Source: Lachnospiraceae bacterium (lineage in GTDB: Bacteria; Bacillota; Clostridia; Lachnospirales; Lachnospiraceae). Taken from it: 64,000 nt of DNA. The notes under the pieces are model-generated. The model saw only the letters and a program-made list of their open reading frames with translations, was not told where the DNA came from and did not search any database. Below, in pieces: positions 1 to 64,000 of this stretch (positions within the stretch are counted from its first letter, which is position 1; each line of letters starts with the position of its first letter). The stretch is from assembly GCA_022510545.1 (NCBI GenBank), contig JAFLTG010000003.1, positions 4,662-68,661 of the forward strand. The letters are read 5' to 3'. Made by a program: the position numbers and the translations under genes.

Positions 1-15
1 GTATGGAGGAACAAT

Positions 16-774
16 ATGTTTTCATATGAGGATTACAGGGAAATAATCAGGATAATACAGTCTACCGGCAGGCATATGAATTATTCGCAGGCGCTTGGGA
101 AGGATAAATTCATAATCATGCGCCATGACGTGGAGTACAGTGTTGAAAGAGCATATGAACTTGCAAGGGTAGAGCAGAGCATGGACTTTGTTTCAACTTA
201 CTTTTTCCAGTGGACAAACAATTCCTATAATATTCTTTCAAGAAGAAATATGGATATGATCAAGGATATGCATGAGAGAGGTCAGCATATCGGATTGCAT
301 TTTGCATTGAACGGAATGACAGATATGTCAGAAATTCGCAAGCGTATTAAAAAAGAAATGGATATTTTAAGTGAAATGTTTGGTTTTGCCATTAAGGAGT
401 TTTCCATACATAGGCCTTCTAAGGATGTACTACGGGAAAATATCAAACTGGATGGGATTATCAATGCCTATCAGGATGATTTCTTTACTTTTGCGGAGAA
501 TATAACGGAAGATACACCTGTTGAAATAAAATATATGTCGGATGCCAATCATATCTGGAGGTATGGCTATCCGGACGAAAACAATATCAAGCGTTATGAT
601 AAAGTCCAGATACTTACCCATCCTTTTGCCTGGTGTAAGGAAGGGTACAATAACTTTAATAATTACAGAGCTCTGGTGCAGGAGAAATATAAGGAGCTTA
701 TTGATTCTATTGACCAGGAGTGTAAGGATTTCGGAGAGTACAGGGACTATTTTATTGAGAAGTATCAGAGGTAA
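16..774 (+). CDS. Polysaccharide deacetylase-like (NodB-fold) protein
   Basis: Motifs IMRHDVEYS, HIGLHF, SIHRPS and ILTHPFAW resemble the catalytic blocks of the polysaccharide deacetylase fold; complete ORF. Confidence 0.65.
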   Translation: MFSYEDYREIIRIIQSTGRHMNYSQALGKDKFIIMRHDVEYSVERAYELARVEQSMDFVSTYFFQWTNNSYNILSRRNMDMIKDMHERGQHIGLHFALNGMTDMSEIRKRIKKEMDILSEMFGFAIKEFSIHRPSKDVLRENIKLDGIINAYQDDFFTFAENITEDTPVEIKYMSDANHIWRYGYPDENNIKRYDKVQILTHPFAWCKEGYNNFNNYRALVQEKYKELIDSIDQECKDFGEYRDYFIEKYQR

Positions 775-839
775 GAACCCGACACGTCTCTATTGTAAGG
801 ACTATGTTGGATATTATTTTATGATTATGGAGATTGGCT

Positions 840-2759
840 ATGTGCGGTATCTGCGGCTTTGTCAGTAAAAATAGCATAAAGTTGGAACAGCTTAAGGCAA
901 TGAATGATACAATGTATCATAGAGGCCCGGACGACAGCGGGGAAGAAATCTATGATATGCATGGCGGATATCAGGTCGGATTTGCACAGAGAAGATTGTC
1001 GATTCTGGATTTATCAAGTCTTGGTCATCAACCTATGCATTCCGCTGATAAAAGAGTCACTGTAGTTTATAACGGAGAAATCTATAATTATCGTGAAATA
1101 AGAGAAGAGCTGTCGGATTATCGTTTTGTTTCTAACTGCGATACGGAAGTGATCATTGCAGCATATCTGAAATGGGGCATAGACTGTGTTCAAAAGTTTA
1201 ACGGTATGTTTGCGATTGCTCTTTATGACAGGGAAAGTAATGAAATATATTTAATCAGGGACAGAATCGGCAAAAAACCGCTCTATTACTGGCAGCAGGC
1301 GGATAATCTGGTTTTTGCCTCCGAGTTAAAGCCTATTATGACGTTTCCGGATTTTCCAAAGGAAATAAGAAGAGGAGTATTATCCCGTTATTTATATCAT
1401 CAGTATATTAACGCTCCGGATACTATTTTTAAAGATGTCTATAAATTGGAACCCGGTGCAATCCTGCGGTTTAGGGCAGGTGAGATCAATGTATGGAAGT
1501 ATTGGGATATAAAGCAGGTATACGGCAGGCAGATTGCCAATCCCATAAGAAGTTACGATGAGGCAAAAGAGGGGTTAAAAGAGCTGTTAAAACAATCCGT
1601 GGCGGCACGTATGATCTCCGATGTGCCGTTGGGAGCTTTTTTAAGCGGAGGCTATGATTCTTCACTGGTTACGGCCATTGCACAGGACTGTTCTGATATG
1701 CCGGTAAAAACTTTTTCCATAGGCTTCAATGAAGAAAAATATAATGAAGCAAAGTATGCCAAAGCGGTGGCTGAATATCTTGGAACGAACCATACGGAAT
1801 TGTATATTGACGAAAAGGAAATGTTTGCGCTGGTGGAAAGCATCCCGAAGTATTATGACGAACCTTTTGCGGACAGCTCGCAGATTGCGACTATGCTTGT
1901 GTCTGAACTGGCAAGGCGTCATGTGACTGTGGCACTGTCAGGAGACGGGGGCGATGAATTTTTCTGCGGTTACAATGTATATGAAAATGTAAAACAGGCA
2001 CAGCAGTTGGACGTGCTTGGAGCGATGGTACATGGAATCTGCAATATGCCGGGATTTAAGCAGCTTAGAATGGAAGAACGGCTTCCCTTTAAGGTACGTG
2101 TGATTGCGGGAAACCGTGAGAAAGAATCTAAGACGCAGTTTGGCTCGGGGAGTTATATTGAAAAAGCCACGAGAATGGTTAAGTATGTCAGCTCAGGCTC
2201 TGACAATCCGGATGAAGGCAAACGCCTGCCCGTGCATTATTTAATAGAAAGCGGATATAACGTAAAAGACTGGCAGATTCGCAGAATGCTGCTTGATATG
2301 GATACCTACCTGCCGGGAGATATTCTTTGTAAAGTGGATAGAGCATCTATGAAATATTCCCTTGAGTCAAGATGTCCTATTCTGGATAAGGATGTAATGG
2401 AGTTTTCATATCGTATTCCGCATGAGTTCAAATATAAAAACGGAGATAAGAAACATATATTAAAGGATATTGCCTATGATTATATTCCAAAAGAGTTGTT
2501 GGACAGACCTAAAGTAGGCTTTGGCGTTCCTCTGGATAAATGGCTTCGCGGTCCTCTGCAAGAACAGTTATTAGATTACAGTAGTTATGATTACCTTAAC
2601 AGACAAGGTATTTTCGATGCCGGATATGTTTCCGATATGATAGGCTCCTATATAATAACAGGTGATGCAGGTCCGGCTACGGGAGCAAATTATTCCAAAC
2701 TGGCCTGGTCATTTTTTGTATTCCAGCAATGGTATCAGCACTATTGTGAGACTTTTTAA
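840..2759 (+). CDS. asnB: Asparagine synthase (glutamine-hydrolysing), AsnB family
   Basis: N-terminal MCGICGF Ntn-glutaminase motif, RGPDDSG, YNGEIYNY, LSGGYDSS (PP-loop), SGDGGDE. Start moved to ATG 840 so that Cys2 becomes the N-terminal nucleophile (track uses TTG 834). Confidence 0.93.
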   Translation: MCGICGFVSKNSIKLEQLKAMNDTMYHRGPDDSGEEIYDMHGGYQVGFAQRRLSILDLSSLGHQPMHSADKRVTVVYNGEIYNYREIREELSDYRFVSNCDTEVIIAAYLKWGIDCVQKFNGMFAIALYDRESNEIYLIRDRIGKKPLYYWQQADNLVFASELKPIMTFPDFPKEIRRGVLSRYLYHQYINAPDTIFKDVYKLEPGAILRFRAGEINVWKYWDIKQVYGRQIANPIRSYDEAKEGLKELLKQSVAARMISDVPLGAFLSGGYDSSLVTAIAQDCSDMPVKTFSIGFNEEKYNEAKYAKAVAEYLGTNHTELYIDEKEMFALVESIPKYYDEPFADSSQIATMLVSELARRHVTVALSGDGGDEFFCGYNVYENVKQAQQLDVLGAMVHGICNMPGFKQLRMEERLPFKVRVIAGNREKESKTQFGSGSYIEKATRMVKYVSSGSDNPDEGKRLPVHYLIESGYNVKDWQIRRMLLDMDTYLPGDILCKVDRASMKYSLESRCPILDKDVMEFSYRIPHEFKYKNGDKKHILKDIAYDYIPKELLDRPKVGFGVPLDKWLRGPLQEQLLDYSSYDYLNRQGIFDAGYVSDMIGSYIITGDAGPATGANYSKLAWSFFVFQQWYQHYCETF

Positions 2760-2782
2760 GACTTTTTTATTTTGAGGGGAAT

Positions 2783-3955
2783 ATGAGTAAAAAATTAAAT
2801 CCTAATTTAACTAATGTAAATGCTCAAAATGAATTAAATAATCCCAATAATGCGATAAATAACAACCGTACTGCAAGAAAAATTGCATTTTATATTGGCT
2901 CTTTAAATAAGGGTGGAGCAGAGAGAGTCTTTGTAAATCTGGCTGAATACTTCCTGAGTCAGGGTTATCAAGTCATTATGGTGACGCAATATAAAAAGAA
3001 AGACGAATATACACTTGATAATAATATTAAGAGAATAATATCTGACATAACACCGCAGGAAACTACAAAAAGCAGAATAATAAATTTTTACCGCCGTATG
3101 CACAAACTTCGCGGCATATGGGTGGCTGAGAAACCTGACCTGGTTCTTACCTGTGTCGGAAAGAATAACTTCATGACAGTAGTTACAACAATGTTTACAA
3201 AGACTAAAGCCGTTGTTTCGGTAGTCGGTGAGGCCAAGGAAGAATATCCTAACCTATTGATGAAAGCATTGGCAGAACTTTTATTTCCATGCGCAGCAGG
3301 TGTTATTTTACAAACAGAACGTTCAAAGAGCTTTTTTTCAAGAAGAGTTAGAAAGAAGGCAGTTGTTTTACCCAACTCCCTGAATCCATTATTTATCAGG
3401 CAGAGATTTGAGGGAGAGAGGGAGAAACGGATTGTTTCGGTAGGAAGACTGGATGCTAATAAAAATCATGAGATGATTATCAGGGCTTTTGCCAAAATCC
3501 TTGAAAAGCACCCTGAATACACGCTGACTATCTATGGGGAAGGGGAACTGCGGGAATATTTACAGAAACTGATTCTTGTGCTCAAACTGGAAGAAAAAGT
3601 ATTTCTTCCGGGCATCATTCCGGATGTGGCTGAAAAGATAGAAAAGGCATCATTGTTTTTGTTGACCTCTTATTCGGAAGGGGTATCCAATGCTTTAATA
3701 GAGGCATTGGCCTTAGGACTTCCTGTGATTGCAACGGACGTTCCCAGCGGAGGAACGGTAGAATTAATAGAGCATGGTAAAAGCGGATTGATTATACCCG
3801 TTGGGGATCAGGCAGCACTTGAGGAAGCAATGGACAGACTTTTATCGGACGCCGGCCTGGCAGATGGGCTTGGCAGGGAAGCGTATAAGATACAGGAGAG
3901 GCTTGCTCCTGAGCGGGTAAATGCGCTATGGAAGGCATATTTTGAAAGTGTATGA
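2783..3955 (+). CDS. Glycosyltransferase family 4 protein
   Basis: GSLNKGGAERVF, VGRLDANKNHEMIIRAF and EGVSNALIEALALGLPVIATDVPSGG are typical GT4 blocks; Asn-rich N-terminal extension. Confidence 0.9.
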   Translation: MSKKLNPNLTNVNAQNELNNPNNAINNNRTARKIAFYIGSLNKGGAERVFVNLAEYFLSQGYQVIMVTQYKKKDEYTLDNNIKRIISDITPQETTKSRIINFYRRMHKLRGIWVAEKPDLVLTCVGKNNFMTVVTTMFTKTKAVVSVVGEAKEEYPNLLMKALAELLFPCAAGVILQTERSKSFFSRRVRKKAVVLPNSLNPLFIRQRFEGEREKRIVSVGRLDANKNHEMIIRAFAKILEKHPEYTLTIYGEGELREYLQKLILVLKLEEKVFLPGIIPDVAEKIEKASLFLLTSYSEGVSNALIEALALGLPVIATDVPSGGTVELIEHGKSGLIIPVGDQAALEEAMDRLLSDAGLADGLGREAYKIQERLAPERVNALWKAYFESV

Positions 3956-3977
3956 ATGCAAATCCGGAGGAATAGAT

Positions 3978-5456
3978 ATGAAGACACAGGTTCATATTGA
4001 ACATATTTCTGATGCAGTTTATCCACAGTGGGATGAGCGTACATGCTATGCCCCATCCAAGGAATATCCTGAGTTTGCTTCTAAAAATACTGATATGGCG
4101 TTATCCCATGATAATCAAATATATGACATGGTTAGAAATACTCTGGCAGCGCTTGATATGGACAAGGAACACTTTGGATCTGATTGCTGGAATCCTTTTT
4201 CGGAATTCATTTCCAAGGGTGATACTGTTTTGGTTAAGCCTAATATGGTATGTCATGTCAATGGAGACCCCCGATATGGAATGGATTGTCTGGTGACTCA
4301 TCCTGCTATTGTCCGGAGCATAATAGATTACGTTGCATTGGCACTGAATGGCAGTGGGAGGATTATTCTTGCAGATGCACCGGTGCAGAGCTGTGATTTT
4401 AAAATATTGGTACAGGAGCTGCATTATGACAAGATAGTGGATTATTTTCTTAAGCAGGGTATTTGCGTGGAGCTGGTGGATTTGCGCAAATTGCAGGGCG
4501 AAAATAAGGATTCCGCACAGGAAGCGGTTAATCTGACCGCCGCCGATGATGACGTGGAAATTATGCTGGGAAAAGACAGTGCCTTTTGTTTTAAAGAATA
4601 TAAAGATGTCACTGTGGAGAAGTTTCGTGTCACGAATTATCTGCCTGAACATATGGAAAAATATCATAAGGGAGATAAACATTCATATTCCGTTGCAAAG
4701 GCTGTTATTGAGGCAGATGTCATTATTAATCTTCCAAAGCCCAAAACACACCGTAAAGCGGGATTAACAGCATCTTTAAAGAATATGGTCGGCTGCGTGG
4801 CAAGAAAAGAATGTCTGCCTCATCACACCAAGGGGAGCAAGATGGAACAGGGTGACGAATACTTAAAGCGCTCCTTTTTTAAAAAGTGCAGAACAGAGCT
4901 GGAAGAAAAAAGAGACCGATTGGAAGCAGCCGGAAGAAGAAAACAGAAACTATTTCCTATTCTGGGAGTTTTACTGTACAAAACTGCCCGTTTGATGCAG
5001 GCTGATGCATATACGGAAGGAAGCTGGTATGGGAATGATACGATATGGCGCACAATCTGCGATATTTGCAGAGTCGTTATGTATGCGGATAAAAAAGGGA
5101 TTATGACATCGGATTGTCAAAGGAGAATGTTTATTCTTGCAGATATGATCGTGGCGGGAGAGGGAGAGGGTCCTTTGTGTCCGCAGCCCAAACCTTTAGG
5201 CATATTAGTCGGGGGCTGGGAACAGATTGCGGTAGATACTGCCATATCAGCGCTTATGGGATTTTCTGCAGAAAAGGTTCCGTCAATAGCCAATGCCGGT
5301 TCCGGTATCAATTATAAACTGCCGAAGAGTGATATAAAGGTATCTTCCAATCAATCTGTTTTTCATGATAAAAATATAACGGAAATCAGAAAATGGGCAG
5401 AGCCTTTTATTCCCACGTCCGGATGGTCGCAATGGCTGCAGGAGGAAACATTATGA
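3978..5456 (+). CDS. DUF362 domain-containing protein
   Basis: KPNMVCHVNGDPRYGMDCLVTHPAIVRSI and PKPKTHRKAGLTASLKNMVGCV match the DUF362 pattern; RBS ggagg just upstream of ATG 3978. Confidence 0.75.
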   Translation: MKTQVHIEHISDAVYPQWDERTCYAPSKEYPEFASKNTDMALSHDNQIYDMVRNTLAALDMDKEHFGSDCWNPFSEFISKGDTVLVKPNMVCHVNGDPRYGMDCLVTHPAIVRSIIDYVALALNGSGRIILADAPVQSCDFKILVQELHYDKIVDYFLKQGICVELVDLRKLQGENKDSAQEAVNLTAADDDVEIMLGKDSAFCFKEYKDVTVEKFRVTNYLPEHMEKYHKGDKHSYSVAKAVIEADVIINLPKPKTHRKAGLTASLKNMVGCVARKECLPHHTKGSKMEQGDEYLKRSFFKKCRTELEEKRDRLEAAGRRKQKLFPILGVLLYKTARLMQADAYTEGSWYGNDTIWRTICDICRVVMYADKKGIMTSDCQRRMFILADMIVAGEGEGPLCPQPKPLGILVGGWEQIAVDTAISALMGFSAEKVPSIANAGSGINYKLPKSDIKVSSNQSVFHDKNITEIRKWAEPFIPTSGWSQWLQEETL

Positions 5457-6493
5457 AAAAAATGCTGATAATTAAGGATATGAGAGATTGGTTCTGGTCA
5501 ACCTATCCCAATTGGACAACTCCGGTTTCACTGGATGTGGAATATATGAAAAAATATTTTGAGAAGATGGGATATCAGGTTGAAATAACGTCTTATCAGG
5601 ATTTTAATTTTTCAAAAGATTACTCCGGTTATGTTGTGCTATATTCGTCTGCAGAAGATTATTGCGGTGGTTCAAAAGCGTTTATGGAAGATGTGCTGAT
5701 GCATTTACATTATCAAAAAACACTTATGCTTCCGGAACTTCAATATTTCAGAGCGCATGACAATAAAGTCATGATGGAAATCTTAAGATACGACTTTAAA
5801 GATGCCGGATTAAAAACCATATCTTCCAGCATATGGCCGTCTTTGGAAGCATTAAAAGAAGCTCCGCCTAAAGAGTATCCTGTCATCATAAAAAGAGCGG
5901 CCGGAGCAGGCGGTGAAGGAGTGTTTTTGGCGCGGAATGAAAAGGAATTGTATAAATATGCGGAAAAAGTGTCCCGGATGGCCGATTTGAAACTGTTTTA
6001 TTACTTGTCATGTGTTAATGTGAAACAAAGGCTGTTGGGGAAAAAGCCGGTTCTTATTCATAACACGAAATTTATCACTCAGAATTTTATTGAGGGTTTG
6101 AATGGCGATTATAAGGTGTTAGTTTTTGGCGAGCGTTATTTTGTATTACACCGTTTGAACAGAAAAGATGATTTTCGGGCCAGTGGCAGCGGAAATTTTA
6201 CAGATGATGATGCTAATGCCATAAAATCAGTTTTGGACTTTGCTAAACTTTGTACAAAAGAAATAGATTCGCCGTGGCTTTCCCTTGATATCTGCCACGA
6301 TGGGTCGGCCTGCCACCTGATAGAATTCCAATGTATTTTTTTCGGTTTCAAGGCAATGAGTATGTCAAAACAGCATTATGTACAAGAAAGTGGGCAGTGG
6401 AAAGTTATAGAAGGAACTGTCGTGCCGGAAGAAGAGTTTTGTGAAAGTGTGAGATACTATCTGGAAAATAAGAAAGGTATGGTTACTGAATGA
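5453..6493 (+). CDS. ATP-grasp-like protein
   Basis: PVIIKRAAGAGGEGVFLARN, QNFIEGLNGDYKVLVFGERYFVLHR and SLDICHDGSACHLIEFQ resemble an ATP-grasp core; starts at ATG overlapping the preceding stop (ATGA). Confidence 0.65.
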   Translation: MKKMLIIKDMRDWFWSTYPNWTTPVSLDVEYMKKYFEKMGYQVEITSYQDFNFSKDYSGYVVLYSSAEDYCGGSKAFMEDVLMHLHYQKTLMLPELQYFRAHDNKVMMEILRYDFKDAGLKTISSSIWPSLEALKEAPPKEYPVIIKRAAGAGGEGVFLARNEKELYKYAEKVSRMADLKLFYYLSCVNVKQRLLGKKPVLIHNTKFITQNFIEGLNGDYKVLVFGERYFVLHRLNRKDDFRASGSGNFTDDDANAIKSVLDFAKLCTKEIDSPWLSLDICHDGSACHLIEFQCIFFGFKAMSMSKQHYVQESGQWKVIEGTVVPEEEFCESVRYYLENKKGMVTE

Positions 6494-7572
6494 AAACTTT
6501 TATGCGGCACAAGCCTGCGCGTCTTCCACAAGAACAGCAAAGTGAGCTGATTTCCGTGATTGTTGCGGTTTATAATATAGAAGAATATGTGGAAAAATGT
6601 GTGCTTTCTATTTTGAAACAGAGCTACAGAAATCTGGAAATTATTTTAGTGGATGATGGTTCTACCGATGACAGCGGACATATCTGTGATAAATTGGCTA
6701 ATCAGGATCAACGTATCTGCGTACTCCATAAAGCAAACGGCGGTCTGGCTGATGCCAGAAATACAGGTCTTGCTGCCGCTAAGGGCAGCTTGATTGCGTT
6801 TGTGGACGGTGATGACTGGATTGATGAGGATATGTATGAAAAAATGTATTTGGAGCTTAGTGAACATGATGCAGATATAGCTGTCTGCAGGTATCGTCAG
6901 GTATATAGGGATAAAGTACAGGATGATTCTACGCAAAAAGTTATACTGTTTGAAGAGCAGGAAGCTCTGCAGTGCTATGTTGAAGAGCGGGATGAGTACA
7001 ATATTCAGAATGCGGCATGGAATAAGCTGTATAGAAAAGAAATACTGAAAGGTATGAAGTTTCCAACAGGCAGATGGTATGAAGATATGATGTTTACTAC
7101 CAGGGTTTTAAGCAGAGTCAAAAGCTGTGTTTACCTTGACAGTGCCTGTTATAATTATATAATAGACAGAGAGGGAAGTATTATGAATACACGGATCAAC
7201 CCTCGGATTTTTACTGATTTGATACCGGCATACCGAGAGAAAACCGAGTTTCTTAAGGAAATTGGAAGGCAGGATTTAGCTGATATTCATGATTACTTTA
7301 TTAATAAACGGCTGTTGATTTTTTATAATGAGATTAAAAAATCTGATAATCCTGAAAAAAGAAAATATTTAGACGAAATTACGTCTATAATTAATGAGGG
7401 ATTAGCGCAAAGCAGGAGCGATTTTGAACGGATTTACAATTGTAGTATTGCTAATCCCAATGAAAAAAGGAAGATGAACATCTTTTTAAAGTCGCCAAAA
7501 CTATATTGGTTTGTGATGCTTATAAACGAAGCATTTATTCTTCCTTTGAAGACCAGGAGTGCAGTACACTAA
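6490..7572 (+). CDS. Glycosyltransferase family 2 protein
   Basis: ISVIVAVYNIEEYVEKCVLSIL, EIILVDDGSTDDSG, ADARNTGL, FVDGDDWID. Confidence 0.93.
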   Translation: MKTFMRHKPARLPQEQQSELISVIVAVYNIEEYVEKCVLSILKQSYRNLEIILVDDGSTDDSGHICDKLANQDQRICVLHKANGGLADARNTGLAAAKGSLIAFVDGDDWIDEDMYEKMYLELSEHDADIAVCRYRQVYRDKVQDDSTQKVILFEEQEALQCYVEERDEYNIQNAAWNKLYRKEILKGMKFPTGRWYEDMMFTTRVLSRVKSCVYLDSACYNYIIDREGSIMNTRINPRIFTDLIPAYREKTEFLKEIGRQDLADIHDYFINKRLLIFYNEIKKSDNPEKRKYLDEITSIINEGLAQSRSDFERIYNCSIANPNEKRKMNIFLKSPKLYWFVMLINEAFILPLKTRSAVH

Positions 7573-7586
7573 AACGGAGGAACCCT

Positions 7587-8489
7587 ATGATTATCATCCA
7601 GATGATGGGGGGATTGGGAAACCAGATGTTCCAATATGCCCTTTACAGTCAGCTTAAAAGTATGGGAAAAGAAGTTAAAATGGATGATAGAGCCGGTTTC
7701 GTCGCAGATAAACAGCGTGATCCGGAGCTTGGTGTTTTCGGTATAGATTATATAAGGGCTACTGAAGATGAAATTATTAAGATGCGGGATGCCTCACTAA
7801 AGTTTACCGCAAGGGTTAGAAGGAAGCTGTTTGGCAGGAAAAATCACTCATATTTTGAGGAAAGCAGGGTTTTCCAGTCTAAGATATTTGGCTGGGATAA
7901 TATTTATCTGGAAGGTTACTGGCAGTCCGAGAAATATTTTAAGGACGTGGGGGAGCAGCTTAGGAAGGAGTTTTCACTTGAGCGTCTTAAAAATAACCCA
8001 GATCCAAACTACAGGCTTTCCCCGAAGTCGGAAAGTTATTTATGGAAAATAGAACAGACACAGTCGGTAAGTGTCCATGTCAGACGTGGTGACTATCTTT
8101 TGCCTCAAAATCAGGAATTATTTGGCAATATTTGTACGGATTATTATTATGAACAGGCAATGCAGGCAATTACTAAGAAATATCCGAACTGCATTTTTTA
8201 TATATTTACAAACGACTTGGAATGGTCATATCCGTGGCTTAAAAGGCGAATCGCTGGTAAGAATAAGATTATTCCGGTAGAAGTGCCAAGAGGCAGGGAC
8301 CATGAGGCACTTGTGCTTATGAGCAGGTGCAAGCATAATATTCTGGCCAACAGCAGTTTCAGCTGGTGGGCCTCTTATTTGAACGATAATCCCGGGAAAA
8401 TGGTGCTCGCACCTGAGAAATGGCTCAACGGCTGGGATTGCAGTGATATCTATAGACCTGATATGACCAAAATAAAATGTGAAAGTTAA
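7587..8489 (+). CDS. Alpha-1,2-fucosyltransferase-like, GT11
   Basis: MIIIQMMGGLGNQMFQYALY, SVHVRRGDYL, NSSFSWWASYLN; RBS cggagg before ATG 7587. Confidence 0.9.
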   Translation: MIIIQMMGGLGNQMFQYALYSQLKSMGKEVKMDDRAGFVADKQRDPELGVFGIDYIRATEDEIIKMRDASLKFTARVRRKLFGRKNHSYFEESRVFQSKIFGWDNIYLEGYWQSEKYFKDVGEQLRKEFSLERLKNNPDPNYRLSPKSESYLWKIEQTQSVSVHVRRGDYLLPQNQELFGNICTDYYYEQAMQAITKKYPNCIFYIFTNDLEWSYPWLKRRIAGKNKIIPVEVPRGRDHEALVLMSRCKHNILANSSFSWWASYLNDNPGKMVLAPEKWLNGWDCSDIYRPDMTKIKCES

Positions 8490-8503
8490 TTGGAGAAATA
8501 TAA

Positions 8504-10294
8504 ATGGAAAAGCAGGAACAGGCAGCCGGAAAGGTAACAATGCTGCAAAAAATAGCTTATCTGTTTGATAAAAAACAGAAGATACAATGTCTGGGACTTG
8601 GGGTTTTGATTCTGATAGGCGGTCTATTGGAGACCCTCGGAGTTTCAATGATGCTGCCGGTGGTTAACGCTATCATGGAGCCGGACAAGCTGATGCAGAA
8701 TGAAAAAGTTCAGAAAATTATGGACCTTTTAAATATTGAAACTGCCAATCAGCTTATTATGACAATGCTTGCGTCGCTGATCGTTCTTTTTGTTGTAAAA
8801 AATTTGTTTCTGCTGTTCCAGACCTATATTCAAAATACCTTTGTTACACGTAACAGAAACCGTATGATAAGCCGTGTGATGAGGGAGTTTTTAAGCAGAC
8901 CATATGAAGAATATCTGGGAGCTGACATACCAACGGTATTTCGTTTAACGGATAGTGATATTCCGAGTGCGTTTCAGCTTATTCTGGTATCTATCCAGCT
9001 GGTTACGGAAGTTGTGGTTTCTGCCTGTCTTTGCATTGTATTGCTTATTGTAAGTCCTTTTCTTGCATTGTTTATAGTTGCAATCTTTCTTGGAATGACA
9101 GTATTTTTATTTAAACTTTTAAAACCAAGATTGAATAAGATCGGAAGAAAAAATCAGGAGATTCAGTCCAGGATAGCCAAGTGGCGCATTCAGTCCATTT
9201 ACGGATTAAAAGACGTCAAAGTGCTTAACAGGGAAGAATTTTTCTTAAGGAATTATTATGAGAGCGGAAGCATCGGTGCAGATGTGGCAAGAAATTATGC
9301 GGTGCTGAATAATCTTCCAAGGCTGCTTATCGAGACGGTGTTTATGGTAAGTATACTGAGTTTTATTATGATCTATATAGCCGTCGGAGGAGATATGAAT
9401 TCCCTGTTCGGTCAGCTTACAGCCTTTGCCGTGGCGGCTATCCGTGTAATGCCCAGCGCGAACCGGATCAATACCTATATATCTGAAATATCCTATGCGC
9501 AGCCCTGTCTGGATTATCTTTATGAGAATCTGAATGAAAACATGAAGAAGGACGTAAACGGTAATGTTATAGGTCATATAAAAAAGAAGCTTAAGAAATT
9601 TGATAAAAAACTTACATTACAGGATAAGATAGTGTTAGATCACATTACCTTTGCATATCCGGGAACCGATAAGAATATTTTCACGGATGCCCATATGGAA
9701 GTAAAAAAGGGACAGTCGGTAGGCATTATGGGCCCATCCGGTGCAGGCAAATCCACTATTGTGGATATTCTGCTTGGACTGCTGCATGCAAGCGAGGGTA
9801 CGATTACCTGTGACGGAAAAAATATATTTGACAACTACGAATCGTGGCTGGCGCAGATAGGTTATATCCCGCAGTCCATATATCTGGTGGATGAGTCCAT
9901 AAGAGACAATATTGCATTCGGAATCGATGCTGATAAGATTGATGATAAAAGAATATGGGAAGTGCTGGAGGAAGCACAGCTTAAGGAATTTGTAGAAGAA
10001 TTACCGGAAGGTCTGGATACGACAATAGGTGACAGAGGTGTCAGATTGTCCGGCGGACAGAGGCAGCGTTTGGGAATTGCGCGTGCCCTGTACCATGATC
10101 CGGAGATTCTGGTTTTTGATGAAGCAACCTCGGCACTTGATAACGATACGGAAAAGGCGGTAATGGATGCGGTAAACAGTTTCCACGGAAGAAAAACTAT
10201 GATCATAATTGCGCATAGACTCAACACCATTGCGAAATGCGACGTTATTTATAAAGTAGAGGATGGGCGTATCAGTCCGGCAACACTTTCCTAA
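8504..10294 (+). CDS. ABC transporter (fused permease/ATPase), PglK/MsbA-like polysaccharide flippase
   Basis: N-terminal TM domain; Walker A GPSGAGKST, signature LSGGQRQR, Walker B ILVFDEATSALD. Confidence 0.9.
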   Translation: MEKQEQAAGKVTMLQKIAYLFDKKQKIQCLGLGVLILIGGLLETLGVSMMLPVVNAIMEPDKLMQNEKVQKIMDLLNIETANQLIMTMLASLIVLFVVKNLFLLFQTYIQNTFVTRNRNRMISRVMREFLSRPYEEYLGADIPTVFRLTDSDIPSAFQLILVSIQLVTEVVVSACLCIVLLIVSPFLALFIVAIFLGMTVFLFKLLKPRLNKIGRKNQEIQSRIAKWRIQSIYGLKDVKVLNREEFFLRNYYESGSIGADVARNYAVLNNLPRLLIETVFMVSILSFIMIYIAVGGDMNSLFGQLTAFAVAAIRVMPSANRINTYISEISYAQPCLDYLYENLNENMKKDVNGNVIGHIKKKLKKFDKKLTLQDKIVLDHITFAYPGTDKNIFTDAHMEVKKGQSVGIMGPSGAGKSTIVDILLGLLHASEGTITCDGKNIFDNYESWLAQIGYIPQSIYLVDESIRDNIAFGIDADKIDDKRIWEVLEEAQLKEFVEELPEGLDTTIGDRGVRLSGGQRQRLGIARALYHDPEILVFDEATSALDNDTEKAVMDAVNSFHGRKTMIIIAHRLNTIAKCDVIYKVEDGRISPATLS

Positions 10295-10305
10295 AAAAGA
10301 AAGGT

Positions 10306-11370
10306 ATGGTTTGCAATATGGTTGGGACAGAATTTATTATGGGGCAGGGACTTGGAAATCAGCTGTTTTGTTATGTGGCGGCCAGAGCCGTTGCGGAAAA
10401 AAACGGATATGAGTTCGGCACCGCAGGTCAGGAAATTTTTGCAGTCAATATCCATAATGACAAGGGTATGTATTTTATGGATGTTGATTTGGGACATGCT
10501 ATCACTCCGGAAGAGAAGAAGAATTTCAAAATCTATCAGGAAAAAGAAACAAGACTTTTTATAGGAAATTCCAGGCATGATATTGAGATTGGCTGCTATG
10601 TCAGCGGCAGAGATGAAAAAGTAAATCATATGGAAGACAATACACTGATTTACGGGAATCTGCAGGATGAATCCTATTTTATCGAGCATATTGATCAGGT
10701 AAAGAAATGGCTCACTGTCAAACCGGAATATGATTCTTATGAGTACAGTCGTGAAAACCTTTGTATTATCAATATGCGGGGTGGGGAGTATACCAGCAGT
10801 CCTGAACTTTTTATCGATAAAAAGTATTGGATTCATGGAATAAAGGAAATGAAGAGGATCCGTAGTGATATGGAGTTTATGATCATAACGGATGATGTGG
10901 AGGCGGCAAGGAAGATGCTTCCGGGTATTCCGGCGCATCATTTTGATATTGGTAAGGATTATGTTACTCTTAAAAATGCACATTATTTGCTTTTGTCCAA
11001 TTCATCATTTGCCTGTCTTCCCGCACACACAAGTGAAACATTAAAATTTGCCATAGCCCCCAAATATTGGGCGAGGCATAATCTGTCTGACGGATACTGG
11101 GCTTCAGAGCAAAATATTTACAGCCTGTTTCATTATATGGATAGGAAAGGAAGATTGTTTAGTGCGAAGGAATGCAGGGAGGAACTTGCACGCTATAAGG
11201 AAACTTCCTCAAAGTATGCCGGCGTTAACAAAAGGCCCGATGGTCTTAAGCTTAAATTTATGAAGATGCATGCAAAATATATATACCATAAAGCGTATTG
11301 CAAAAAGATTGTACGTGGAGTGCTTAGACGTGTTAAGAGACTGAAAAGGAATAAATCAGTTTTTAATTAA
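10306..11370 (+). CDS. GT11-like (fucosyltransferase-type) glycosyltransferase
   Basis: MGQGLGNQLFCYVAARAVA, INMRGGEYTS, LSNSSFACLPAHTSETLKFAIAPKYW. Start may be ATG 10318. Confidence 0.7.
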   Translation: MVCNMVGTEFIMGQGLGNQLFCYVAARAVAEKNGYEFGTAGQEIFAVNIHNDKGMYFMDVDLGHAITPEEKKNFKIYQEKETRLFIGNSRHDIEIGCYVSGRDEKVNHMEDNTLIYGNLQDESYFIEHIDQVKKWLTVKPEYDSYEYSRENLCIINMRGGEYTSSPELFIDKKYWIHGIKEMKRIRSDMEFMIITDDVEAARKMLPGIPAHHFDIGKDYVTLKNAHYLLLSNSSFACLPAHTSETLKFAIAPKYWARHNLSDGYWASEQNIYSLFHYMDRKGRLFSAKECREELARYKETSSKYAGVNKRPDGLKLKFMKMHAKYIYHKAYCKKIVRGVLRRVKRLKRNKSVFN

Positions 11371-11372
11371 GA

Positions 11373-12161
11373 ATGAATGAAGAGGTTGTTATGGAAAAGG
11401 AAAAACTGAAACTTCCCAATGTTACACTTGCAGCAATGACCAGCGTAAATATTTATGAAACAATTAAGGCATTACAATACAGTATCAGAGAAATTGAGTT
11501 TGGCGACGTAATACTTATCACACACAGAAAGCCGTTTTTTCTGCCCAAAGATATACATTACAAGCATACTTCCAAACTAACCGATATAGATGCCTTTAAT
11601 TATAAAATGGTATATGAGCTTGCAGATTTCATAGATACCGATTATGTACTTCTGGTACACTATGACGGTTTCGTTGTAAATCCTGAAAGCTGGAGGGATG
11701 ATTTCCTGGACTATGATTATATAGGTTCGCCTTGGCCTCTGCCTAGTGACGACATAGCCTACAGGGATTCCCAAGGCAATATCTGCCGTGTGGGCAACAG
11801 TGTCTCCATCCGCAGCAAGCGCCTGCTTGAGTTTCCAAGGCAGGCAAATCTTAAATGGGAAAGAATGGAAGACGGATTATTTAATGAAGATACATTTTTA
11901 TGTTGTAAAAATAAAAATATAATTGAAGATGCAGGAATGAGATTTGCACCTATAGAGGTGGCGAAGTATTTCGGTCATGAGTGTATGATTCCGGAGATTA
12001 TGGATGTGGAGAAGCCGTTTATATTCCATAAGTGGAGAGGGAGGAACGAGCAGTATCCAAAGTTTGTTAATCCGTGGAAGGTAAGGTGGCGGAAGATTAA
12101 GGATATAATACGACCGCTATTGTTCTGGAGAAGATTGCGAAATTTGAGGAGTAGCCAATGA
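11373..12161 (+). CDS. DUF5672-type putative glycosyltransferase
   Basis: LPNVTLAAMTSVNIYETIKALQYSI, DYVLLVHYDGFVVNPESW, DYIGSPWP, VGNSVSIRSKRLLEF; start may be internal ATG 11391. Confidence 0.7.
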   Translation: MNEEVVMEKEKLKLPNVTLAAMTSVNIYETIKALQYSIREIEFGDVILITHRKPFFLPKDIHYKHTSKLTDIDAFNYKMVYELADFIDTDYVLLVHYDGFVVNPESWRDDFLDYDYIGSPWPLPSDDIAYRDSQGNICRVGNSVSIRSKRLLEFPRQANLKWERMEDGLFNEDTFLCCKNKNIIEDAGMRFAPIEVAKYFGHECMIPEIMDVEKPFIFHKWRGRNEQYPKFVNPWKVRWRKIKDIIRPLLFWRRLRNLRSSQ

Positions 12162-13084
12162 TTTATGATTGCATCCCTTTTTTTAATGAATTGGATATAT
12201 TGAAGCTGCGTATGCATATTCTTGCTCCTTACGTGGATAAATTCGTAATTGAGGAGGCGGCTGTAACATTTTCGGGAGAACCAAAATCCATGATATTTGC
12301 GGAAAATCGCCAAATGTTTAACGAATTTGAGAGTAAGATTTTGTATGTTCCTGTAACCGACAATCCTCCGGAATTAACTACTACTCATGAGCGGGATAAG
12401 TACCAGAAAAATCATTTAATTAAAGCGCTGGGTAACTGCAGCCCGGATGATATTATTATTTTCAGTGATGTGGACGAGATTCCCAATCCTAAGGTTCTCA
12501 AAGAGATCATAGAAAACTTTGATGCTGACAAGGTCTATCACCTTGCTCAGCGGATGTTTTATTGTTTTCTTAACATGGAAGAAATTTCCGGGAAGCTGCT
12601 TTCTATTACCGGAGATTTTCCGGGAGTGGAGAATAAGCAGTGGCTTGGAAGTAAGGTATGCTGTTTTGGTAAATTACCCAAAGAGGGGATTGTTTATCTC
12701 CGGGAGGTTTCCACAAGTGATCCGTCAAGTGTGAGAGTGTCGGAAGGTGGATGGCATTTTGGTTATATGGGTGGTAACGGAGAGAAGAACGCTGCCAGGC
12801 GTATAAGTGAGAAGGTTCAGGCAGCGGCGCACCAGGAGTATAATGAGTCGAAATACCTTAAGGAAGCGGTAGACAGGATTTTGTGCGGGGAAGATATATT
12901 CGGAAGGGATGCAGAGTTTATCAGGGTTGAGATTGATGAAACTTATCCTGACTATCTTAGAGAGCATATGGAAGAGTATGATTATCTTATTGCACCATCG
13001 GTAAACAGATTTTGGATTTCCTGGAAAAAATGTGTACTCTCCATCAAAGGATTTTTGCGAAAACTGCATGGAAAACTGGTTTAA
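12158..13084 (+). CDS. GT17-like glycosyltransferase (beta-1,4-mannosyl-glycoprotein GlcNAc-transferase-like)
   Basis: MIYDCIPFFNELDILKLRMHIL, VDKFVIEEAAVTFSGEPK, DIIIFSDVDEIPNP, GGWHFGYMGG. Confidence 0.8.
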   Translation: MIYDCIPFFNELDILKLRMHILAPYVDKFVIEEAAVTFSGEPKSMIFAENRQMFNEFESKILYVPVTDNPPELTTTHERDKYQKNHLIKALGNCSPDDIIIFSDVDEIPNPKVLKEIIENFDADKVYHLAQRMFYCFLNMEEISGKLLSITGDFPGVENKQWLGSKVCCFGKLPKEGIVYLREVSTSDPSSVRVSEGGWHFGYMGGNGEKNAARRISEKVQAAAHQEYNESKYLKEAVDRILCGEDIFGRDAEFIRVEIDETYPDYLREHMEEYDYLIAPSVNRFWISWKKCVLSIKGFLRKLHGKLV

Positions 13085-13103
13085 GAGAAAGGGGGAGCTG
13101 TTT

Positions 13104-14321
13104 ATGGAATTTTATAATCAAGTATGGAAAAGAAAAATTCCCCAGCTTCTTTTTTACATTGGCTTAACGATTGAACTGGGCATTGTAATTATTGATAAAA
13201 GTAATTACATAAATCCCATTGAAAGTTATTTATTTAGAATAACATTTGTTATATTTGCTCTTAAACTGTTGCTTACCAAGTATAGTAGAAAAGAATGGCT
13301 GCTTATAGTGTTTATGGAGATTGTAGCCTTTATTTCATATAAAGTTACCGGTAGAAATGATGTTATCAGGATTGTAACTTTTGTGGCGGCCTGTAAAGGG
13401 ATTCAATTAAAGCAAATGATCAAGTATGCATTTTATGTAACTCTGCTTGGCTGCGTGGCAATAGTATTTCTTTCGGTGACAGGTATTTACGGTAAGATGA
13501 GCTTTACCAGCGATTACGGTAGAGGATATGAAATGCTTTACCAGAAAGGCTACGAAGAAACCCGGTATACGTTGGGAATGGGACATCCCAATGCACTTGC
13601 GGCCATGTTCCTTATGCTGCTGGCAATGGGAATTTATGCTTTTTCTGAAAAAATGAGTTGGTATATTTACCTTTTTCTTATGCTGTTAAATATCGGAATA
13701 TATGGTTTGACCGATTCCAGGACTTCGATGGCAATCATAACGGTTTTGCTGCTTGCATCCTTTATTATGAGTCGCAGCAGTTTCTTTAGGGAAAAGAAGG
13801 CTGCCTATATTTGCGGACTGCTGGTTTTTGTATTGTGTGTCGGATTTTCAGTAGATGCAGCTGCAAATGCTCCGAAAGTGAGGAAGGCCGAGTATAGGGA
13901 AACCTATTTGTCAAAACGTGGTCATGGAGCAACTGCTCATGTTGCAGCACTTATGCGGATTGATCAGAAACTAAATGGAAGAATTCTGGCGCTTACAGAT
14001 TCAGAAGATAATAAAGGTTCAATAGAAAGCTGGAGTTTGTTTTCTGCACCCGAGAATATGGAATTCTATTTTGATATGGGCTGGGTTAAACTGTTTTACA
14101 GATACGGAATTATACCGGGTATACTCTACTGCGCTGCAAACATTCTGTTGATTTGGAATTTTTATAAAAAGAGAGATGCTTTCGGACTTGTTATATTTAC
14201 GATACTGACAATTTATACTGTTGTGGAAGCTCACCTGATTTCTGTTTACATTGGACGGAATTTCATATTGATGATGATGGGAAGTTATTTTTTGCAGGAT
14301 AGGGAAAATGAGATTGCATGA
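13104..14321 (+). CDS. Multi-spanning membrane protein, possible O-antigen/capsule polymerase (Wzy-like)
   Basis: Many hydrophobic segments, LGMGHPNALAAMFLML and GLTDSRTSM patterns; RBS gggggag before ATG 13104. Confidence 0.65.
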   Translation: MEFYNQVWKRKIPQLLFYIGLTIELGIVIIDKSNYINPIESYLFRITFVIFALKLLLTKYSRKEWLLIVFMEIVAFISYKVTGRNDVIRIVTFVAACKGIQLKQMIKYAFYVTLLGCVAIVFLSVTGIYGKMSFTSDYGRGYEMLYQKGYEETRYTLGMGHPNALAAMFLMLLAMGIYAFSEKMSWYIYLFLMLLNIGIYGLTDSRTSMAIITVLLLASFIMSRSSFFREKKAAYICGLLVFVLCVGFSVDAAANAPKVRKAEYRETYLSKRGHGATAHVAALMRIDQKLNGRILALTDSEDNKGSIESWSLFSAPENMEFYFDMGWVKLFYRYGIIPGILYCAANILLIWNFYKKRDAFGLVIFTILTIYTVVEAHLISVYIGRNFILMMMGSYFLQDRENEIA

Positions 14322-14348
14322 TATTGTATAATAGTTAGGAGCTTATAT

Positions 14349-16922
14349 ATGAGAAAACAATGGAAACAAAACGCAATATCGTTCGCGTTGCCCATAATGA
14401 TTTTGATTATGATTTTTATGGTATGGGGTAAGTATCCATTTGGGGAAAATACCCTTCTTATATGGGATATGGATGAGCAGTATGCTCCATTTTTTATACA
14501 TCTTCACGATATTTTGCATGGAGACGCTTCAGCATTGTACTCCTTTTCGAGGGCGCTTGGAGGAAATATGTTAAGCGTTGCATCATACTATCTGATCAGT
14601 CCCTTTAATCTTATTTTTTATTTTTTTGATGCGGAAAATATCTATGTCGGAGTATTTCTTGTTATAGTACTTAAGATCGGGATGTGCGGATATTCCATGC
14701 ATTGGTTTTTAAACCGGAAATGGCATGATATGTCCGCAATTATTTTTTCTACGTCTTATGCGCTTTGTGCTTACGTAATAGAGAATCAGTTCAATATATT
14801 TTGGATAGATGCCATGATTCTTTTACCGCTTGTGTGTGAAGGGATAGAGAGACTGGTGGACGAGCGGAAATATCTGCTTTATACTTTGTCGATAGCCTTT
14901 GCGGTAATTACAAATTTTTATACAGGGTATATGATATGCATATTTTCAGTTCTGTATTTTATATGTTATTTCTTCTTTATTTCAGATAAAAAATATCGGG
15001 TTAATACAATTATTATTTATGTGGCAGCTTCACTTATGGGAGGTATGCTATCTATGTGCCTATCCCTGCCTGCAATGGAGATAATGCAGAATGGAAAGAC
15101 CGGCATTTCACTCAGTATACTTAAAAATTTCAAAAATATGTTTAAATACCGAGAACTTTTTGATGTTATGTTCTGTGCCACATTAAGTGATAGACTTATA
15201 AACGCGCGCAGACCTCTTATTTACTGTGGCATATTTGCAATTATTATGGGGGTGTACTGGTTTATTCAGGGTAAGGAAGCAGTCAGAAAAAAACTTGCAT
15301 ATCTTTTGCTCCTGTTTGCAATCGTGGTGTCATTCCATCACTTTAATCTGGATTGTGTATGGCATGCATTCAATTCGCCTACCGGCTCACCGCATAGATA
15401 TTCATTTATATACGTGTTTCTTGTCCTGTATATTGCATATAAAGGATATATCAGTCTGAAAGATATGAATACTGATGATAAAAAAGACAATGCTAAGACT
15501 GCCATATGGACATATATAAAGAATCTCAAAAAAAGTGACAAAAGTGTCATTTTTGTCATTGGACTTATACTATGCTTGGGACTTCTTGGCCGAGCAGGCT
15601 CATTTATGGAAATTCAAAAAACCAATATAGTGGTGCTTAGCATATTTCTGATAGCCGTATATGCGGCAATACTTCTGTTTATTAAAAACAAGGCATTAAA
15701 AACTTTGTTGATACTATTCTTTACCTGCGCGGAACTTTTTGTAAATGCGCAGTGGCAGTATATGAGTTCGGAACGGTATTATACATCCATAAGTGTTGAC
15801 GAATATCAGGCTTATATGCAGGACATGCTTCCCCTTGTAGAAAGGGCCAAAAATGATGAGGCTGAAAATGATGGGATAGCCCGTACTGCCATAGAAAGAA
15901 GCGCCCGCAGAACTTCTAACGACCCATTTTTGTTCAGTATATACGGTCTGGACTCCTATACATCGATGGAGAAGCAGAATGTAATAAATATAGCCGGGAA
16001 TTTTGGGTATTCCAATAATATAACCTGGGGTATGCACTATAACAACGGTTCAACTAAGGCAGCAGAGGCGTTATTAGGCGTAAAATACCTTATATCAGGT
16101 AAAAATCCGGGAGTGGGTTACAATAAACTGGAAGAGACAGATGAATTTGCAATTTATAAAAACGAAAATACGCTGCCGTTTGCATTTATTGCAGATGCAT
16201 CAATTTTAGAAATCCAAAGTACTGACGATACTTTCAAATATACGAATGAGCTGTATCAAAGTCTGGATGTAGAGCAGAAAGAAGATATTCTTATAAAAAT
16301 TGCCTCAGAAGAGGTTCCTTCGCAGCCTTCATATTTGGAATATGAATATAAAACTGATTTGGAAATGACAGTGTATACACGTTATGACAGAGCCGGGATT
16401 TCCAAGGCAGAAGCGTATATTGATGACGAACTGATTGACTTGAGCAGTCAACGAAGCGATGTAAAATGCATTGGCATACTGCCTGCAGAAGCGGAATTTA
16501 GACTTCGTTTTTATCTGCCGGAGGATGGAAGTTTTTCCACTGATAAAATATTTGTCTATGGAGAGCGAGGGGATATGCTTAAAGCATATGCTAGAGATGT
16601 TAATACCCAGCCTGTAAATATAACTATGCATAATGAAGCATATATTGAAATCTCATGCGCCAATGAAGACAATGAAGCTAAGTATCTGCTTTGTACAATA
16701 CCATATGATAAGAGCTGGAGAGTCAAGGTGGATGGTAAAAGAGCAGAAATACTGGATGCACAGAATTTCGTTGCCATACCGATTGAAAGCGGAAATCATG
16801 AAGTTGAGCTTAAATTCATTCCAAGAGGTCTGTATATTGGCATACTGGTGACACTTGTGTCAGTTTTTGTTTTGATTTTAATTGAATTTCTTAGAAAAAA
16901 ATGGTATTCTAAAATAAGTTAA
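14349..16922 (+). CDS. YfhO family GT-C-like membrane protein
   Basis: LLIWDMDEQYAPFFIHLHDILHG, SRALGGNMLSVASYYLISPFNLIFYFF, PYDKSWRVKVDGKRAEI; 857 aa with C-terminal extracytoplasmic domain. Confidence 0.85.
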   Translation: MRKQWKQNAISFALPIMILIMIFMVWGKYPFGENTLLIWDMDEQYAPFFIHLHDILHGDASALYSFSRALGGNMLSVASYYLISPFNLIFYFFDAENIYVGVFLVIVLKIGMCGYSMHWFLNRKWHDMSAIIFSTSYALCAYVIENQFNIFWIDAMILLPLVCEGIERLVDERKYLLYTLSIAFAVITNFYTGYMICIFSVLYFICYFFFISDKKYRVNTIIIYVAASLMGGMLSMCLSLPAMEIMQNGKTGISLSILKNFKNMFKYRELFDVMFCATLSDRLINARRPLIYCGIFAIIMGVYWFIQGKEAVRKKLAYLLLLFAIVVSFHHFNLDCVWHAFNSPTGSPHRYSFIYVFLVLYIAYKGYISLKDMNTDDKKDNAKTAIWTYIKNLKKSDKSVIFVIGLILCLGLLGRAGSFMEIQKTNIVVLSIFLIAVYAAILLFIKNKALKTLLILFFTCAELFVNAQWQYMSSERYYTSISVDEYQAYMQDMLPLVERAKNDEAENDGIARTAIERSARRTSNDPFLFSIYGLDSYTSMEKQNVINIAGNFGYSNNITWGMHYNNGSTKAAEALLGVKYLISGKNPGVGYNKLEETDEFAIYKNENTLPFAFIADASILEIQSTDDTFKYTNELYQSLDVEQKEDILIKIASEEVPSQPSYLEYEYKTDLEMTVYTRYDRAGISKAEAYIDDELIDLSSQRSDVKCIGILPAEAEFRLRFYLPEDGSFSTDKIFVYGERGDMLKAYARDVNTQPVNITMHNEAYIEISCANEDNEAKYLLCTIPYDKSWRVKVDGKRAEILDAQNFVAIPIESGNHEVELKFIPRGLYIGILVTLVSVFVLILIEFLRKKWYSKIS
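15536..15549. repeat. Intragenic palindrome TGACA-N4-TGTCA (TGACAAAAGTGTCA)
   Basis: Exact match to the pattern within the YfhO-like CDS. Confidence 0.75.
16849..16862. repeat. Intragenic palindrome TGACACTTGTGTCA
   Basis: Exact reverse complement of the copies at 34808 and 41770. Confidence 0.75.
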
Positions 16923-16950
16923 AAAATAAAATTTAACTTTTCTAAAATAA
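16907..16950. repeat. 11-bp direct repeats TTCTAAAATAA flanking an AAGTTAAA...TTTAACTT inverted repeat
   Basis: TTCTAAAATAA at 16907-16917 and 16940-16950; inverted arms 16916-16923 and 16932-16939. Confidence 0.6.
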
Positions 16951-16967
16951 AGGTATGGTTATTTGTT

Positions 16968-18380
16968 ATGAACCGAAAAAGGAAGATTATAGAAGGCTAT
17001 TATCTGCTTTTTACAGATCTTGTAAGCATTACTATAGCCTATGTGATTGCAATCTTAATACGTTATCATAAGTTTAGCAGAGTTATGGAACCTGAGCTGC
17101 ATTTTCTGGTATATGTTTGCTTTCTGCTGTTTTGTACCATTTACAGTTTTATGCTTGACTGGAACCGGGAGTTTTTGACCAGAGGAGTATTTGTTGAATT
17201 TATTGCGGTACTTAAGTTCAACATTTTTATGCTGCTTGCGGTTGCCAGCCTGCTTTTTATGTTGCAGCAGGGTGAGAAGTTTTCCAGAGGTGTGTGGGGC
17301 TACTTTGCTGTTTTTGATATGGTCATAGTCTGGGCTGTACGCCTGTTTATGAAAAAACTGCTTAAGGCATATTTTACTTCCAAGTCCAATATTGTCAAGA
17401 TAATGGTCATTGCCAAAGACGCAGTACTTAGCAAGACTCTTACCAGTCTGAAACAAAATTTGGATATCGAATATGAAATCGTAGCACTCGCCTGCGTGGA
17501 TGTGGACAGAAAAGGAGTGGTCATCGGAGGAGTAAAAGTAACGGCCGATGGCTCTAATGTGCTTGAGATTGCAAGGCAGATTCCGCTTGATGAAGTATTT
17601 ATAAATCTGCCGGATGAAGATAAGGACTATGTGAAGCATATTATATACGATTTAGAATCTATGGGAATAGTGTGTCATTACAATATTGATGTTATTGACA
17701 GGATTCAGAAAGAGACCAGAGTAGGGCGGTTTGCAGGATATACAGTTATAACCTATTCCCTCAACAATTTTGATTATCGCCGAATGCTTATAAAACGCGT
17801 AATAGATATAGCGGGGGGCTTGATTGGCCTTATAATAACGGCTTTTATCACACCGTTTGCGGCAATCGCTATTAAGCTGGATTCCCCGGGGCCGGTATTT
17901 TTTGCTCAGACTAGGATTGGAAAAAACGGAAGACGTTTTAAAATATACAAATTCCGCTCAATGTATATAGATGCAGAAGAACGAAAAAAAGAACTTGAAG
18001 CGCAGAATGAAATGCAAGGTTTGATGTTCAAGATGGAGAACGATCCTCGTATAACCAAAGTGGGAAAATTCTTGCGTAAGACAAGCCTTGATGAACTTCC
18101 GCAGTTTTATAATATTGTCAAAGGCGATATGAGTCTGGTTGGCACAAGACCGCCCACAGAAGATGAATTTGAACAGTACAATTCTCATTATAGAAGACGC
18201 ATCAGCATGACTCCCGGTCTGACCGGATTATGGCAGATCAGCGGCCGCAGTGACATTGCTGATTTTGATGACGTGGTAAAATATGATCTGGAATATATAG
18301 ATAACTGGACACTGGGACTGGATATTAAAATCCTGTTCCAGACAGTCTGGGTAGTGTTGACCGGAAAGGGGTCGAAATAG
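16968..18380 (+). CDS. Undecaprenyl-phosphate sugar phosphotransferase (polyprenyl glycosylphosphotransferase, WcaJ/CpsE type)
   Basis: KRVIDIAGGLIGLI, DSPGPVFFAQTRIGKNGRRFKIYKFRSM, LRKTSLDELPQFYNIVKGDMSLVGTRPP, PGLTGLWQISGRSD. Confidence 0.94.
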   Translation: MNRKRKIIEGYYLLFTDLVSITIAYVIAILIRYHKFSRVMEPELHFLVYVCFLLFCTIYSFMLDWNREFLTRGVFVEFIAVLKFNIFMLLAVASLLFMLQQGEKFSRGVWGYFAVFDMVIVWAVRLFMKKLLKAYFTSKSNIVKIMVIAKDAVLSKTLTSLKQNLDIEYEIVALACVDVDRKGVVIGGVKVTADGSNVLEIARQIPLDEVFINLPDEDKDYVKHIIYDLESMGIVCHYNIDVIDRIQKETRVGRFAGYTVITYSLNNFDYRRMLIKRVIDIAGGLIGLIITAFITPFAAIAIKLDSPGPVFFAQTRIGKNGRRFKIYKFRSMYIDAEERKKELEAQNEMQGLMFKMENDPRITKVGKFLRKTSLDELPQFYNIVKGDMSLVGTRPPTEDEFEQYNSHYRRRISMTPGLTGLWQISGRSDIADFDDVVKYDLEYIDNWTLGLDIKILFQTVWVVLTGKGSK

Positions 18381-18420
18381 GGTTTGTACTGCAGTCAAAT
18401 GCCGTAGTCGAGAGGAAAAT

Positions 18421-19488
18421 ATGGATGCTAAATTGAATGTTGTCATGATTGGCGCTGACAGGAGTGTGCACGGAGGTGTTTCGGCAGTCGTCAATAATTA
18501 TTACAAAGCAGGATTGGATAAAAGGGTAAACCTTCACTATATAGGCACAATGGTAAACGGAAGTAAGTTCCGCAAATTATTGCGTGCTTTTACTTCCTAT
18601 TTACGTTTCCTGACTGTATTGCCGCAGATGGATATTCTGCATGTAAATATGGCAGCAGACGCAAGTTTCTACCGTAAAAAGATTTTCATTGATACAGCCG
18701 CCTTTTTTCATAAAAAAATATTAATCCATGAACATGGAGGAGATTTTCAAAGCTTTTATTATGAAAAAAATAACGAAAGCGGCAGACGTTTAATCAGAAA
18801 AACCTTAAACAAAGCGCAGGTATTTGTGGTTCTTTCACAGAGCTGGGCAGATTTCTTTAAACCAATCGTAAATAAAGAAAAAATAGTAATCCTCGAAAAC
18901 GCCGTACTTATTCCACCAGAACCCAAGACTTCATACAACGATCATAACCTCTTATTTCTGGGAAGACTATGTAAGGAAAAAGGAATTGAAGAACTGCTTG
19001 ATGCAGTCTCCATTATTTCACAAAAATATCCGGACATCCGTTTATATCTTGGTGGAATTTGGGAAGATGATAATCTGAAAAATAAGGCAGATGCCCTCAA
19101 AAAGCATGTTAAATATCTTGGATGGATAAATGATAAGAAGAAAGAACGCTGCATGGAAAAATGCAGTATCTTTGTGCTACCAACATATTTTGAAGGCCAG
19201 CCTATATCATTACTTGAGGCAATGGCAAAAGGAATGACGGTTGTCAGTACAGAAGTTGGAGGTATTCCGCAGATTGTGACAAGCGGTCGGGATGGTATAC
19301 TTATTCCACCTAAGGATACTCAAGTTTTAGCGAAGAGTATATGCGAACTGCTGGATGATACGGATACAAAGAAACAATTAGGTATAAATGCAAGAGACAG
19401 AGTGACACAGTCATACAATATTCGGGAACGTGTGGATGAACTGGTTGCGATATATGCAAATATGATGCAGGGGGACAACTATGAGTAA
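18421..19488 (+). CDS. Glycosyltransferase family 4 protein
   Basis: DRSVHGGVSAVVNNYY, LFLGRLCKEKGIEELLDAV, EGQPISLLEAMAKGMTVVSTEVGGIPQIV. Confidence 0.92.
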   Translation: MDAKLNVVMIGADRSVHGGVSAVVNNYYKAGLDKRVNLHYIGTMVNGSKFRKLLRAFTSYLRFLTVLPQMDILHVNMAADASFYRKKIFIDTAAFFHKKILIHEHGGDFQSFYYEKNNESGRRLIRKTLNKAQVFVVLSQSWADFFKPIVNKEKIVILENAVLIPPEPKTSYNDHNLLFLGRLCKEKGIEELLDAVSIISQKYPDIRLYLGGIWEDDNLKNKADALKKHVKYLGWINDKKKERCMEKCSIFVLPTYFEGQPISLLEAMAKGMTVVSTEVGGIPQIVTSGRDGILIPPKDTQVLAKSICELLDDTDTKKQLGINARDRVTQSYNIRERVDELVAIYANMMQGDNYE

Positions 19489-20503
19489 CCAAAATTATAA
19501 AATCAGCATAATCGTTCCGGTATACAATAGCAGCGAATACTTAGAGCAATGTGTTGACAGCATCCTGCTGCAGACTTACGAAAACCTTGAATTGCTTTTG
19601 ATAGACGACGAATCCAAAGACCAAAGTGGTGAAATCTGCGACAGATATGCAGCCGAGGACGGCAGGGTAAGAGTCATCCACCAGAAAAACGCAGGCTGTA
19701 CCGCAGCGAGCCTGACAGGCTTAAGAGAGGCGTCCGGCGATTACTATATGTTTATTGACAGTGATGACTATGTTGATATAGATATGCTTGCACAGATGAG
19801 CAAACATTTGATTGGTAAAAAGGGCGAAATTGTATGCTGTAATCATATTCTGGAAAAACAGAAGCAGACGATTCTTGCAGCATCACCGGCTGCACCCGGT
19901 GTATATGAGGGAGCAAAACTTAAAAGGGAAATAAAGGATAAACTTCTCGGAAATGAACAGCGTATTGTTCCGATATCACGCTGCATGAAATTGTATGAGA
20001 AATCTGTTTTTGAGGGAAATACTAAATACTGTGATACGCAAATACGTATGGGTGAAGATTTTAACATTGTATTTCCGGTACTTTTAGACTGCAGCAGAAT
20101 AGTAGTTATGGACAAAGCCTTTTTCTATCACTACCGTTATGTTGAAACATCTATGGCACACTGCTATGACACAGACATGATGGACAGTGTCAACCGCCTT
20201 GAAAACTTCTTAAGGACAGTCATAGAGGACAAAAAAGTAGAAAACGGCGAACTTTTAATACGTAAAGAATACTGCTGTATGCTCCTGTTGGTAATGAAAA
20301 ACGAACTTCGCAATCCGGACAAGAACTATATGGAGAATATACAGAATATATTCAAAGATGATAAAATTAGAGAGATAATTGATAGTACGGATATTATAGT
20401 CCGGGAAAAAGCCAATATGATTCTTTATATTGGACTAAAACACACAAATAAACCTATAATATGGATACTACGCTGTATTATGAAATTATATGATAAAAAA
20501 TAG
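19481..20503 (+). CDS. Glycosyltransferase family 2 protein
   Basis: ISIIVPVYNSSEYLEQCVDSILLQTYENLELLLIDDESKDQSG, FIDSDDYVD. Confidence 0.92.
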   Translation: MSNQNYKISIIVPVYNSSEYLEQCVDSILLQTYENLELLLIDDESKDQSGEICDRYAAEDGRVRVIHQKNAGCTAASLTGLREASGDYYMFIDSDDYVDIDMLAQMSKHLIGKKGEIVCCNHILEKQKQTILAASPAAPGVYEGAKLKREIKDKLLGNEQRIVPISRCMKLYEKSVFEGNTKYCDTQIRMGEDFNIVFPVLLDCSRIVVMDKAFFYHYRYVETSMAHCYDTDMMDSVNRLENFLRTVIEDKKVENGELLIRKEYCCMLLLVMKNELRNPDKNYMENIQNIFKDDKIREIIDSTDIIVREKANMILYIGLKHTNKPIIWILRCIMKLYDKK

Positions 20504-20538
20504 TTGTTTTATAACCCACACCGAAAGGAACCACAACC

Positions 20539-21720
20539 TTGAATAACCGACTAATACTATACCTCCACGGCGGAAGCGGCAATCACGGCTGTGAAGCAAT
20601 CGTCAACAGTACCTGCCATATGCTTGAGGATATCCCCAAACTTCTCGTTACAAACAGCGAGAAAGAGGATAGGCAATATTCGCTTTCCCCGTTGTGCGAT
20701 ATTTTACAGGAACGAAAAATAGATGAGCATTTTTTTGCACATGTCTGGTATTATGGATGGAGAGCGCTTTTTCATGATCCGGAATCATTTATGCGATACC
20801 GTTTCCGCAACATAATGGGCAAAAATCTTGCACCTTTGTATGTGTCAATAGGCGGAGACATGTACTGTTATGATGTGTCCAAAAAGGAAGCAATTCTGGC
20901 GAACCGTACCTTTAACAGGGCAGGGGCTAAAACCATTCTCTGGGGCTGTTCCATAGAGCCGGAGCTGCTAAAAGATGCAGAGGTTGTGGAGGATATGAAG
21001 CGGTATATGCTTATAACACCGCGGGAATCTATTACGCTGCAGGCCTTAAAGGATGCGGGGATTATAGAGAATGTCAAACTGTTTCCCGACCCGGCATTTG
21101 CTCTTGAACCGAAGGAGATTGAACTGCCGGGAAACTTTATTGAGGGCAGGACGATAGGTATAAATATCAGCCCGATGATAGTTAGTTATGAAAAAGAAAA
21201 GGGAATTGCGATTGCCAATTATAAGAAACTTATAGATTATATTTTACAGACTTCGGATAACAGTGTGGCACTCATACCTCACGTTGTCTGGAAGAATAAT
21301 GATGACAGGATGACCCTTGCCGAACTTTATCGTGGATATGAGGAAAATGACAGGGTTGTCAGTTTTTCGGATATGTCCTGTCAGAACATAAAATATGTTA
21401 TTTCTAAATGTAAGGCTTTTATCGGAGCCAGAACACATGCCACTATTGCCGCATATTCAAGCACAGTGCCGACACTGGTTGTGGGATATTCGGTGAAAGC
21501 ACTTGGAATAGCAAGAGATATATTTGGAAGTGAGGAAAACTACGTGTTGCCGGTTCAAAGTTTACAGGATCCGGGTGAACTCATTAAAGCTTATGATTGG
21601 CTTATGGAAAATGAAGAAATGATACGGGGGCGGCTTAAGGAAATTATGCCGGATTACTGTGAAAGGGCAGCAAAAGCGGGGGACGAGATTCGCAGGATAT
21701 GGAAACAGGTAACAACATAA
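20539..21720 (+). CDS. Polysaccharide pyruvyl transferase family protein
   Basis: LHGGSGNHGCEAIV, SIGGDMYCYD, GCSIEPELLKD, LITPRESITLQALKDAG, FIGARTHATIAAYSSTVPTLVVGYSVKALGIARD; TTG start. Confidence 0.88.
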   Translation: MNNRLILYLHGGSGNHGCEAIVNSTCHMLEDIPKLLVTNSEKEDRQYSLSPLCDILQERKIDEHFFAHVWYYGWRALFHDPESFMRYRFRNIMGKNLAPLYVSIGGDMYCYDVSKKEAILANRTFNRAGAKTILWGCSIEPELLKDAEVVEDMKRYMLITPRESITLQALKDAGIIENVKLFPDPAFALEPKEIELPGNFIEGRTIGINISPMIVSYEKEKGIAIANYKKLIDYILQTSDNSVALIPHVVWKNNDDRMTLAELYRGYEENDRVVSFSDMSCQNIKYVISKCKAFIGARTHATIAAYSSTVPTLVVGYSVKALGIARDIFGSEENYVLPVQSLQDPGELIKAYDWLMENEEMIRGRLKEIMPDYCERAAKAGDEIRRIWKQVTT

Positions 21721-22763
21721 ATTCCAATTTAATAAGCATAATTGTCCCGATTTATAACGGTCAGGATTACATTGACAGATGTGTCGGAAGTATTCTTGAG
21801 CAGACTTATACGGAGTGGGAACTTCTTTTAATGGATGGAGCATCGTCCGACGACTCGCCACGGCTTTGCGATGAATGGCAGAGAAAGGATGATCGGATAC
21901 GCGCCTTTCATTCTACGGAGTACCGCGGGGTTTCAAAGGGGCGGAATACAGGACTACGTGAAGCTTCAGGCGCCTATATCATGTTTGTGGATGTGGATGA
22001 CTGGCTGCTTCCGGACTGTATTCAGAGACTATATGACGACATACAAAAACCAAGTGTGCAGATAGCGGGCTGCGGGTTTAGAATCTGCAATGACGAAGAC
22101 TGGAAAGAGCAGTTGTCAGGTAGAGAAACAGAGACAATGTCCGGAGTTGATTTTTCCAGAAATGATTCAACTGTAAAATTAATAGCCGGCAAGGATTTCC
22201 TGCGTGAGGGAATTCTTAAGCGTGATACCCGCTGCTGGAGCAAGCTTTATAGAAGAGAACTGATAGAAGGACATTTCTTTAACGAGGCTTATACAATCGG
22301 AGAAGATATGCTGTTTGTCTGGGAAACTGCAAGAGAGGCAGAATATATAAGTTCAAGCGATTATGCAGGCTATTGTTATTACCGTAATCCGAAGGGAGCT
22401 ATGCTTAAAAGGTTTAGGGAATCTGATATTGATCAGATAAGATGCTGGCAGTTCTTATTGCAAAGCCTGCTGGCAGAAAACGGAAAAGGAGGAAATTATG
22501 ACACTGATGTCATAATTGCAGCAGCAACCAATCTCTTGATATCCTGTATGTTGGTTGCAGGAAAACTTGCAGTATTGCCGGGTGAGGAACGTAAGCAGTA
22601 TGCTGACATAAATAAGCAATGCAGGGGTGTTTTAAAGGAAACTCTTCGAATAAAAGGTGCGTATGCCGGATTGGACAAAGGTTATCGGATTAAGGTGAGT
22701 CTCTATAAGCTGTTTCCCGATTTATACTTGAATTTATACCATATTTTGAAGGCGGGAAAATAG
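21699..22763 (+). CDS. Glycosyltransferase family 2 protein
   Basis: ISIIVPIYNGQDYIDRCVGSILEQTYTEWELLLMDGASSDDSP, SKGRNTGL, FVDVDDWLL. Confidence 0.92.
   Translation: METGNNINSNLISIIVPIYNGQDYIDRCVGSILEQTYTEWELLLMDGASSDDSPRLCDEWQRKDDRIRAFHSTEYRGVSKGRNTGLREASGAYIMFVDVDDWLLPDCIQRLYDDIQKPSVQIAGCGFRICNDEDWKEQLSGRETETMSGVDFSRNDSTVKLIAGKDFLREGILKRDTRCWSKLYRRELIEGHFFNEAYTIGEDMLFVWETAREAEYISSSDYAGYCYYRNPKGAMLKRFRESDIDQIRCWQFLLQSLLAENGKGGNYDTDVIIAAATNLLISCMLVAGKLAVLPGEERKQYADINKQCRGVLKETLRIKGAYAGLDKGYRIKVSLYKLFPDLYLNLYHILKAGK
22499..22512. repeat. Intragenic palindrome TGACACTGATGTCA
   Basis: Exact match to TGACA-N4-TGTCA inside a GT2 CDS. Confidence 0.75.
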
Positions 22764-22798
22764 CGAAATAATTTTATTAAAACAGAAAGAGTAGCAAG

Positions 22799-24331
22799 AT
22801 GGGCAGAGTACGTCAAGCAGAGAAGAATATTTTCTTCGGCTATTTAAGTAATTTCATCATTCTGGTTATGGGCTTTTACCAGAGAAAAGTATTTATAATG
22901 GTGCTCGGAAGAACACTGCTTAGCGTCAACACCCTTTATACGGATATTCTCAGTATGCTGTCTTTAGCGGAGCTGGGAATCGGCACCGCCCTCAACTTCA
23001 GTCTATATAAGCCGGTAGCGGAGCATAATTATGAAAAGATCAAGTCTTATATGCAGCTTTATAAAAGGGCATATCTGACAATCGCAGGTGTGATAGCGGT
23101 GGTTGGCCTTGCACTTGCGCCCTTTTTACCATACATCATAAAGGAAAGCGACAGAGGCGGTATTTCAATAAGGAACCTTACGATATATTATCTGATTTTC
23201 CTGTTTAATACCGTCAGTTCATATTTCGTAGCTTATAAGTACAGTCTTGTCAATGCGGAGCAGAGAAGCTATATACAGACCAATATTGCGACGATTACCA
23301 AAATTGTTACGGTACTGGTGCAGATTGCAATACTTCTGGCGACTGAGAATTTCCTTTTGTTTCTTCTCACACAAGCGGCAATAGAGCTTATACAGAAGAT
23401 ATTTGTCAGCGTTTATTTTAACCGCCTGTATCCCTATCTGCGTGATAAAAAAGTACAAAAGCTTGAGAAAGAAGAAACGGATATTGTTATAACCAAAAGC
23501 AAGGCACTGATGTTTCATAAAATCGGCGATGTGGCAAGACTGCAGACAGACAGCATTATAATCACTACCTGTATAAATACAGATCTGGTCGGTGTTGTGG
23601 GAAACTATAATCTTGTCATCAATTACGCCGCCAATTTTGTAAACGTGATTTTTAATTCTCTGATTTCCGGTTTCGGTAATCTTGTGGCTACCGAGTCAAA
23701 GGAAAAGCAGTACAGTGTATTTAAGGTTTACCGCTTTGTTGCCTGCTGGCTCTACGGCTTTGCCGCAGTTGGGTTCTGGCTGCTTCTTACACCCTTTATA
23801 ACCGGTATTTATCTGGACGAAAGCTGGCTGCTTGCACAGTCGATATTAACATTGATTCTTATAGATTTATATTTCAAAGGCGGAAGAACCGTTTTACTTA
23901 ATTTTAAAATTGCGGCAGGAATTTTTGAGCAGGACAAGTTCCTTCCTTTAATCCAAGGAGGCATCAATCTGCTGATTTCGATTGTCGGAGCCCGTTATAT
24001 AGGTCTTGCCGGAGTCTATATCGGAACCGTGGTTTCCGGAATACTCGCCAACCTGATACGACCTGTAATAGTATACAGAGACTGCTTTGAACGGAGTCCA
24101 TGGGATTATTTTAAAGACTCGCTTAAATATATTATCACAATATTGATAATACTTGCTCTGTTAGTTCCGATTAACGGCATCCTTCTTAAGCAGGTCAATA
24201 TATTGACTTTTGTACTTATGGCCATTATCATTACGATAATATATAACCTTGGATTTCTGTTGGTTTTTCGTAAAACAAAAGAGTTTGAATATCTATGGAA
24301 CATATTAAAGCAAAAGCTGCCTGCAAGATGA
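22799..24331 (+). CDS. Oligosaccharide flippase (Wzx/MATE-like)
   Basis: KNIFFGYLSNFIILVMGFYQRKVFIMVLG, LSLAELGIGTALNFSLYKPVA; about 12 hydrophobic segments. Confidence 0.88.
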   Translation: MGRVRQAEKNIFFGYLSNFIILVMGFYQRKVFIMVLGRTLLSVNTLYTDILSMLSLAELGIGTALNFSLYKPVAEHNYEKIKSYMQLYKRAYLTIAGVIAVVGLALAPFLPYIIKESDRGGISIRNLTIYYLIFLFNTVSSYFVAYKYSLVNAEQRSYIQTNIATITKIVTVLVQIAILLATENFLLFLLTQAAIELIQKIFVSVYFNRLYPYLRDKKVQKLEKEETDIVITKSKALMFHKIGDVARLQTDSIIITTCINTDLVGVVGNYNLVINYAANFVNVIFNSLISGFGNLVATESKEKQYSVFKVYRFVACWLYGFAAVGFWLLLTPFITGIYLDESWLLAQSILTLILIDLYFKGGRTVLLNFKIAAGIFEQDKFLPLIQGGINLLISIVGARYIGLAGVYIGTVVSGILANLIRPVIVYRDCFERSPWDYFKDSLKYIITILIILALLVPINGILLKQVNILTFVLMAIIITIIYNLGFLLVFRKTKEFEYLWNILKQKLPAR

Positions 24332-24340
24332 TGGGAAATA

Positions 24341-25498
24341 TTGTATGAAATGTTTTCAGATGTAAGAATGAGGTCTTTTATGCAAAAAGAATTGATGAGT
24401 ACGGATAAGATGGCAATGCTGGATAATGCCTGTGATGAACTTCTTTCATATGGTATATGGGATGCCAAAACCACATTTAAAAATTTAATAAAAAAAGTTC
24501 TGCTCAGACAAATTACTGCCCCGGAAGATACGATATTCTGGCCTAACGGGCTTCTGGCATCCGCATTATGGCATAACAGAAACTCGGCCTCAGTTACATT
24601 GCAGAATAAAATTGATATCGTGCTGGCAGAGTATTTTAATAGATGGGAAAAAAGGAAGACCCCAATATTTTATCTGGATGATTTACTTTCGGGCGAAACG
24701 TTTCTTGCAATATATGAGCAATACATTAACGATAAACAATCAAAAAGCAAAGCGAATGACCAAGGCAATATAATAAATGATCGTAACGAACTTAAATATA
24801 AAAATGCACTTGACAAATTTGCAGAGTATGCCCTCAATTATCCGACAGATGAAACCGGCAGCTTCCCATATCGTGCCGCTCAAGGCACCGGACATATATA
24901 TGTCGATTCTATCGGTCTTGCCTGTCCTTTTTTATATGAGTATGGCAATTATAATAAAAAGAATGAATATATGGAGCTTGCCCTAAAGCAGATAGCTAAT
25001 TTCCTTGCTTATGGGATTGATACGGCAACCGGTCTGCCTTACCATGGCTATGATGTGACAACCGGAATCAGGTACGGCATCATAGGCTGGGGACGGGCTG
25101 TCGGTTGGCTCCTTCGCGGAATGACAGGTTGTATGACAACCGATTACGGAAAAGAAAGACTGAGTGAGGCCTATATTTCATTGACCGATTCGGTCATTGC
25201 ATGGCAGAGAAAAGATGGCAGCTTCTCATGGCAGCTTCAGGCAGTTGAAGGACCTGCTGATACCTCGGCAGCCGGAATGATATGTGTTGCGCTGAATAAA
25301 GGTCTGCAAATGAATATTTTACGGGGAGAAAGTTATGAGAATGCATTGGAACTTGGAACCCGCGCAATACAAAAATCCATTAAAAATGGCAGGGTGTATA
25401 ACTGCTCAGGAGAATGTGAAGGATTTGCACAGTATCCGCAGCGCTACGGAGCTTATCCATGGTCGCTGGCACCGGCGTTGATGCTGCCATCTATATGA
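24341..25498 (+). CDS. Glycoside hydrolase family 88/105-like protein (unsaturated glycuronyl hydrolase fold)
   Basis: GSFPYRAAQGTGHIYVDSIGLACPFLYEYG, GWGRAVGWLLRGM, WQRKDGSFSWQLQ; no obvious signal peptide. Start uncertain (TTG 24341 or ATG 24350). Confidence 0.7.
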   Translation: MYEMFSDVRMRSFMQKELMSTDKMAMLDNACDELLSYGIWDAKTTFKNLIKKVLLRQITAPEDTIFWPNGLLASALWHNRNSASVTLQNKIDIVLAEYFNRWEKRKTPIFYLDDLLSGETFLAIYEQYINDKQSKSKANDQGNIINDRNELKYKNALDKFAEYALNYPTDETGSFPYRAAQGTGHIYVDSIGLACPFLYEYGNYNKKNEYMELALKQIANFLAYGIDTATGLPYHGYDVTTGIRYGIIGWGRAVGWLLRGMTGCMTTDYGKERLSEAYISLTDSVIAWQRKDGSFSWQLQAVEGPADTSAAGMICVALNKGLQMNILRGESYENALELGTRAIQKSIKNGRVYNCSGECEGFAQYPQRYGAYPWSLAPALMLPSI

Positions 25499-25552
25499 CG
25501 AAATCAGAGAAATAAACAAAAACAGGACTTCGGTATGGAGGAATAGTATAAA

Positions 25553-26488
25553 ATGATAATAATAAAAGCAATGGGCGGACTGGGAAACCAGTTGCAGCAG
25601 TATGCATTGTATAAGAAATTTGAGAGCATAGGAAAAGATGTGCGGCTGGATGTTTCGTGGTTTAAAAATCCGGATATACAGTCGGAGGTGATGGCGGAAA
25701 GAAAGCTGGAGCTTGACTATTTTGAGGGAGTATCCTATCGAGAGGCCTCACCGGAAGATATAAAAAGCGTGCTTGGCAGAACACTAGATCAAAAGGAATC
25801 AGTGGGAGCCAAATTTAAAAGAAAACTTTTCCCTGCTGCTAATCCTACCTTCACTGAAACTGATATGTACCATGAAGAGATTTTCCGGTTTACGGACAAG
25901 TATCTGGAAGGGTATTGGGCTTGTGAGAAGTACTACGCAGATATTCTCAAGACACTTAGAGAAGAAATCAGGTTCCCCAGACAGGATAAAGATATAAGTG
26001 AGCAAAACGAAGCTGCCATCAGCAGAATGGAGGAAACCGTTTCGGTAAGTGTTCATATCCGCAGGGGGGATTATCTGGATGCTGCAAATAAAGCTATTTT
26101 TGGAGCGATATCGACTGAGGCATATTATAAGTCAGCCATAGCCTATATTAAAGAACGTAACCCTGAAGCGATATTCTTCTTTTTCTCAGACGATATTCCA
26201 TATGTAAAGGAACATTATAACGAAAAAGAATGTGAATATGTGGATTGGAACAATGGTAAAAACAACTTCTATGATATGATGTTGATGAGCCATTGTAAGC
26301 ACAATATAGCAGCAAACAGTACTTTCAGCTTCTGGGGCGCAAGGCTTAATCCGGCACCGGATAAAATAATGATTCGGCCTTCTATTCATAAAAATACTCA
26401 GGTCTGTATTCCAAAACAAATGCAAGAGCTTTGGACAGACTGGGTACTCATTACACCACAGGGAAAAGTAGTGGGAGGAGAAAATTGA
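25553..26488 (+). CDS. Alpha-1,2-fucosyltransferase-like, GT11
   Basis: MIIIKAMGGLGNQLQQYALY, SVHIRRGDYLD, NSTFSFWGARLN. Confidence 0.88.
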   Translation: MIIIKAMGGLGNQLQQYALYKKFESIGKDVRLDVSWFKNPDIQSEVMAERKLELDYFEGVSYREASPEDIKSVLGRTLDQKESVGAKFKRKLFPAANPTFTETDMYHEEIFRFTDKYLEGYWACEKYYADILKTLREEIRFPRQDKDISEQNEAAISRMEETVSVSVHIRRGDYLDAANKAIFGAISTEAYYKSAIAYIKERNPEAIFFFFSDDIPYVKEHYNEKECEYVDWNNGKNNFYDMMLMSHCKHNIAANSTFSFWGARLNPAPDKIMIRPSIHKNTQVCIPKQMQELWTDWVLITPQGKVVGGEN

Positions 26489-27996
26489 AAAAATTAACTC
26501 TTGAAGAAGTCTTTTATTTTGCTTTTTTTATTCTGTTATCTGTTACAAAGGGATTGGGGTTTTATGAGGGACAGGCAGTATTTAAACTTCTTGTCATACC
26601 TGCATTTGTATGTGTACTCATAAAGATTTTTATTACCCCGTATACCCTGCGTCAATGGATAGTGCAGATTGCTTTATTGTGTCTGACCGCCCTGGTGTAT
26701 TTGCAATCAAGGCAGTTTGGAATACTTTTTATAATGTTTACAATGCTGGGGATGAAAAATATCTCTGTAAAGAAGACGTTTAAAATAGGCCTATGGATAT
26801 GGTCGCTGTGTGCCATAGTGCTAAGCATATTTTCATTTTTCAGACTGGAACACACCATATACAGAGTTCATCCTAAAATGGGCCTTGGACCGATATTCCG
26901 CTGGAGTCTTGGATTTACACATCCAAATATATTGCATATTACTTACTTTGTATTATGCGCATATATAATTTATGAACTTGCAGACCGTTATGCGCTTAAA
27001 CATTTTATGATACTGATGCTTGGCAATGTGCTTGTGTTTGTTTATTCTATAAGCTATACAGGTTTTGGTATCACAGCCCTGCTTCTTGCAGGCGGCGTTT
27101 ATGTAAAAATAAGACCGAAGTTTAACTTAGTGGAGAAAATAGCTTCCAATCTTTTGCTGCCGGTTATTATTGTGGTTTCATTTGTACTGCCGCTTATTCT
27201 ATATATGCCCTGGGTACAAAAATTAAATGACATATTGGGTTCCAGAATATTGCTGGCCAACATCTTTTTGATTCCGGAGTTTATAAGCCCTTTTGGAGTA
27301 AAAACCACAGATATATTAATTTCATCCATAGCCTTAGACAGTTCTTATATATGGAGCTTTATAAATTATGGCATCATTCCGTTTGTATTATTTATGCTTG
27401 CCTATCTTATTCTCGTTGCATATTACAGCCGCGAGCAGAAAACACGGGAGCTGCTTATTATAATCTGCTTTTTGGCTGCGGGATTTACGGAACAGTTGTT
27501 ATTTAATTCTTCGTTTAAAAATATAACATTGCTTTTTCTTGGGGAACTCCTGTTTAGACAAAAAGAAAATGCCAGGGAATACTGTCTTATTCCGGCATTG
27601 CAGCGGGATATAGAACTGCCGGTTCCTCACCTGACCATAACCGCGCCGCCACTCAAAAAATGCTTTGCATTAATTGCTACCGGTGTGGTTATTGCCGTTA
27701 TCCTGTGCACCCTTCTTAGAACCGAGCCAAACGGCTATATCGTGCCAAGAGTTTATACAGACGGCTTTGCCAAGGACTCTTTCATTTATCTGGAAAGCGA
27801 TGAGGCACCGGAGTATGACGGTTATGTGGTAATGAATTATCAGGGACCCGATACTCCTATGCAGGTTTTTGAAGGAAATGCTGTCCGGATTGAAACTTTC
27901 AGATATTATCTGGGAAGTATACTGATTGGGGGATTTGCAGGGTATCTGCTGTATGCAGCCTATATGTTTTGCATAAATAGGAAGCTTATAGTATAA
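26485..27996 (+). CDS. Multi-spanning membrane protein, possible polymerase (Wzy-like)
   Basis: Many hydrophobic segments, RWSLGFTHPNILHITYFVL (compare GHPNAL in 13104..14321). TTG start overlapping preceding stop (TTGA). Confidence 0.6.
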   Translation: MKKLTLEEVFYFAFFILLSVTKGLGFYEGQAVFKLLVIPAFVCVLIKIFITPYTLRQWIVQIALLCLTALVYLQSRQFGILFIMFTMLGMKNISVKKTFKIGLWIWSLCAIVLSIFSFFRLEHTIYRVHPKMGLGPIFRWSLGFTHPNILHITYFVLCAYIIYELADRYALKHFMILMLGNVLVFVYSISYTGFGITALLLAGGVYVKIRPKFNLVEKIASNLLLPVIIVVSFVLPLILYMPWVQKLNDILGSRILLANIFLIPEFISPFGVKTTDILISSIALDSSYIWSFINYGIIPFVLFMLAYLILVAYYSREQKTRELLIIICFLAAGFTEQLLFNSSFKNITLLFLGELLFRQKENAREYCLIPALQRDIELPVPHLTITAPPLKKCFALIATGVVIAVILCTLLRTEPNGYIVPRVYTDGFAKDSFIYLESDEAPEYDGYVVMNYQGPDTPMQVFEGNAVRIETFRYYLGSILIGGFAGYLLYAAYMFCINRKLIV

Positions 27997-27997
27997 T
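27969..27997 (+). promoter_or_regulatory. Sigma-A-type promoter candidate TTGCAT-N17-TATAAT
   Basis: -35 27969-27974, -10 27992-27997, in the gap before the GT-C gene (28048). Confidence 0.5.
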
Positions 27998-28047
27998 AGT
28001 TTACGTAAAATAGAAATATTATCATGATGCATAAAAAGGAGCATGTC

Positions 28048-29886
28048 ATGTTGATATTACCGGTAATATCCGTTTTAATGATATATATAAATATTGGATT
28101 ATATAAGAAATTCATAAGAAAAGAACAGGCTGATGGTACGTTGTCTATGCTGTATAGTATCTCGATAAGTACTCTGATAATTCTGGCGGCAAACGAAACC
28201 TTATCTTTATTTCATGCAATTCATTATATTTCACTCTTATTGTTATGGTTTATAGTTGATATATTGCTATTGTTTTTATGTATTTTTATTATAAGAAAAT
28301 ACAGGGTTCCGTTATCAGAAATCAAATATTTATTTATCTTTTCCAAAAGTATTTTCAATCCTATTGATATAATTGTATTGATTGTGTGTGGTACCGCGAT
28401 TTATATGTCAGCAAGAACGGTTCCTTATAATTGGGATTCTATGACCTATCATCTTACCAGAATAGCACATTGGGTTCAAAATGGTTCCGTTGCCCATTAT
28501 GTCTGCCATGATATTAGTCAGATTTCTGCGCCGCCACTGGCGGAGTTTGTAGTTTTGCATATTTATATCTTATCCGGATGCAGTGACTACTTTGTTAATT
28601 TGCTACAGACATTTTCCTATCTTGTATCAATTTTTCTTGTTTACAAAATCAGTGATAAAATTGGCTGTAATCGATTTTTTGGTTCACTTGCCGCTTTGAT
28701 ATTTGCCACATCACCAATCGTATTTGGAGAAGCTCTTTCTACACAGGTAGATATGTATTCGGGTATGTGGCTTATGTTTTTTGTTTACCTGAGTTTGTAT
28801 TTTACTGATATCAAATCTAAATTGCAATGGAATCTCCATTCAATAAGCAGGCTGATTTTGATGGGAATGAGCGCAGGATTCGCTTATCTTGCCAAACCTT
28901 CCGTGTGTATCGCTGCATTTGTTTTTGTGATCTGGATATTGATTGTCTGTATCATTAGGAAGGACAAGCTTGCTCTTGTTGTTAAATGTGCAATAAGTCT
29001 TGGGCTTATAGCATTGATAATAGTATTGCCGGAAATGATAAGAAATTTTATTACTTTTCATAGCATATCTTCATCTGAAACAAGTACCGAATTTTTGGTT
29101 TCATCATATGCTCCGGGGTATCTATTCTGGAATCTGGTTAATAATATCAAATTCAATCTGTCACCCCGGAATCTGTCTATGCATCATGACAATGCAACTA
29201 ACCCGCTTATCATCGGCTTGATGCTTCTAGCCATCGTATGCGGAATAATGATAGAAATTAAAAAGCGTTTGAAAGGAAAGCCGGGAATAGAACTTAAAAT
29301 GTCTGAGAGTTACACTGTTGCAAGTATAGTTTCTATGTTGATATTCTGCACCGTTGTACAGTGGTATCCGTTTATCACCCGTTATGAAATCGGTTATCTG
29401 GCATTGCTTTCCCCGGCGGTTATGATAGTGTTTCAATATGTATTTGATAATAGAAAAGCTCTGCAATATGTTTTTGCGGCGGCAATTATCGCTATAAGCA
29501 TAGTAACCTTTTTGGTAGGAGTTCGATATCATAGCGGTTTTCTGGCGGTAGAGGGAAAGCGGTTTGAACAGTATTTTGCCGGCAGGGAAAAGTATGAATT
29601 TTATAAAGAAATTTCAGATGATATCATAGAGAATAAATATGAAAGCGTTGGGTTTTTGTGCGGTAACGATAGTTATGAATATCCGCTTTGGAAAATGTTA
29701 GAAAATTCTATGAGTAGATTTGAGCATGTTATTGTTGATAATGAAACAACAATTTATGATAATCAGGATTTCCTGCCGGACTGCATTATTTCAGTAGACG
29801 TTGAACCTGATGATGAAATAATATGCCATGGCATAGCTTATCAATTGGTAAGGGATGTCTCCGGAGTAAAATTATTTGTACATTGA
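28048..29886 (+). CDS. GT-C-type membrane glycosyltransferase-like protein
   Basis: YNWDSMTYHLTRIAHWVQNGSVAHY, APPLAEFVVLHIY; many TM segments. RBS aaaagga favours ATG 28048 over 28024. Confidence 0.6.
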   Translation: MLILPVISVLMIYINIGLYKKFIRKEQADGTLSMLYSISISTLIILAANETLSLFHAIHYISLLLLWFIVDILLLFLCIFIIRKYRVPLSEIKYLFIFSKSIFNPIDIIVLIVCGTAIYMSARTVPYNWDSMTYHLTRIAHWVQNGSVAHYVCHDISQISAPPLAEFVVLHIYILSGCSDYFVNLLQTFSYLVSIFLVYKISDKIGCNRFFGSLAALIFATSPIVFGEALSTQVDMYSGMWLMFFVYLSLYFTDIKSKLQWNLHSISRLILMGMSAGFAYLAKPSVCIAAFVFVIWILIVCIIRKDKLALVVKCAISLGLIALIIVLPEMIRNFITFHSISSSETSTEFLVSSYAPGYLFWNLVNNIKFNLSPRNLSMHHDNATNPLIIGLMLLAIVCGIMIEIKKRLKGKPGIELKMSESYTVASIVSMLIFCTVVQWYPFITRYEIGYLALLSPAVMIVFQYVFDNRKALQYVFAAAIIAISIVTFLVGVRYHSGFLAVEGKRFEQYFAGREKYEFYKEISDDIIENKYESVGFLCGNDSYEYPLWKMLENSMSRFEHVIVDNETTIYDNQDFLPDCIISVDVEPDDEIICHGIAYQLVRDVSGVKLFVH

Positions 29887-29921
29887 TAATAAGCCTTTAG
29901 CATATTTCAAAAAGGAGAATT

Positions 29922-31844
29922 ATGAACAAAGATTTAACGTATTGCAGAATTTTAAAAACTGACATCAATGTCACAAATATGTCAGATACCATTAACTATA
30001 TCACAGAGAATCTGGATGCTTTAAGAGGTAACTACATCTGCGTTTCCAACGTGCATACGACGGTAATGTCATTTCGTGATGCGAAGTACCGTAAAATCCA
30101 GAATGGCGGTGCAATGGCATTGCCCGACGGACAACCGCTTTCGATTGTGAGCCGTATGAGGGGATATCATAATGCCAGAAGAGTTCCGGGACCGGATTTG
30201 ATGCCGGCTATTTTGAAACTTTCTGAAGAAAAGGGTTATACCCACTATTTTTATGGAAGTACGGAAGATACCCTTTCAGAATTGAAAAAGGCGATTTTAA
30301 AAGCTTATCCGGCACTGCAGATTGCCGGAATGTATGCGCCGCCTTTTAGGGAGCTGACTAAGGAAGAGGACGAGCAGATTGTAGCAAAAATCAATGAATC
30401 TAAACCGGATTTCGTTTGGGTGGCTCTTGGTGCGCCTAAGCAGGAAATCTGGATGTATGATCATAAAGACAGGGTAAACGGTCTTATGATTGGCGTGGGA
30501 GCCGCATTTGATTTTATAGCAGGAACGGTGAAGAGGGCTCCGATGTGGATGCAGAAGCTGTGTCTGGAATGGGTATTTCGCATTATTCAGGATCCTAAAA
30601 GGATGATTCCCAGATATCTGAATACAAATTTTGCATTTTTATATCATACCCATAGGGAAAATGTATATTTAAGCAAGAAAAGAAAACAAAAGAAAAAAGC
30701 CGGTAAAAAACTGAAAATTGCAATGATAGGGCATAAGAGGATACCGTCAAGGGAAGGCGGTATAGAGATTGTTGTAGATGAGCTGTCTGTCAGACTGGCA
30801 AAAATGGGGCATAAAATTGATGCCTATAACAGATATGGTCATCATGTCTCCGGTAAGAAGTATGATGAGGAATACGGACGAGGAGACAGAAAATACTATA
30901 AAGGAATCAGGATACGTATAATACCTACCTTTAGAAGCAGCAAATTAAATGCTATTGTATATTCGTTTCTGGCAACGCTCCGGGCCCTTTTTATACCTTA
31001 TGATGTAATGCATTATCATGCCGAAGGCCCCTGCGCTATGCTGTGGATACCTAAATTGTTCGGTAAAAAGGTGGTCGTAACGGTTCACGGTCTGGACTGG
31101 CAGCGGGCAAAGTGGGGAAGATTCGCCTCTTTTGTAATTAAATTCGGTGAGAAAATGGCGGCAAAATATGCTGATGAAGTCATAGTATTATCTAAGAATG
31201 TGCAAGATTATTTTAAAGATACTTATGGACGAAATACTGTGTTTATTCCGAATGGAATTGACAGGCCGGAAAAACGAAAGGCTGAATTAATAACGGAGAA
31301 ATACGGGCTTGAAGAAAACGGTTATTTCCTCTTTCTCGCAAGGATTGTTCCGGAAAAAGGTGCTCATTATCTGATTGAGGCATTCCGCGGCATTGATACG
31401 GATAAGAAACTGGTGATTGCGGGCGGCAGCAGTCAGGCATTTGATTATATGGAAAAAATTCACCGCATGGCGGCTGAAGATGATAGAGTTATTATGACCG
31501 ATTTTGTGCAGGGACAGATTCTGGAAGAATTGTATTCCAATGCCTATGCTTTTGTACTGCCAAGTGATGTGGAGGGAATGGCGCTTTCGCTATTGGAGGC
31601 AATGAGTTACGGAAACTGTTGTCTGGTAAGTGATATCAGTGAAAATACGGAAGTGACAGAGGATAAAGCCCTTGTTTTTGAAAAGGGCAATATAGACGAT
31701 TTGAAAAATAAGCTGGAATATATGCTTCAGAATCCTGAAAAAGTGGAAGAATATAAGAAACAGAGCAGTGATTATATATGTGGGAAGTATAATTGGGATG
31801 ATGTTGTTGGGCAGACTGTAGAGATATATTCCCGGTGTAGATAG
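29922..31844 (+). CDS. Fusion protein: N-terminal WecG/TagA/CpsF (GT26) and C-terminal GT4 (DUF1972/Cps2T-like)
   Basis: N-terminus: NVHTTVMSF, ALPDGQPLS, RVPGPDLMPAI, GAPKQEIWM, GVGAAFDFIAGTVKRAPMWMQ. C-terminus: IGHKRIPSREGGIEIVV, HAEGPCAML, FLARIVPEKGAHYLIEAF. Confidence 0.9.
   Translation: MNKDLTYCRILKTDINVTNMSDTINYITENLDALRGNYICVSNVHTTVMSFRDAKYRKIQNGGAMALPDGQPLSIVSRMRGYHNARRVPGPDLMPAILKLSEEKGYTHYFYGSTEDTLSELKKAILKAYPALQIAGMYAPPFRELTKEEDEQIVAKINESKPDFVWVALGAPKQEIWMYDHKDRVNGLMIGVGAAFDFIAGTVKRAPMWMQKLCLEWVFRIIQDPKRMIPRYLNTNFAFLYHTHRENVYLSKKRKQKKKAGKKLKIAMIGHKRIPSREGGIEIVVDELSVRLAKMGHKIDAYNRYGHHVSGKKYDEEYGRGDRKYYKGIRIRIIPTFRSSKLNAIVYSFLATLRALFIPYDVMHYHAEGPCAMLWIPKLFGKKVVVTVHGLDWQRAKWGRFASFVIKFGEKMAAKYADEVIVLSKNVQDYFKDTYGRNTVFIPNGIDRPEKRKAELITEKYGLEENGYFLFLARIVPEKGAHYLIEAFRGIDTDKKLVIAGGSSQAFDYMEKIHRMAAEDDRVIMTDFVQGQILEELYSNAYAFVLPSDVEGMALSLLEAMSYGNCCLVSDISENTEVTEDKALVFEKGNIDDLKNKLEYMLQNPEKVEEYKKQSSDYICGKYNWDDVVGQTVEIYSRCR
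29960..29973. repeat. Intragenic palindrome TGACATCAATGTCA
   Basis: Exact match (6-bp arms) inside the TagA-GT4 CDS. Confidence 0.75.
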
Positions 31845-31894
31845 CCACCGCATATGTTGTGATATATAAATGCGGGATAAAGCGGGTGATAAAC

Positions 31895-33175
31895 GTGAAA
31901 GTATTAATGGTAAATAAATTTCTCCATCCAAACGGTGGGTCGGAAACTTATATTTTCGAACTTGGAAAACAGCTGATGGATATGGGGCATGAGGTGCAGT
32001 ATTTTGGAATGGAACATAAGGGCAGGATTGTAGGCAACAGGGTGAACAGCTACACTTCGGATATGGATTTTCATACCGGAAAACTGCAGAAACTTTTTTA
32101 TCCATTTAAAATAATTTATTCTTTGGAGGCAAGAAAAAGAATAAGGGCGGTACTTAAGGACTTTCAACCGGATGTTGTACATCTTAACAATATTAATTTT
32201 CAGCTTACTCCGTCAATCATATATGAAATAAGGAATTTTGAGAAATATCAGAATAATCAGAACGTTGAAAAAAGTCAAAGCGGCAATAGAAAGTTCGTTA
32301 AAATTGTATACACCGCACATGACTACCAGTGGGTCTGCCCCAATCATATGATGATGATACCCTCAAATGAGAAACTTTGCTTTGCATGCAAAGGTGGTAA
32401 ATTTGGGGCGTGTACAAAGAATAGATGTATACACAACTCTCTGATAAAGAGCATTCTTGGCAGTATCGAAGCTTTTTATTATAAGTGGCGAAAGACCTAT
32501 GCGCTGGTCGATGTAATCATATGTCCGAGCAGGTTTATGAAAAAGCAGCTGGATACCAATCCCATACTGGCTAAAAAAACGGTAGTGATGCATAATTTCA
32601 TAACTGGAACAAAACTTAATGGGGCAGAAGCTGACAGAGAATGGCAGCAGCTTAAATCAAAACTTCCTGAAAAATATGCTTTGTACTTTGGGCGCTTCAG
32701 TACGGAAAAGGGTGTGGAAACTTTATTAAACGTATGTATAAAAACGTCGCAAATCAACTATGTGTTTGCCGGAACAGGTCCGCTTGAAGAGGAGCTTAAT
32801 CGGCTGGACAACGTGACAAATGTAGGATTTGTACGTGGAATTGCGCTACAGAATCTGATAAGACAGGCACAGTTCAGTCTTTATCCTTCGCAGTGGTATG
32901 AGAACTGCCCGTTTTCGGTAATGGAATCACAGATATACGGGACTCCTGTTGTCGCAACAAATATCGGCGGAATACCGGAACTTATAGAGGACAAAGTTAC
33001 AGGAGAACTGTTTGAGACGGGTAACCAGTCACATCTTGAGGAAAAAATAATAAGACTCTGGAATCAGCCGGAACTATGCCTGAAATACAGCGAAAACTGT
33101 AAAAACATAAAATTCGATACAACTGAGGAATATTGTGGTAAAATGATAAGTGATATATACAGAAAGCAGGTATAA
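31895..33175 (+). CDS. Glycosyltransferase family 4 protein
   Basis: NKFLHPNGGSETYIFELGKQL, TAHDYQWVCPNHMM, FGRFSTEKGVETLL, GTPVVATNIGGIPELI. Probable GTG start 31895. Confidence 0.9.
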   Translation: MKVLMVNKFLHPNGGSETYIFELGKQLMDMGHEVQYFGMEHKGRIVGNRVNSYTSDMDFHTGKLQKLFYPFKIIYSLEARKRIRAVLKDFQPDVVHLNNINFQLTPSIIYEIRNFEKYQNNQNVEKSQSGNRKFVKIVYTAHDYQWVCPNHMMMIPSNEKLCFACKGGKFGACTKNRCIHNSLIKSILGSIEAFYYKWRKTYALVDVIICPSRFMKKQLDTNPILAKKTVVMHNFITGTKLNGAEADREWQQLKSKLPEKYALYFGRFSTEKGVETLLNVCIKTSQINYVFAGTGPLEEELNRLDNVTNVGFVRGIALQNLIRQAQFSLYPSQWYENCPFSVMESQIYGTPVVATNIGGIPELIEDKVTGELFETGNQSHLEEKIIRLWNQPELCLKYSENCKNIKFDTTEEYCGKMISDIYRKQV

Positions 33176-33179
33176 GAGA

Positions 33180-34187
33180 TTGGCAAGAAGAACTTTGTAC
33201 GGAACCGTAATCGTGACATATAGATGCAATGCGCACTGCAATATGTGTGACTGCTTCCGTGACCCGTCAAGACCGGAAGAGGAAATCACCCTTGAAGATA
33301 TTAAGAAGCTGCCGGAAATGGCATTTACCAATATTACCGGCGGTGAGCCTTTTGTCAGACAGGATATACCGGATATAGTCAGGGAGCTTTATAAAAAATC
33401 TGACAGGATTGTCATTTCTACAAACGGTTATTTTACCGATAGAATCATAGCTCTCTGTAAGGAATTTCCCAAGGTTGGAATCCGTATCAGTATAGAAGGC
33501 CTGCAGGAGACAAATGATGCGATAAGGGGCATTCCCGACGGTTTCAACAGAGGTTACAATACATTAAAGACTCTGGTTGAAATGAAACATCCTGATGTCG
33601 GTTTTGGTATGACGGTACAGGATATGAACTGCGAAGACCTTGTGCCGCTTTATAATATTGCCAATGATATGGGTATGGAGTTTGCAACCGCAACCTTGCA
33701 TAACTCCTTTTATTTCAGAAAGACAGACAATAAGATTGACGATAAACTCAAAGTATCACGCAATTTTGAAAAGCTTATAAACGAGCTTTTGAAGTCTAAA
33801 TCACCTAAGAAATGGTTCAGAGCCTATTTTAATCATGGGCTTATTAATTATATATACGGCAATAAGAGACTTTTGCCCTGCGATATGTCAAAGAACGCAT
33901 TCTTCATAGATCCGTTTTGTGATGTTATACCTTGTAACGGTATGGAGAAAAAGGCGGTTATGGGAAATCTGCGTGAGCAAAGCTGGGACGAGCTGTGGAA
34001 TTCCAAACAGGCGGAGGAGGTCCGTAAGTGTACTAAGGAGTGCGACAGGAATTGCTGGATGATAGGAAGTGCATCGCCTGCCATGCATAAGTATATATGG
34101 GTACCGGCCTGGTGGGTGGTGAAACATAAGTTCTTCAAGCGCGGGAAGTATAGCCTTAAAGAAAATAAGTTTATTGAGAATATTTAA
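33180..34187 (+). CDS. Radical SAM protein with SPASM-like C-terminus
   Basis: TYRCNAHCNMC (CxxxCxxC), FTNITGGEPFVRQDI, VISTNGY; C-terminal CDVIPCNGM and CTKECDRNCW. Start uncertain (TTG 33180 or GTG 33150). Confidence 0.85.
   Translation: MARRTLYGTVIVTYRCNAHCNMCDCFRDPSRPEEEITLEDIKKLPEMAFTNITGGEPFVRQDIPDIVRELYKKSDRIVISTNGYFTDRIIALCKEFPKVGIRISIEGLQETNDAIRGIPDGFNRGYNTLKTLVEMKHPDVGFGMTVQDMNCEDLVPLYNIANDMGMEFATATLHNSFYFRKTDNKIDDKLKVSRNFEKLINELLKSKSPKKWFRAYFNHGLINYIYGNKRLLPCDMSKNAFFIDPFCDVIPCNGMEKKAVMGNLREQSWDELWNSKQAEEVRKCTKECDRNCWMIGSASPAMHKYIWVPAWWVVKHKFFKRGKYSLKENKFIENI
33401..33414. repeat. Intragenic palindrome TGACAGGATTGTCA
   Basis: Exact match inside the radical SAM CDS. Confidence 0.75.
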
Positions 34188-34238
34188 TGCGGATAAACCA
34201 GAGGGTCATACATTATTTAAGGAGAAAGAACAGGTTCT

Positions 34239-35336
34239 ATGGGGCGTTTGAAAAATAAGATAGAACAATTAAAATTTGCAATATATTGTTTCAAAAAGGG
34301 GCAGGATAGCCGATTTGTAAAAACCGTGAAACAGCTCACCGATAAAAATAATCTGATATATGTAGAATCGTACGGTGATAAACAAAATGACGATACCGTT
34401 TTTTTCATAGATATGGAGGAGTCACATTCAGGTTTTTTTGCCGAGCATAATCGTTTGCTTGCCATGCTTTATTTTGCGGATAAGTATGATATGAAGCCGG
34501 TGGTGAGGTATCACAAAGGTTATTGCTATGCGGAGAAGCAGCCTGTAAACGGGACTACCAATCCTTTTGAGTATTATTTTGAACAGCCTGCGGGGATAGG
34601 GTTGAAGGAGCTTAAGTCGTTTAAGCGGGTATTCAGGAGCAGAAAAGAGAATAGCTACGAAGTAAATAAGCTTTGTGATGACCCGAACGGATATACCAGA
34701 AGTGAAGAGTATTTAAATGAGATGGCGAGGATTACGGCTAAATATATTCGTCTTAATTCTATAGTAAAAGAAAGAATGGATGAAGAAATCTTAGGATTGC
34801 TCAAAAATGACACAAGTGTCACAAATGATTCGGCTGTTATAACTGATGGAAGTGACATAGATGGAAAAGCAATCAAGGTTCTGGCTGTACATGTAAGGGG
34901 AACGGATTTTAAGCAGAACTTCAACGGGCATCCCGTGAGTGTGGGTACTGACGAATATCTGGAAATGACTGTACGTACATTTGAAAATGGCGGTTATGAA
35001 AAGGTATTTCTGGCTACGGATGACAGTGAAGCACTGAATAAATACCGGAAACAGTTTGGCAATAAATTGGTGTTCTATCAGGATGTGGTAAGAAGCGACG
35101 GTAATGATACGGTAATGCACAGCCAGATGTCCAGGGAAAACCACCATTATCTGCTTGGATATGAGGTGCTAAGGGATATGTATACGCTTGCAGCCTGCGA
35201 CGGATTGATTGCAGGTCTGTCTCAGGTAAGTTATGCCGCCCGTATACAGAAGAAGAGTACCGGTAAGGAATACAGCGATTTAATAATACTGAATAAGGGA
35301 ATCAATTATCATAAGAAAAATAACTGTCCTTCATAA
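34239..35336 (+). CDS. O-/alpha-1,6-fucosyltransferase-like (GT-B) protein
   Basis: VLAVHVRGTDFKQNF, VFLATDDSEALNKYRKQFG and YEVLRDMYTLAACDGLIAGLSQVS resemble the NodZ/FUT8/POFUT-like motifs. Confidence 0.6.
   Translation: MGRLKNKIEQLKFAIYCFKKGQDSRFVKTVKQLTDKNNLIYVESYGDKQNDDTVFFIDMEESHSGFFAEHNRLLAMLYFADKYDMKPVVRYHKGYCYAEKQPVNGTTNPFEYYFEQPAGIGLKELKSFKRVFRSRKENSYEVNKLCDDPNGYTRSEEYLNEMARITAKYIRLNSIVKERMDEEILGLLKNDTSVTNDSAVITDGSDIDGKAIKVLAVHVRGTDFKQNFNGHPVSVGTDEYLEMTVRTFENGGYEKVFLATDDSEALNKYRKQFGNKLVFYQDVVRSDGNDTVMHSQMSRENHHYLLGYEVLRDMYTLAACDGLIAGLSQVSYAARIQKKSTGKEYSDLIILNKGINYHKKNNCPS
34808..34821. repeat. Intragenic palindrome TGACACAAGTGTCA
   Basis: Exact match inside the fucosyltransferase-like CDS; identical to 41770..41783. 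Confidence 0.78.
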
Positions 35337-35391
35337 AAACTTTGGTGTTCCATCTATTGATAAGGATGTTAAAAAGGGAGTAAAAATAACC

Positions 35392-37149
35392 GTGATAAAA
35401 CAACTGTCTTATATATTTAACCGTAAAGAAAAAATAAAGATTTTTATTTTATTTATAGTGGCAGTTATCGGAAGTCTGCTTGAGTGCGCCAGCGTAGGCG
35501 TTTTTCAGCCGTTTGTGGAGTTGTTTATGGACCCTGCGGCGATACAGGGAAATGAATATCTGAATTACGCATATAATCTATTTGATTTTCAATCATCCAA
35601 AGATTTCCTTAGCGCAATGGCTATTGTAATTATGGCTATTTTTATAATCAAGAACATATATCTTATTATTGAAAAATATGCTATATATACTTTTTCATAT
35701 AATGTGCAGATGAAGATATCTACAGGTTTGCTCAAGGCTTATGTCAGCGAACCTTATACTTTTCATCTGAATAAAAATATCTCTGTTCTTCAAAGGAGCG
35801 TACAGGAGGACTCAGACCTTTTTACCAAGGCAATCATACATTTTATGGAACTGGTAGTGGAAGTTATGGTATGTATCGCACTTGGGATTTATCTTTTTGA
35901 CGTCAGTAAGTCGATAACGGTTATAGTAGTAAGCCTTCTTATCATCTGTGTAGGAATATTTACTGCGATCTCCAGGAAGTTTGCAAGAGAACTTGGAAAA
36001 GACGCCCAGGAATATAAGGCAAAACTTTATCAGTGGATGAATCAGTCACTTGGCGGCATAAAGGAAGTTAAGGTTCTAAACAGAGAGATGTTCTTTATCA
36101 ATTCTTATTCGGGATATTTTAAGAAGTATGTTAAAGGACTTAAGGTAAGCAGATTGATAGGGGCAATACCTAAGTATATAGTTGAAATGGTAAGTATAGC
36201 CGGACTCTTGCTTGCGCTGATAGTTAAAATAAATTACGGACAGACGAGTGACCTTGCGGTATTTGTTCCGCAGCTTTCGGCTTTCGCGGTTGCGGCATTT
36301 AGGCTTTTGCCTTCCATTGGACGTATTAACGAGCACGTTACCGGTATCATGTATGCGGCACCGTCCATCGAACTTGTCTATCATGACCTGAAAGAGGTAG
36401 AGAACATAAAGAGTCTGGAAAGCCGTGAAGAAGGAGTGCTTTCACTGGAAAATGAGCTGGTTATAAAAGATGTATGTTATCATTATCCCGATAATGAAGA
36501 TAATGTAATTGATTTTGCAAACTTTACAATTAAAAAAGGTCAGACAGTAGCTTTGATAGGAGAATCCGGAGCCGGCAAGACTACTATGGCGGATATTATT
36601 CTGGGTCTGCTCACTCCTCAGTATGGAAAAATTAATGCGGATGGCGTAAATATTTTTAAAAATATGGATAAGTGGCACCATGGCATCGGATACATCCCTC
36701 AGACCATATATCTGTCTGACGATACAATTCGCAACAATGTAGCGTTTGGTGTCAATGAAGATGAGATTGACGATGCAGCGATAGAAAATGCGCTAAAAAA
36801 AGCACAGCTCTGGAATTTTGTAGAAGGTTTAAACGATGGACTCGAGACCTTCGTAGGTGACAGAGGTGTCAGGTTGTCCGGCGGACAAAGACAGCGAATC
36901 GGTATAGCGAGAGCGCTTTATCATGATCCCGAAATCCTGATTCTGGACGAGGCTACCTCTGCTCTGGATAATGACACCGAGGCTGCGGTAATGGAGGCCA
37001 TAGAAAACCTGCGTGGTGAAAAAACAATGATCATTATAGCCCACAGACTCACCACAATTCGCAATGCGGATATGATCTACGAGGTTGCGGAGGGTAAAGT
37101 TGAGCCAAGGAGCAAACAAGATGTTCTTCATCAAAATTCCGCGGATTAA
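35392..37149 (+). CDS. ABC transporter (fused permease/ATPase), PglK/MsbA-like polysaccharide flippase, paralogue of 8504..10294
   Basis: Walker A GESGAGKTT, LSGGQRQRIGIARALYHDPEILILDEATSALD; TM domain aligns with the first ABC gene by eye. Confidence 0.9.
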   Translation: MIKQLSYIFNRKEKIKIFILFIVAVIGSLLECASVGVFQPFVELFMDPAAIQGNEYLNYAYNLFDFQSSKDFLSAMAIVIMAIFIIKNIYLIIEKYAIYTFSYNVQMKISTGLLKAYVSEPYTFHLNKNISVLQRSVQEDSDLFTKAIIHFMELVVEVMVCIALGIYLFDVSKSITVIVVSLLIICVGIFTAISRKFARELGKDAQEYKAKLYQWMNQSLGGIKEVKVLNREMFFINSYSGYFKKYVKGLKVSRLIGAIPKYIVEMVSIAGLLLALIVKINYGQTSDLAVFVPQLSAFAVAAFRLLPSIGRINEHVTGIMYAAPSIELVYHDLKEVENIKSLESREEGVLSLENELVIKDVCYHYPDNEDNVIDFANFTIKKGQTVALIGESGAGKTTMADIILGLLTPQYGKINADGVNIFKNMDKWHHGIGYIPQTIYLSDDTIRNNVAFGVNEDEIDDAAIENALKKAQLWNFVEGLNDGLETFVGDRGVRLSGGQRQRIGIARALYHDPEILILDEATSALDNDTEAAVMEAIENLRGEKTMIIIAHRLTTIRNADMIYEVAEGKVEPRSKQDVLHQNSAD

Positions 37150-37197
37150 GAGATCGTGAAAATTATTGCAGATTGAGGGAAAGGTATAGGGATTGAT

Positions 37198-38070
37198 ATG
37201 GATATTAAGAGATTAGTCAAAGACATATTGGCACAGATTGATTACTCCCTATATCGTGCAAACTTAAAAAAATACAATATCAAGGTGCATACAATTGAGG
37301 AAACAATAGACGAGCTTATAAATACTGATAAAAGCCTGATAAGATACGGTGACGGTGAAATAACTATGATACGCGGCAGAAGTCTGTTGCTTCAACAGGT
37401 GGAGCCGGAACTTATAGAAGGACTTAAACGCCTGCTTGCATATGACCATGACGACCTTATAATCGCCATACCTGAAATCTTTGGCGATCTGTCAATTTAT
37501 ATTAAAAAAAGCCGGATGTTCTGGAAAGACCATTTGCTTTTCAGTCGTAAGTATTATGAAAAATACTGCAATCCGGACAGGGAATACTATAATGCTTTTA
37601 TATCCAGATTTTATTATTTTTACGATGATAAAAGTAAATGTGCCTCGTGGATAGAGAGGATGAAGCAAATCTGGAAAGACAAAGATGTGGTAGTGGTAGA
37701 AGGAGGACGCACCCACAATGGCGTGGGAAATGATTTGCTTGACAGCGCCGGAACGGTGGAGAGAATAATAGGTCCAAGCAGTGATGCTTACGCCAAGCTG
37801 GATGAAATAATGGAATGCTGTAGACAATATCCTAAAGACAGGCTGTTTCTTATATCCCTTGGCATTGCTGCGAAATTCCTTGCTGAACGGCTTTTTCTGG
37901 AAGGTTACCGTGCCCTGGATATCGGGCATCTGGATATGGAGTATGAATGGTTTCTTAACAAGGTAAACAAAAAAGAAAAGATACCTAAGCATGACGTAAT
38001 CGGGGAAGAAGCGAACTTGAACGCAGGCTATACGGAATATTTATCACAGATAAAATACCGTGTGGAATAG
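37198..38070 (+). CDS. GT-D fold (DUF1792) glycosyltransferase
   Basis: LIRYGDGEITMIRGR, VVVEGGRTHNGVGNDL, RLFLISLGIAAKFLAERLFLEGYRALDIGHLDMEYEWFL. Confidence 0.78.
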   Translation: MDIKRLVKDILAQIDYSLYRANLKKYNIKVHTIEETIDELINTDKSLIRYGDGEITMIRGRSLLLQQVEPELIEGLKRLLAYDHDDLIIAIPEIFGDLSIYIKKSRMFWKDHLLFSRKYYEKYCNPDREYYNAFISRFYYFYDDKSKCASWIERMKQIWKDKDVVVVEGGRTHNGVGNDLLDSAGTVERIIGPSSDAYAKLDEIMECCRQYPKDRLFLISLGIAAKFLAERLFLEGYRALDIGHLDMEYEWFLNKVNKKEKIPKHDVIGEEANLNAGYTEYLSQIKYRVE

Positions 38071-38145
38071 TTGAATCTGAACTCTTGAAGGAGTAGATAG
38101 AAGCTTGTGCCTAATGTTTGAGAATACAAGGAAGGTTTACTAACT

Positions 38146-39291
38146 ATGAAAGTAATATACATGTCACACAGATATCATACAAACCAGACCACTATAATGA
38201 AGGGCTGGAAAGAGAATGGGCATGAGGTCAGATTCCTCAGCCAGTATGCCGGGAAGATTGAGGACTATGCCTATGTAAAACCTATTGTGGTAGGCTACTC
38301 GGCACTTTTCAGGGCATTTGATTATATATATATAAATTTTTTGAGAAGAAAAGATCCCGCCGCAATCGATATGAAGCTGAAACTTGGCATACCGCCGATT
38401 TTTAAGCTGGCTAAATATATTAAAGAATTTAACCCTGACTTGGCGATTATCAGGGAGCGCTCCATATATACCATATGCATGAATGCGATATGCAGGCACT
38501 ATAAAATTCCGACGATAATATATAATCTGAGTCCTGTCTGGGATAAGCCCAAGAAGATGGATCTGGCACATAAGATTGTGTGGAAGCTTACTCCCAAGTA
38601 CAGGATTACTCCGACGAACCTGGTAGGTATAGATTTTACGGGACTGGTTAAGGATGAGAATGCATACTGGGCGCCGTTTTTGATGGAGCCGCAGCTTCCG
38701 CCCGAGAAGAAAACCTATTTTGCAAATGATAGAATCAATATCTTCTGTATCGGCAAGTATCAGGAGCGCAAGAATCATCAGATGATGATAGAGGCAGTAG
38801 AAGAGCTGCTTCCAAAGTATGACCTTCATCTGACGATTGCAGGTGAAATGTCTAATCATTTTCATGAAGAATATTTTAAAAAAATTAATGATTATGTAAA
38901 AGCGCATAAGCTGGAGGATAGATTGACTTTCCTGGTCAATCTAAACAGAAAAGAGATAGCGAAAGAATACGAAAAAGCAGACGTATATGTGGTTCCAAGT
39001 ACCGGTGAACCGGCATCCATAACTGTTATAGAGGCAATGGCTTATTCTGTGCCTGCCATCAGCGGAAGCGATAACGGAACCGCAAGCTATATAGATTACG
39101 GCAAGACAGGCTATGTCTTTGAAGATAACAATAAAGAGGATTTGAAGGACAAGCTTGAGAAGATAATATGTGACAGGGATAATCTTGTCAAAATGGGCGC
39201 CGCGGGATATAAGCATGTGGAGGATAACTTCCAGTTTAAGAATTATTATGAGCAGATAGAGGCTATCAGAAAGAGGCGTGAACAGGAGTAA
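38146..39291 (+). CDS. Glycosyltransferase family 4 protein
   Basis: IFCIGKYQERKNHQMMIEAVEEL, LTIAGEMSNHFHEEYF, VVPSTGEPASITVIEAMAYSVPAISG. Confidence 0.9.
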   Translation: MKVIYMSHRYHTNQTTIMKGWKENGHEVRFLSQYAGKIEDYAYVKPIVVGYSALFRAFDYIYINFLRRKDPAAIDMKLKLGIPPIFKLAKYIKEFNPDLAIIRERSIYTICMNAICRHYKIPTIIYNLSPVWDKPKKMDLAHKIVWKLTPKYRITPTNLVGIDFTGLVKDENAYWAPFLMEPQLPPEKKTYFANDRINIFCIGKYQERKNHQMMIEAVEELLPKYDLHLTIAGEMSNHFHEEYFKKINDYVKAHKLEDRLTFLVNLNRKEIAKEYEKADVYVVPSTGEPASITVIEAMAYSVPAISGSDNGTASYIDYGKTGYVFEDNNKEDLKDKLEKIICDRDNLVKMGAAGYKHVEDNFQFKNYYEQIEAIRKRREQE

Positions 39292-39310
39292 GCTAAGAGA
39301 GAGGAAGTAT

Positions 39311-41854
39311 ATGACGTTTATAAATCGGATGAAAAGCAGTTTTAAGGTTTCATATTTAATTAATATAATATTTATTGCCCTTATTTTTACTGCCTGTTTG
39401 TGGGATGTTGGATCTCTTGAGAGGATAAGGGTAGTGGATGATGGCTTTTGTTATTGGGGAATAGCGGCAACTCTTTCAGGTTATGACTGGATAGACCTCA
39501 TATCCGGCTGTGCATACTATTCGTATGGCTATAGTATTGTTTTGATTCCTTTGTTCTGGCTGTATAGATTGGGAATATCCATGACTGTTCTTTACCGGAT
39601 TTCAATTGTGCTCAACGCATTTTTTTTAATTGGAATCTATTTTATGACGTTGTATATGCTTAAAGAATTGTTTAAAGAATTTCCGGATGTATTAAAACAT
39701 ATTATAGGCTTTTTTGTTACGTTGTATATAGGAAATGTTGCTCAAATGGGACTGGCATGGTCTGAAACATTTTTATGCTTTATGTTCTGGTGTGTCATTG
39801 TCTGTCTTTACCGCGTGCTCAGGAAACCGGGATACGGAAATCTTTTGGGTTTAGCTGCTTCGTCAGCGGCCTTGTTTGCAATTCATATGCGCTCCATTGG
39901 AGTGTTGATTGCAGTCATTTTGATCATCTTATGTTTCTTCATAACTCACAGGAAAGAAATAAATAAAAAATATATTATTTATACCATAGGCATTTCGGCA
40001 TTTTTCTGCTGTCTGATTCTTGTGATGAAAGGTTATGTTAGTAACAATATTTATCTTGGTAATGCTGAATCCTCTACCAATAATGTACAGGCAGGTATAT
40101 CCCGCGTTGGAAGACTGTTTAGTATTAACGGCCTTATGGATTTTGCAGTAAGCGTTATAGGAAAGCTTTATTATATCAGTTCAGCCACTTTTATGTTGGC
40201 TGTAATTGGAGCCTTAGCAGCGCTCATAAGCATCATCTGCAGTTTGAGAAAGAAAGGATCAATGGCCAGGCGGGAAAAATGGCAGAAAAAAGAGTGGATG
40301 ACAGTATTTTTTCTTTTATCCCTTCTGGCAGAAGTCGGAATAGAGGCATTATTTCAGTGCTATTCATTTTTCAGAGTGGCGGGAGCCGTTGGCAGAGATG
40401 ATGCGCTTGCATTCGGGCGTTATGCGGACTTTGTTATTGGACCGATGCTCATTTTGGGCGTATGGACTGTATATAATTTGAGAGAACATTATAAAGAAAT
40501 CTTATTCTGCGTTCTTATAACAATTGCCGCTACCGGAATTGTTCAATTTTTCTATAATATAATAGAATTTCGTAAAGGGCATGATTCTGTCTCGTTCAGA
40601 TTTGCTGCTTCTCCGTGGCTGTCGGTGATAGCCACCGGACACAATACTGATTTTGCCTGTTATGTGACGCTGATTAGTATTTCGGTGCTTTTATTGCTCT
40701 GTCTGACAAGACTTTTTTCAAAAATAAAATGGTATGGTTTTGGCGTAATATTACTGGTTATGACTGCGGTATGGAGTGTTCTTGGTGTAAAAGGAGGAAT
40801 GGAATATACAGCCGCTAAGACAGATAAAGTAAAGCTTGTAGATACCGTTGCAGAGATTATAGAGACAACAGGGGCAGAGACACCTGTTTATATGATTGGA
40901 CAGCCCAACACAGAGGTGAAGATTCTACAGTGGCTTCTTGCAAAACGTAGTATTCATACCTGCGATTTGGAGAATATAGATGATATTGATATGGCGCATG
41001 CTGTCTTATTGGGGAATTCCAATGAAGCAGAGACGGTGGCCAAACTCAGTGACCGGTTGGAGCTTTTGTATGATGCAGGCAGTATTTCCGTATTTGCAAA
41101 TAAGGAGAATAAATTATACGAAAAGCTGTCCGCAAAGGCAAAAGAAATGACATTCGTGTCAGATGATACGGTTAACAAGCTGTCACTATCTGATCTGGTA
41201 ACTGACTTGAGTTATACAAATATGATGGGGCAAATGTTTTATAATTACCAATCATCTGATGGCGGATATATGACGAAAGAAACGGGTGTCATATCAGGAG
41301 ATGGAATTTATGAATTTGTAATTGATATGCGTGCCACTGAGTGTGAACCGAATACAGAAATAGGCTATATCACCGTAGGTGATGTTAATGGCAATATTCA
41401 GTATACGCAGAGTCTGAGTGCAAATGATTTTATTGAGAGACCGCGGCAGGATATCAGTGTTTTGGTAGAAGTGAAGGATTGGATAGAACCTGTCGTCGGA
41501 CTTTATACAAATGGAAAGGCTGCGATTAATGTATTTAATATCTCATATAGAAAAAAAACAGGCAATATACAGCTTGATTCGGAAGAAATTGCAGAGATTG
41601 CTGCATTTCTAGGAGAGCAGGACCAAAAAGAAGTATATTATATTGATAGTGACAATAGCGGGCTTACAGGCTTTCCATGGTGGGAATATGGAGACCTAAA
41701 ATATCTGTCGGGGAATATTATTGCGTATAAAGAAAACTTTGAAGATTCTCAATATATCGCCGAAAAAACTGACACAAGTGTCATTAATGCTTTAAAAGCT
41801 ATTATGGAGCCACTATATGAGACAGAAGGATACATTGTTTTAGCCACTCATTAA
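39311..41854 (+). CDS. Large GT-C-like membrane protein with C-terminal extracytoplasmic domain
   Basis: N-terminal multi-TM, DDGFCYWGIAATLSGYDW, YYSYGYSIVLIPLFWL; ATG 39311 with RBS gagagaggaag upstream. Confidence 0.55.
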   Translation: MTFINRMKSSFKVSYLINIIFIALIFTACLWDVGSLERIRVVDDGFCYWGIAATLSGYDWIDLISGCAYYSYGYSIVLIPLFWLYRLGISMTVLYRISIVLNAFFLIGIYFMTLYMLKELFKEFPDVLKHIIGFFVTLYIGNVAQMGLAWSETFLCFMFWCVIVCLYRVLRKPGYGNLLGLAASSAALFAIHMRSIGVLIAVILIILCFFITHRKEINKKYIIYTIGISAFFCCLILVMKGYVSNNIYLGNAESSTNNVQAGISRVGRLFSINGLMDFAVSVIGKLYYISSATFMLAVIGALAALISIICSLRKKGSMARREKWQKKEWMTVFFLLSLLAEVGIEALFQCYSFFRVAGAVGRDDALAFGRYADFVIGPMLILGVWTVYNLREHYKEILFCVLITIAATGIVQFFYNIIEFRKGHDSVSFRFAASPWLSVIATGHNTDFACYVTLISISVLLLLCLTRLFSKIKWYGFGVILLVMTAVWSVLGVKGGMEYTAAKTDKVKLVDTVAEIIETTGAETPVYMIGQPNTEVKILQWLLAKRSIHTCDLENIDDIDMAHAVLLGNSNEAETVAKLSDRLELLYDAGSISVFANKENKLYEKLSAKAKEMTFVSDDTVNKLSLSDLVTDLSYTNMMGQMFYNYQSSDGGYMTKETGVISGDGIYEFVIDMRATECEPNTEIGYITVGDVNGNIQYTQSLSANDFIERPRQDISVLVEVKDWIEPVVGLYTNGKAAINVFNISYRKKTGNIQLDSEEIAEIAAFLGEQDQKEVYYIDSDNSGLTGFPWWEYGDLKYLSGNIIAYKENFEDSQYIAEKTDTSVINALKAIMEPLYETEGYIVLATH
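41770..41783. repeat. Intragenic palindrome TGACACAAGTGTCA
   Basis: Exact match near the 3' end of the GT-C-like CDS; identical to 34808..34821. Confidence 0.78.
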
Positions 41855-41935
41855 AGTTTGCACGAAACTAACGAAAATATTAATGAAAAATATCAGTGTG
41901 TGAACTGTGTAACAAGAGACAGTATGGGGCTTGGC

Positions 41936-41964
41936 TTGCAATATTGTATTACTTGTAATATAAT
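41936..41964 (+). promoter_or_regulatory. Sigma-A-type promoter candidate TTGCAA-N17-TATAAT
   Basis: Read directly in the 167-bp gap between 41854 and 42022; -35 at 41936-41941, -10 at 41959-41964. Confidence 0.65.
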
Positions 41965-42021
41965 AAGCGGGATATATATGGCGGAAAATGTTAATATGTA
42001 AAGAGGGAAAAGGAAAGGTTC

Positions 42022-42999
42022 ATGTTTTCGTCTGTTGGCAGAAATGTTTTATTCATTACAACCAAGAATGTGAGCTATTTGAGAAATAGACAGGAGATAG
42101 GATTGCTTGAGCAACAGAGTGACAAAGTGGAGATTATCGGCTTTGATTTTAAAAGCTATCCTGCCCGGCTGCTTGCCGTATATTTTTCTTTGCTTTTCAA
42201 AAACATGAGAGTATTCGATACGGTTTTTATCGGCTTTTCTCCCCAGCTCATCTTACCCTTTTGGGGCTGGAAATTCAGAAAGCAAAACATTATCATAGAT
42301 TTTTTTATCTCAACTTATGATACGTTCGTTTTTGACAGAAAAAAGTTTACGAAAAACAGTTTGTGCGGCAGGCTTTTAAAGAACCTTGATTGTAAGACCA
42401 TAAGAAAAGCCGACCTGGTTATTGCCGATACGAATTGTCATGGACAATACTTTGTAAAAGAATTCGGATTAAGTGAAGAAAAATTAAGAGTTTTATACCT
42501 TCAGGCCGACACAGATATTTATTATCCCAGGAAACAGATAAAACCACAGAGAATGGAAGGAAAGTATGTCGTTTTATATTTTGGCAGCGCACTTCCGCTT
42601 CAAGGCGTTCCTGTTATCTTAGAAGCTATTGAACTTATGAAGCACGACAAAGAAATATATTTTATTATGATTGGGCCAATTGATGGTAAATTCCAAAAAC
42701 CTTTCGGTAAAAATATCGAATACCATGAATGGCTGCCTCAGGAAGAACTTGCAGAATATATAAGTTATTCGGATTTATGTCTGGCAGGGCATTTTAATGC
42801 TGAAATTGACAAAGCAAAAAGAACAATTCCCGGAAAAGCCTATATATATCGGGCAATGGATAAACCAATCATTTTAGGAGATAATCCTGCAAACAAAGAG
42901 CTGTATAAGAATGAGGATGAGGGCATCTATTATGTTGAAATGGGAAGTCCGAAGGCTTTGGTAGACAGGATTATAGAGATAAAGGAGTCAGCGTGGTAG
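42022..42999 (+). CDS. Glycosyltransferase family 4-like protein
   Basis: ADLVIADTNCHGQYFVKEFGL, VVLYFGSALPLQGVPVILEAIELM, SDLCLAGHFN. Confidence 0.8.
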   Translation: MFSSVGRNVLFITTKNVSYLRNRQEIGLLEQQSDKVEIIGFDFKSYPARLLAVYFSLLFKNMRVFDTVFIGFSPQLILPFWGWKFRKQNIIIDFFISTYDTFVFDRKKFTKNSLCGRLLKNLDCKTIRKADLVIADTNCHGQYFVKEFGLSEEKLRVLYLQADTDIYYPRKQIKPQRMEGKYVVLYFGSALPLQGVPVILEAIELMKHDKEIYFIMIGPIDGKFQKPFGKNIEYHEWLPQEELAEYISYSDLCLAGHFNAEIDKAKRTIPGKAYIYRAMDKPIILGDNPANKELYKNEDEGIYYVEMGSPKALVDRIIEIKESAW

Positions 43000-44186
43000 A
43001 TAAAATAAAAAGATTGGCAGTCAAGTCGAAAATATGCTATTACCTAATCTGTATTGCTTTTGAATTATATGGCAAACTGGTTTCTTTATTATGTCTTGTA
43101 ATGAGAATTTTCCCCATACAGAAAAATAAAATTGTTTGCTGCAATATGAAGGGAAAGCGATATGGCGATAATCCCAAATATATTGTGGACGAGATACTCA
43201 AACAGAATCTGGACTACGAAATTGTCTGGCTTATGAAAGATGAATATGATGTAGAGCTGCCAGGGGAAGTTCGAAAAGGGAAATACAATCTGCTTTCTAT
43301 AATCTATGAGCTGGCAACCGCCGGATTCTGGATTGACAGCAATACCAAACATGTGGGAATGCTAAAGCGTAAGAATCAGTATTATATTCAGACATGGCAT
43401 GGAAGCTATGGCTTGAAAAAAGTTTACGGAGATATACCGGATAAAATTGACTACTTTGACAAAAGAAGCGTACAGTACAATTCAAAGATACAGGATCTGG
43501 TCGTATCTAACAGCAAGTTCTACACCGATATCTTTCGGAGGGCATTTTGGTATAAGGGGGAAATTTTGGAGTGTGGAAGTCCCAGAAATGATATTTTTTA
43601 TGAAAATGCCGAAATTTATGTGCAACAAGTTAGGGAATATTTTAATTTAAAAGAGCAGAAGCTTGTTTTATATGCGCCAACCTATCGCAATGATTTTCGT
43701 ACTGCGGATATGCATATGGATTTTGAAAGACTTCGAAGCTGTCTGCAGAAACGATTTGGCGGAGACTGGGTGGTTTTAGTACGTTTGCATCCTCACAATA
43801 TGGTGGATGCGGAAAAATTTATACATTATACAGATACTATCATAAATGCAACGGATTATAATGTTATGCAGGAACTGTTGGCAGCAAGTGATATTTTGAT
43901 TTCCGATTATTCAAGCTGTATTTTGGATTTTGTTACCAGAGGCAAGACCTGTTTTCTGTTTGCGACGGATGTGGCAAAATACAAGGATGAAAGAGACCTG
44001 TATTTTGATATGCATAAACTTCCATTTCCACTGGCTGAAAATAATGATGAACTGGAACATAATATATTAACCTTCGATGAGGAACAATACCAAATTAAAT
44101 TAAAACAATTATTTGAACAGGTAGGTTTATGCGATAACGGTAATGCCTGTAAACAAGTCGTGAAATGGATAGTGGAGCACACATAG
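42993..44186 (+). CDS. CDP-glycerol/alditol phosphotransferase family (TagB/TagF-like)
   Basis: NQYYIQTWHGSYGLKKVYGD, ILECGSPRNDIFYE, LVLYAPTYRNDF, LVRLHPHN, ISDYSSCILDF; GTG start with RBS aaagga. Confidence 0.9.
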   Translation: MVDKIKRLAVKSKICYYLICIAFELYGKLVSLLCLVMRIFPIQKNKIVCCNMKGKRYGDNPKYIVDEILKQNLDYEIVWLMKDEYDVELPGEVRKGKYNLLSIIYELATAGFWIDSNTKHVGMLKRKNQYYIQTWHGSYGLKKVYGDIPDKIDYFDKRSVQYNSKIQDLVVSNSKFYTDIFRRAFWYKGEILECGSPRNDIFYENAEIYVQQVREYFNLKEQKLVLYAPTYRNDFRTADMHMDFERLRSCLQKRFGGDWVVLVRLHPHNMVDAEKFIHYTDTIINATDYNVMQELLAASDILISDYSSCILDFVTRGKTCFLFATDVAKYKDERDLYFDMHKLPFPLAENNDELEHNILTFDEEQYQIKLKQLFEQVGLCDNGNACKQVVKWIVEHT

Positions 44187-44257
44187 GATGCAGAAGCAAA
44201 ATGTAAACAGAGAGAATACGTATTGAGACAGAGCAGATTGAGTATTGGAGGTGTATT

Positions 44258-44980
44258 GTGAATATTGCAGTTATTTTTGCGGGCGGCAGTGGTCAGAGGA
44301 TGAATACTACAAGCAGACCTAAGCAATTTTTAGAGATGCACAAAAAACCTATTATTATTTATACATTGGAGATATTTGAAAATCACCCTGAAATTGATGC
44401 TATTGTGGTGGCCTGTATAGAAGAATGGATACCATATTTAAAAGAGCTGCTATATAAATTCAGGATAAATAAAGTAAAAAAAATTGTTCCCGGGGGTGAT
44501 ACCGGACAGATGTCGATATTCAATGGCTTAGTGGCTGCAAAAGAAGTTGCCGGTGATGAAAAGAGCGTTGCCCTGATTCATGACGGCGTAAGACCATTGA
44601 TAAATTCACAGGTTATTACAGATAACATAACAAATGTTATCAAACGCGGTTCCGCAATTACAAGTGCAAAAGTAACCGAGACGATAATGGTGGTAGAGGA
44701 TTCCGGTTCGATTGATCTTATAGCAGACAGGGCCCATTCCAGGGTGGCAAAAGCGCCGCAAAGTTTCTGGCTGGATGATATACTTAAGATACATTACAAG
44801 GCTCAGGAAGACAATTTATTTGATTCAATTGATTCATGTACGCTAATGAAAATGTACGATTATCCGTTGAGTTGGATAGATGGACCATATGACAATATCA
44901 AGATAACAACTCCGGAAGATTTTTATACAATGAGGGCATTATTGGACGCACAGGAAAATGCTCAAATATATATCGATTAA
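44258..44980 (+). CDS. IspD/TarI family cytidylyltransferase
   Basis: VIFAGGSGQRMNTTSRPKQFLEMHKKPIIIYTLEIFE, ALIHDGVRPLI, KAPQSFWLDDI; GTG start. Confidence 0.9.
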   Translation: MNIAVIFAGGSGQRMNTTSRPKQFLEMHKKPIIIYTLEIFENHPEIDAIVVACIEEWIPYLKELLYKFRINKVKKIVPGGDTGQMSIFNGLVAAKEVAGDEKSVALIHDGVRPLINSQVITDNITNVIKRGSAITSAKVTETIMVVEDSGSIDLIADRAHSRVAKAPQSFWLDDILKIHYKAQEDNLFDSIDSCTLMKMYDYPLSWIDGPYDNIKITTPEDFYTMRALLDAQENAQIYID

Positions 44981-45024
44981 GACGAACTACGTTTGTCTGT
45001 AAGTCCAAAAGTGGGAGATAAAAA

Positions 45025-46089
45025 ATGAGTACCCTTGATGGCAGTAAGATTCTAGAGGAAGACCAATGCAATATTGCGACAGCAGCAGCTGTTGATTGGC
45101 AAAAACTTCATAACAGCACAATACTGATTACAGGAGCGACAGGCTTAATCGGAGCAACTTTGGTCAGAGGACTTATGGCCTATAATGATATGAATGCGGG
45201 CAATATTCAGGTGATAGCCCTGATAAGAAATAAGGAAAAGGCCAACGCGCTCTTTGAAAAATATATTGCAAAAGGCTGGGTTAAACTTATTGTTGGCGAT
45301 ATAATGCAGGAAATCGTTACTGATGAAAGTGTGGATTATATCATTCATGGAGCAAGTGAAACGTCTTCAAAAGCATTTGTCGAAAAACCGGTAGAAACTA
45401 TACTTACAGCAGTAGAAGGTTCTAAAAATCTTCTGGAACTGGCTCATAAAAATCAGGTAAAAAGTATGGTTTATATGTCCAGTATGGAAGTCTATGGCAC
45501 GCCGAATGATTCAGAACCATTGACTGAAGATAAAATGGGATACCTGAATCCTATGGCAGTGAGAAGTTCTTATTCCGAGAGTAAAAGGATGGTAGAAAAT
45601 TTATGTGTGGCTTATGCATCGGAATACCATGTTCCGGTAAAAATCCTTCGTTTAACACAGACCTTTGGTCCGGGTGTATTGTTAGATGACGGAAGGGTCT
45701 TTGCTGAATTTGCAAGATGCGCAACGCATGGCAAAGATATCTGCCTCCAGACCCAGGGAAAAACAAAGAGAATGTACTTATATACGGCAGATGCTGTTGT
45801 TGCACTTTTAACAGTCTTAACTAAGGGAAAGAATGGAGAAGCATACAATGCCGCAAATTCTGAGACCTTTTGCTCAATTCGGGAAATGGCGGAAATGGTG
45901 GCAGCAGAGTTTGGAAAAGGAAACTGTCAGGTCAGAATTGCAATTCCGGACACACCAAATACAAGCTATAATCCGACAAGTGAAATATTTATGGATATGT
46001 CGAAAATTGAGAAACTCGGCTGGAAAGCAGAGAAAGGTCTGCGTGAGATGTATGAGAGGATGATATATGAAAGAACATTTGGACTATAA
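45025..46089 (+). CDS. Extended SDR: NAD-dependent epimerase/dehydratase family
   Basis: LITGATGLIGATLVRGL, SSMEVYG, YSESKRMVENLCVAYASEY (YxxxK), RLTQTFGPG. Confidence 0.88.
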   Translation: MSTLDGSKILEEDQCNIATAAAVDWQKLHNSTILITGATGLIGATLVRGLMAYNDMNAGNIQVIALIRNKEKANALFEKYIAKGWVKLIVGDIMQEIVTDESVDYIIHGASETSSKAFVEKPVETILTAVEGSKNLLELAHKNQVKSMVYMSSMEVYGTPNDSEPLTEDKMGYLNPMAVRSSYSESKRMVENLCVAYASEYHVPVKILRLTQTFGPGVLLDDGRVFAEFARCATHGKDICLQTQGKTKRMYLYTADAVVALLTVLTKGKNGEAYNAANSETFCSIREMAEMVAAEFGKGNCQVRIAIPDTPNTSYNPTSEIFMDMSKIEKLGWKAEKGLREMYERMIYERTFGL

Positions 46090-47236
46090 AGAATGTATCG
46101 CTATATGTATACGCAAGGCAATACGATTAGCTGTTCATATTTTATGGATTTTTCCAATTAAGAAAAATCGGATCATGTTCCAGAGTCATGACAAGGGGCA
46201 GGGCTATAATTGCAGTCCTAAATATATATGCGAATATTTGAAGAAGACTTATCCGGATAAATATGAATATATTTGGGCATTTAGTGAACCTGATAAATTC
46301 AGGAACATTCCCGGAATTATTCCCGTAAGGCTGTATTCAATAAAATGGTTATATTATTGTATGACATCGCATATCATAGTATCTAATGTTGCCCTGCCTG
46401 TTTTTATACCTAAGCGTAATAAGCAGTTTATGGTTGAGACATGGCATGGACATGCCTATAAAAAACTGGGATTATCTGTCAGCGGAGTCAGCAAGAGACG
46501 GAAATGGAGCCGCAGGATTGCAGCAGAGAGTATTGATTTGTTTTTAAACAGCAGTGAGGATTTTAAAAGAACAGTAATTGATGACAGTTTCCGATATAAA
46601 GGAGAAGTGTTGGATTGTGGTATGCCAAGAAATGATATACTGTTAAATCAGGAATTAAGGGAAGCGGCCGCAAAGGAAGTGCGCAGAGAATTTGAGCTGG
46701 CAGAGTATGTAGTGTTGTTTGCTCCCACATTTCGTAAGGACGGTAAAGGTGAGAGCTGCAAGAATCTAATGCCATATGAAGATGTCATTAAAGCACTTAA
46801 AGAACGGACAGGGAAATCCGTTTCATTTTTGGTTAGATCCCATCACTGGGACAGGGGAATGGAAATTAAGGGAGCGAATATTATTGATGTCTCGGACTAT
46901 CCGGATATACAGGAACTTTACTGTGCATCAGATATGCTGATTACGGATTACAGCTCCTGTATGTGGGACTTTGCCCTGCTGTCACGACCTTGTCTGTTGT
47001 ATGTACCGGATTGGGAACAATATAAGAATGAAGACAGAGGATTTTATTTTCCGTTAGAGGATTGGCCGGGAATTATCTGCCATAACAAAGAAGAAATGAT
47101 TGAAGCAATTAAGACATTGGATGAAGATAAGTGTGCTCAGATTGCGAAAAGGCATCTTGATAATAGCGGTTCCTGCGAAAGTGGGTTAGCAACAGAGCAG
47201 GTATGTGAAAGGATTGTGCAATATATAGATAACTAA
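46067..47236 (+). CDS. CDP-glycerol/alditol phosphotransferase family (TagB/TagF-like)
   Basis: FMVETWHGHAYKKLG, VLDCGMPRNDILL, VVLFAPTFRKDG, FLVRSHHWD, ITDYSSCMWDFALL. Confidence 0.9.
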   Translation: MKEHLDYKECIAICIRKAIRLAVHILWIFPIKKNRIMFQSHDKGQGYNCSPKYICEYLKKTYPDKYEYIWAFSEPDKFRNIPGIIPVRLYSIKWLYYCMTSHIIVSNVALPVFIPKRNKQFMVETWHGHAYKKLGLSVSGVSKRRKWSRRIAAESIDLFLNSSEDFKRTVIDDSFRYKGEVLDCGMPRNDILLNQELREAAAKEVRREFELAEYVVLFAPTFRKDGKGESCKNLMPYEDVIKALKERTGKSVSFLVRSHHWDRGMEIKGANIIDVSDYPDIQELYCASDMLITDYSSCMWDFALLSRPCLLYVPDWEQYKNEDRGFYFPLEDWPGIICHNKEEMIEAIKTLDEDKCAQIAKRHLDNSGSCESGLATEQVCERIVQYIDN

Positions 47237-47282
47237 TTGCTGGCTATATGCACATTAATAGCTGAGGAGGAAATTCATAAGC

Positions 47283-47693
47283 ATGAAACGTGTAATAACA
47301 TATGGAACATTTGATCTTTTGCATTACGGACATATTAATTTGTTCAGGAGAGCGAAAGCTTTAGGGGATTATCTGGTAGTGGCGCTTTCTACTGATGAGT
47401 TTAACTGGAACGAAAAGCATAAAAAATGCTACTTTTCATATGAGCAGCGCAAGATGCTTGTAGAATCGATTCGATATGTGGATTTGGTTATTCCTGAGAA
47501 TAACTGGGAACAGAAACGGAAGGATGTGCATGAGTATCATATTGACACATTTGTTATGGGTGAAGACTGGAAAGGTAAATTTGATTTTTTAGAAGAAGAA
47601 GGTGTAGAAGTGGTATATTTACCCAGAACACCGGAGATCAGTTCTTCTCAAATTAAAAACGATTTAAATCAGACGGATGATAGCATAATTTGA
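47283..47693 (+). CDS. tagD: Glycerol-3-phosphate cytidylyltransferase
   Basis: MKRVITYGTFDLLHYGHINLFRRAKALGDYLVVALSTDEFN, YSYEQRKMLVESIRYVDLVIPE-type block, RTPEISSSQIK. Confidence 0.93.
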   Translation: MKRVITYGTFDLLHYGHINLFRRAKALGDYLVVALSTDEFNWNEKHKKCYFSYEQRKMLVESIRYVDLVIPENNWEQKRKDVHEYHIDTFVMGEDWKGKFDFLEEEGVEVVYLPRTPEISSSQIKNDLNQTDDSII

Positions 47694-47711
47694 AATTATT
47701 AATAATATGTG

Positions 47712-47733
47712 ATAAAGTTATTTATAACTTTAT
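47712..47733 (+). other. Perfect 9-bp inverted repeat (hairpin) ATAAAGTTA-TTTA-TAACTTTAT
   Basis: Read directly downstream of tagD (stop 47693) and upstream of the flippase gene (47765). Confidence 0.6.
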
Positions 47734-47764
47734 TTAGGGAGAGAATTTTGGCGTAAGGTATAAG

Positions 47765-49207
47765 ATGAGTTTTAAAAATAGTAAAATAATCAAAATATGG
47801 TCAGACTTGTCTATTGAAGTAAGAGCTTCTTTAGCCATCATGGTTGCAAATTTTTTTCAGTCGGGAATGAAACTACTGTTTATACCGGTTTATACAAGAC
47901 TGTTGTCTACCACCGAATATGGTGTAATCACAGTTTTTGAGTCTATTCAGAATACACTTGGAACCATAACAATGATGACCTTATGGGCAAGCGTATATAA
48001 CAGGGGAATGCAGGAGTTTAAAACTGACAGAAACAGGTTTACTGCATCTCTTTTATTTTTGGGAAATATTTTTACTGTAACAGTAGGATTGGTTTTTCTT
48101 TTCTTTCATAATCAGATTATTCCCTATTTCAGTCTCACAAACATCTTGTGGGTTACTATGTTTGCAAATTTCATATTTATGCCTGCATATAATTTCTGGA
48201 TTGCCAGACAAAAGTTTGAATACAATTATCAGAAGATGCTGGCAATGACTGTAGTAGTCAATGTACTTTCTCCTATTTTTGCGGTTGCATTGATCTTAAG
48301 TCCTTTTCCGGACAAGTCTGCTGCCAAGATATTAGGATCGGAAATCATATTAATGGCGGCATATATCCCGATTTTCATATCTGTATTCAAAAACAGCGAT
48401 TGGAAGATTAAAGGCTCATATTTAAAGTATGGGTTGAAATTTAATGTTCCTTTGATACCACATTATGCATCCCAGCAGATTCTCTCAAGCTGTGATAGAA
48501 TTATGATTTCCTATATGATTGATGAAGCAAGCGCGGGAATCTATGGTCTGTCATACCAGATTGCAACAGTGGTACATCTTGTATGGACATCTGTCAATGC
48601 TGTGCTTATTCCATGGACATTCAATAAAATAGAAGAAGATAAAATTGAAGCTATCAGACGGCAGACCAGAAATCTGATAATCATACATTCAGCAATATGT
48701 GTGGGAATTATGTTTGTTGCACCTGAGGTTGTCAGGATTTTTGCACCTTCCGGTTACTATGAGGGAATCTATATTATAGCGCCGGTAATAGGAGGAGAAT
48801 TCTTTATTGCGCTTTTCAACTTATTTGCTAATGTGGAATTTTATTATAAGAAGACTCTCTATGTAATGATGGCAAGTACGATAGCGGCGGTATTAAATAT
48901 TATCTTAAATGCCGTATTTATTCCGGTCTTCGGCTATCAGGCAGCGGCATATACGACATTAGTATGTTATTGTATTTATGCATTGATGCATGCTATTAAT
49001 CTTGTGAGATTGAAGGCAGCTCATTATTATGATATGAAAACAATTGCAAAGCTGTCTTTGGCAATGATATTAGTAAGTCTTATTATAGCGCATACTTATG
49101 ACGGTTTCCTGATAAGATATTCGCTGCTTGCGGTAATTATCTTGATTGTTTTCATAAAGCGTAATATTATAATAGAAGCACTACTTACTTTGAAGAAAAA
49201 AGGTTAG
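47765..49207 (+). CDS. Oligosaccharide flippase (Wzx-like)
   Basis: MVANFFQSGMKLLFIPVYTRLLSTTEYGVITVFESIQNTL; about 12 hydrophobic segments. Confidence 0.9.
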   Translation: MSFKNSKIIKIWSDLSIEVRASLAIMVANFFQSGMKLLFIPVYTRLLSTTEYGVITVFESIQNTLGTITMMTLWASVYNRGMQEFKTDRNRFTASLLFLGNIFTVTVGLVFLFFHNQIIPYFSLTNILWVTMFANFIFMPAYNFWIARQKFEYNYQKMLAMTVVVNVLSPIFAVALILSPFPDKSAAKILGSEIILMAAYIPIFISVFKNSDWKIKGSYLKYGLKFNVPLIPHYASQQILSSCDRIMISYMIDEASAGIYGLSYQIATVVHLVWTSVNAVLIPWTFNKIEEDKIEAIRRQTRNLIIIHSAICVGIMFVAPEVVRIFAPSGYYEGIYIIAPVIGGEFFIALFNLFANVEFYYKKTLYVMMASTIAAVLNIILNAVFIPVFGYQAAAYTTLVCYCIYALMHAINLVRLKAAHYYDMKTIAKLSLAMILVSLIIAHTYDGFLIRYSLLAVIILIVFIKRNIIIEALLTLKKKG

Positions 49208-49234
49208 TGAAATAATTGGAAAGGCTAATATACA

Positions 49235-51508
49235 ATGCAGCAGGATAAACTTCTTGAAATCGTATTGATTATTACGACAGCATTTGGAATAACTAAATTC
49301 AGAATAAAAAGTACAGACGATAAAACTGGAAACGTTTGGATACATAGTATTAAGAAAATTGCGTTGATAGTATTCTATACCTTTTATCTTGGAATTACAG
49401 AATATTCAGCCCGAAATATTACATATTATCTCCGGGATGCTTTTCATGAGGGTGCCAATCATTTTATATGGGTATATTGTTTGGTGGGAGCATTAATCTG
49501 GTTTCCGCGGTATATAAATAACGGAGAGAAAAGCAGCAAAAGGAATTGGCCGACAGTTATTATAACTGAGGTAATGAAACATATAACATTTACTATAATA
49601 ACAATACTGGCATTCTGTACTCAGGAGTTAGAACGACTTCGTATATCGACTATTGGTACAGGTATTATGGTGTTGGTGATATATGCGGCAACTCGGGTAA
49701 TAAGATATTATTATCATGAAAAAGAAAAGTCACTTAATTTACAGACCATTTTCTGGCTGTACTGTATTGCCTGCATCTACTGGTTTCTGGGGGTTCGTGT
49801 GTTTGATCCGAGTTCAAGTGATATGCTGCCTTATGTGCCGGTCAGCATATTGACTTCTTTTGTGCCCCTGATTGTAATATTATTTGTTACTGCTGACTGG
49901 AATATAACCGTTCATATATGTACGGTGCTCAACTTCATCTGGACTATGGCACATTATTTTGTTTATCAGTTCAGGGGATCCGTCTTGATACCCGGAGACA
50001 TATTTGCAATCGGAACAGCGGCGACTGTAGCGGGAAACTACAAGTACAGTATGGATACCGATATATGGTGGCTTTGTATGGGCTCGATACTTCTTATGAT
50101 GTTTTCGGGAAGCATATATAAATATAGAGTTGGCAGTAAAAAGGCAGCATTTAGGATAATCGGTACTACGGTCAGCTGTGTAGCAATTTTGTTATGGTAT
50201 AACAGTGATTTTATAACCAATATGAATCTGCCGTATTATAGCGGATGGTTTCAGCAACGTATGTATAATTCTGTAGGATACACTATGGGATTTGTAGAAG
50301 TTATGAAAAACAGCAGGGTGACCGAGCCGGATAATTATAGTGATGAATATGTAAAAGAATTGGCAATGGAATATGCCGACGAATCATCGGATGTAAGTGA
50401 TATAAAACCGGATATAATAGTTATCATGAATGAAACATATGCCGATCTTTCTGATTTGAGCAGGCTTGATACCAATATAGATTGTATGGAATATTATCAT
50501 TCATTTGAAACTTCAGGTAATACCGCGGTAGGGAGAACTCTGGTATCGACTATGGGTGGAGGAACCGCAAAGAGTGAATATGAGTTTCTGACAGGAAACT
50601 CCCAAGAATACCTTCCGACGGAAACGGCATATACAAACCACATATTTAAAGATATTAATACAATAGTGTCTACACTTAAATCTCAAGGTTATCATACTTT
50701 GGCGACGCATCCTAATGTCGGAGGTAATTGGAGACGAAACAGCGTATATAAATTTATGCAATTTGATGATGTGAAGTTTATTGAAGATTATGAAAATCCG
50801 GAACTTATGCGTGGAAATGTTACGGATTCGGAAGTGTACAGGAGTGTATTATCATGGATTGAAAACCGTGAAGCGCCACAGTTTGTTTTTGCCGTTACAA
50901 TGCAGAATCATAGTCCATATGACGTTGAGGACTTAAGGGAGGGAGAAGAATTACCTGTAATAAGAAACGGCGTAGATGAGCCGGATGAATTAGATGAATA
51001 TTTATCACTGATATATGAATCTGACAAGGCTCTTAAAGAATTGATAGAAACAGTTGATAAACGGGAGAAACCAACGGTCATAGTCATGTTTGGAGACCAT
51101 TTTCCGGCACTGGAAAGCAGGTTGATGAAAATGGTAGCATATGATGGAACGGAAACCGGTCTGGCACAAGAGCAGATAAAGTATTCCACCCCATATATAG
51201 TACATGCTAATTATGATGTTGATATGAGTGGGATTCCACCATATATGAGTCTTAATTATTTGGGCTCGTTTGTTCTAAAATCCTGTAATCTTAAAATGAC
51301 TACTTATAATAACTATTTGCTTAAAATGCAGGAAATTATTCCCGCTATGAATTTTATGGGGTTAATGACGACAGATGGTATATGGTATTCATTTGATGAA
51401 GAATTACCGGGGAAATATGCTGATAAAATCGATGAATATAATATTATACAGTATAATTATAGATTTGGAAGCTGCATCGAACAAATGTTTGAAATAGATG
51501 AAGAGTAA
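49235..51508 (+). CDS. LtaS-like sulfatase-fold membrane phosphotransferase
   Basis: N-terminal TM region, DIIVIMNETYADLSDL, GGGTAKSEYEFLTGNS, VTMQNHSPY, VIVMFGDHFPALES. Confidence 0.88.
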   Translation: MQQDKLLEIVLIITTAFGITKFRIKSTDDKTGNVWIHSIKKIALIVFYTFYLGITEYSARNITYYLRDAFHEGANHFIWVYCLVGALIWFPRYINNGEKSSKRNWPTVIITEVMKHITFTIITILAFCTQELERLRISTIGTGIMVLVIYAATRVIRYYYHEKEKSLNLQTIFWLYCIACIYWFLGVRVFDPSSSDMLPYVPVSILTSFVPLIVILFVTADWNITVHICTVLNFIWTMAHYFVYQFRGSVLIPGDIFAIGTAATVAGNYKYSMDTDIWWLCMGSILLMMFSGSIYKYRVGSKKAAFRIIGTTVSCVAILLWYNSDFITNMNLPYYSGWFQQRMYNSVGYTMGFVEVMKNSRVTEPDNYSDEYVKELAMEYADESSDVSDIKPDIIVIMNETYADLSDLSRLDTNIDCMEYYHSFETSGNTAVGRTLVSTMGGGTAKSEYEFLTGNSQEYLPTETAYTNHIFKDINTIVSTLKSQGYHTLATHPNVGGNWRRNSVYKFMQFDDVKFIEDYENPELMRGNVTDSEVYRSVLSWIENREAPQFVFAVTMQNHSPYDVEDLREGEELPVIRNGVDEPDELDEYLSLIYESDKALKELIETVDKREKPTVIVMFGDHFPALESRLMKMVAYDGTETGLAQEQIKYSTPYIVHANYDVDMSGIPPYMSLNYLGSFVLKSCNLKMTTYNNYLLKMQEIIPAMNFMGLMTTDGIWYSFDEELPGKYADKIDEYNIIQYNYRFGSCIEQMFEIDEE

Positions 51509-51599
51509 CATATGCTAAAACGGGCTGGTAGTCTGGACAAAGATAAAAATTATATGATAGAATTCAGTCAGAGCAGATGTTGGGCATAAGATAAAAGAG

Positions 51600-51950
51600 G
51601 TGAAATACTTGTTAAAAGAAATTCTTATACTATTTGTGCCGGGGGCGGTCGGTGTAATATTATATAGATATCTGGAGAAGATAAAGTGGAGCATTTGGTC
51701 TTATATTGAGAATTATTCGCTATTTGTGCTGCTTATATATTTTCTGGCCCGCACGATATTTTATCTGAGCGGATTGCAGGAGTTTTCAATACGTGAACTT
51801 GACTTGGCTGTCCAACTAAAATTTGGAATTCTAAGTATGGTATTGGCGGCAGCACTGGCATTTATTTTTCATTATAGAAAAGTAATCTGGACATATATGT
51901 TCAAATGGAGGAAAAGGCATGAAGCTGATAATACAAATTCCATGTTATAA
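51600..51950 (+). CDS. Small membrane protein of unknown family
   Basis: 116 aa with hydrophobic segments and GTG start; lies immediately before and overlaps a DPM-like GT2 (51919). Confidence 0.6.
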   Translation: MKYLLKEILILFVPGAVGVILYRYLEKIKWSIWSYIENYSLFVLLIYFLARTIFYLSGLQEFSIRELDLAVQLKFGILSMVLAAALAFIFHYRKVIWTYMFKWRKRHEADNTNSML

Positions 51951-52866
51951 TGAGGCAGAAACGCTGGAAGTGGCACTTAATGACCTGCCTAAGCACATTG
52001 ATGGAGTAGATGAAATAGAATATTTGATCATCAATGACGGAAGCAAGGATAATACTGTCCAGGTTGCAAAAGACTGGGGTGTACATCATATTGTTAATTT
52101 CAGATGCAATAAAGGACTTGCCAAAGGGTTTATGGCGGGTTTGGATGCCTGCCTTGAAGCAGGTGCAGATATAATAGTCAATACTGATGCCGATAACCAG
52201 TATTGTGGAGAAGATATTGAGAAATTGATAACTCCGATTTTAAAAGAAGAGGCTGATATTGTAATCGGAGAGCGTCCTATTGACAGTATAGAGCATTTTT
52301 CTTTTATCAAGAAGAAACTTCAGCATTTGGGAAGCTGGGTGGTAAGAAAGGCTTCCAAAACCGACATACCTGATGCCCCCAGTGGTTTCCGTGCATTCAG
52401 CAGGGATGCGGCGATGCATATTAATGTGGTGAATGATTATACCTATACTCTGGAGACTATTGTACAGGCCGGAAGGAACCGGATGGCGATTACAAGCGTT
52501 CCGATAAGAACCAATCCGGAACTGAGAAAGTCACGCCTATTTCATAGCATGTGGGGATATGTAAAAAAATCCGTTCTTACTATTCTTCGTGCCTTTATGT
52601 GGTACAAGCCTCTATATTGTTTTAGCATTGTTGCAACGATACCAACGATTATTGGTTTGGGAGTGGCTATACGTTTCCTGGTATTTTATTTTAGCGGAAG
52701 AGGAAACGGGCATATACAGTCTTTAATATTGGCGTGCACATTGCTTATCATCGGATTTATTACATTTGTGATTGGTTTGCTGGCGGATGTTATTGCAGCT
52801 AATCGAAAAATTCTTGAAGATACTCAATATCAGATTAGGAAATTGAGATATGATAAGAGAAAGTGA
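51919..52866 (+). CDS. Glycosyltransferase family 2, DPM/GtrB-like with C-terminal TM segments
   Basis: LIIQIPCYNEAETLEVALNDLP, LIINDGSKDNTVQVA, NTDADNQYCGEDI; two hydrophobic C-terminal segments. Confidence 0.92.
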   Translation: MKLIIQIPCYNEAETLEVALNDLPKHIDGVDEIEYLIINDGSKDNTVQVAKDWGVHHIVNFRCNKGLAKGFMAGLDACLEAGADIIVNTDADNQYCGEDIEKLITPILKEEADIVIGERPIDSIEHFSFIKKKLQHLGSWVVRKASKTDIPDAPSGFRAFSRDAAMHINVVNDYTYTLETIVQAGRNRMAITSVPIRTNPELRKSRLFHSMWGYVKKSVLTILRAFMWYKPLYCFSIVATIPTIIGLGVAIRFLVFYFSGRGNGHIQSLILACTLLIIGFITFVIGLLADVIAANRKILEDTQYQIRKLRYDKRK

Positions 52867-52875
52867 ATACGGTAA

Positions 52876-55143
52876 ATGGTAAATCTATTTATTGCAATAC
52901 CTGCGCTTATTACGTCAATTGTATTAGCAGGCATAAGGATGAAAGATAAAAAAACATATATAAAACTTCTGACTGTAGCATTCTATACGCTGTTCTTTTT
53001 TGCTGCCTATTATTTTGCCCGCAGTTCTACCATATTCTTGCGTGGAGAATTTAGATTCAAACCCAATCTGATCATATGGTTCTGCCTTCTGGCAGGTTCA
53101 ATTATATATTTTCCTGAATTCGGTAAGGAAGATTTAAATAAGGTTTTATCAAATAAGTATGACTTAAATCATGATTTGTTTAGTTTAGAGAATCTGTATT
53201 TTGCTCTTAAAGAGATAGGACGGCTTATCCTGTTTATGATTCTGAGCGTACTGGCATTCTGTACACAGGAACTTGAAAGACTGCATATGAATTTTTTGGA
53301 AGCAGGGATGTTGGTCATTATACTTTGTCTGGCAGCAGCTTTTCTAAGATACAGATTCAAGGGCAAAGAGCGTACTCTGGATATCCGGGATATTATCATC
53401 TTATTCCTGATTGCCGGAATATATTATTATTTTGGTTTTGCTATTAATTATAGAAATATTGCTAATCCGGCGGGATATGTATTTCATAATGTCGTAATTT
53501 TATTTATTGTCTTGCTTTTAGTTTTGTTTATCACTGCTAATCTTAATATTACGGTAATCATCGGAGCGATAATAAATCCTATATGGGCGCTGATACACTA
53601 TTTTGTTTATCAGTTCCGTGGTTCGATTTTCATACCGAATGATATTCGATCACTGGGGACAGCCGTAACAGTGGCAGACCGGTATGAGTATTTTATCAAT
53701 AGCGACATATGGAGAATGTGCACTTTTTCGTTTGTTATTATACTGTTTGCTGTTAATTATAAAAAGGTATATGTAATGCAGAAAAGAAAGGTTTTTTCCA
53801 TTACAGGTACGGTGGTTTTATCTCTGCTCATTATTATAGTGTACAATATTAACTTTATTAAACTGTTTAATCTGCCATATGCCCATTATAAACAGGATGA
53901 ATGGTATGATGGTGTGGGATATACATTGGGCTTTATAGAGGTTATGAAAAAGAATAAGGTAAAAGCGCCGGATAACTATAACGAAGATACTATAAGGGAG
54001 TTGGCTTTGAAGTATAGCAAGGATATGGATGGGTCCGATGTGGTACTTCCCAATATTATAGTTGTAATGAATGAGGCCTATGCTGATTTGGGTGACCTGG
54101 GAGAGATTGAGACCAATATTGACTATATGCCATACTATCATTCTCTTAAAACTACTTCAGATACGGCAGTGGGAAGGACACTGGTGTCGGTGCTGGGAGG
54201 AAATACCTGTCAGTCAGAGTATGAATTCCTGACAGGCAATTCGATTGAGTTTGCTCCTAATACTTTTCCGTATACATCGGAGATTAGCGGAGATATTTAT
54301 TCTGTTGTAACAACATTAAAGAGTCAGGGTTATCATGCAATTGCCACCCATCCCAATGTGTCAACCAACTGGAAAAGAAATGTAGTTTATAAATATCTGC
54401 AGTTTGATGACCTGTATTTTATAGATGATTATGAAGATTCCGAGCACATAAGAGAGTTTGTTTCGGATAAGGCATTGTTTGATAAAATTTTAACATGGCT
54501 GGATAATTCACAGCCTCAGTTTGTTTTTGCAGTCTCTATGCAGAATCATGGAGGCTATATTGAAGATACCATAAGAGAGGGAGAACAGTTTCCCGTTGTA
54601 ATAAAAGGTGAAACTGCTCCAGAAGGAATCGATGAATACCTTTCACTTATATATGAAACCGATAAGGCAATGGAAGAGTTCATAGAGCAGCTTGACATGT
54701 TAGAGAGACCAACTGTCTTTGTGATGTTCGGAGATCATTTCCCAATGATGACGGATGAGTTTCAGGAATATATCATGGATGAGGGTGACTGGCAAAGTGA
54801 GTTTGAAAAATCTCAGGTTCAATATGCCACACCATATATTGTACATGCCAATTATGATGTGGATCTTAGCAATATACCTGAATATATGAGTGTCAACTAT
54901 CTTGCAACCGATATTTTAGATGCCTGCGGTTTGGATATGTCTCCATATAATAATTACTTATTGGAGATGCAGCAGGATATACCGGCGCTCAATGCATTTG
55001 GTTTTAAGACTAAGGATAATAACTGGTACAAATATTCTGATGAGTATCCGGCAGAATATGCAGAAAAGTTAACAGAGTATAATATTCTTCAATACAATTC
55101 TATATATAAGAATGCCATAGCAGATATGTTTGCCGTTGATTAA
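52876..55143 (+). CDS. LtaS-like sulfatase-fold membrane phosphotransferase, paralogue of 49235..51508
   Basis: NIIVVMNEAYADLGDL, LGGNTCQSEYEFLTGNS, VSMQNHGGY, VFVMFGDHFPMM; shared HYFVYQFRGS..IP.DI block with the paralogue. Confidence 0.88.
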   Translation: MVNLFIAIPALITSIVLAGIRMKDKKTYIKLLTVAFYTLFFFAAYYFARSSTIFLRGEFRFKPNLIIWFCLLAGSIIYFPEFGKEDLNKVLSNKYDLNHDLFSLENLYFALKEIGRLILFMILSVLAFCTQELERLHMNFLEAGMLVIILCLAAAFLRYRFKGKERTLDIRDIIILFLIAGIYYYFGFAINYRNIANPAGYVFHNVVILFIVLLLVLFITANLNITVIIGAIINPIWALIHYFVYQFRGSIFIPNDIRSLGTAVTVADRYEYFINSDIWRMCTFSFVIILFAVNYKKVYVMQKRKVFSITGTVVLSLLIIIVYNINFIKLFNLPYAHYKQDEWYDGVGYTLGFIEVMKKNKVKAPDNYNEDTIRELALKYSKDMDGSDVVLPNIIVVMNEAYADLGDLGEIETNIDYMPYYHSLKTTSDTAVGRTLVSVLGGNTCQSEYEFLTGNSIEFAPNTFPYTSEISGDIYSVVTTLKSQGYHAIATHPNVSTNWKRNVVYKYLQFDDLYFIDDYEDSEHIREFVSDKALFDKILTWLDNSQPQFVFAVSMQNHGGYIEDTIREGEQFPVVIKGETAPEGIDEYLSLIYETDKAMEEFIEQLDMLERPTVFVMFGDHFPMMTDEFQEYIMDEGDWQSEFEKSQVQYATPYIVHANYDVDLSNIPEYMSVNYLATDILDACGLDMSPYNNYLLEMQQDIPALNAFGFKTKDNNWYKYSDEYPAEYAEKLTEYNILQYNSIYKNAIADMFAVD

Positions 55144-55194
55144 CATATGTTATAGCAGCTTTAGTTCGTTATGTAGATGAAGAATATATAAAGA

Positions 55195-57450
55195 ATGGAT
55201 AAAGGCGGTATAAGAGTGAAGCCATTTCTTATAAAGTATTCCGGTATATGTAAAATTGCATTGTGCGTATTTCTGACTATGGGCTGTAACCTGTCTATAG
55301 ATGGCCATTTTTGGCCTGATAACATACTTCCGTATGTATTTCTTGTATTAAATGGATTTGTGGTATTTAATATAGACCGGCAGAAGCTTTCAAGCCGGTT
55401 TTACCAGAAGAAAACCAGAGTATATGCTGGAATCTTATTAATATTCTGTATCCTGTTACAATCTGTAATACTGAGACTTTATTTGGCTGACACTACTGTC
55501 ATATTTTTTAAAACAGTCGTTAAAGTTTTGATAGCAGGCATTTCAACAGCTGTTATATTGATTCTCTGTCAACTCAAGGCATATGAAGAAAAAAAGATTC
55601 CGGGTATTATGTTTGTTATTTTTAGTGTGCTCGAAATAATTTATTTTTATATGATAAGGCAGATAACCGACAGCTTCAGTATATATCCGCTTATACTGCT
55701 TATGCTGATCTACTTATCAGCGGACAATATCTGTCCTATAGAGAATATTGTGAATAAAGAAAGTATTATTAATAGAAAAAGCATAATGCTCAAAGAAAGC
55801 ACAATAATAAAAATAGGTGCCGCATTGCTTGCGCTTTTTGAAACACTAGGATATCTTGCATTAATGTATATGGAATTTCAGTACGGTTTTTTGAAATGGC
55901 TGGGACTTACAGCTGTTGGTACGGTTGTATTTACTTTTATATTTTATTATGTGTTAAGCGCGATATTTGTGGTGCTTGATAATTTATTATTTGCAGCTGG
56001 AAGCATTTGTAGTACAGATAATACAGTAATAAACAGTAATGCAGATACGAAGCTGTACGCTAATTCAAAAAACACTTTGAATTATAAAGAAATGATTGTA
56101 ATTTCGATAATTTCTATAGGCATAAGAATCCTCTATTGGCTGAATTGGTTCCCTGCGCTGCTTAGTAAAGATACCTATATACAGATGCAGCAGGCATTGG
56201 GTATTGTGGATTACAGTAATCACAATCCATGGCTGCACACTATTATTATTAAATACCTGATGTACTCAGGCAGGCTGATGTTTGGCAGTAATCAGGCAGG
56301 AGCAGCGGTTACGGCATTTGCATCTCTTTTATTTTCATCCCTTTTGATATTATTCATTCTTAAATATTATTATAATAAACTTCCACAGGGTGTATGGGTG
56401 CTTGCTGCAATCATATTTATACTCGATCCCATTCATTGCATATATTCCGTAACTATTTGGAAAGATGTACTGTTTGCATATGCGTTGCTTGCATTTTGCT
56501 TTGTACTTATGATGATGGAAGAGCAGATAAGGCAGCAGGAGAAGCCGCAATCTTATATGTGGGTAATATATGTTGTTGTAAGCTTTGTTTTTTGTTTTTC
56601 ACGTACTAATGGTCTGTATGCATGGCTCTTTACGCTTCCGTTTCTGCTATGGCACTATAGGAAGATGTTAAAACCATGGATAATTTCAACTTTGGTATGC
56701 CTGATATTGATTATCGGATATAAAGGATGGATGCTCCCTCATTTCCAGGTTAGCGAGCCGGATACTGTAGAGGCGTTATCGGTACCGCTTCAGCAAATTG
56801 CCTTTACTATACGAAATGATGGAAAATTTTCAGAATATGACATGAGTGTCATAAATAATATTGTTGATATGGAAGCTATAGGGAAGCGTTACAATGCCCA
56901 TATATCCGATCCGGTAAAGAATTATATAAGAAATTATGGATATCAGGAATACATTACACAGAATAAACTTGATTTTATTAAAATGTATATTTCGGTGGGA
57001 GTGAAAAATCCCACTGATTATATAGTGGCATTCTTAAATCAGTCAAGAGGATACTGGCACCATAAAATGTCAAATTATATATATTTCAGCGAAGGCGTAC
57101 ACTCGCTGGCAGCAGAGATTGGAATCTACAGAGCGCCTCTCTTTCCGGCAGACTTAAGTGCATTGGCAGACAAACTTATGGATAAATATTGTGATATCTG
57201 GCACACATTCTGGAGTCTTGCACTTAATACGTATGTGGTATGGATATTATTTGTGTACGCACTTGTCAGAAAGAGAGCCTGCTTCTATTTTTTGCCCGTT
57301 ATAGGTGTGTTTATAACGCTTGTCATAGCTACTCCGGTAAATGATGAGTTTCGATATGCCTATGGAATATATATGGTGCTGCCACTACTGCTCATGAACA
57401 TACTCAAGCAGCATGGAGTCGAAGGCAGCCGAAACATTGACAAAAAGTAG
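55195..57450 (+). CDS. DUF6020-like multi-spanning membrane protein
   Basis: LLSKDTYIQMQQALGIVDYSNHNPWLHTIIIKYLMYSG, DPIHCIYSVTIWKDVLFAYALLAFC, FVFCFSRTNGLYAWL. Confidence 0.7.
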   Translation: MDKGGIRVKPFLIKYSGICKIALCVFLTMGCNLSIDGHFWPDNILPYVFLVLNGFVVFNIDRQKLSSRFYQKKTRVYAGILLIFCILLQSVILRLYLADTTVIFFKTVVKVLIAGISTAVILILCQLKAYEEKKIPGIMFVIFSVLEIIYFYMIRQITDSFSIYPLILLMLIYLSADNICPIENIVNKESIINRKSIMLKESTIIKIGAALLALFETLGYLALMYMEFQYGFLKWLGLTAVGTVVFTFIFYYVLSAIFVVLDNLLFAAGSICSTDNTVINSNADTKLYANSKNTLNYKEMIVISIISIGIRILYWLNWFPALLSKDTYIQMQQALGIVDYSNHNPWLHTIIIKYLMYSGRLMFGSNQAGAAVTAFASLLFSSLLILFILKYYYNKLPQGVWVLAAIIFILDPIHCIYSVTIWKDVLFAYALLAFCFVLMMMEEQIRQQEKPQSYMWVIYVVVSFVFCFSRTNGLYAWLFTLPFLLWHYRKMLKPWIISTLVCLILIIGYKGWMLPHFQVSEPDTVEALSVPLQQIAFTIRNDGKFSEYDMSVINNIVDMEAIGKRYNAHISDPVKNYIRNYGYQEYITQNKLDFIKMYISVGVKNPTDYIVAFLNQSRGYWHHKMSNYIYFSEGVHSLAAEIGIYRAPLFPADLSALADKLMDKYCDIWHTFWSLALNTYVVWILFVYALVRKRACFYFLPVIGVFITLVIATPVNDEFRYAYGIYMVLPLLLMNILKQHGVEGSRNIDKK
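55488..55501. repeat. Intragenic palindrome TGACACTACTGTCA
   Basis: Exact match to TGACA-N4-TGTCA inside the DUF6020-like CDS. Confidence 0.75.
55753..55806 (+). repeat. Degenerate 3 x 18-bp in-frame tandem repeat
   Basis: aataaagaaagtattatt / aatagaaaaagcataatg / ctcaaagaaagcacaata, encoding NKESII-NRKSIM-LKESTI. Confidence 0.5.
56838..56851. repeat. Intragenic palindrome TGACATGAGTGTCA
   Basis: Exact match inside the DUF6020-like CDS. Confidence 0.75.
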
Positions 57451-57465
57451 CATAAATTTTATAAT
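57437..57465 (+). promoter_or_regulatory. Perfect-consensus sigma-A-type promoter TTGACA-N17-TATAAT
   Basis: -35 TTGACA 57437-57442, 17-nt spacer, -10 TATAAT 57460-57465; overlaps the 3' end of 55195..57450 and precedes ATG 57513. Confidence 0.8.
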
Positions 57466-57512
57466 ATGGAAAATTGTAGTAACCTATTTTAATATGGAGG
57501 AGAAGGCTTTTT

Positions 57513-59612
57513 ATGCAGGCATACATTGGAATTTTTGTGCTATGCGTTGTATCAGGAGCAATAGCTTGTGCAATTAATGTGGTGTGTAATAAAAATAAAT
57601 TGCATATCTCTGATATAATAAAAACATTTGCATTTTACGTAATCGTTTTTTATACTGTTCTATCTTTATTTAAGGCTCTATTAGGTTATGGATTGGTAAA
57701 TCTTGCAGCCTCATTTAATGACGTATCATGGAAGACTTATCTGCATTATTCATTACCGTTAATAGTTATAAGTGTAGTAATGCCGTTGCTGCTAAAGAAA
57801 TTGTTGGGTGAAAAAGTGTCGGATTTTATCAACCTGACACTTTCCATTAATATTGGCATATATGCAGTTGTATATCTGATATTTGGGAAAAATAATAACC
57901 TGCTGACAGTATGTATTGAGGCTGTTAGTGTGGTTATGGCATTAATAATCGTATTTTGCTATAAGAAGGAAGTGCAGTATTGCACCGGGCAGAATGTCAA
58001 ATCACGTTTGGCCATAGCAGTACCGGTGGTTTTGTTTTGGACAATAATGATGGTGCTGTTTCTTCCCAATGAATTGTATATTAGTAATGCTAATGAGATG
58101 ATAATACCTTACAGAATCTTTAACCGGACGCTTATACTTGGAGCTATGGCATATTTTGTCATATATACGGTAGTTTTAGTATATTTTTTAAGCGAAAGGC
58201 AGTTTGCTTTGGTATGTGAGCTTATTTTTGCAATAACGGCTGCCGGATATCTTCAAAGAACGATATTAAACGGTAAAATAAATGTAATGGATGGAAGTAG
58301 ACAGACATGGTCCGCATTGACTGTTGTAGTCAATGCGGTTATCTGGCTTGCAATAATAAGTGTTCTGATTGCTTTAAAATATATTATAAAAAGAAATGTT
58401 GATAAAGTTTACTCAATGATTTGTATATATCTTTCTGTTATACAGCTGGTTACATTGGGGTATATGGTATTTACAACCAAAATGCCGGATAGCGATGCAG
58501 AATTAATGTTGACGACAGACAAAAGATTTGAGTTAAATCCCGACCATAACGTAATTGTATTTATTCTTGACTGGTATGATGTGCAGATTATGGACAAGAT
58601 TCTGGAAGACGATGCTGACTTTTTAGAGCCGCTTAATGACTTTACCTGGTATAAGAATGTGACAAGTTCATATGCATTTACTATGATGTCAATTCCTTAT
58701 CTGTTGTCGGATGTAGAATGGCCGTATGAAATGAATGAGAAAGAATACAGGGACTATGCATTTCAGGGTGAAGCACTAATAAAGGATATTGCCGCTAAGA
58801 ATTATGATGTGGGAATTTATACAAATAAAAGCCTTGTGTCTGAGTCTGTTGCGGATATTGTGACTAATTATTCCGATCTGAAAACTCATGGCTGGGATTA
58901 TTATGGTATGTTTAATCAGATGGTCAAGTGTTCTAAATATGATACTTATCCCTTTGCGCTAAAAAATGAATTTTGGTATACAAGCGGTCAGATATCATCA
59001 GGCTTTCATGATACAAGCGTCCACAGCATAGCAAATGACCAGCCGTTTTATGAAGAACTTATTGGTGACGGCATTCAGGTCAGGAATATTGATAAGTATG
59101 ACGGAACATTCAGATTCTACCATTTGCTTGGTGCACATCCGCCCTATGAAACCGATATGCTTTCACAAGGGAAATGGTGTATAAGCATTATATATGAATT
59201 TATAGAGCAATTAAAGGCTGAAGGTCTCTATGATGAAGCCGCAATAATCATTACTGCAGACCACGGACAAAATTATATTGCGCCGGGTTATGAAGATCAG
59301 TTATTGGAGCTGGGTCTGGATTATACATCAAGCCCGATTCTGTTTGTTAAAAATTCATATCAGACGAATGAGGATGGTATGAATATTTCTATGGCACCGG
59401 TATCACATGCTCAGCTGGCTGCCACTATTATGCAGGCTGTTTGCGGTGATTCTTTAGGGTATGGCGAGACAATTAAAGATATTGAGGAAGACAGACAGTG
59501 TAAAAGAGAGTTTATTATGTGGAGAAGCAGCGATGTGCCTTATATTAAATACGAGATAGACGGCTATGTCGGAGATTGGAATAATTGGAGTGTAGTAACG
59601 GAAAATGAATAA
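57513..59612 (+). CDS. Membrane-anchored alkaline-phosphatase/sulfatase superfamily protein (putative phospho- or phosphonotransferase)
   Basis: N-terminal TM region; HNVIVFILDWYDVQIMD, FYHLLGAHPPYETDM, AAIIITADHGQNY. Confidence 0.8.
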   Translation: MQAYIGIFVLCVVSGAIACAINVVCNKNKLHISDIIKTFAFYVIVFYTVLSLFKALLGYGLVNLAASFNDVSWKTYLHYSLPLIVISVVMPLLLKKLLGEKVSDFINLTLSINIGIYAVVYLIFGKNNNLLTVCIEAVSVVMALIIVFCYKKEVQYCTGQNVKSRLAIAVPVVLFWTIMMVLFLPNELYISNANEMIIPYRIFNRTLILGAMAYFVIYTVVLVYFLSERQFALVCELIFAITAAGYLQRTILNGKINVMDGSRQTWSALTVVVNAVIWLAIISVLIALKYIIKRNVDKVYSMICIYLSVIQLVTLGYMVFTTKMPDSDAELMLTTDKRFELNPDHNVIVFILDWYDVQIMDKILEDDADFLEPLNDFTWYKNVTSSYAFTMMSIPYLLSDVEWPYEMNEKEYRDYAFQGEALIKDIAAKNYDVGIYTNKSLVSESVADIVTNYSDLKTHGWDYYGMFNQMVKCSKYDTYPFALKNEFWYTSGQISSGFHDTSVHSIANDQPFYEELIGDGIQVRNIDKYDGTFRFYHLLGAHPPYETDMLSQGKWCISIIYEFIEQLKAEGLYDEAAIIITADHGQNYIAPGYEDQLLELGLDYTSSPILFVKNSYQTNEDGMNISMAPVSHAQLAATIMQAVCGDSLGYGETIKDIEEDRQCKREFIMWRSSDVPYIKYEIDGYVGDWNNWSVVTENE

Positions 59613-60693
59613 AAAGTTGGCAAATATTGAATTACTCAGGGTAATATCCATGTTTATGGTTGTTATGATACATCTGATGACCAAGACTTCCGTATTGACT
59701 GAGATGAAATTAAATCAGCCTGTCTATTATGTTTCATGGTTTTTATATGGTCTATGTATGACAGGCGTTAATTGCTATGTAATAATCAGCGGTTATTTTG
59801 GAGTTGAATCAAAATTCCGCTTGGAGAAGCTGCTTCGTTTATATATTCAAGTATTGTTCTATTCAATTGTGATAGCCATTATAGCGCATACCCTCGGATT
59901 GGATTTAGTCAGTGGTTTGACAGGTATGCTGCTGCCAATTACACGCAGCGAATATTGGTTTGTTACTGTTTATTTAGGTATGTATTGTATTATGCCGTAT
60001 CTTAATTTTGCGGCACAGAAAATGGATGAAAAGCAGTTGAAGCAGATGCTTCTTGTTTTGGCTGTTTTATTTAGTGTTATTCCCACATTCTTACATTCAA
60101 GCGGCTGGCTGGGTGATGGTGGGGCATACGGCATTGCGTGGTTTTCCTTTCTTTATTTTATTGGAGCCTATATCAGACGTTTTTATAACAGTAGAGAGAA
60201 AAAAATCGGACTATATTATTTGGCAGCCATATTGATTATACCCATAAGTAAATATATAATACTTTTTGCAGGCAGTCATCTTAACTTTGTCAGCAGTGAA
60301 ACTATTGTTAAGGCATCGGAGATTTTATATAGTTTCAATTCACTGCCGGCATTATGCGCGTCAGTATTACTGTTTGTTTTCTTTGTTAATGTAAAAATTG
60401 AGAACGAAATTCTTGCTAAATCTATTAACTTTATAGGAAGACTGACATTTGGAATATATTTGATCCATAACAACAGAAACATATCTCATTATTTATGGGA
60501 GAAACTCCGTATAAATTATTGGCTTGTAGAGAGAGAAAACATACTTGCCATTATAGGTATATGGGCAGCGGTTTTTGTAGTGTGTGCCGCTGTTGAATGG
60601 ATAAGACAATTGTTGTTTAAATTGCTTTGGATAGATAAGCTTATAGGGAAGACAGCTGATGTCCTGGCACTATCAAGAAGGGGTAATATATGA
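59605..60693 (+). CDS. Acyltransferase 3 family membrane protein (O-acetyltransferase-like)
   Basis: NIELLRVISMFMVVMIHLM, GVNCYVIISGYFGV, RSEYWFVTVYLGMYCIMPYLN, FGIYLIHNN. Confidence 0.92.
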   Translation: MNKKLANIELLRVISMFMVVMIHLMTKTSVLTEMKLNQPVYYVSWFLYGLCMTGVNCYVIISGYFGVESKFRLEKLLRLYIQVLFYSIVIAIIAHTLGLDLVSGLTGMLLPITRSEYWFVTVYLGMYCIMPYLNFAAQKMDEKQLKQMLLVLAVLFSVIPTFLHSSGWLGDGGAYGIAWFSFLYFIGAYIRRFYNSREKKIGLYYLAAILIIPISKYIILFAGSHLNFVSSETIVKASEILYSFNSLPALCASVLLFVFFVNVKIENEILAKSINFIGRLTFGIYLIHNNRNISHYLWEKLRINYWLVERENILAIIGIWAAVFVVCAAVEWIRQLLFKLLWIDKLIGKTADVLALSRRGNI

Positions 60694-62699
60694 AGGCATT
60701 AATACTTAATTCCGGTATGGGCAGCCGAATGGGAGTTTTGACATCAGAACACCCTAAGTGTATGACAGAGATATCGTATAAAGATACAATATTGAGTCGC
60801 CAGTTAAATATGATTGCGGATTTTGGTATTACGGAGGTAATAATGACTACTGGGCTTTTTGATGATGTTCTTATCAATTATTGCCAGAGTCTGAATTTAT
60901 CACTGAATATTACATTCGTAAAAAATCCTCTGTACAAAGATACGAATTATATATATTCCATTTATTGTGCAAGGGAATATCTGGATGACGACATTATACT
61001 CATGCATGGTGACCTTGTTTTTGAAAATGAGGTATTTGACCGTTTGATAAACAGTGAGCAAAGCTGCATGACGGTTTGCTCCACACAGGTCTTGGCAAGT
61101 AAGGATTTTAAAGCGGTAATTCATGACGGACATATTGTTAAAGTCGGAGTGGAATTTTTTAATGAGGCAATGAATGCACAGCCTCTTTATAGGCTTAAAA
61201 AAGATACATGGAAAGTATGGCTGGACAGTATAGTGAGATTTTGCGAGAACGATCAGGTGAAATGCTATGCGGAGAATGCCTTTAATGAAGTGTCGGATCA
61301 ATGTAAGATATATCCGCTTGATGTAAGAGATTTGTTATGTGCTGAAATTGATGATCCAAATGACCTGGCAGCAGTTTCGGGTAAGCTAAAAGAAGTTGAG
61401 AATAAATTAGTATATATGTGTTTTTCTACTGATATGATTCATAGCGGGCATATATCGATTATTAAGAAGGCGGGGAGACTTGGCAGACTTATTATAGGAT
61501 TGTTATCCGATGAGGCAGTGGCAAGCTATAAGAGATTTCCTCTTTTGCCTTTTTCCGAACGTAAGGTTATGTTTGAAAACATAGCAGGCGTTTACCGGGT
61601 GGTGGAACAGAATACATTGAGTTATAAAGCCAATCTTGAAAAATATAAACCTGATTATGTAGTGCATGGTGACGATTGGATTGAAGGATTTCAAAAGCCT
61701 GTTCGCGATGAAGTAGTATCTATTTTGGCTTCATACGGGGGTAAGCTGGTGGAGTATCCATATTCGAATGATCCTAAATATCAAGCTATTGAAAGCCGGG
61801 CACGGGCAGAGTTGTCATTGCCGGATATGCGGCGTGCCAGATTAAAGAAGGCACTGGATATGAAAGGAACCATCACGGCAATGGAAGCTCATAGCGGAAT
61901 TACAGGTCTGATTGTGGAGCAGACCGTATCATATAAAAATGGTGAGGCCCATCAGTTTGATGCAATGTGGATCAGCTCATTGTGTGATTCTACCGCGAAG
62001 GGAAAGCCGGATATTGAATTGGTTGATATGACTTCAAGATTCAGGACCATAGACGATATTATGGAAGTCACTACCAAACCAATTATATTTGACGGTGATA
62101 CAGGCGGTTTGATGGAGCATTTTGTATATACTGTAAGAACCCTGGAACGTATGGGAGTTTCCATGGTTATCATAGAAGACAAAACAGGTCTTAAGAAAAA
62201 CTCGCTGTTTGGTACAGAGGTTGAACAGACGCAGGAAAGTATTGAAAATTTCAGTGCTAAGATTGCAGCCGGAAAGAAGGCACAGAAGACTAAGGATTTC
62301 ATGATTTGTGCACGAATTGAGAGTTTGATTTTAAAGCGCGGTATGGATGATGCGCTGGAAAGGGCATTTGCATTTTCTAAAGCGGGTGCGGATGCTATTA
62401 TGATACACAGTCGTGAAAAAGAGCCTGATGAAATTTTTGAATTTGTGGATAAATTCAGAAAAGAAGATAAGGTGACACCTATTGTGGTTGTGCCGACATC
62501 TTTTAACAGCGTTACAGAAGAAGAATTTAAGGAGCGTGGCGTAAATATTATCATTTATGCCAATCAGCTCACGAGAGCAGGCTTTCCGGCAATGCAGAAA
62601 GCAGCCCTCACTATTTTGGATAATCACAGAGCCAAAGAGTGCGATGATATGTGTATGTCAATTAAGGATATTATTAATTTAATACCGGAAGAGATGTAA
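60690..62699 (+). CDS. pepM: Three-domain protein: PntC/LicC-like nucleotidyltransferase, TagD-like cytidylyltransferase fold, phosphoenolpyruvate phosphomutase
   Basis: LILNSGMGSRMGVLTSEHPKCMTEI and NPLYKDTNYIYSIYCAREYL; MCFSTDMIHSGHISIIKKAGRLG and PDYVVHGDDW; GLIVEQT, FDAMWISSLCDSTAKGKPD and the PEP mutase hallmark EDKTGLKKNSLFG. Confidence 0.92.
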   Translation: MKALILNSGMGSRMGVLTSEHPKCMTEISYKDTILSRQLNMIADFGITEVIMTTGLFDDVLINYCQSLNLSLNITFVKNPLYKDTNYIYSIYCAREYLDDDIILMHGDLVFENEVFDRLINSEQSCMTVCSTQVLASKDFKAVIHDGHIVKVGVEFFNEAMNAQPLYRLKKDTWKVWLDSIVRFCENDQVKCYAENAFNEVSDQCKIYPLDVRDLLCAEIDDPNDLAAVSGKLKEVENKLVYMCFSTDMIHSGHISIIKKAGRLGRLIIGLLSDEAVASYKRFPLLPFSERKVMFENIAGVYRVVEQNTLSYKANLEKYKPDYVVHGDDWIEGFQKPVRDEVVSILASYGGKLVEYPYSNDPKYQAIESRARAELSLPDMRRARLKKALDMKGTITAMEAHSGITGLIVEQTVSYKNGEAHQFDAMWISSLCDSTAKGKPDIELVDMTSRFRTIDDIMEVTTKPIIFDGDTGGLMEHFVYTVRTLERMGVSMVIIEDKTGLKKNSLFGTEVEQTQESIENFSAKIAAGKKAQKTKDFMICARIESLILKRGMDDALERAFAFSKAGADAIMIHSREKEPDEIFEFVDKFRKEDKVTPIVVVPTSFNSVTEEEFKERGVNIIIYANQLTRAGFPAMQKAALTILDNHRAKECDDMCMSIKDIINLIPEEM

Positions 62700-62718
62700 T
62701 CAATGCGGGGATTTTGCC

Positions 62719-63837
62719 ATGAGAGAGCAAATAATATTTCGGGCAGATAATAATTATCGTGATTTCGATAATTATATTACTAAAACCAAAGCAAACAAAA
62801 TCTTATTAGTCTGCGGTAACTCTATATCATATTTGAGGATAAATAATTATTTTAAGGAACTGGAAGAACGTCCCGGTATTGAAATATTTAGGTTTAGTGA
62901 ATTTGAGCCAAATCCGTCTTATGAATCCGTAGTAAAAGGTGTAAACCTTTTTAAAAATACGGGTTGTGATTTAATCATTGCTGCAGGTGGAGGCAGCGCC
63001 ATGGATGTTGCCAAATGCATCAAACTGTTTGCTCACATGGATGATGGGCAAAATTATCTTAAACAGGAAATTGTTCCTAATAATATAAGATTGTTTGCGA
63101 TACCTACTACAGCGGGAACAGGGAGTGAGGCTACCCGCTATGCCGTAATTTATTATAATGGCGAAAAACAGTCAGTATCTGACTATAGCTGTATTCCGGA
63201 GGCTATAGTGATGGATGCGTCAGTTTTAGAAACCCTGCCGGTATATCAAAAAAAAGCCACTATGCTTGATGCGCTGTGTCATGCACTGGAATCCTTCTGG
63301 TCGGTAAATTCAACACCGGAAAGCCGGGATTATTCAAAAGAAGCTATTGGCCTGATTCTTGATAACGCCAGAGCCTATCTTATCAATGATGAAACAGGAA
63401 ATGCCAATATGCTTAAGGCATCATATATTGCAGGTAAGGCTATAAATATAACACAGACTACTGCAGGACATGCTATGTGTTATAAGCTTACGACAATGTA
63501 CGGACTGGCACATGGACATGCCTGTGCATTATGTGTAGCCAAATTATGGCCGTTTATGCTGAATAATATAGATAAGTGCATTGACCCGAGGGGTCAACAA
63601 TATCTTCGGGAGATGTTTGAGCAGCTTGCAGGATTGATGAATTGCAAGACCGGGATAGAGGCAGCAGAGTACTATCAAAATTTTGTAAATGAGCTGGGAC
63701 TTGAAATTCCTACAGTTAATTCACAGGCAGATTATGCAGTTTTAAAAGATTCAGTTAATCCGACCCGTATGAAAAATAATCCGGTTGAATTGACAGGGGA
63801 AGATATAGATAAACTCTATCACGAAATTTTGCGGTAG
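62719..63837 (+). CDS. Iron-containing alcohol dehydrogenase, likely phosphonoacetaldehyde reductase
   Basis: IIAAGGGSAMDVAKCIKLF, AIPTTAGTGSEATRYAVIY, DALCHALESFWSVNSTPESRDY, GLAHGHACAL; position between pepM and ppd. Confidence 0.85.
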   Translation: MREQIIFRADNNYRDFDNYITKTKANKILLVCGNSISYLRINNYFKELEERPGIEIFRFSEFEPNPSYESVVKGVNLFKNTGCDLIIAAGGGSAMDVAKCIKLFAHMDDGQNYLKQEIVPNNIRLFAIPTTAGTGSEATRYAVIYYNGEKQSVSDYSCIPEAIVMDASVLETLPVYQKKATMLDALCHALESFWSVNSTPESRDYSKEAIGLILDNARAYLINDETGNANMLKASYIAGKAINITQTTAGHAMCYKLTTMYGLAHGHACALCVAKLWPFMLNNIDKCIDPRGQQYLREMFEQLAGLMNCKTGIEAAEYYQNFVNELGLEIPTVNSQADYAVLKDSVNPTRMKNNPVELTGEDIDKLYHEILR

Positions 63838-63866
63838 ATATTATAGATTGAAATTGGAGTATTAAA

Positions 63867-64000
63867 ATGACGGTAGAAAAACTTGTAGAGATTATAGGTG
63901 CGGATTTTTATACGGGTGTACCTGATTCGCAGCTTAAGGCATTGTGCAATTATCTTATGCATGTATATGGGATTGATTCCAAGCATCATATAATAGCAGC
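63867..64000 (+). CDS. ppd: Phosphonopyruvate decarboxylase, N-terminal part (truncated by window end)
   Basis: My translation from ATG 63867: MTVEKLVEIIGADFYTGVPDSQLKALCNYLMHVYGIDSKHHIIAA; FYTGVPDS is characteristic of this family. Confidence 0.85.
   Translation, partial: MTVEKLVEIIGADFYTGVPDSQLKALCNYLMHVYGIDSKHHIIA

Follow-up and report, generated by a model that had tools for sequence, protein, structure and literature searches.

Terminus-depleted TGACAN4TGTCA palindromes and a candidate TetR-family binder: a possible nucleoid-occlusion system in Lachnospiraceae

The palindrome TGACAN4TGTCA occurs 159 times in the draft genome of a Lachnospiraceae bacterium (a MAG of 2.85 Mb in 178 contigs), against four copies of the reversed control, and in three genera it is under-represented toward the terminus, as judged from synteny-based mapping of draft genomes. 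We rate at slightly below even odds the reading that the sites belong to a new nucleoid-occlusion system, shared by much of the Lachnospiraceae, whose TetR protein, encoded beside purL and not related to SlmA, would act through up to ~175 sites to link division to the completion of segregation. To the broader reading, an SlmA-like system of a TetR protein and its sites that is putative at the protein level, we give an even chance.

Results

The window, meaning the whole 64,000-nt stretch of DNA that was analyzed (positions 1-64000), carries ~47 ORFs, all on the + strand and nearly all part of one very large surface-polysaccharide region with glycosyltransferases, a flippase-like protein, pyruvyl transferase, two ABC transporters, and LTA-synthase-like and YfhO-type membrane proteins. 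TGACAN4TGTCA is present in 14 exact copies, where 0.04 are expected, and all 14 are intragenic in a window that is 97.7% coding. The leftmost, TGACAGATATGTCA (317-330), lies in the ORF at 16-774, followed by TGACAGAGGTGTCA (10030-10043) in an ABC transporter gene, TGACAAAAGTGTCA (15536-15549) in a YfhO-family gene, TGACACTTGTGTCA (16849-16862) near the 3' end of the YfhO-family gene, TGACAGGGTTGTCA (21348-21361) in a polysaccharide pyruvyl transferase gene, and TGACACTGATGTCA (22499-22512) in a family 2 glycosyltransferase gene. Further along are TGACATCAATGTCA (29960-29973) at the start of a WecG/TagA-GT4 fusion gene, TGACAGGATTGTCA (33401-33414) in a radical SAM/SPASM gene, TGACACAAGTGTCA (34808-34821) in a 365-aa ORF at 34239-35336, and a second copy of TGACAGAGGTGTCA (36858-36871) in another ABC transporter-type gene. 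The 858-aa ORF at 39278-41854 holds both TGACATTCGTGTCA (41148-41161) and TGACACAAGTGTCA (41770-41783), and a DUF6020 gene likewise holds two sites, TGACACTACTGTCA (55488-55501) and TGACATGAGTGTCA (56838-56851). The two TGACAGAGGTGTCA sites fall in paralogous transporters, and because both encode GDRGVR of the ABC signature region, their conservation may be partly protein-driven.

The original prediction had drawn attention to one 14-mer, TGACACAAGTGTCA, found at 34808 and 41770 on the + strand and as its reverse complement TGACACTTGTGTCA at 16849. The positions and the identity are exact, but the identity itself is unremarkable: given the N4 preferences of the motif, the probability that some 14-mer appears at least three times among 14 sites is 0.095, so the three copies are ordinary draws from the motif.

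In the 1.21 Mb of the genome that was read directly, we counted 88 TGACAN4TGTCA sites against 1.15 expected. The spacer of 4 is fixed, since other spacers (0-3 and 5-15) yield only 0-4 copies each in the same DNA. One-mismatch versions are mildly over-represented there (93 seen, summed expectation ~37), chiefly through the CGACA/TGTCG and TGACG/CGTCA classes; the former is the most enriched (14 seen vs. 1.2 expected), and a probable weak site of this class, TGACAGATGTGTCG, lies in the window at 21773-21786. A strict core surrounded by graded variants looks like a protein-binding site. An extra half-site in 9-bp register was seen in 7 cases against ~2.8 expected, a marginal excess; in the window, extra half-sites occur 9 bp on from the 15536 site and 11 bp on from the 29960 site.

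It had also been proposed that the unit exceeds the palindrome, in the form A5-6, N0-3, TGACA-N4-TGTCA, and genome-wide the enrichment in A is indeed far above base composition. When palindromic half-sites were compared with 2658 other TGACA words of the same DNA, A-runs of at least 4 within 8 bp accompanied 23% of the former and 3.8% of the latter (p ~2e-18), and the mean number of A in positions -6 to -2 was 2.3 vs. 1.5 (p = 2e-15). Further, T stands at -1 in 3% of the palindromic half-sites vs. 30% of the other words, and A/T at both -2 and -3 in 79% vs. 40%, so that the flank can be described by position: -1 is not T, -2 and -3 are A/T, -5 is A at 56%, and -6 and -4 are A-rich, while the first base of the spacer avoids A in the source genome (9%). 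The flank is symmetric, A-rich on the left and T-rich on the right, and the one-sided unit proposed earlier is therefore half of a palindrome. A unit longer than the core is thus upheld, with the amendment that its flank is two-sided and set at fixed positions rather than being a one-sided, floating A-tract; in the source genome the extended unit reads approximately AAAWWV-TGACA-BNNV-TGTCA-BWWTTT. The A-runs of 5-7 are present where they had been placed, at 15536 (7 A on the left, with 5 T on the right), 29960, 33401 (A6), 34808 (A5) and 41770 (A6), as well as at 16849 and 55488 on the reverse strand (the latter with T6 in its right flank). The site at 21348 has A4 on the left and T5 on the right, and those at 10030 and 36858 have no A-run of that kind. 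In a second motif-rich genus, represented by genome G176 (L207-L221), the core is unchanged but constraint on the flank and on the first base of the spacer is looser, which suggests a drift in the fine specificity of the putative binder.

Placement is blind to genes. Of the 88 sites in the 1.21 Mb, 83 lie inside ORFs, which make up 92.6% of the sequence, and intergenic enrichment was not found (5/88 sites vs. 7.4% non-coding), which speaks against a conventional regulon with promoter operators. The host genes are unrelated: in the window they encode transporters, glycosyltransferases and YfhO-type membrane proteins, and elsewhere in the genome they are varied and housekeeping-looking, by names read from sequence. 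Some sites are clustered, such as three in a 27-bp tandem repeat within a 1358-aa ORF of the same genome (L030:7654-7721, contig C57), five in 2.1 kb (L035:9772-11906) and ten in 17 kb (L077:1662-19038).

These observations bear on whether the sites might serve a global transcription factor with an unusual number of intragenic sites, either a CusR/CopR-type response regulator or a TetR protein acting as a transcription regulator only. A literature search with the consensus returned plant WHIRLY papers, S. aureus GraSR and the CusR/CopR box, and the published consensus of P. aeruginosa CopR and E. coli CusR is identical to our motif, TGACA-N4-TGTCA (PMC12428095); moreover, SlmA in Vibrio also controls transcription (PMC5519180). 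However, the CusR/CopR box belongs to copper-gene promoters of Proteobacteria, whereas the sites described here are intragenic and genome-wide, and a transcription factor accounts neither for the lack of intergenic enrichment, nor for host genes without a common function, nor for the depletion at the terminus. We consider this explanation unlikely.

The palindrome could also act as RNA, since 5-bp arms with a 4-base loop could fold, and a transposable element or a mutational artefact was considered too, since repeats of the HIP1 type exist. Yet compensatory pairing was not found, the opposite flank positions and N4 pairing no more often than in shuffled controls, so the symmetry is of the DNA type and not of the RNA type, and on this absence of covariation an RNA hairpin element was rejected. 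The copies share nothing beyond the motif and sit in frame within intact genes, and neither the graded one-mismatch variants nor the terminus depletion is expected of such an element; we regard the whole group of explanations as very improbable. From an intragenic share equal to coding density, together with the lack of RNA-type covariation, we infer that TGACAN4TGTCA is a DNA site for a putative dimeric protein.

Individual contigs of the source genome carry between 0 and 25 sites per 100 kb. Too few anchors were shared with G176 to order the draft directly against it, so contigs were placed through reciprocal best hits in stretches sampled from Kineothrix alysoides; there, spo0J and skew locate the origin (C2, ~1.06 Mb) and the terminus (C1, ~1.42 Mb). 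On this map, which is that of another genus and offers 1-14 syntenic anchors per contig, the origin half of the source genome holds 66 sites in 581 kb (11.4 per 100 kb) and the terminus half 12 sites in 461 kb (2.6 per 100 kb; contig-permutation p = 0.0002). Unpaired half-sites are nearly level, at 250 and 225 per 100 kb in the origin and terminus halves, respectively. The contrast in paired sites persists when only contigs with at least 3 anchors are used (9.5 vs. 2.8 per 100 kb), and the four contigs closest to the terminus carry 2 sites in 197 kb. By a single anchor, the contig of the window maps ~1 Mb from the origin.

Depletion is also seen in an independent genus and in Kineothrix. G176 has large contigs, with dnaA at ~C7:604 kb and the strand switch in C6 at 20-100 kb; along its one resolved arm, successive thirds hold 12, 14 and 2 sites (p ~0.001-0.006), and the terminus side, the first 291 kb of C6, is free of them. 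The 9 extended-motif sites of Kineothrix are all confined to C3 and the contig of the origin; its 2.3-Mb terminus contig has 0. This distribution does not fit MatP/matS, despite a likeness in that matS is also a short TGAC...GTCA palindrome repeated along the chromosome: matS sites are found only around the terminus, the opposite of what we observe. Gene-blind placement and enrichment on the origin side would also fit a chromosome-folding or segregation site (for condensin, topoisomerase or a membrane anchor) that is independent of division timing. Nothing supports such a role specifically, however, and ParABS-parS already lies near the origin, as usual, so that we think it rather improbable.

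The motif is restricted to a clade within the Lachnospiraceae. All 38 members of the genus (the source and 37 others searched) are motif-rich, with 17-175 copies; in a family sample of one genome from each of 199 Lachnospiraceae genera, ~20 genera are rich (at least 20 copies) and most others are near chance level, and in 24 further families of the order the counts are 0-7. Given that the 99% complete genome of one genus member, G005, contains no more than 17 sites, a large number of them is not essential. Certain intragenic sites occupy equivalent positions in different genera; two instances are those in a DacA-like gene and in an HD-GYP gene next to serS. Because the genomes are related in sequence, this conservation is suggestive only, as is a codon-level test of these two sites, which is confounded by relatedness. 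The site in the HD-GYP gene, near the origin, keeps its position in many species (L108:12056, L109:11945 and orthologues) and in L146 and L137 persists despite an amino-acid change.

To look for a binder, we collected proteins of two transcription-factor families from two motif-rich genomes and tested those that both genomes conserve against a panel of 28 genomes, 17 motif-rich and 11 motif-poor. One TetR protein was present in 17/17 motif-rich and 0/11 motif-poor genomes at 47-88% identity, counts that ignore phylogeny. Two other conserved TetR proteins co-occurred more weakly and were set aside (14/17 vs. 0/11 for the second, 14/17 vs. 2/11 for the third); all three had been searched as a single joined query and were separated by query coordinates. 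On co-occurrence only, the first of these is the best candidate binder. It is ~194 aa long and exceeds the cut-offs of PF00440 and PF17922 in three genera; Kineothrix alysoides encodes an orthologue too. At each of the three loci read, its gene stands between a 5' neighbour of 150-185 aa and a 3' neighbour that is purL-like, with the FGAR-AT linker domain present in the copy tested. Against this candidate stands that TetR proteins as a rule repress locally. At both the G120 and the G176 locus the TetR gene contains a site, at the identical codon position, and ~70-75 bp upstream of the operon there is a one-mismatch site flanked by A/T, while at the G244 locus no site was found in or near the gene. 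Sites at its own operon in two of three loci, the one in G176 having been fetched because it holds a site and its count being thus ascertained, point only indirectly to TGACAN4TGTCA binding by this protein. The G244 orthologue matches no NCBIfam SlmA model at 1e-3, and SlmA is not among the named PDB matches of the G120 protein.

A binder from another protein family could be at work instead. Noc as binder was rejected, as no Noc-like ParB paralog, that is, no second chromosomal ParB-type protein besides Spo0J, was found among 22 motif-rich genomes: 20 of these have one strong HTH_ParB match, as expected for Spo0J, the exceptions being G256, with two adjacent matches of equal score, and G097, with none. 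A further candidate is a RacA-like MerR protein with a MerR_1 domain, a probable coiled coil and a basic tail (L282 of G120, L283 of G244), which could bind the sites to anchor or organize the chromosome. This protein is conserved among all tested members of the genus and of the Kineothrix group; RacA ranks second among its PDB matches and shares the wing motif ERNExGH with it, and it matches the NCBIfam RacA model weakly (31 bits, cut-off 170). The ram site of Bacillus subtilis RacA, TGACGCCGCGTCA, has a TGAC half-site as in our motif, but its spacing is off by 1 bp. The protein is missing from 8/17 motif-rich genomes (G176, G250, G195, G140, G197, G124, G160 and G247), for which it was rejected as binder, and G176 shows terminus depletion without it; it was matched in 116/200 sampled Lachnospiraceae genomes, among them more than 100 genera that are mostly motif-poor. 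We give this alternative a low probability.

Discussion

In the literature, Noc and SlmA sites are marked by a palindrome that is repeated tens of times and depleted at the terminus (PMC4726725; PMC4117426). In Ter, both the ~70 sites of Noc, a 14-bp palindrome, and the 24-52 sites of SlmA, a TetR protein, are underrepresented (PMC4726725). The terminus depletion, copy number and palindromic form of the sites described here match those of nucleoid-occlusion sites. As in Bacillus subtilis Noc, the unit is a terminus-depleted 14-bp palindrome; the site sequence differs, and Noc is a ParB paralog of a kind not found here. The likeness to SlmA of Escherichia coli extends to the protein, both SlmA and the candidate being of the TetR family, yet the candidate is unrelated beyond that superfamily, the host is a Firmicute, and the SlmA consensus, GTGAGTACTCAC, is a different sequence. 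SlmA acts on FtsZ, and by analogy the candidate would do so too.

How such a system might operate can be outlined on this model. The sites would form a chromosome-wide set for one dimeric, sequence-specific DNA-binding protein, for which the TetR-family regulator (PF00440 and PF17922) encoded directly upstream of purL is the best candidate. They would regulate no particular gene set, and would be intragenic because the chromosome is nearly all genes. The protein would coat most of the chromosome except the terminus region, so that its activity would mark the unsegregated nucleoid, and its likeliest use would be that of SlmA and Noc, with division (FtsZ) inhibited or guided until the terminus is left at mid-cell. 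Binding, autoregulation and a role in division are what we infer for the candidate from the known systems.

No such division-site factor in Lachnospiraceae was described in the literature searched, and how Clostridia without Noc hold the septum off the chromosome is apparently undescribed. The site list, the test of distribution and the single candidate gene now named make the question directly testable. If the proposed system is real, terminus-depleted palindromes with a sequence-specific inhibitor would have arisen at least a third time, and the principle of SlmA and Noc would have been invented independently in gut Firmicutes in which no Noc was found.
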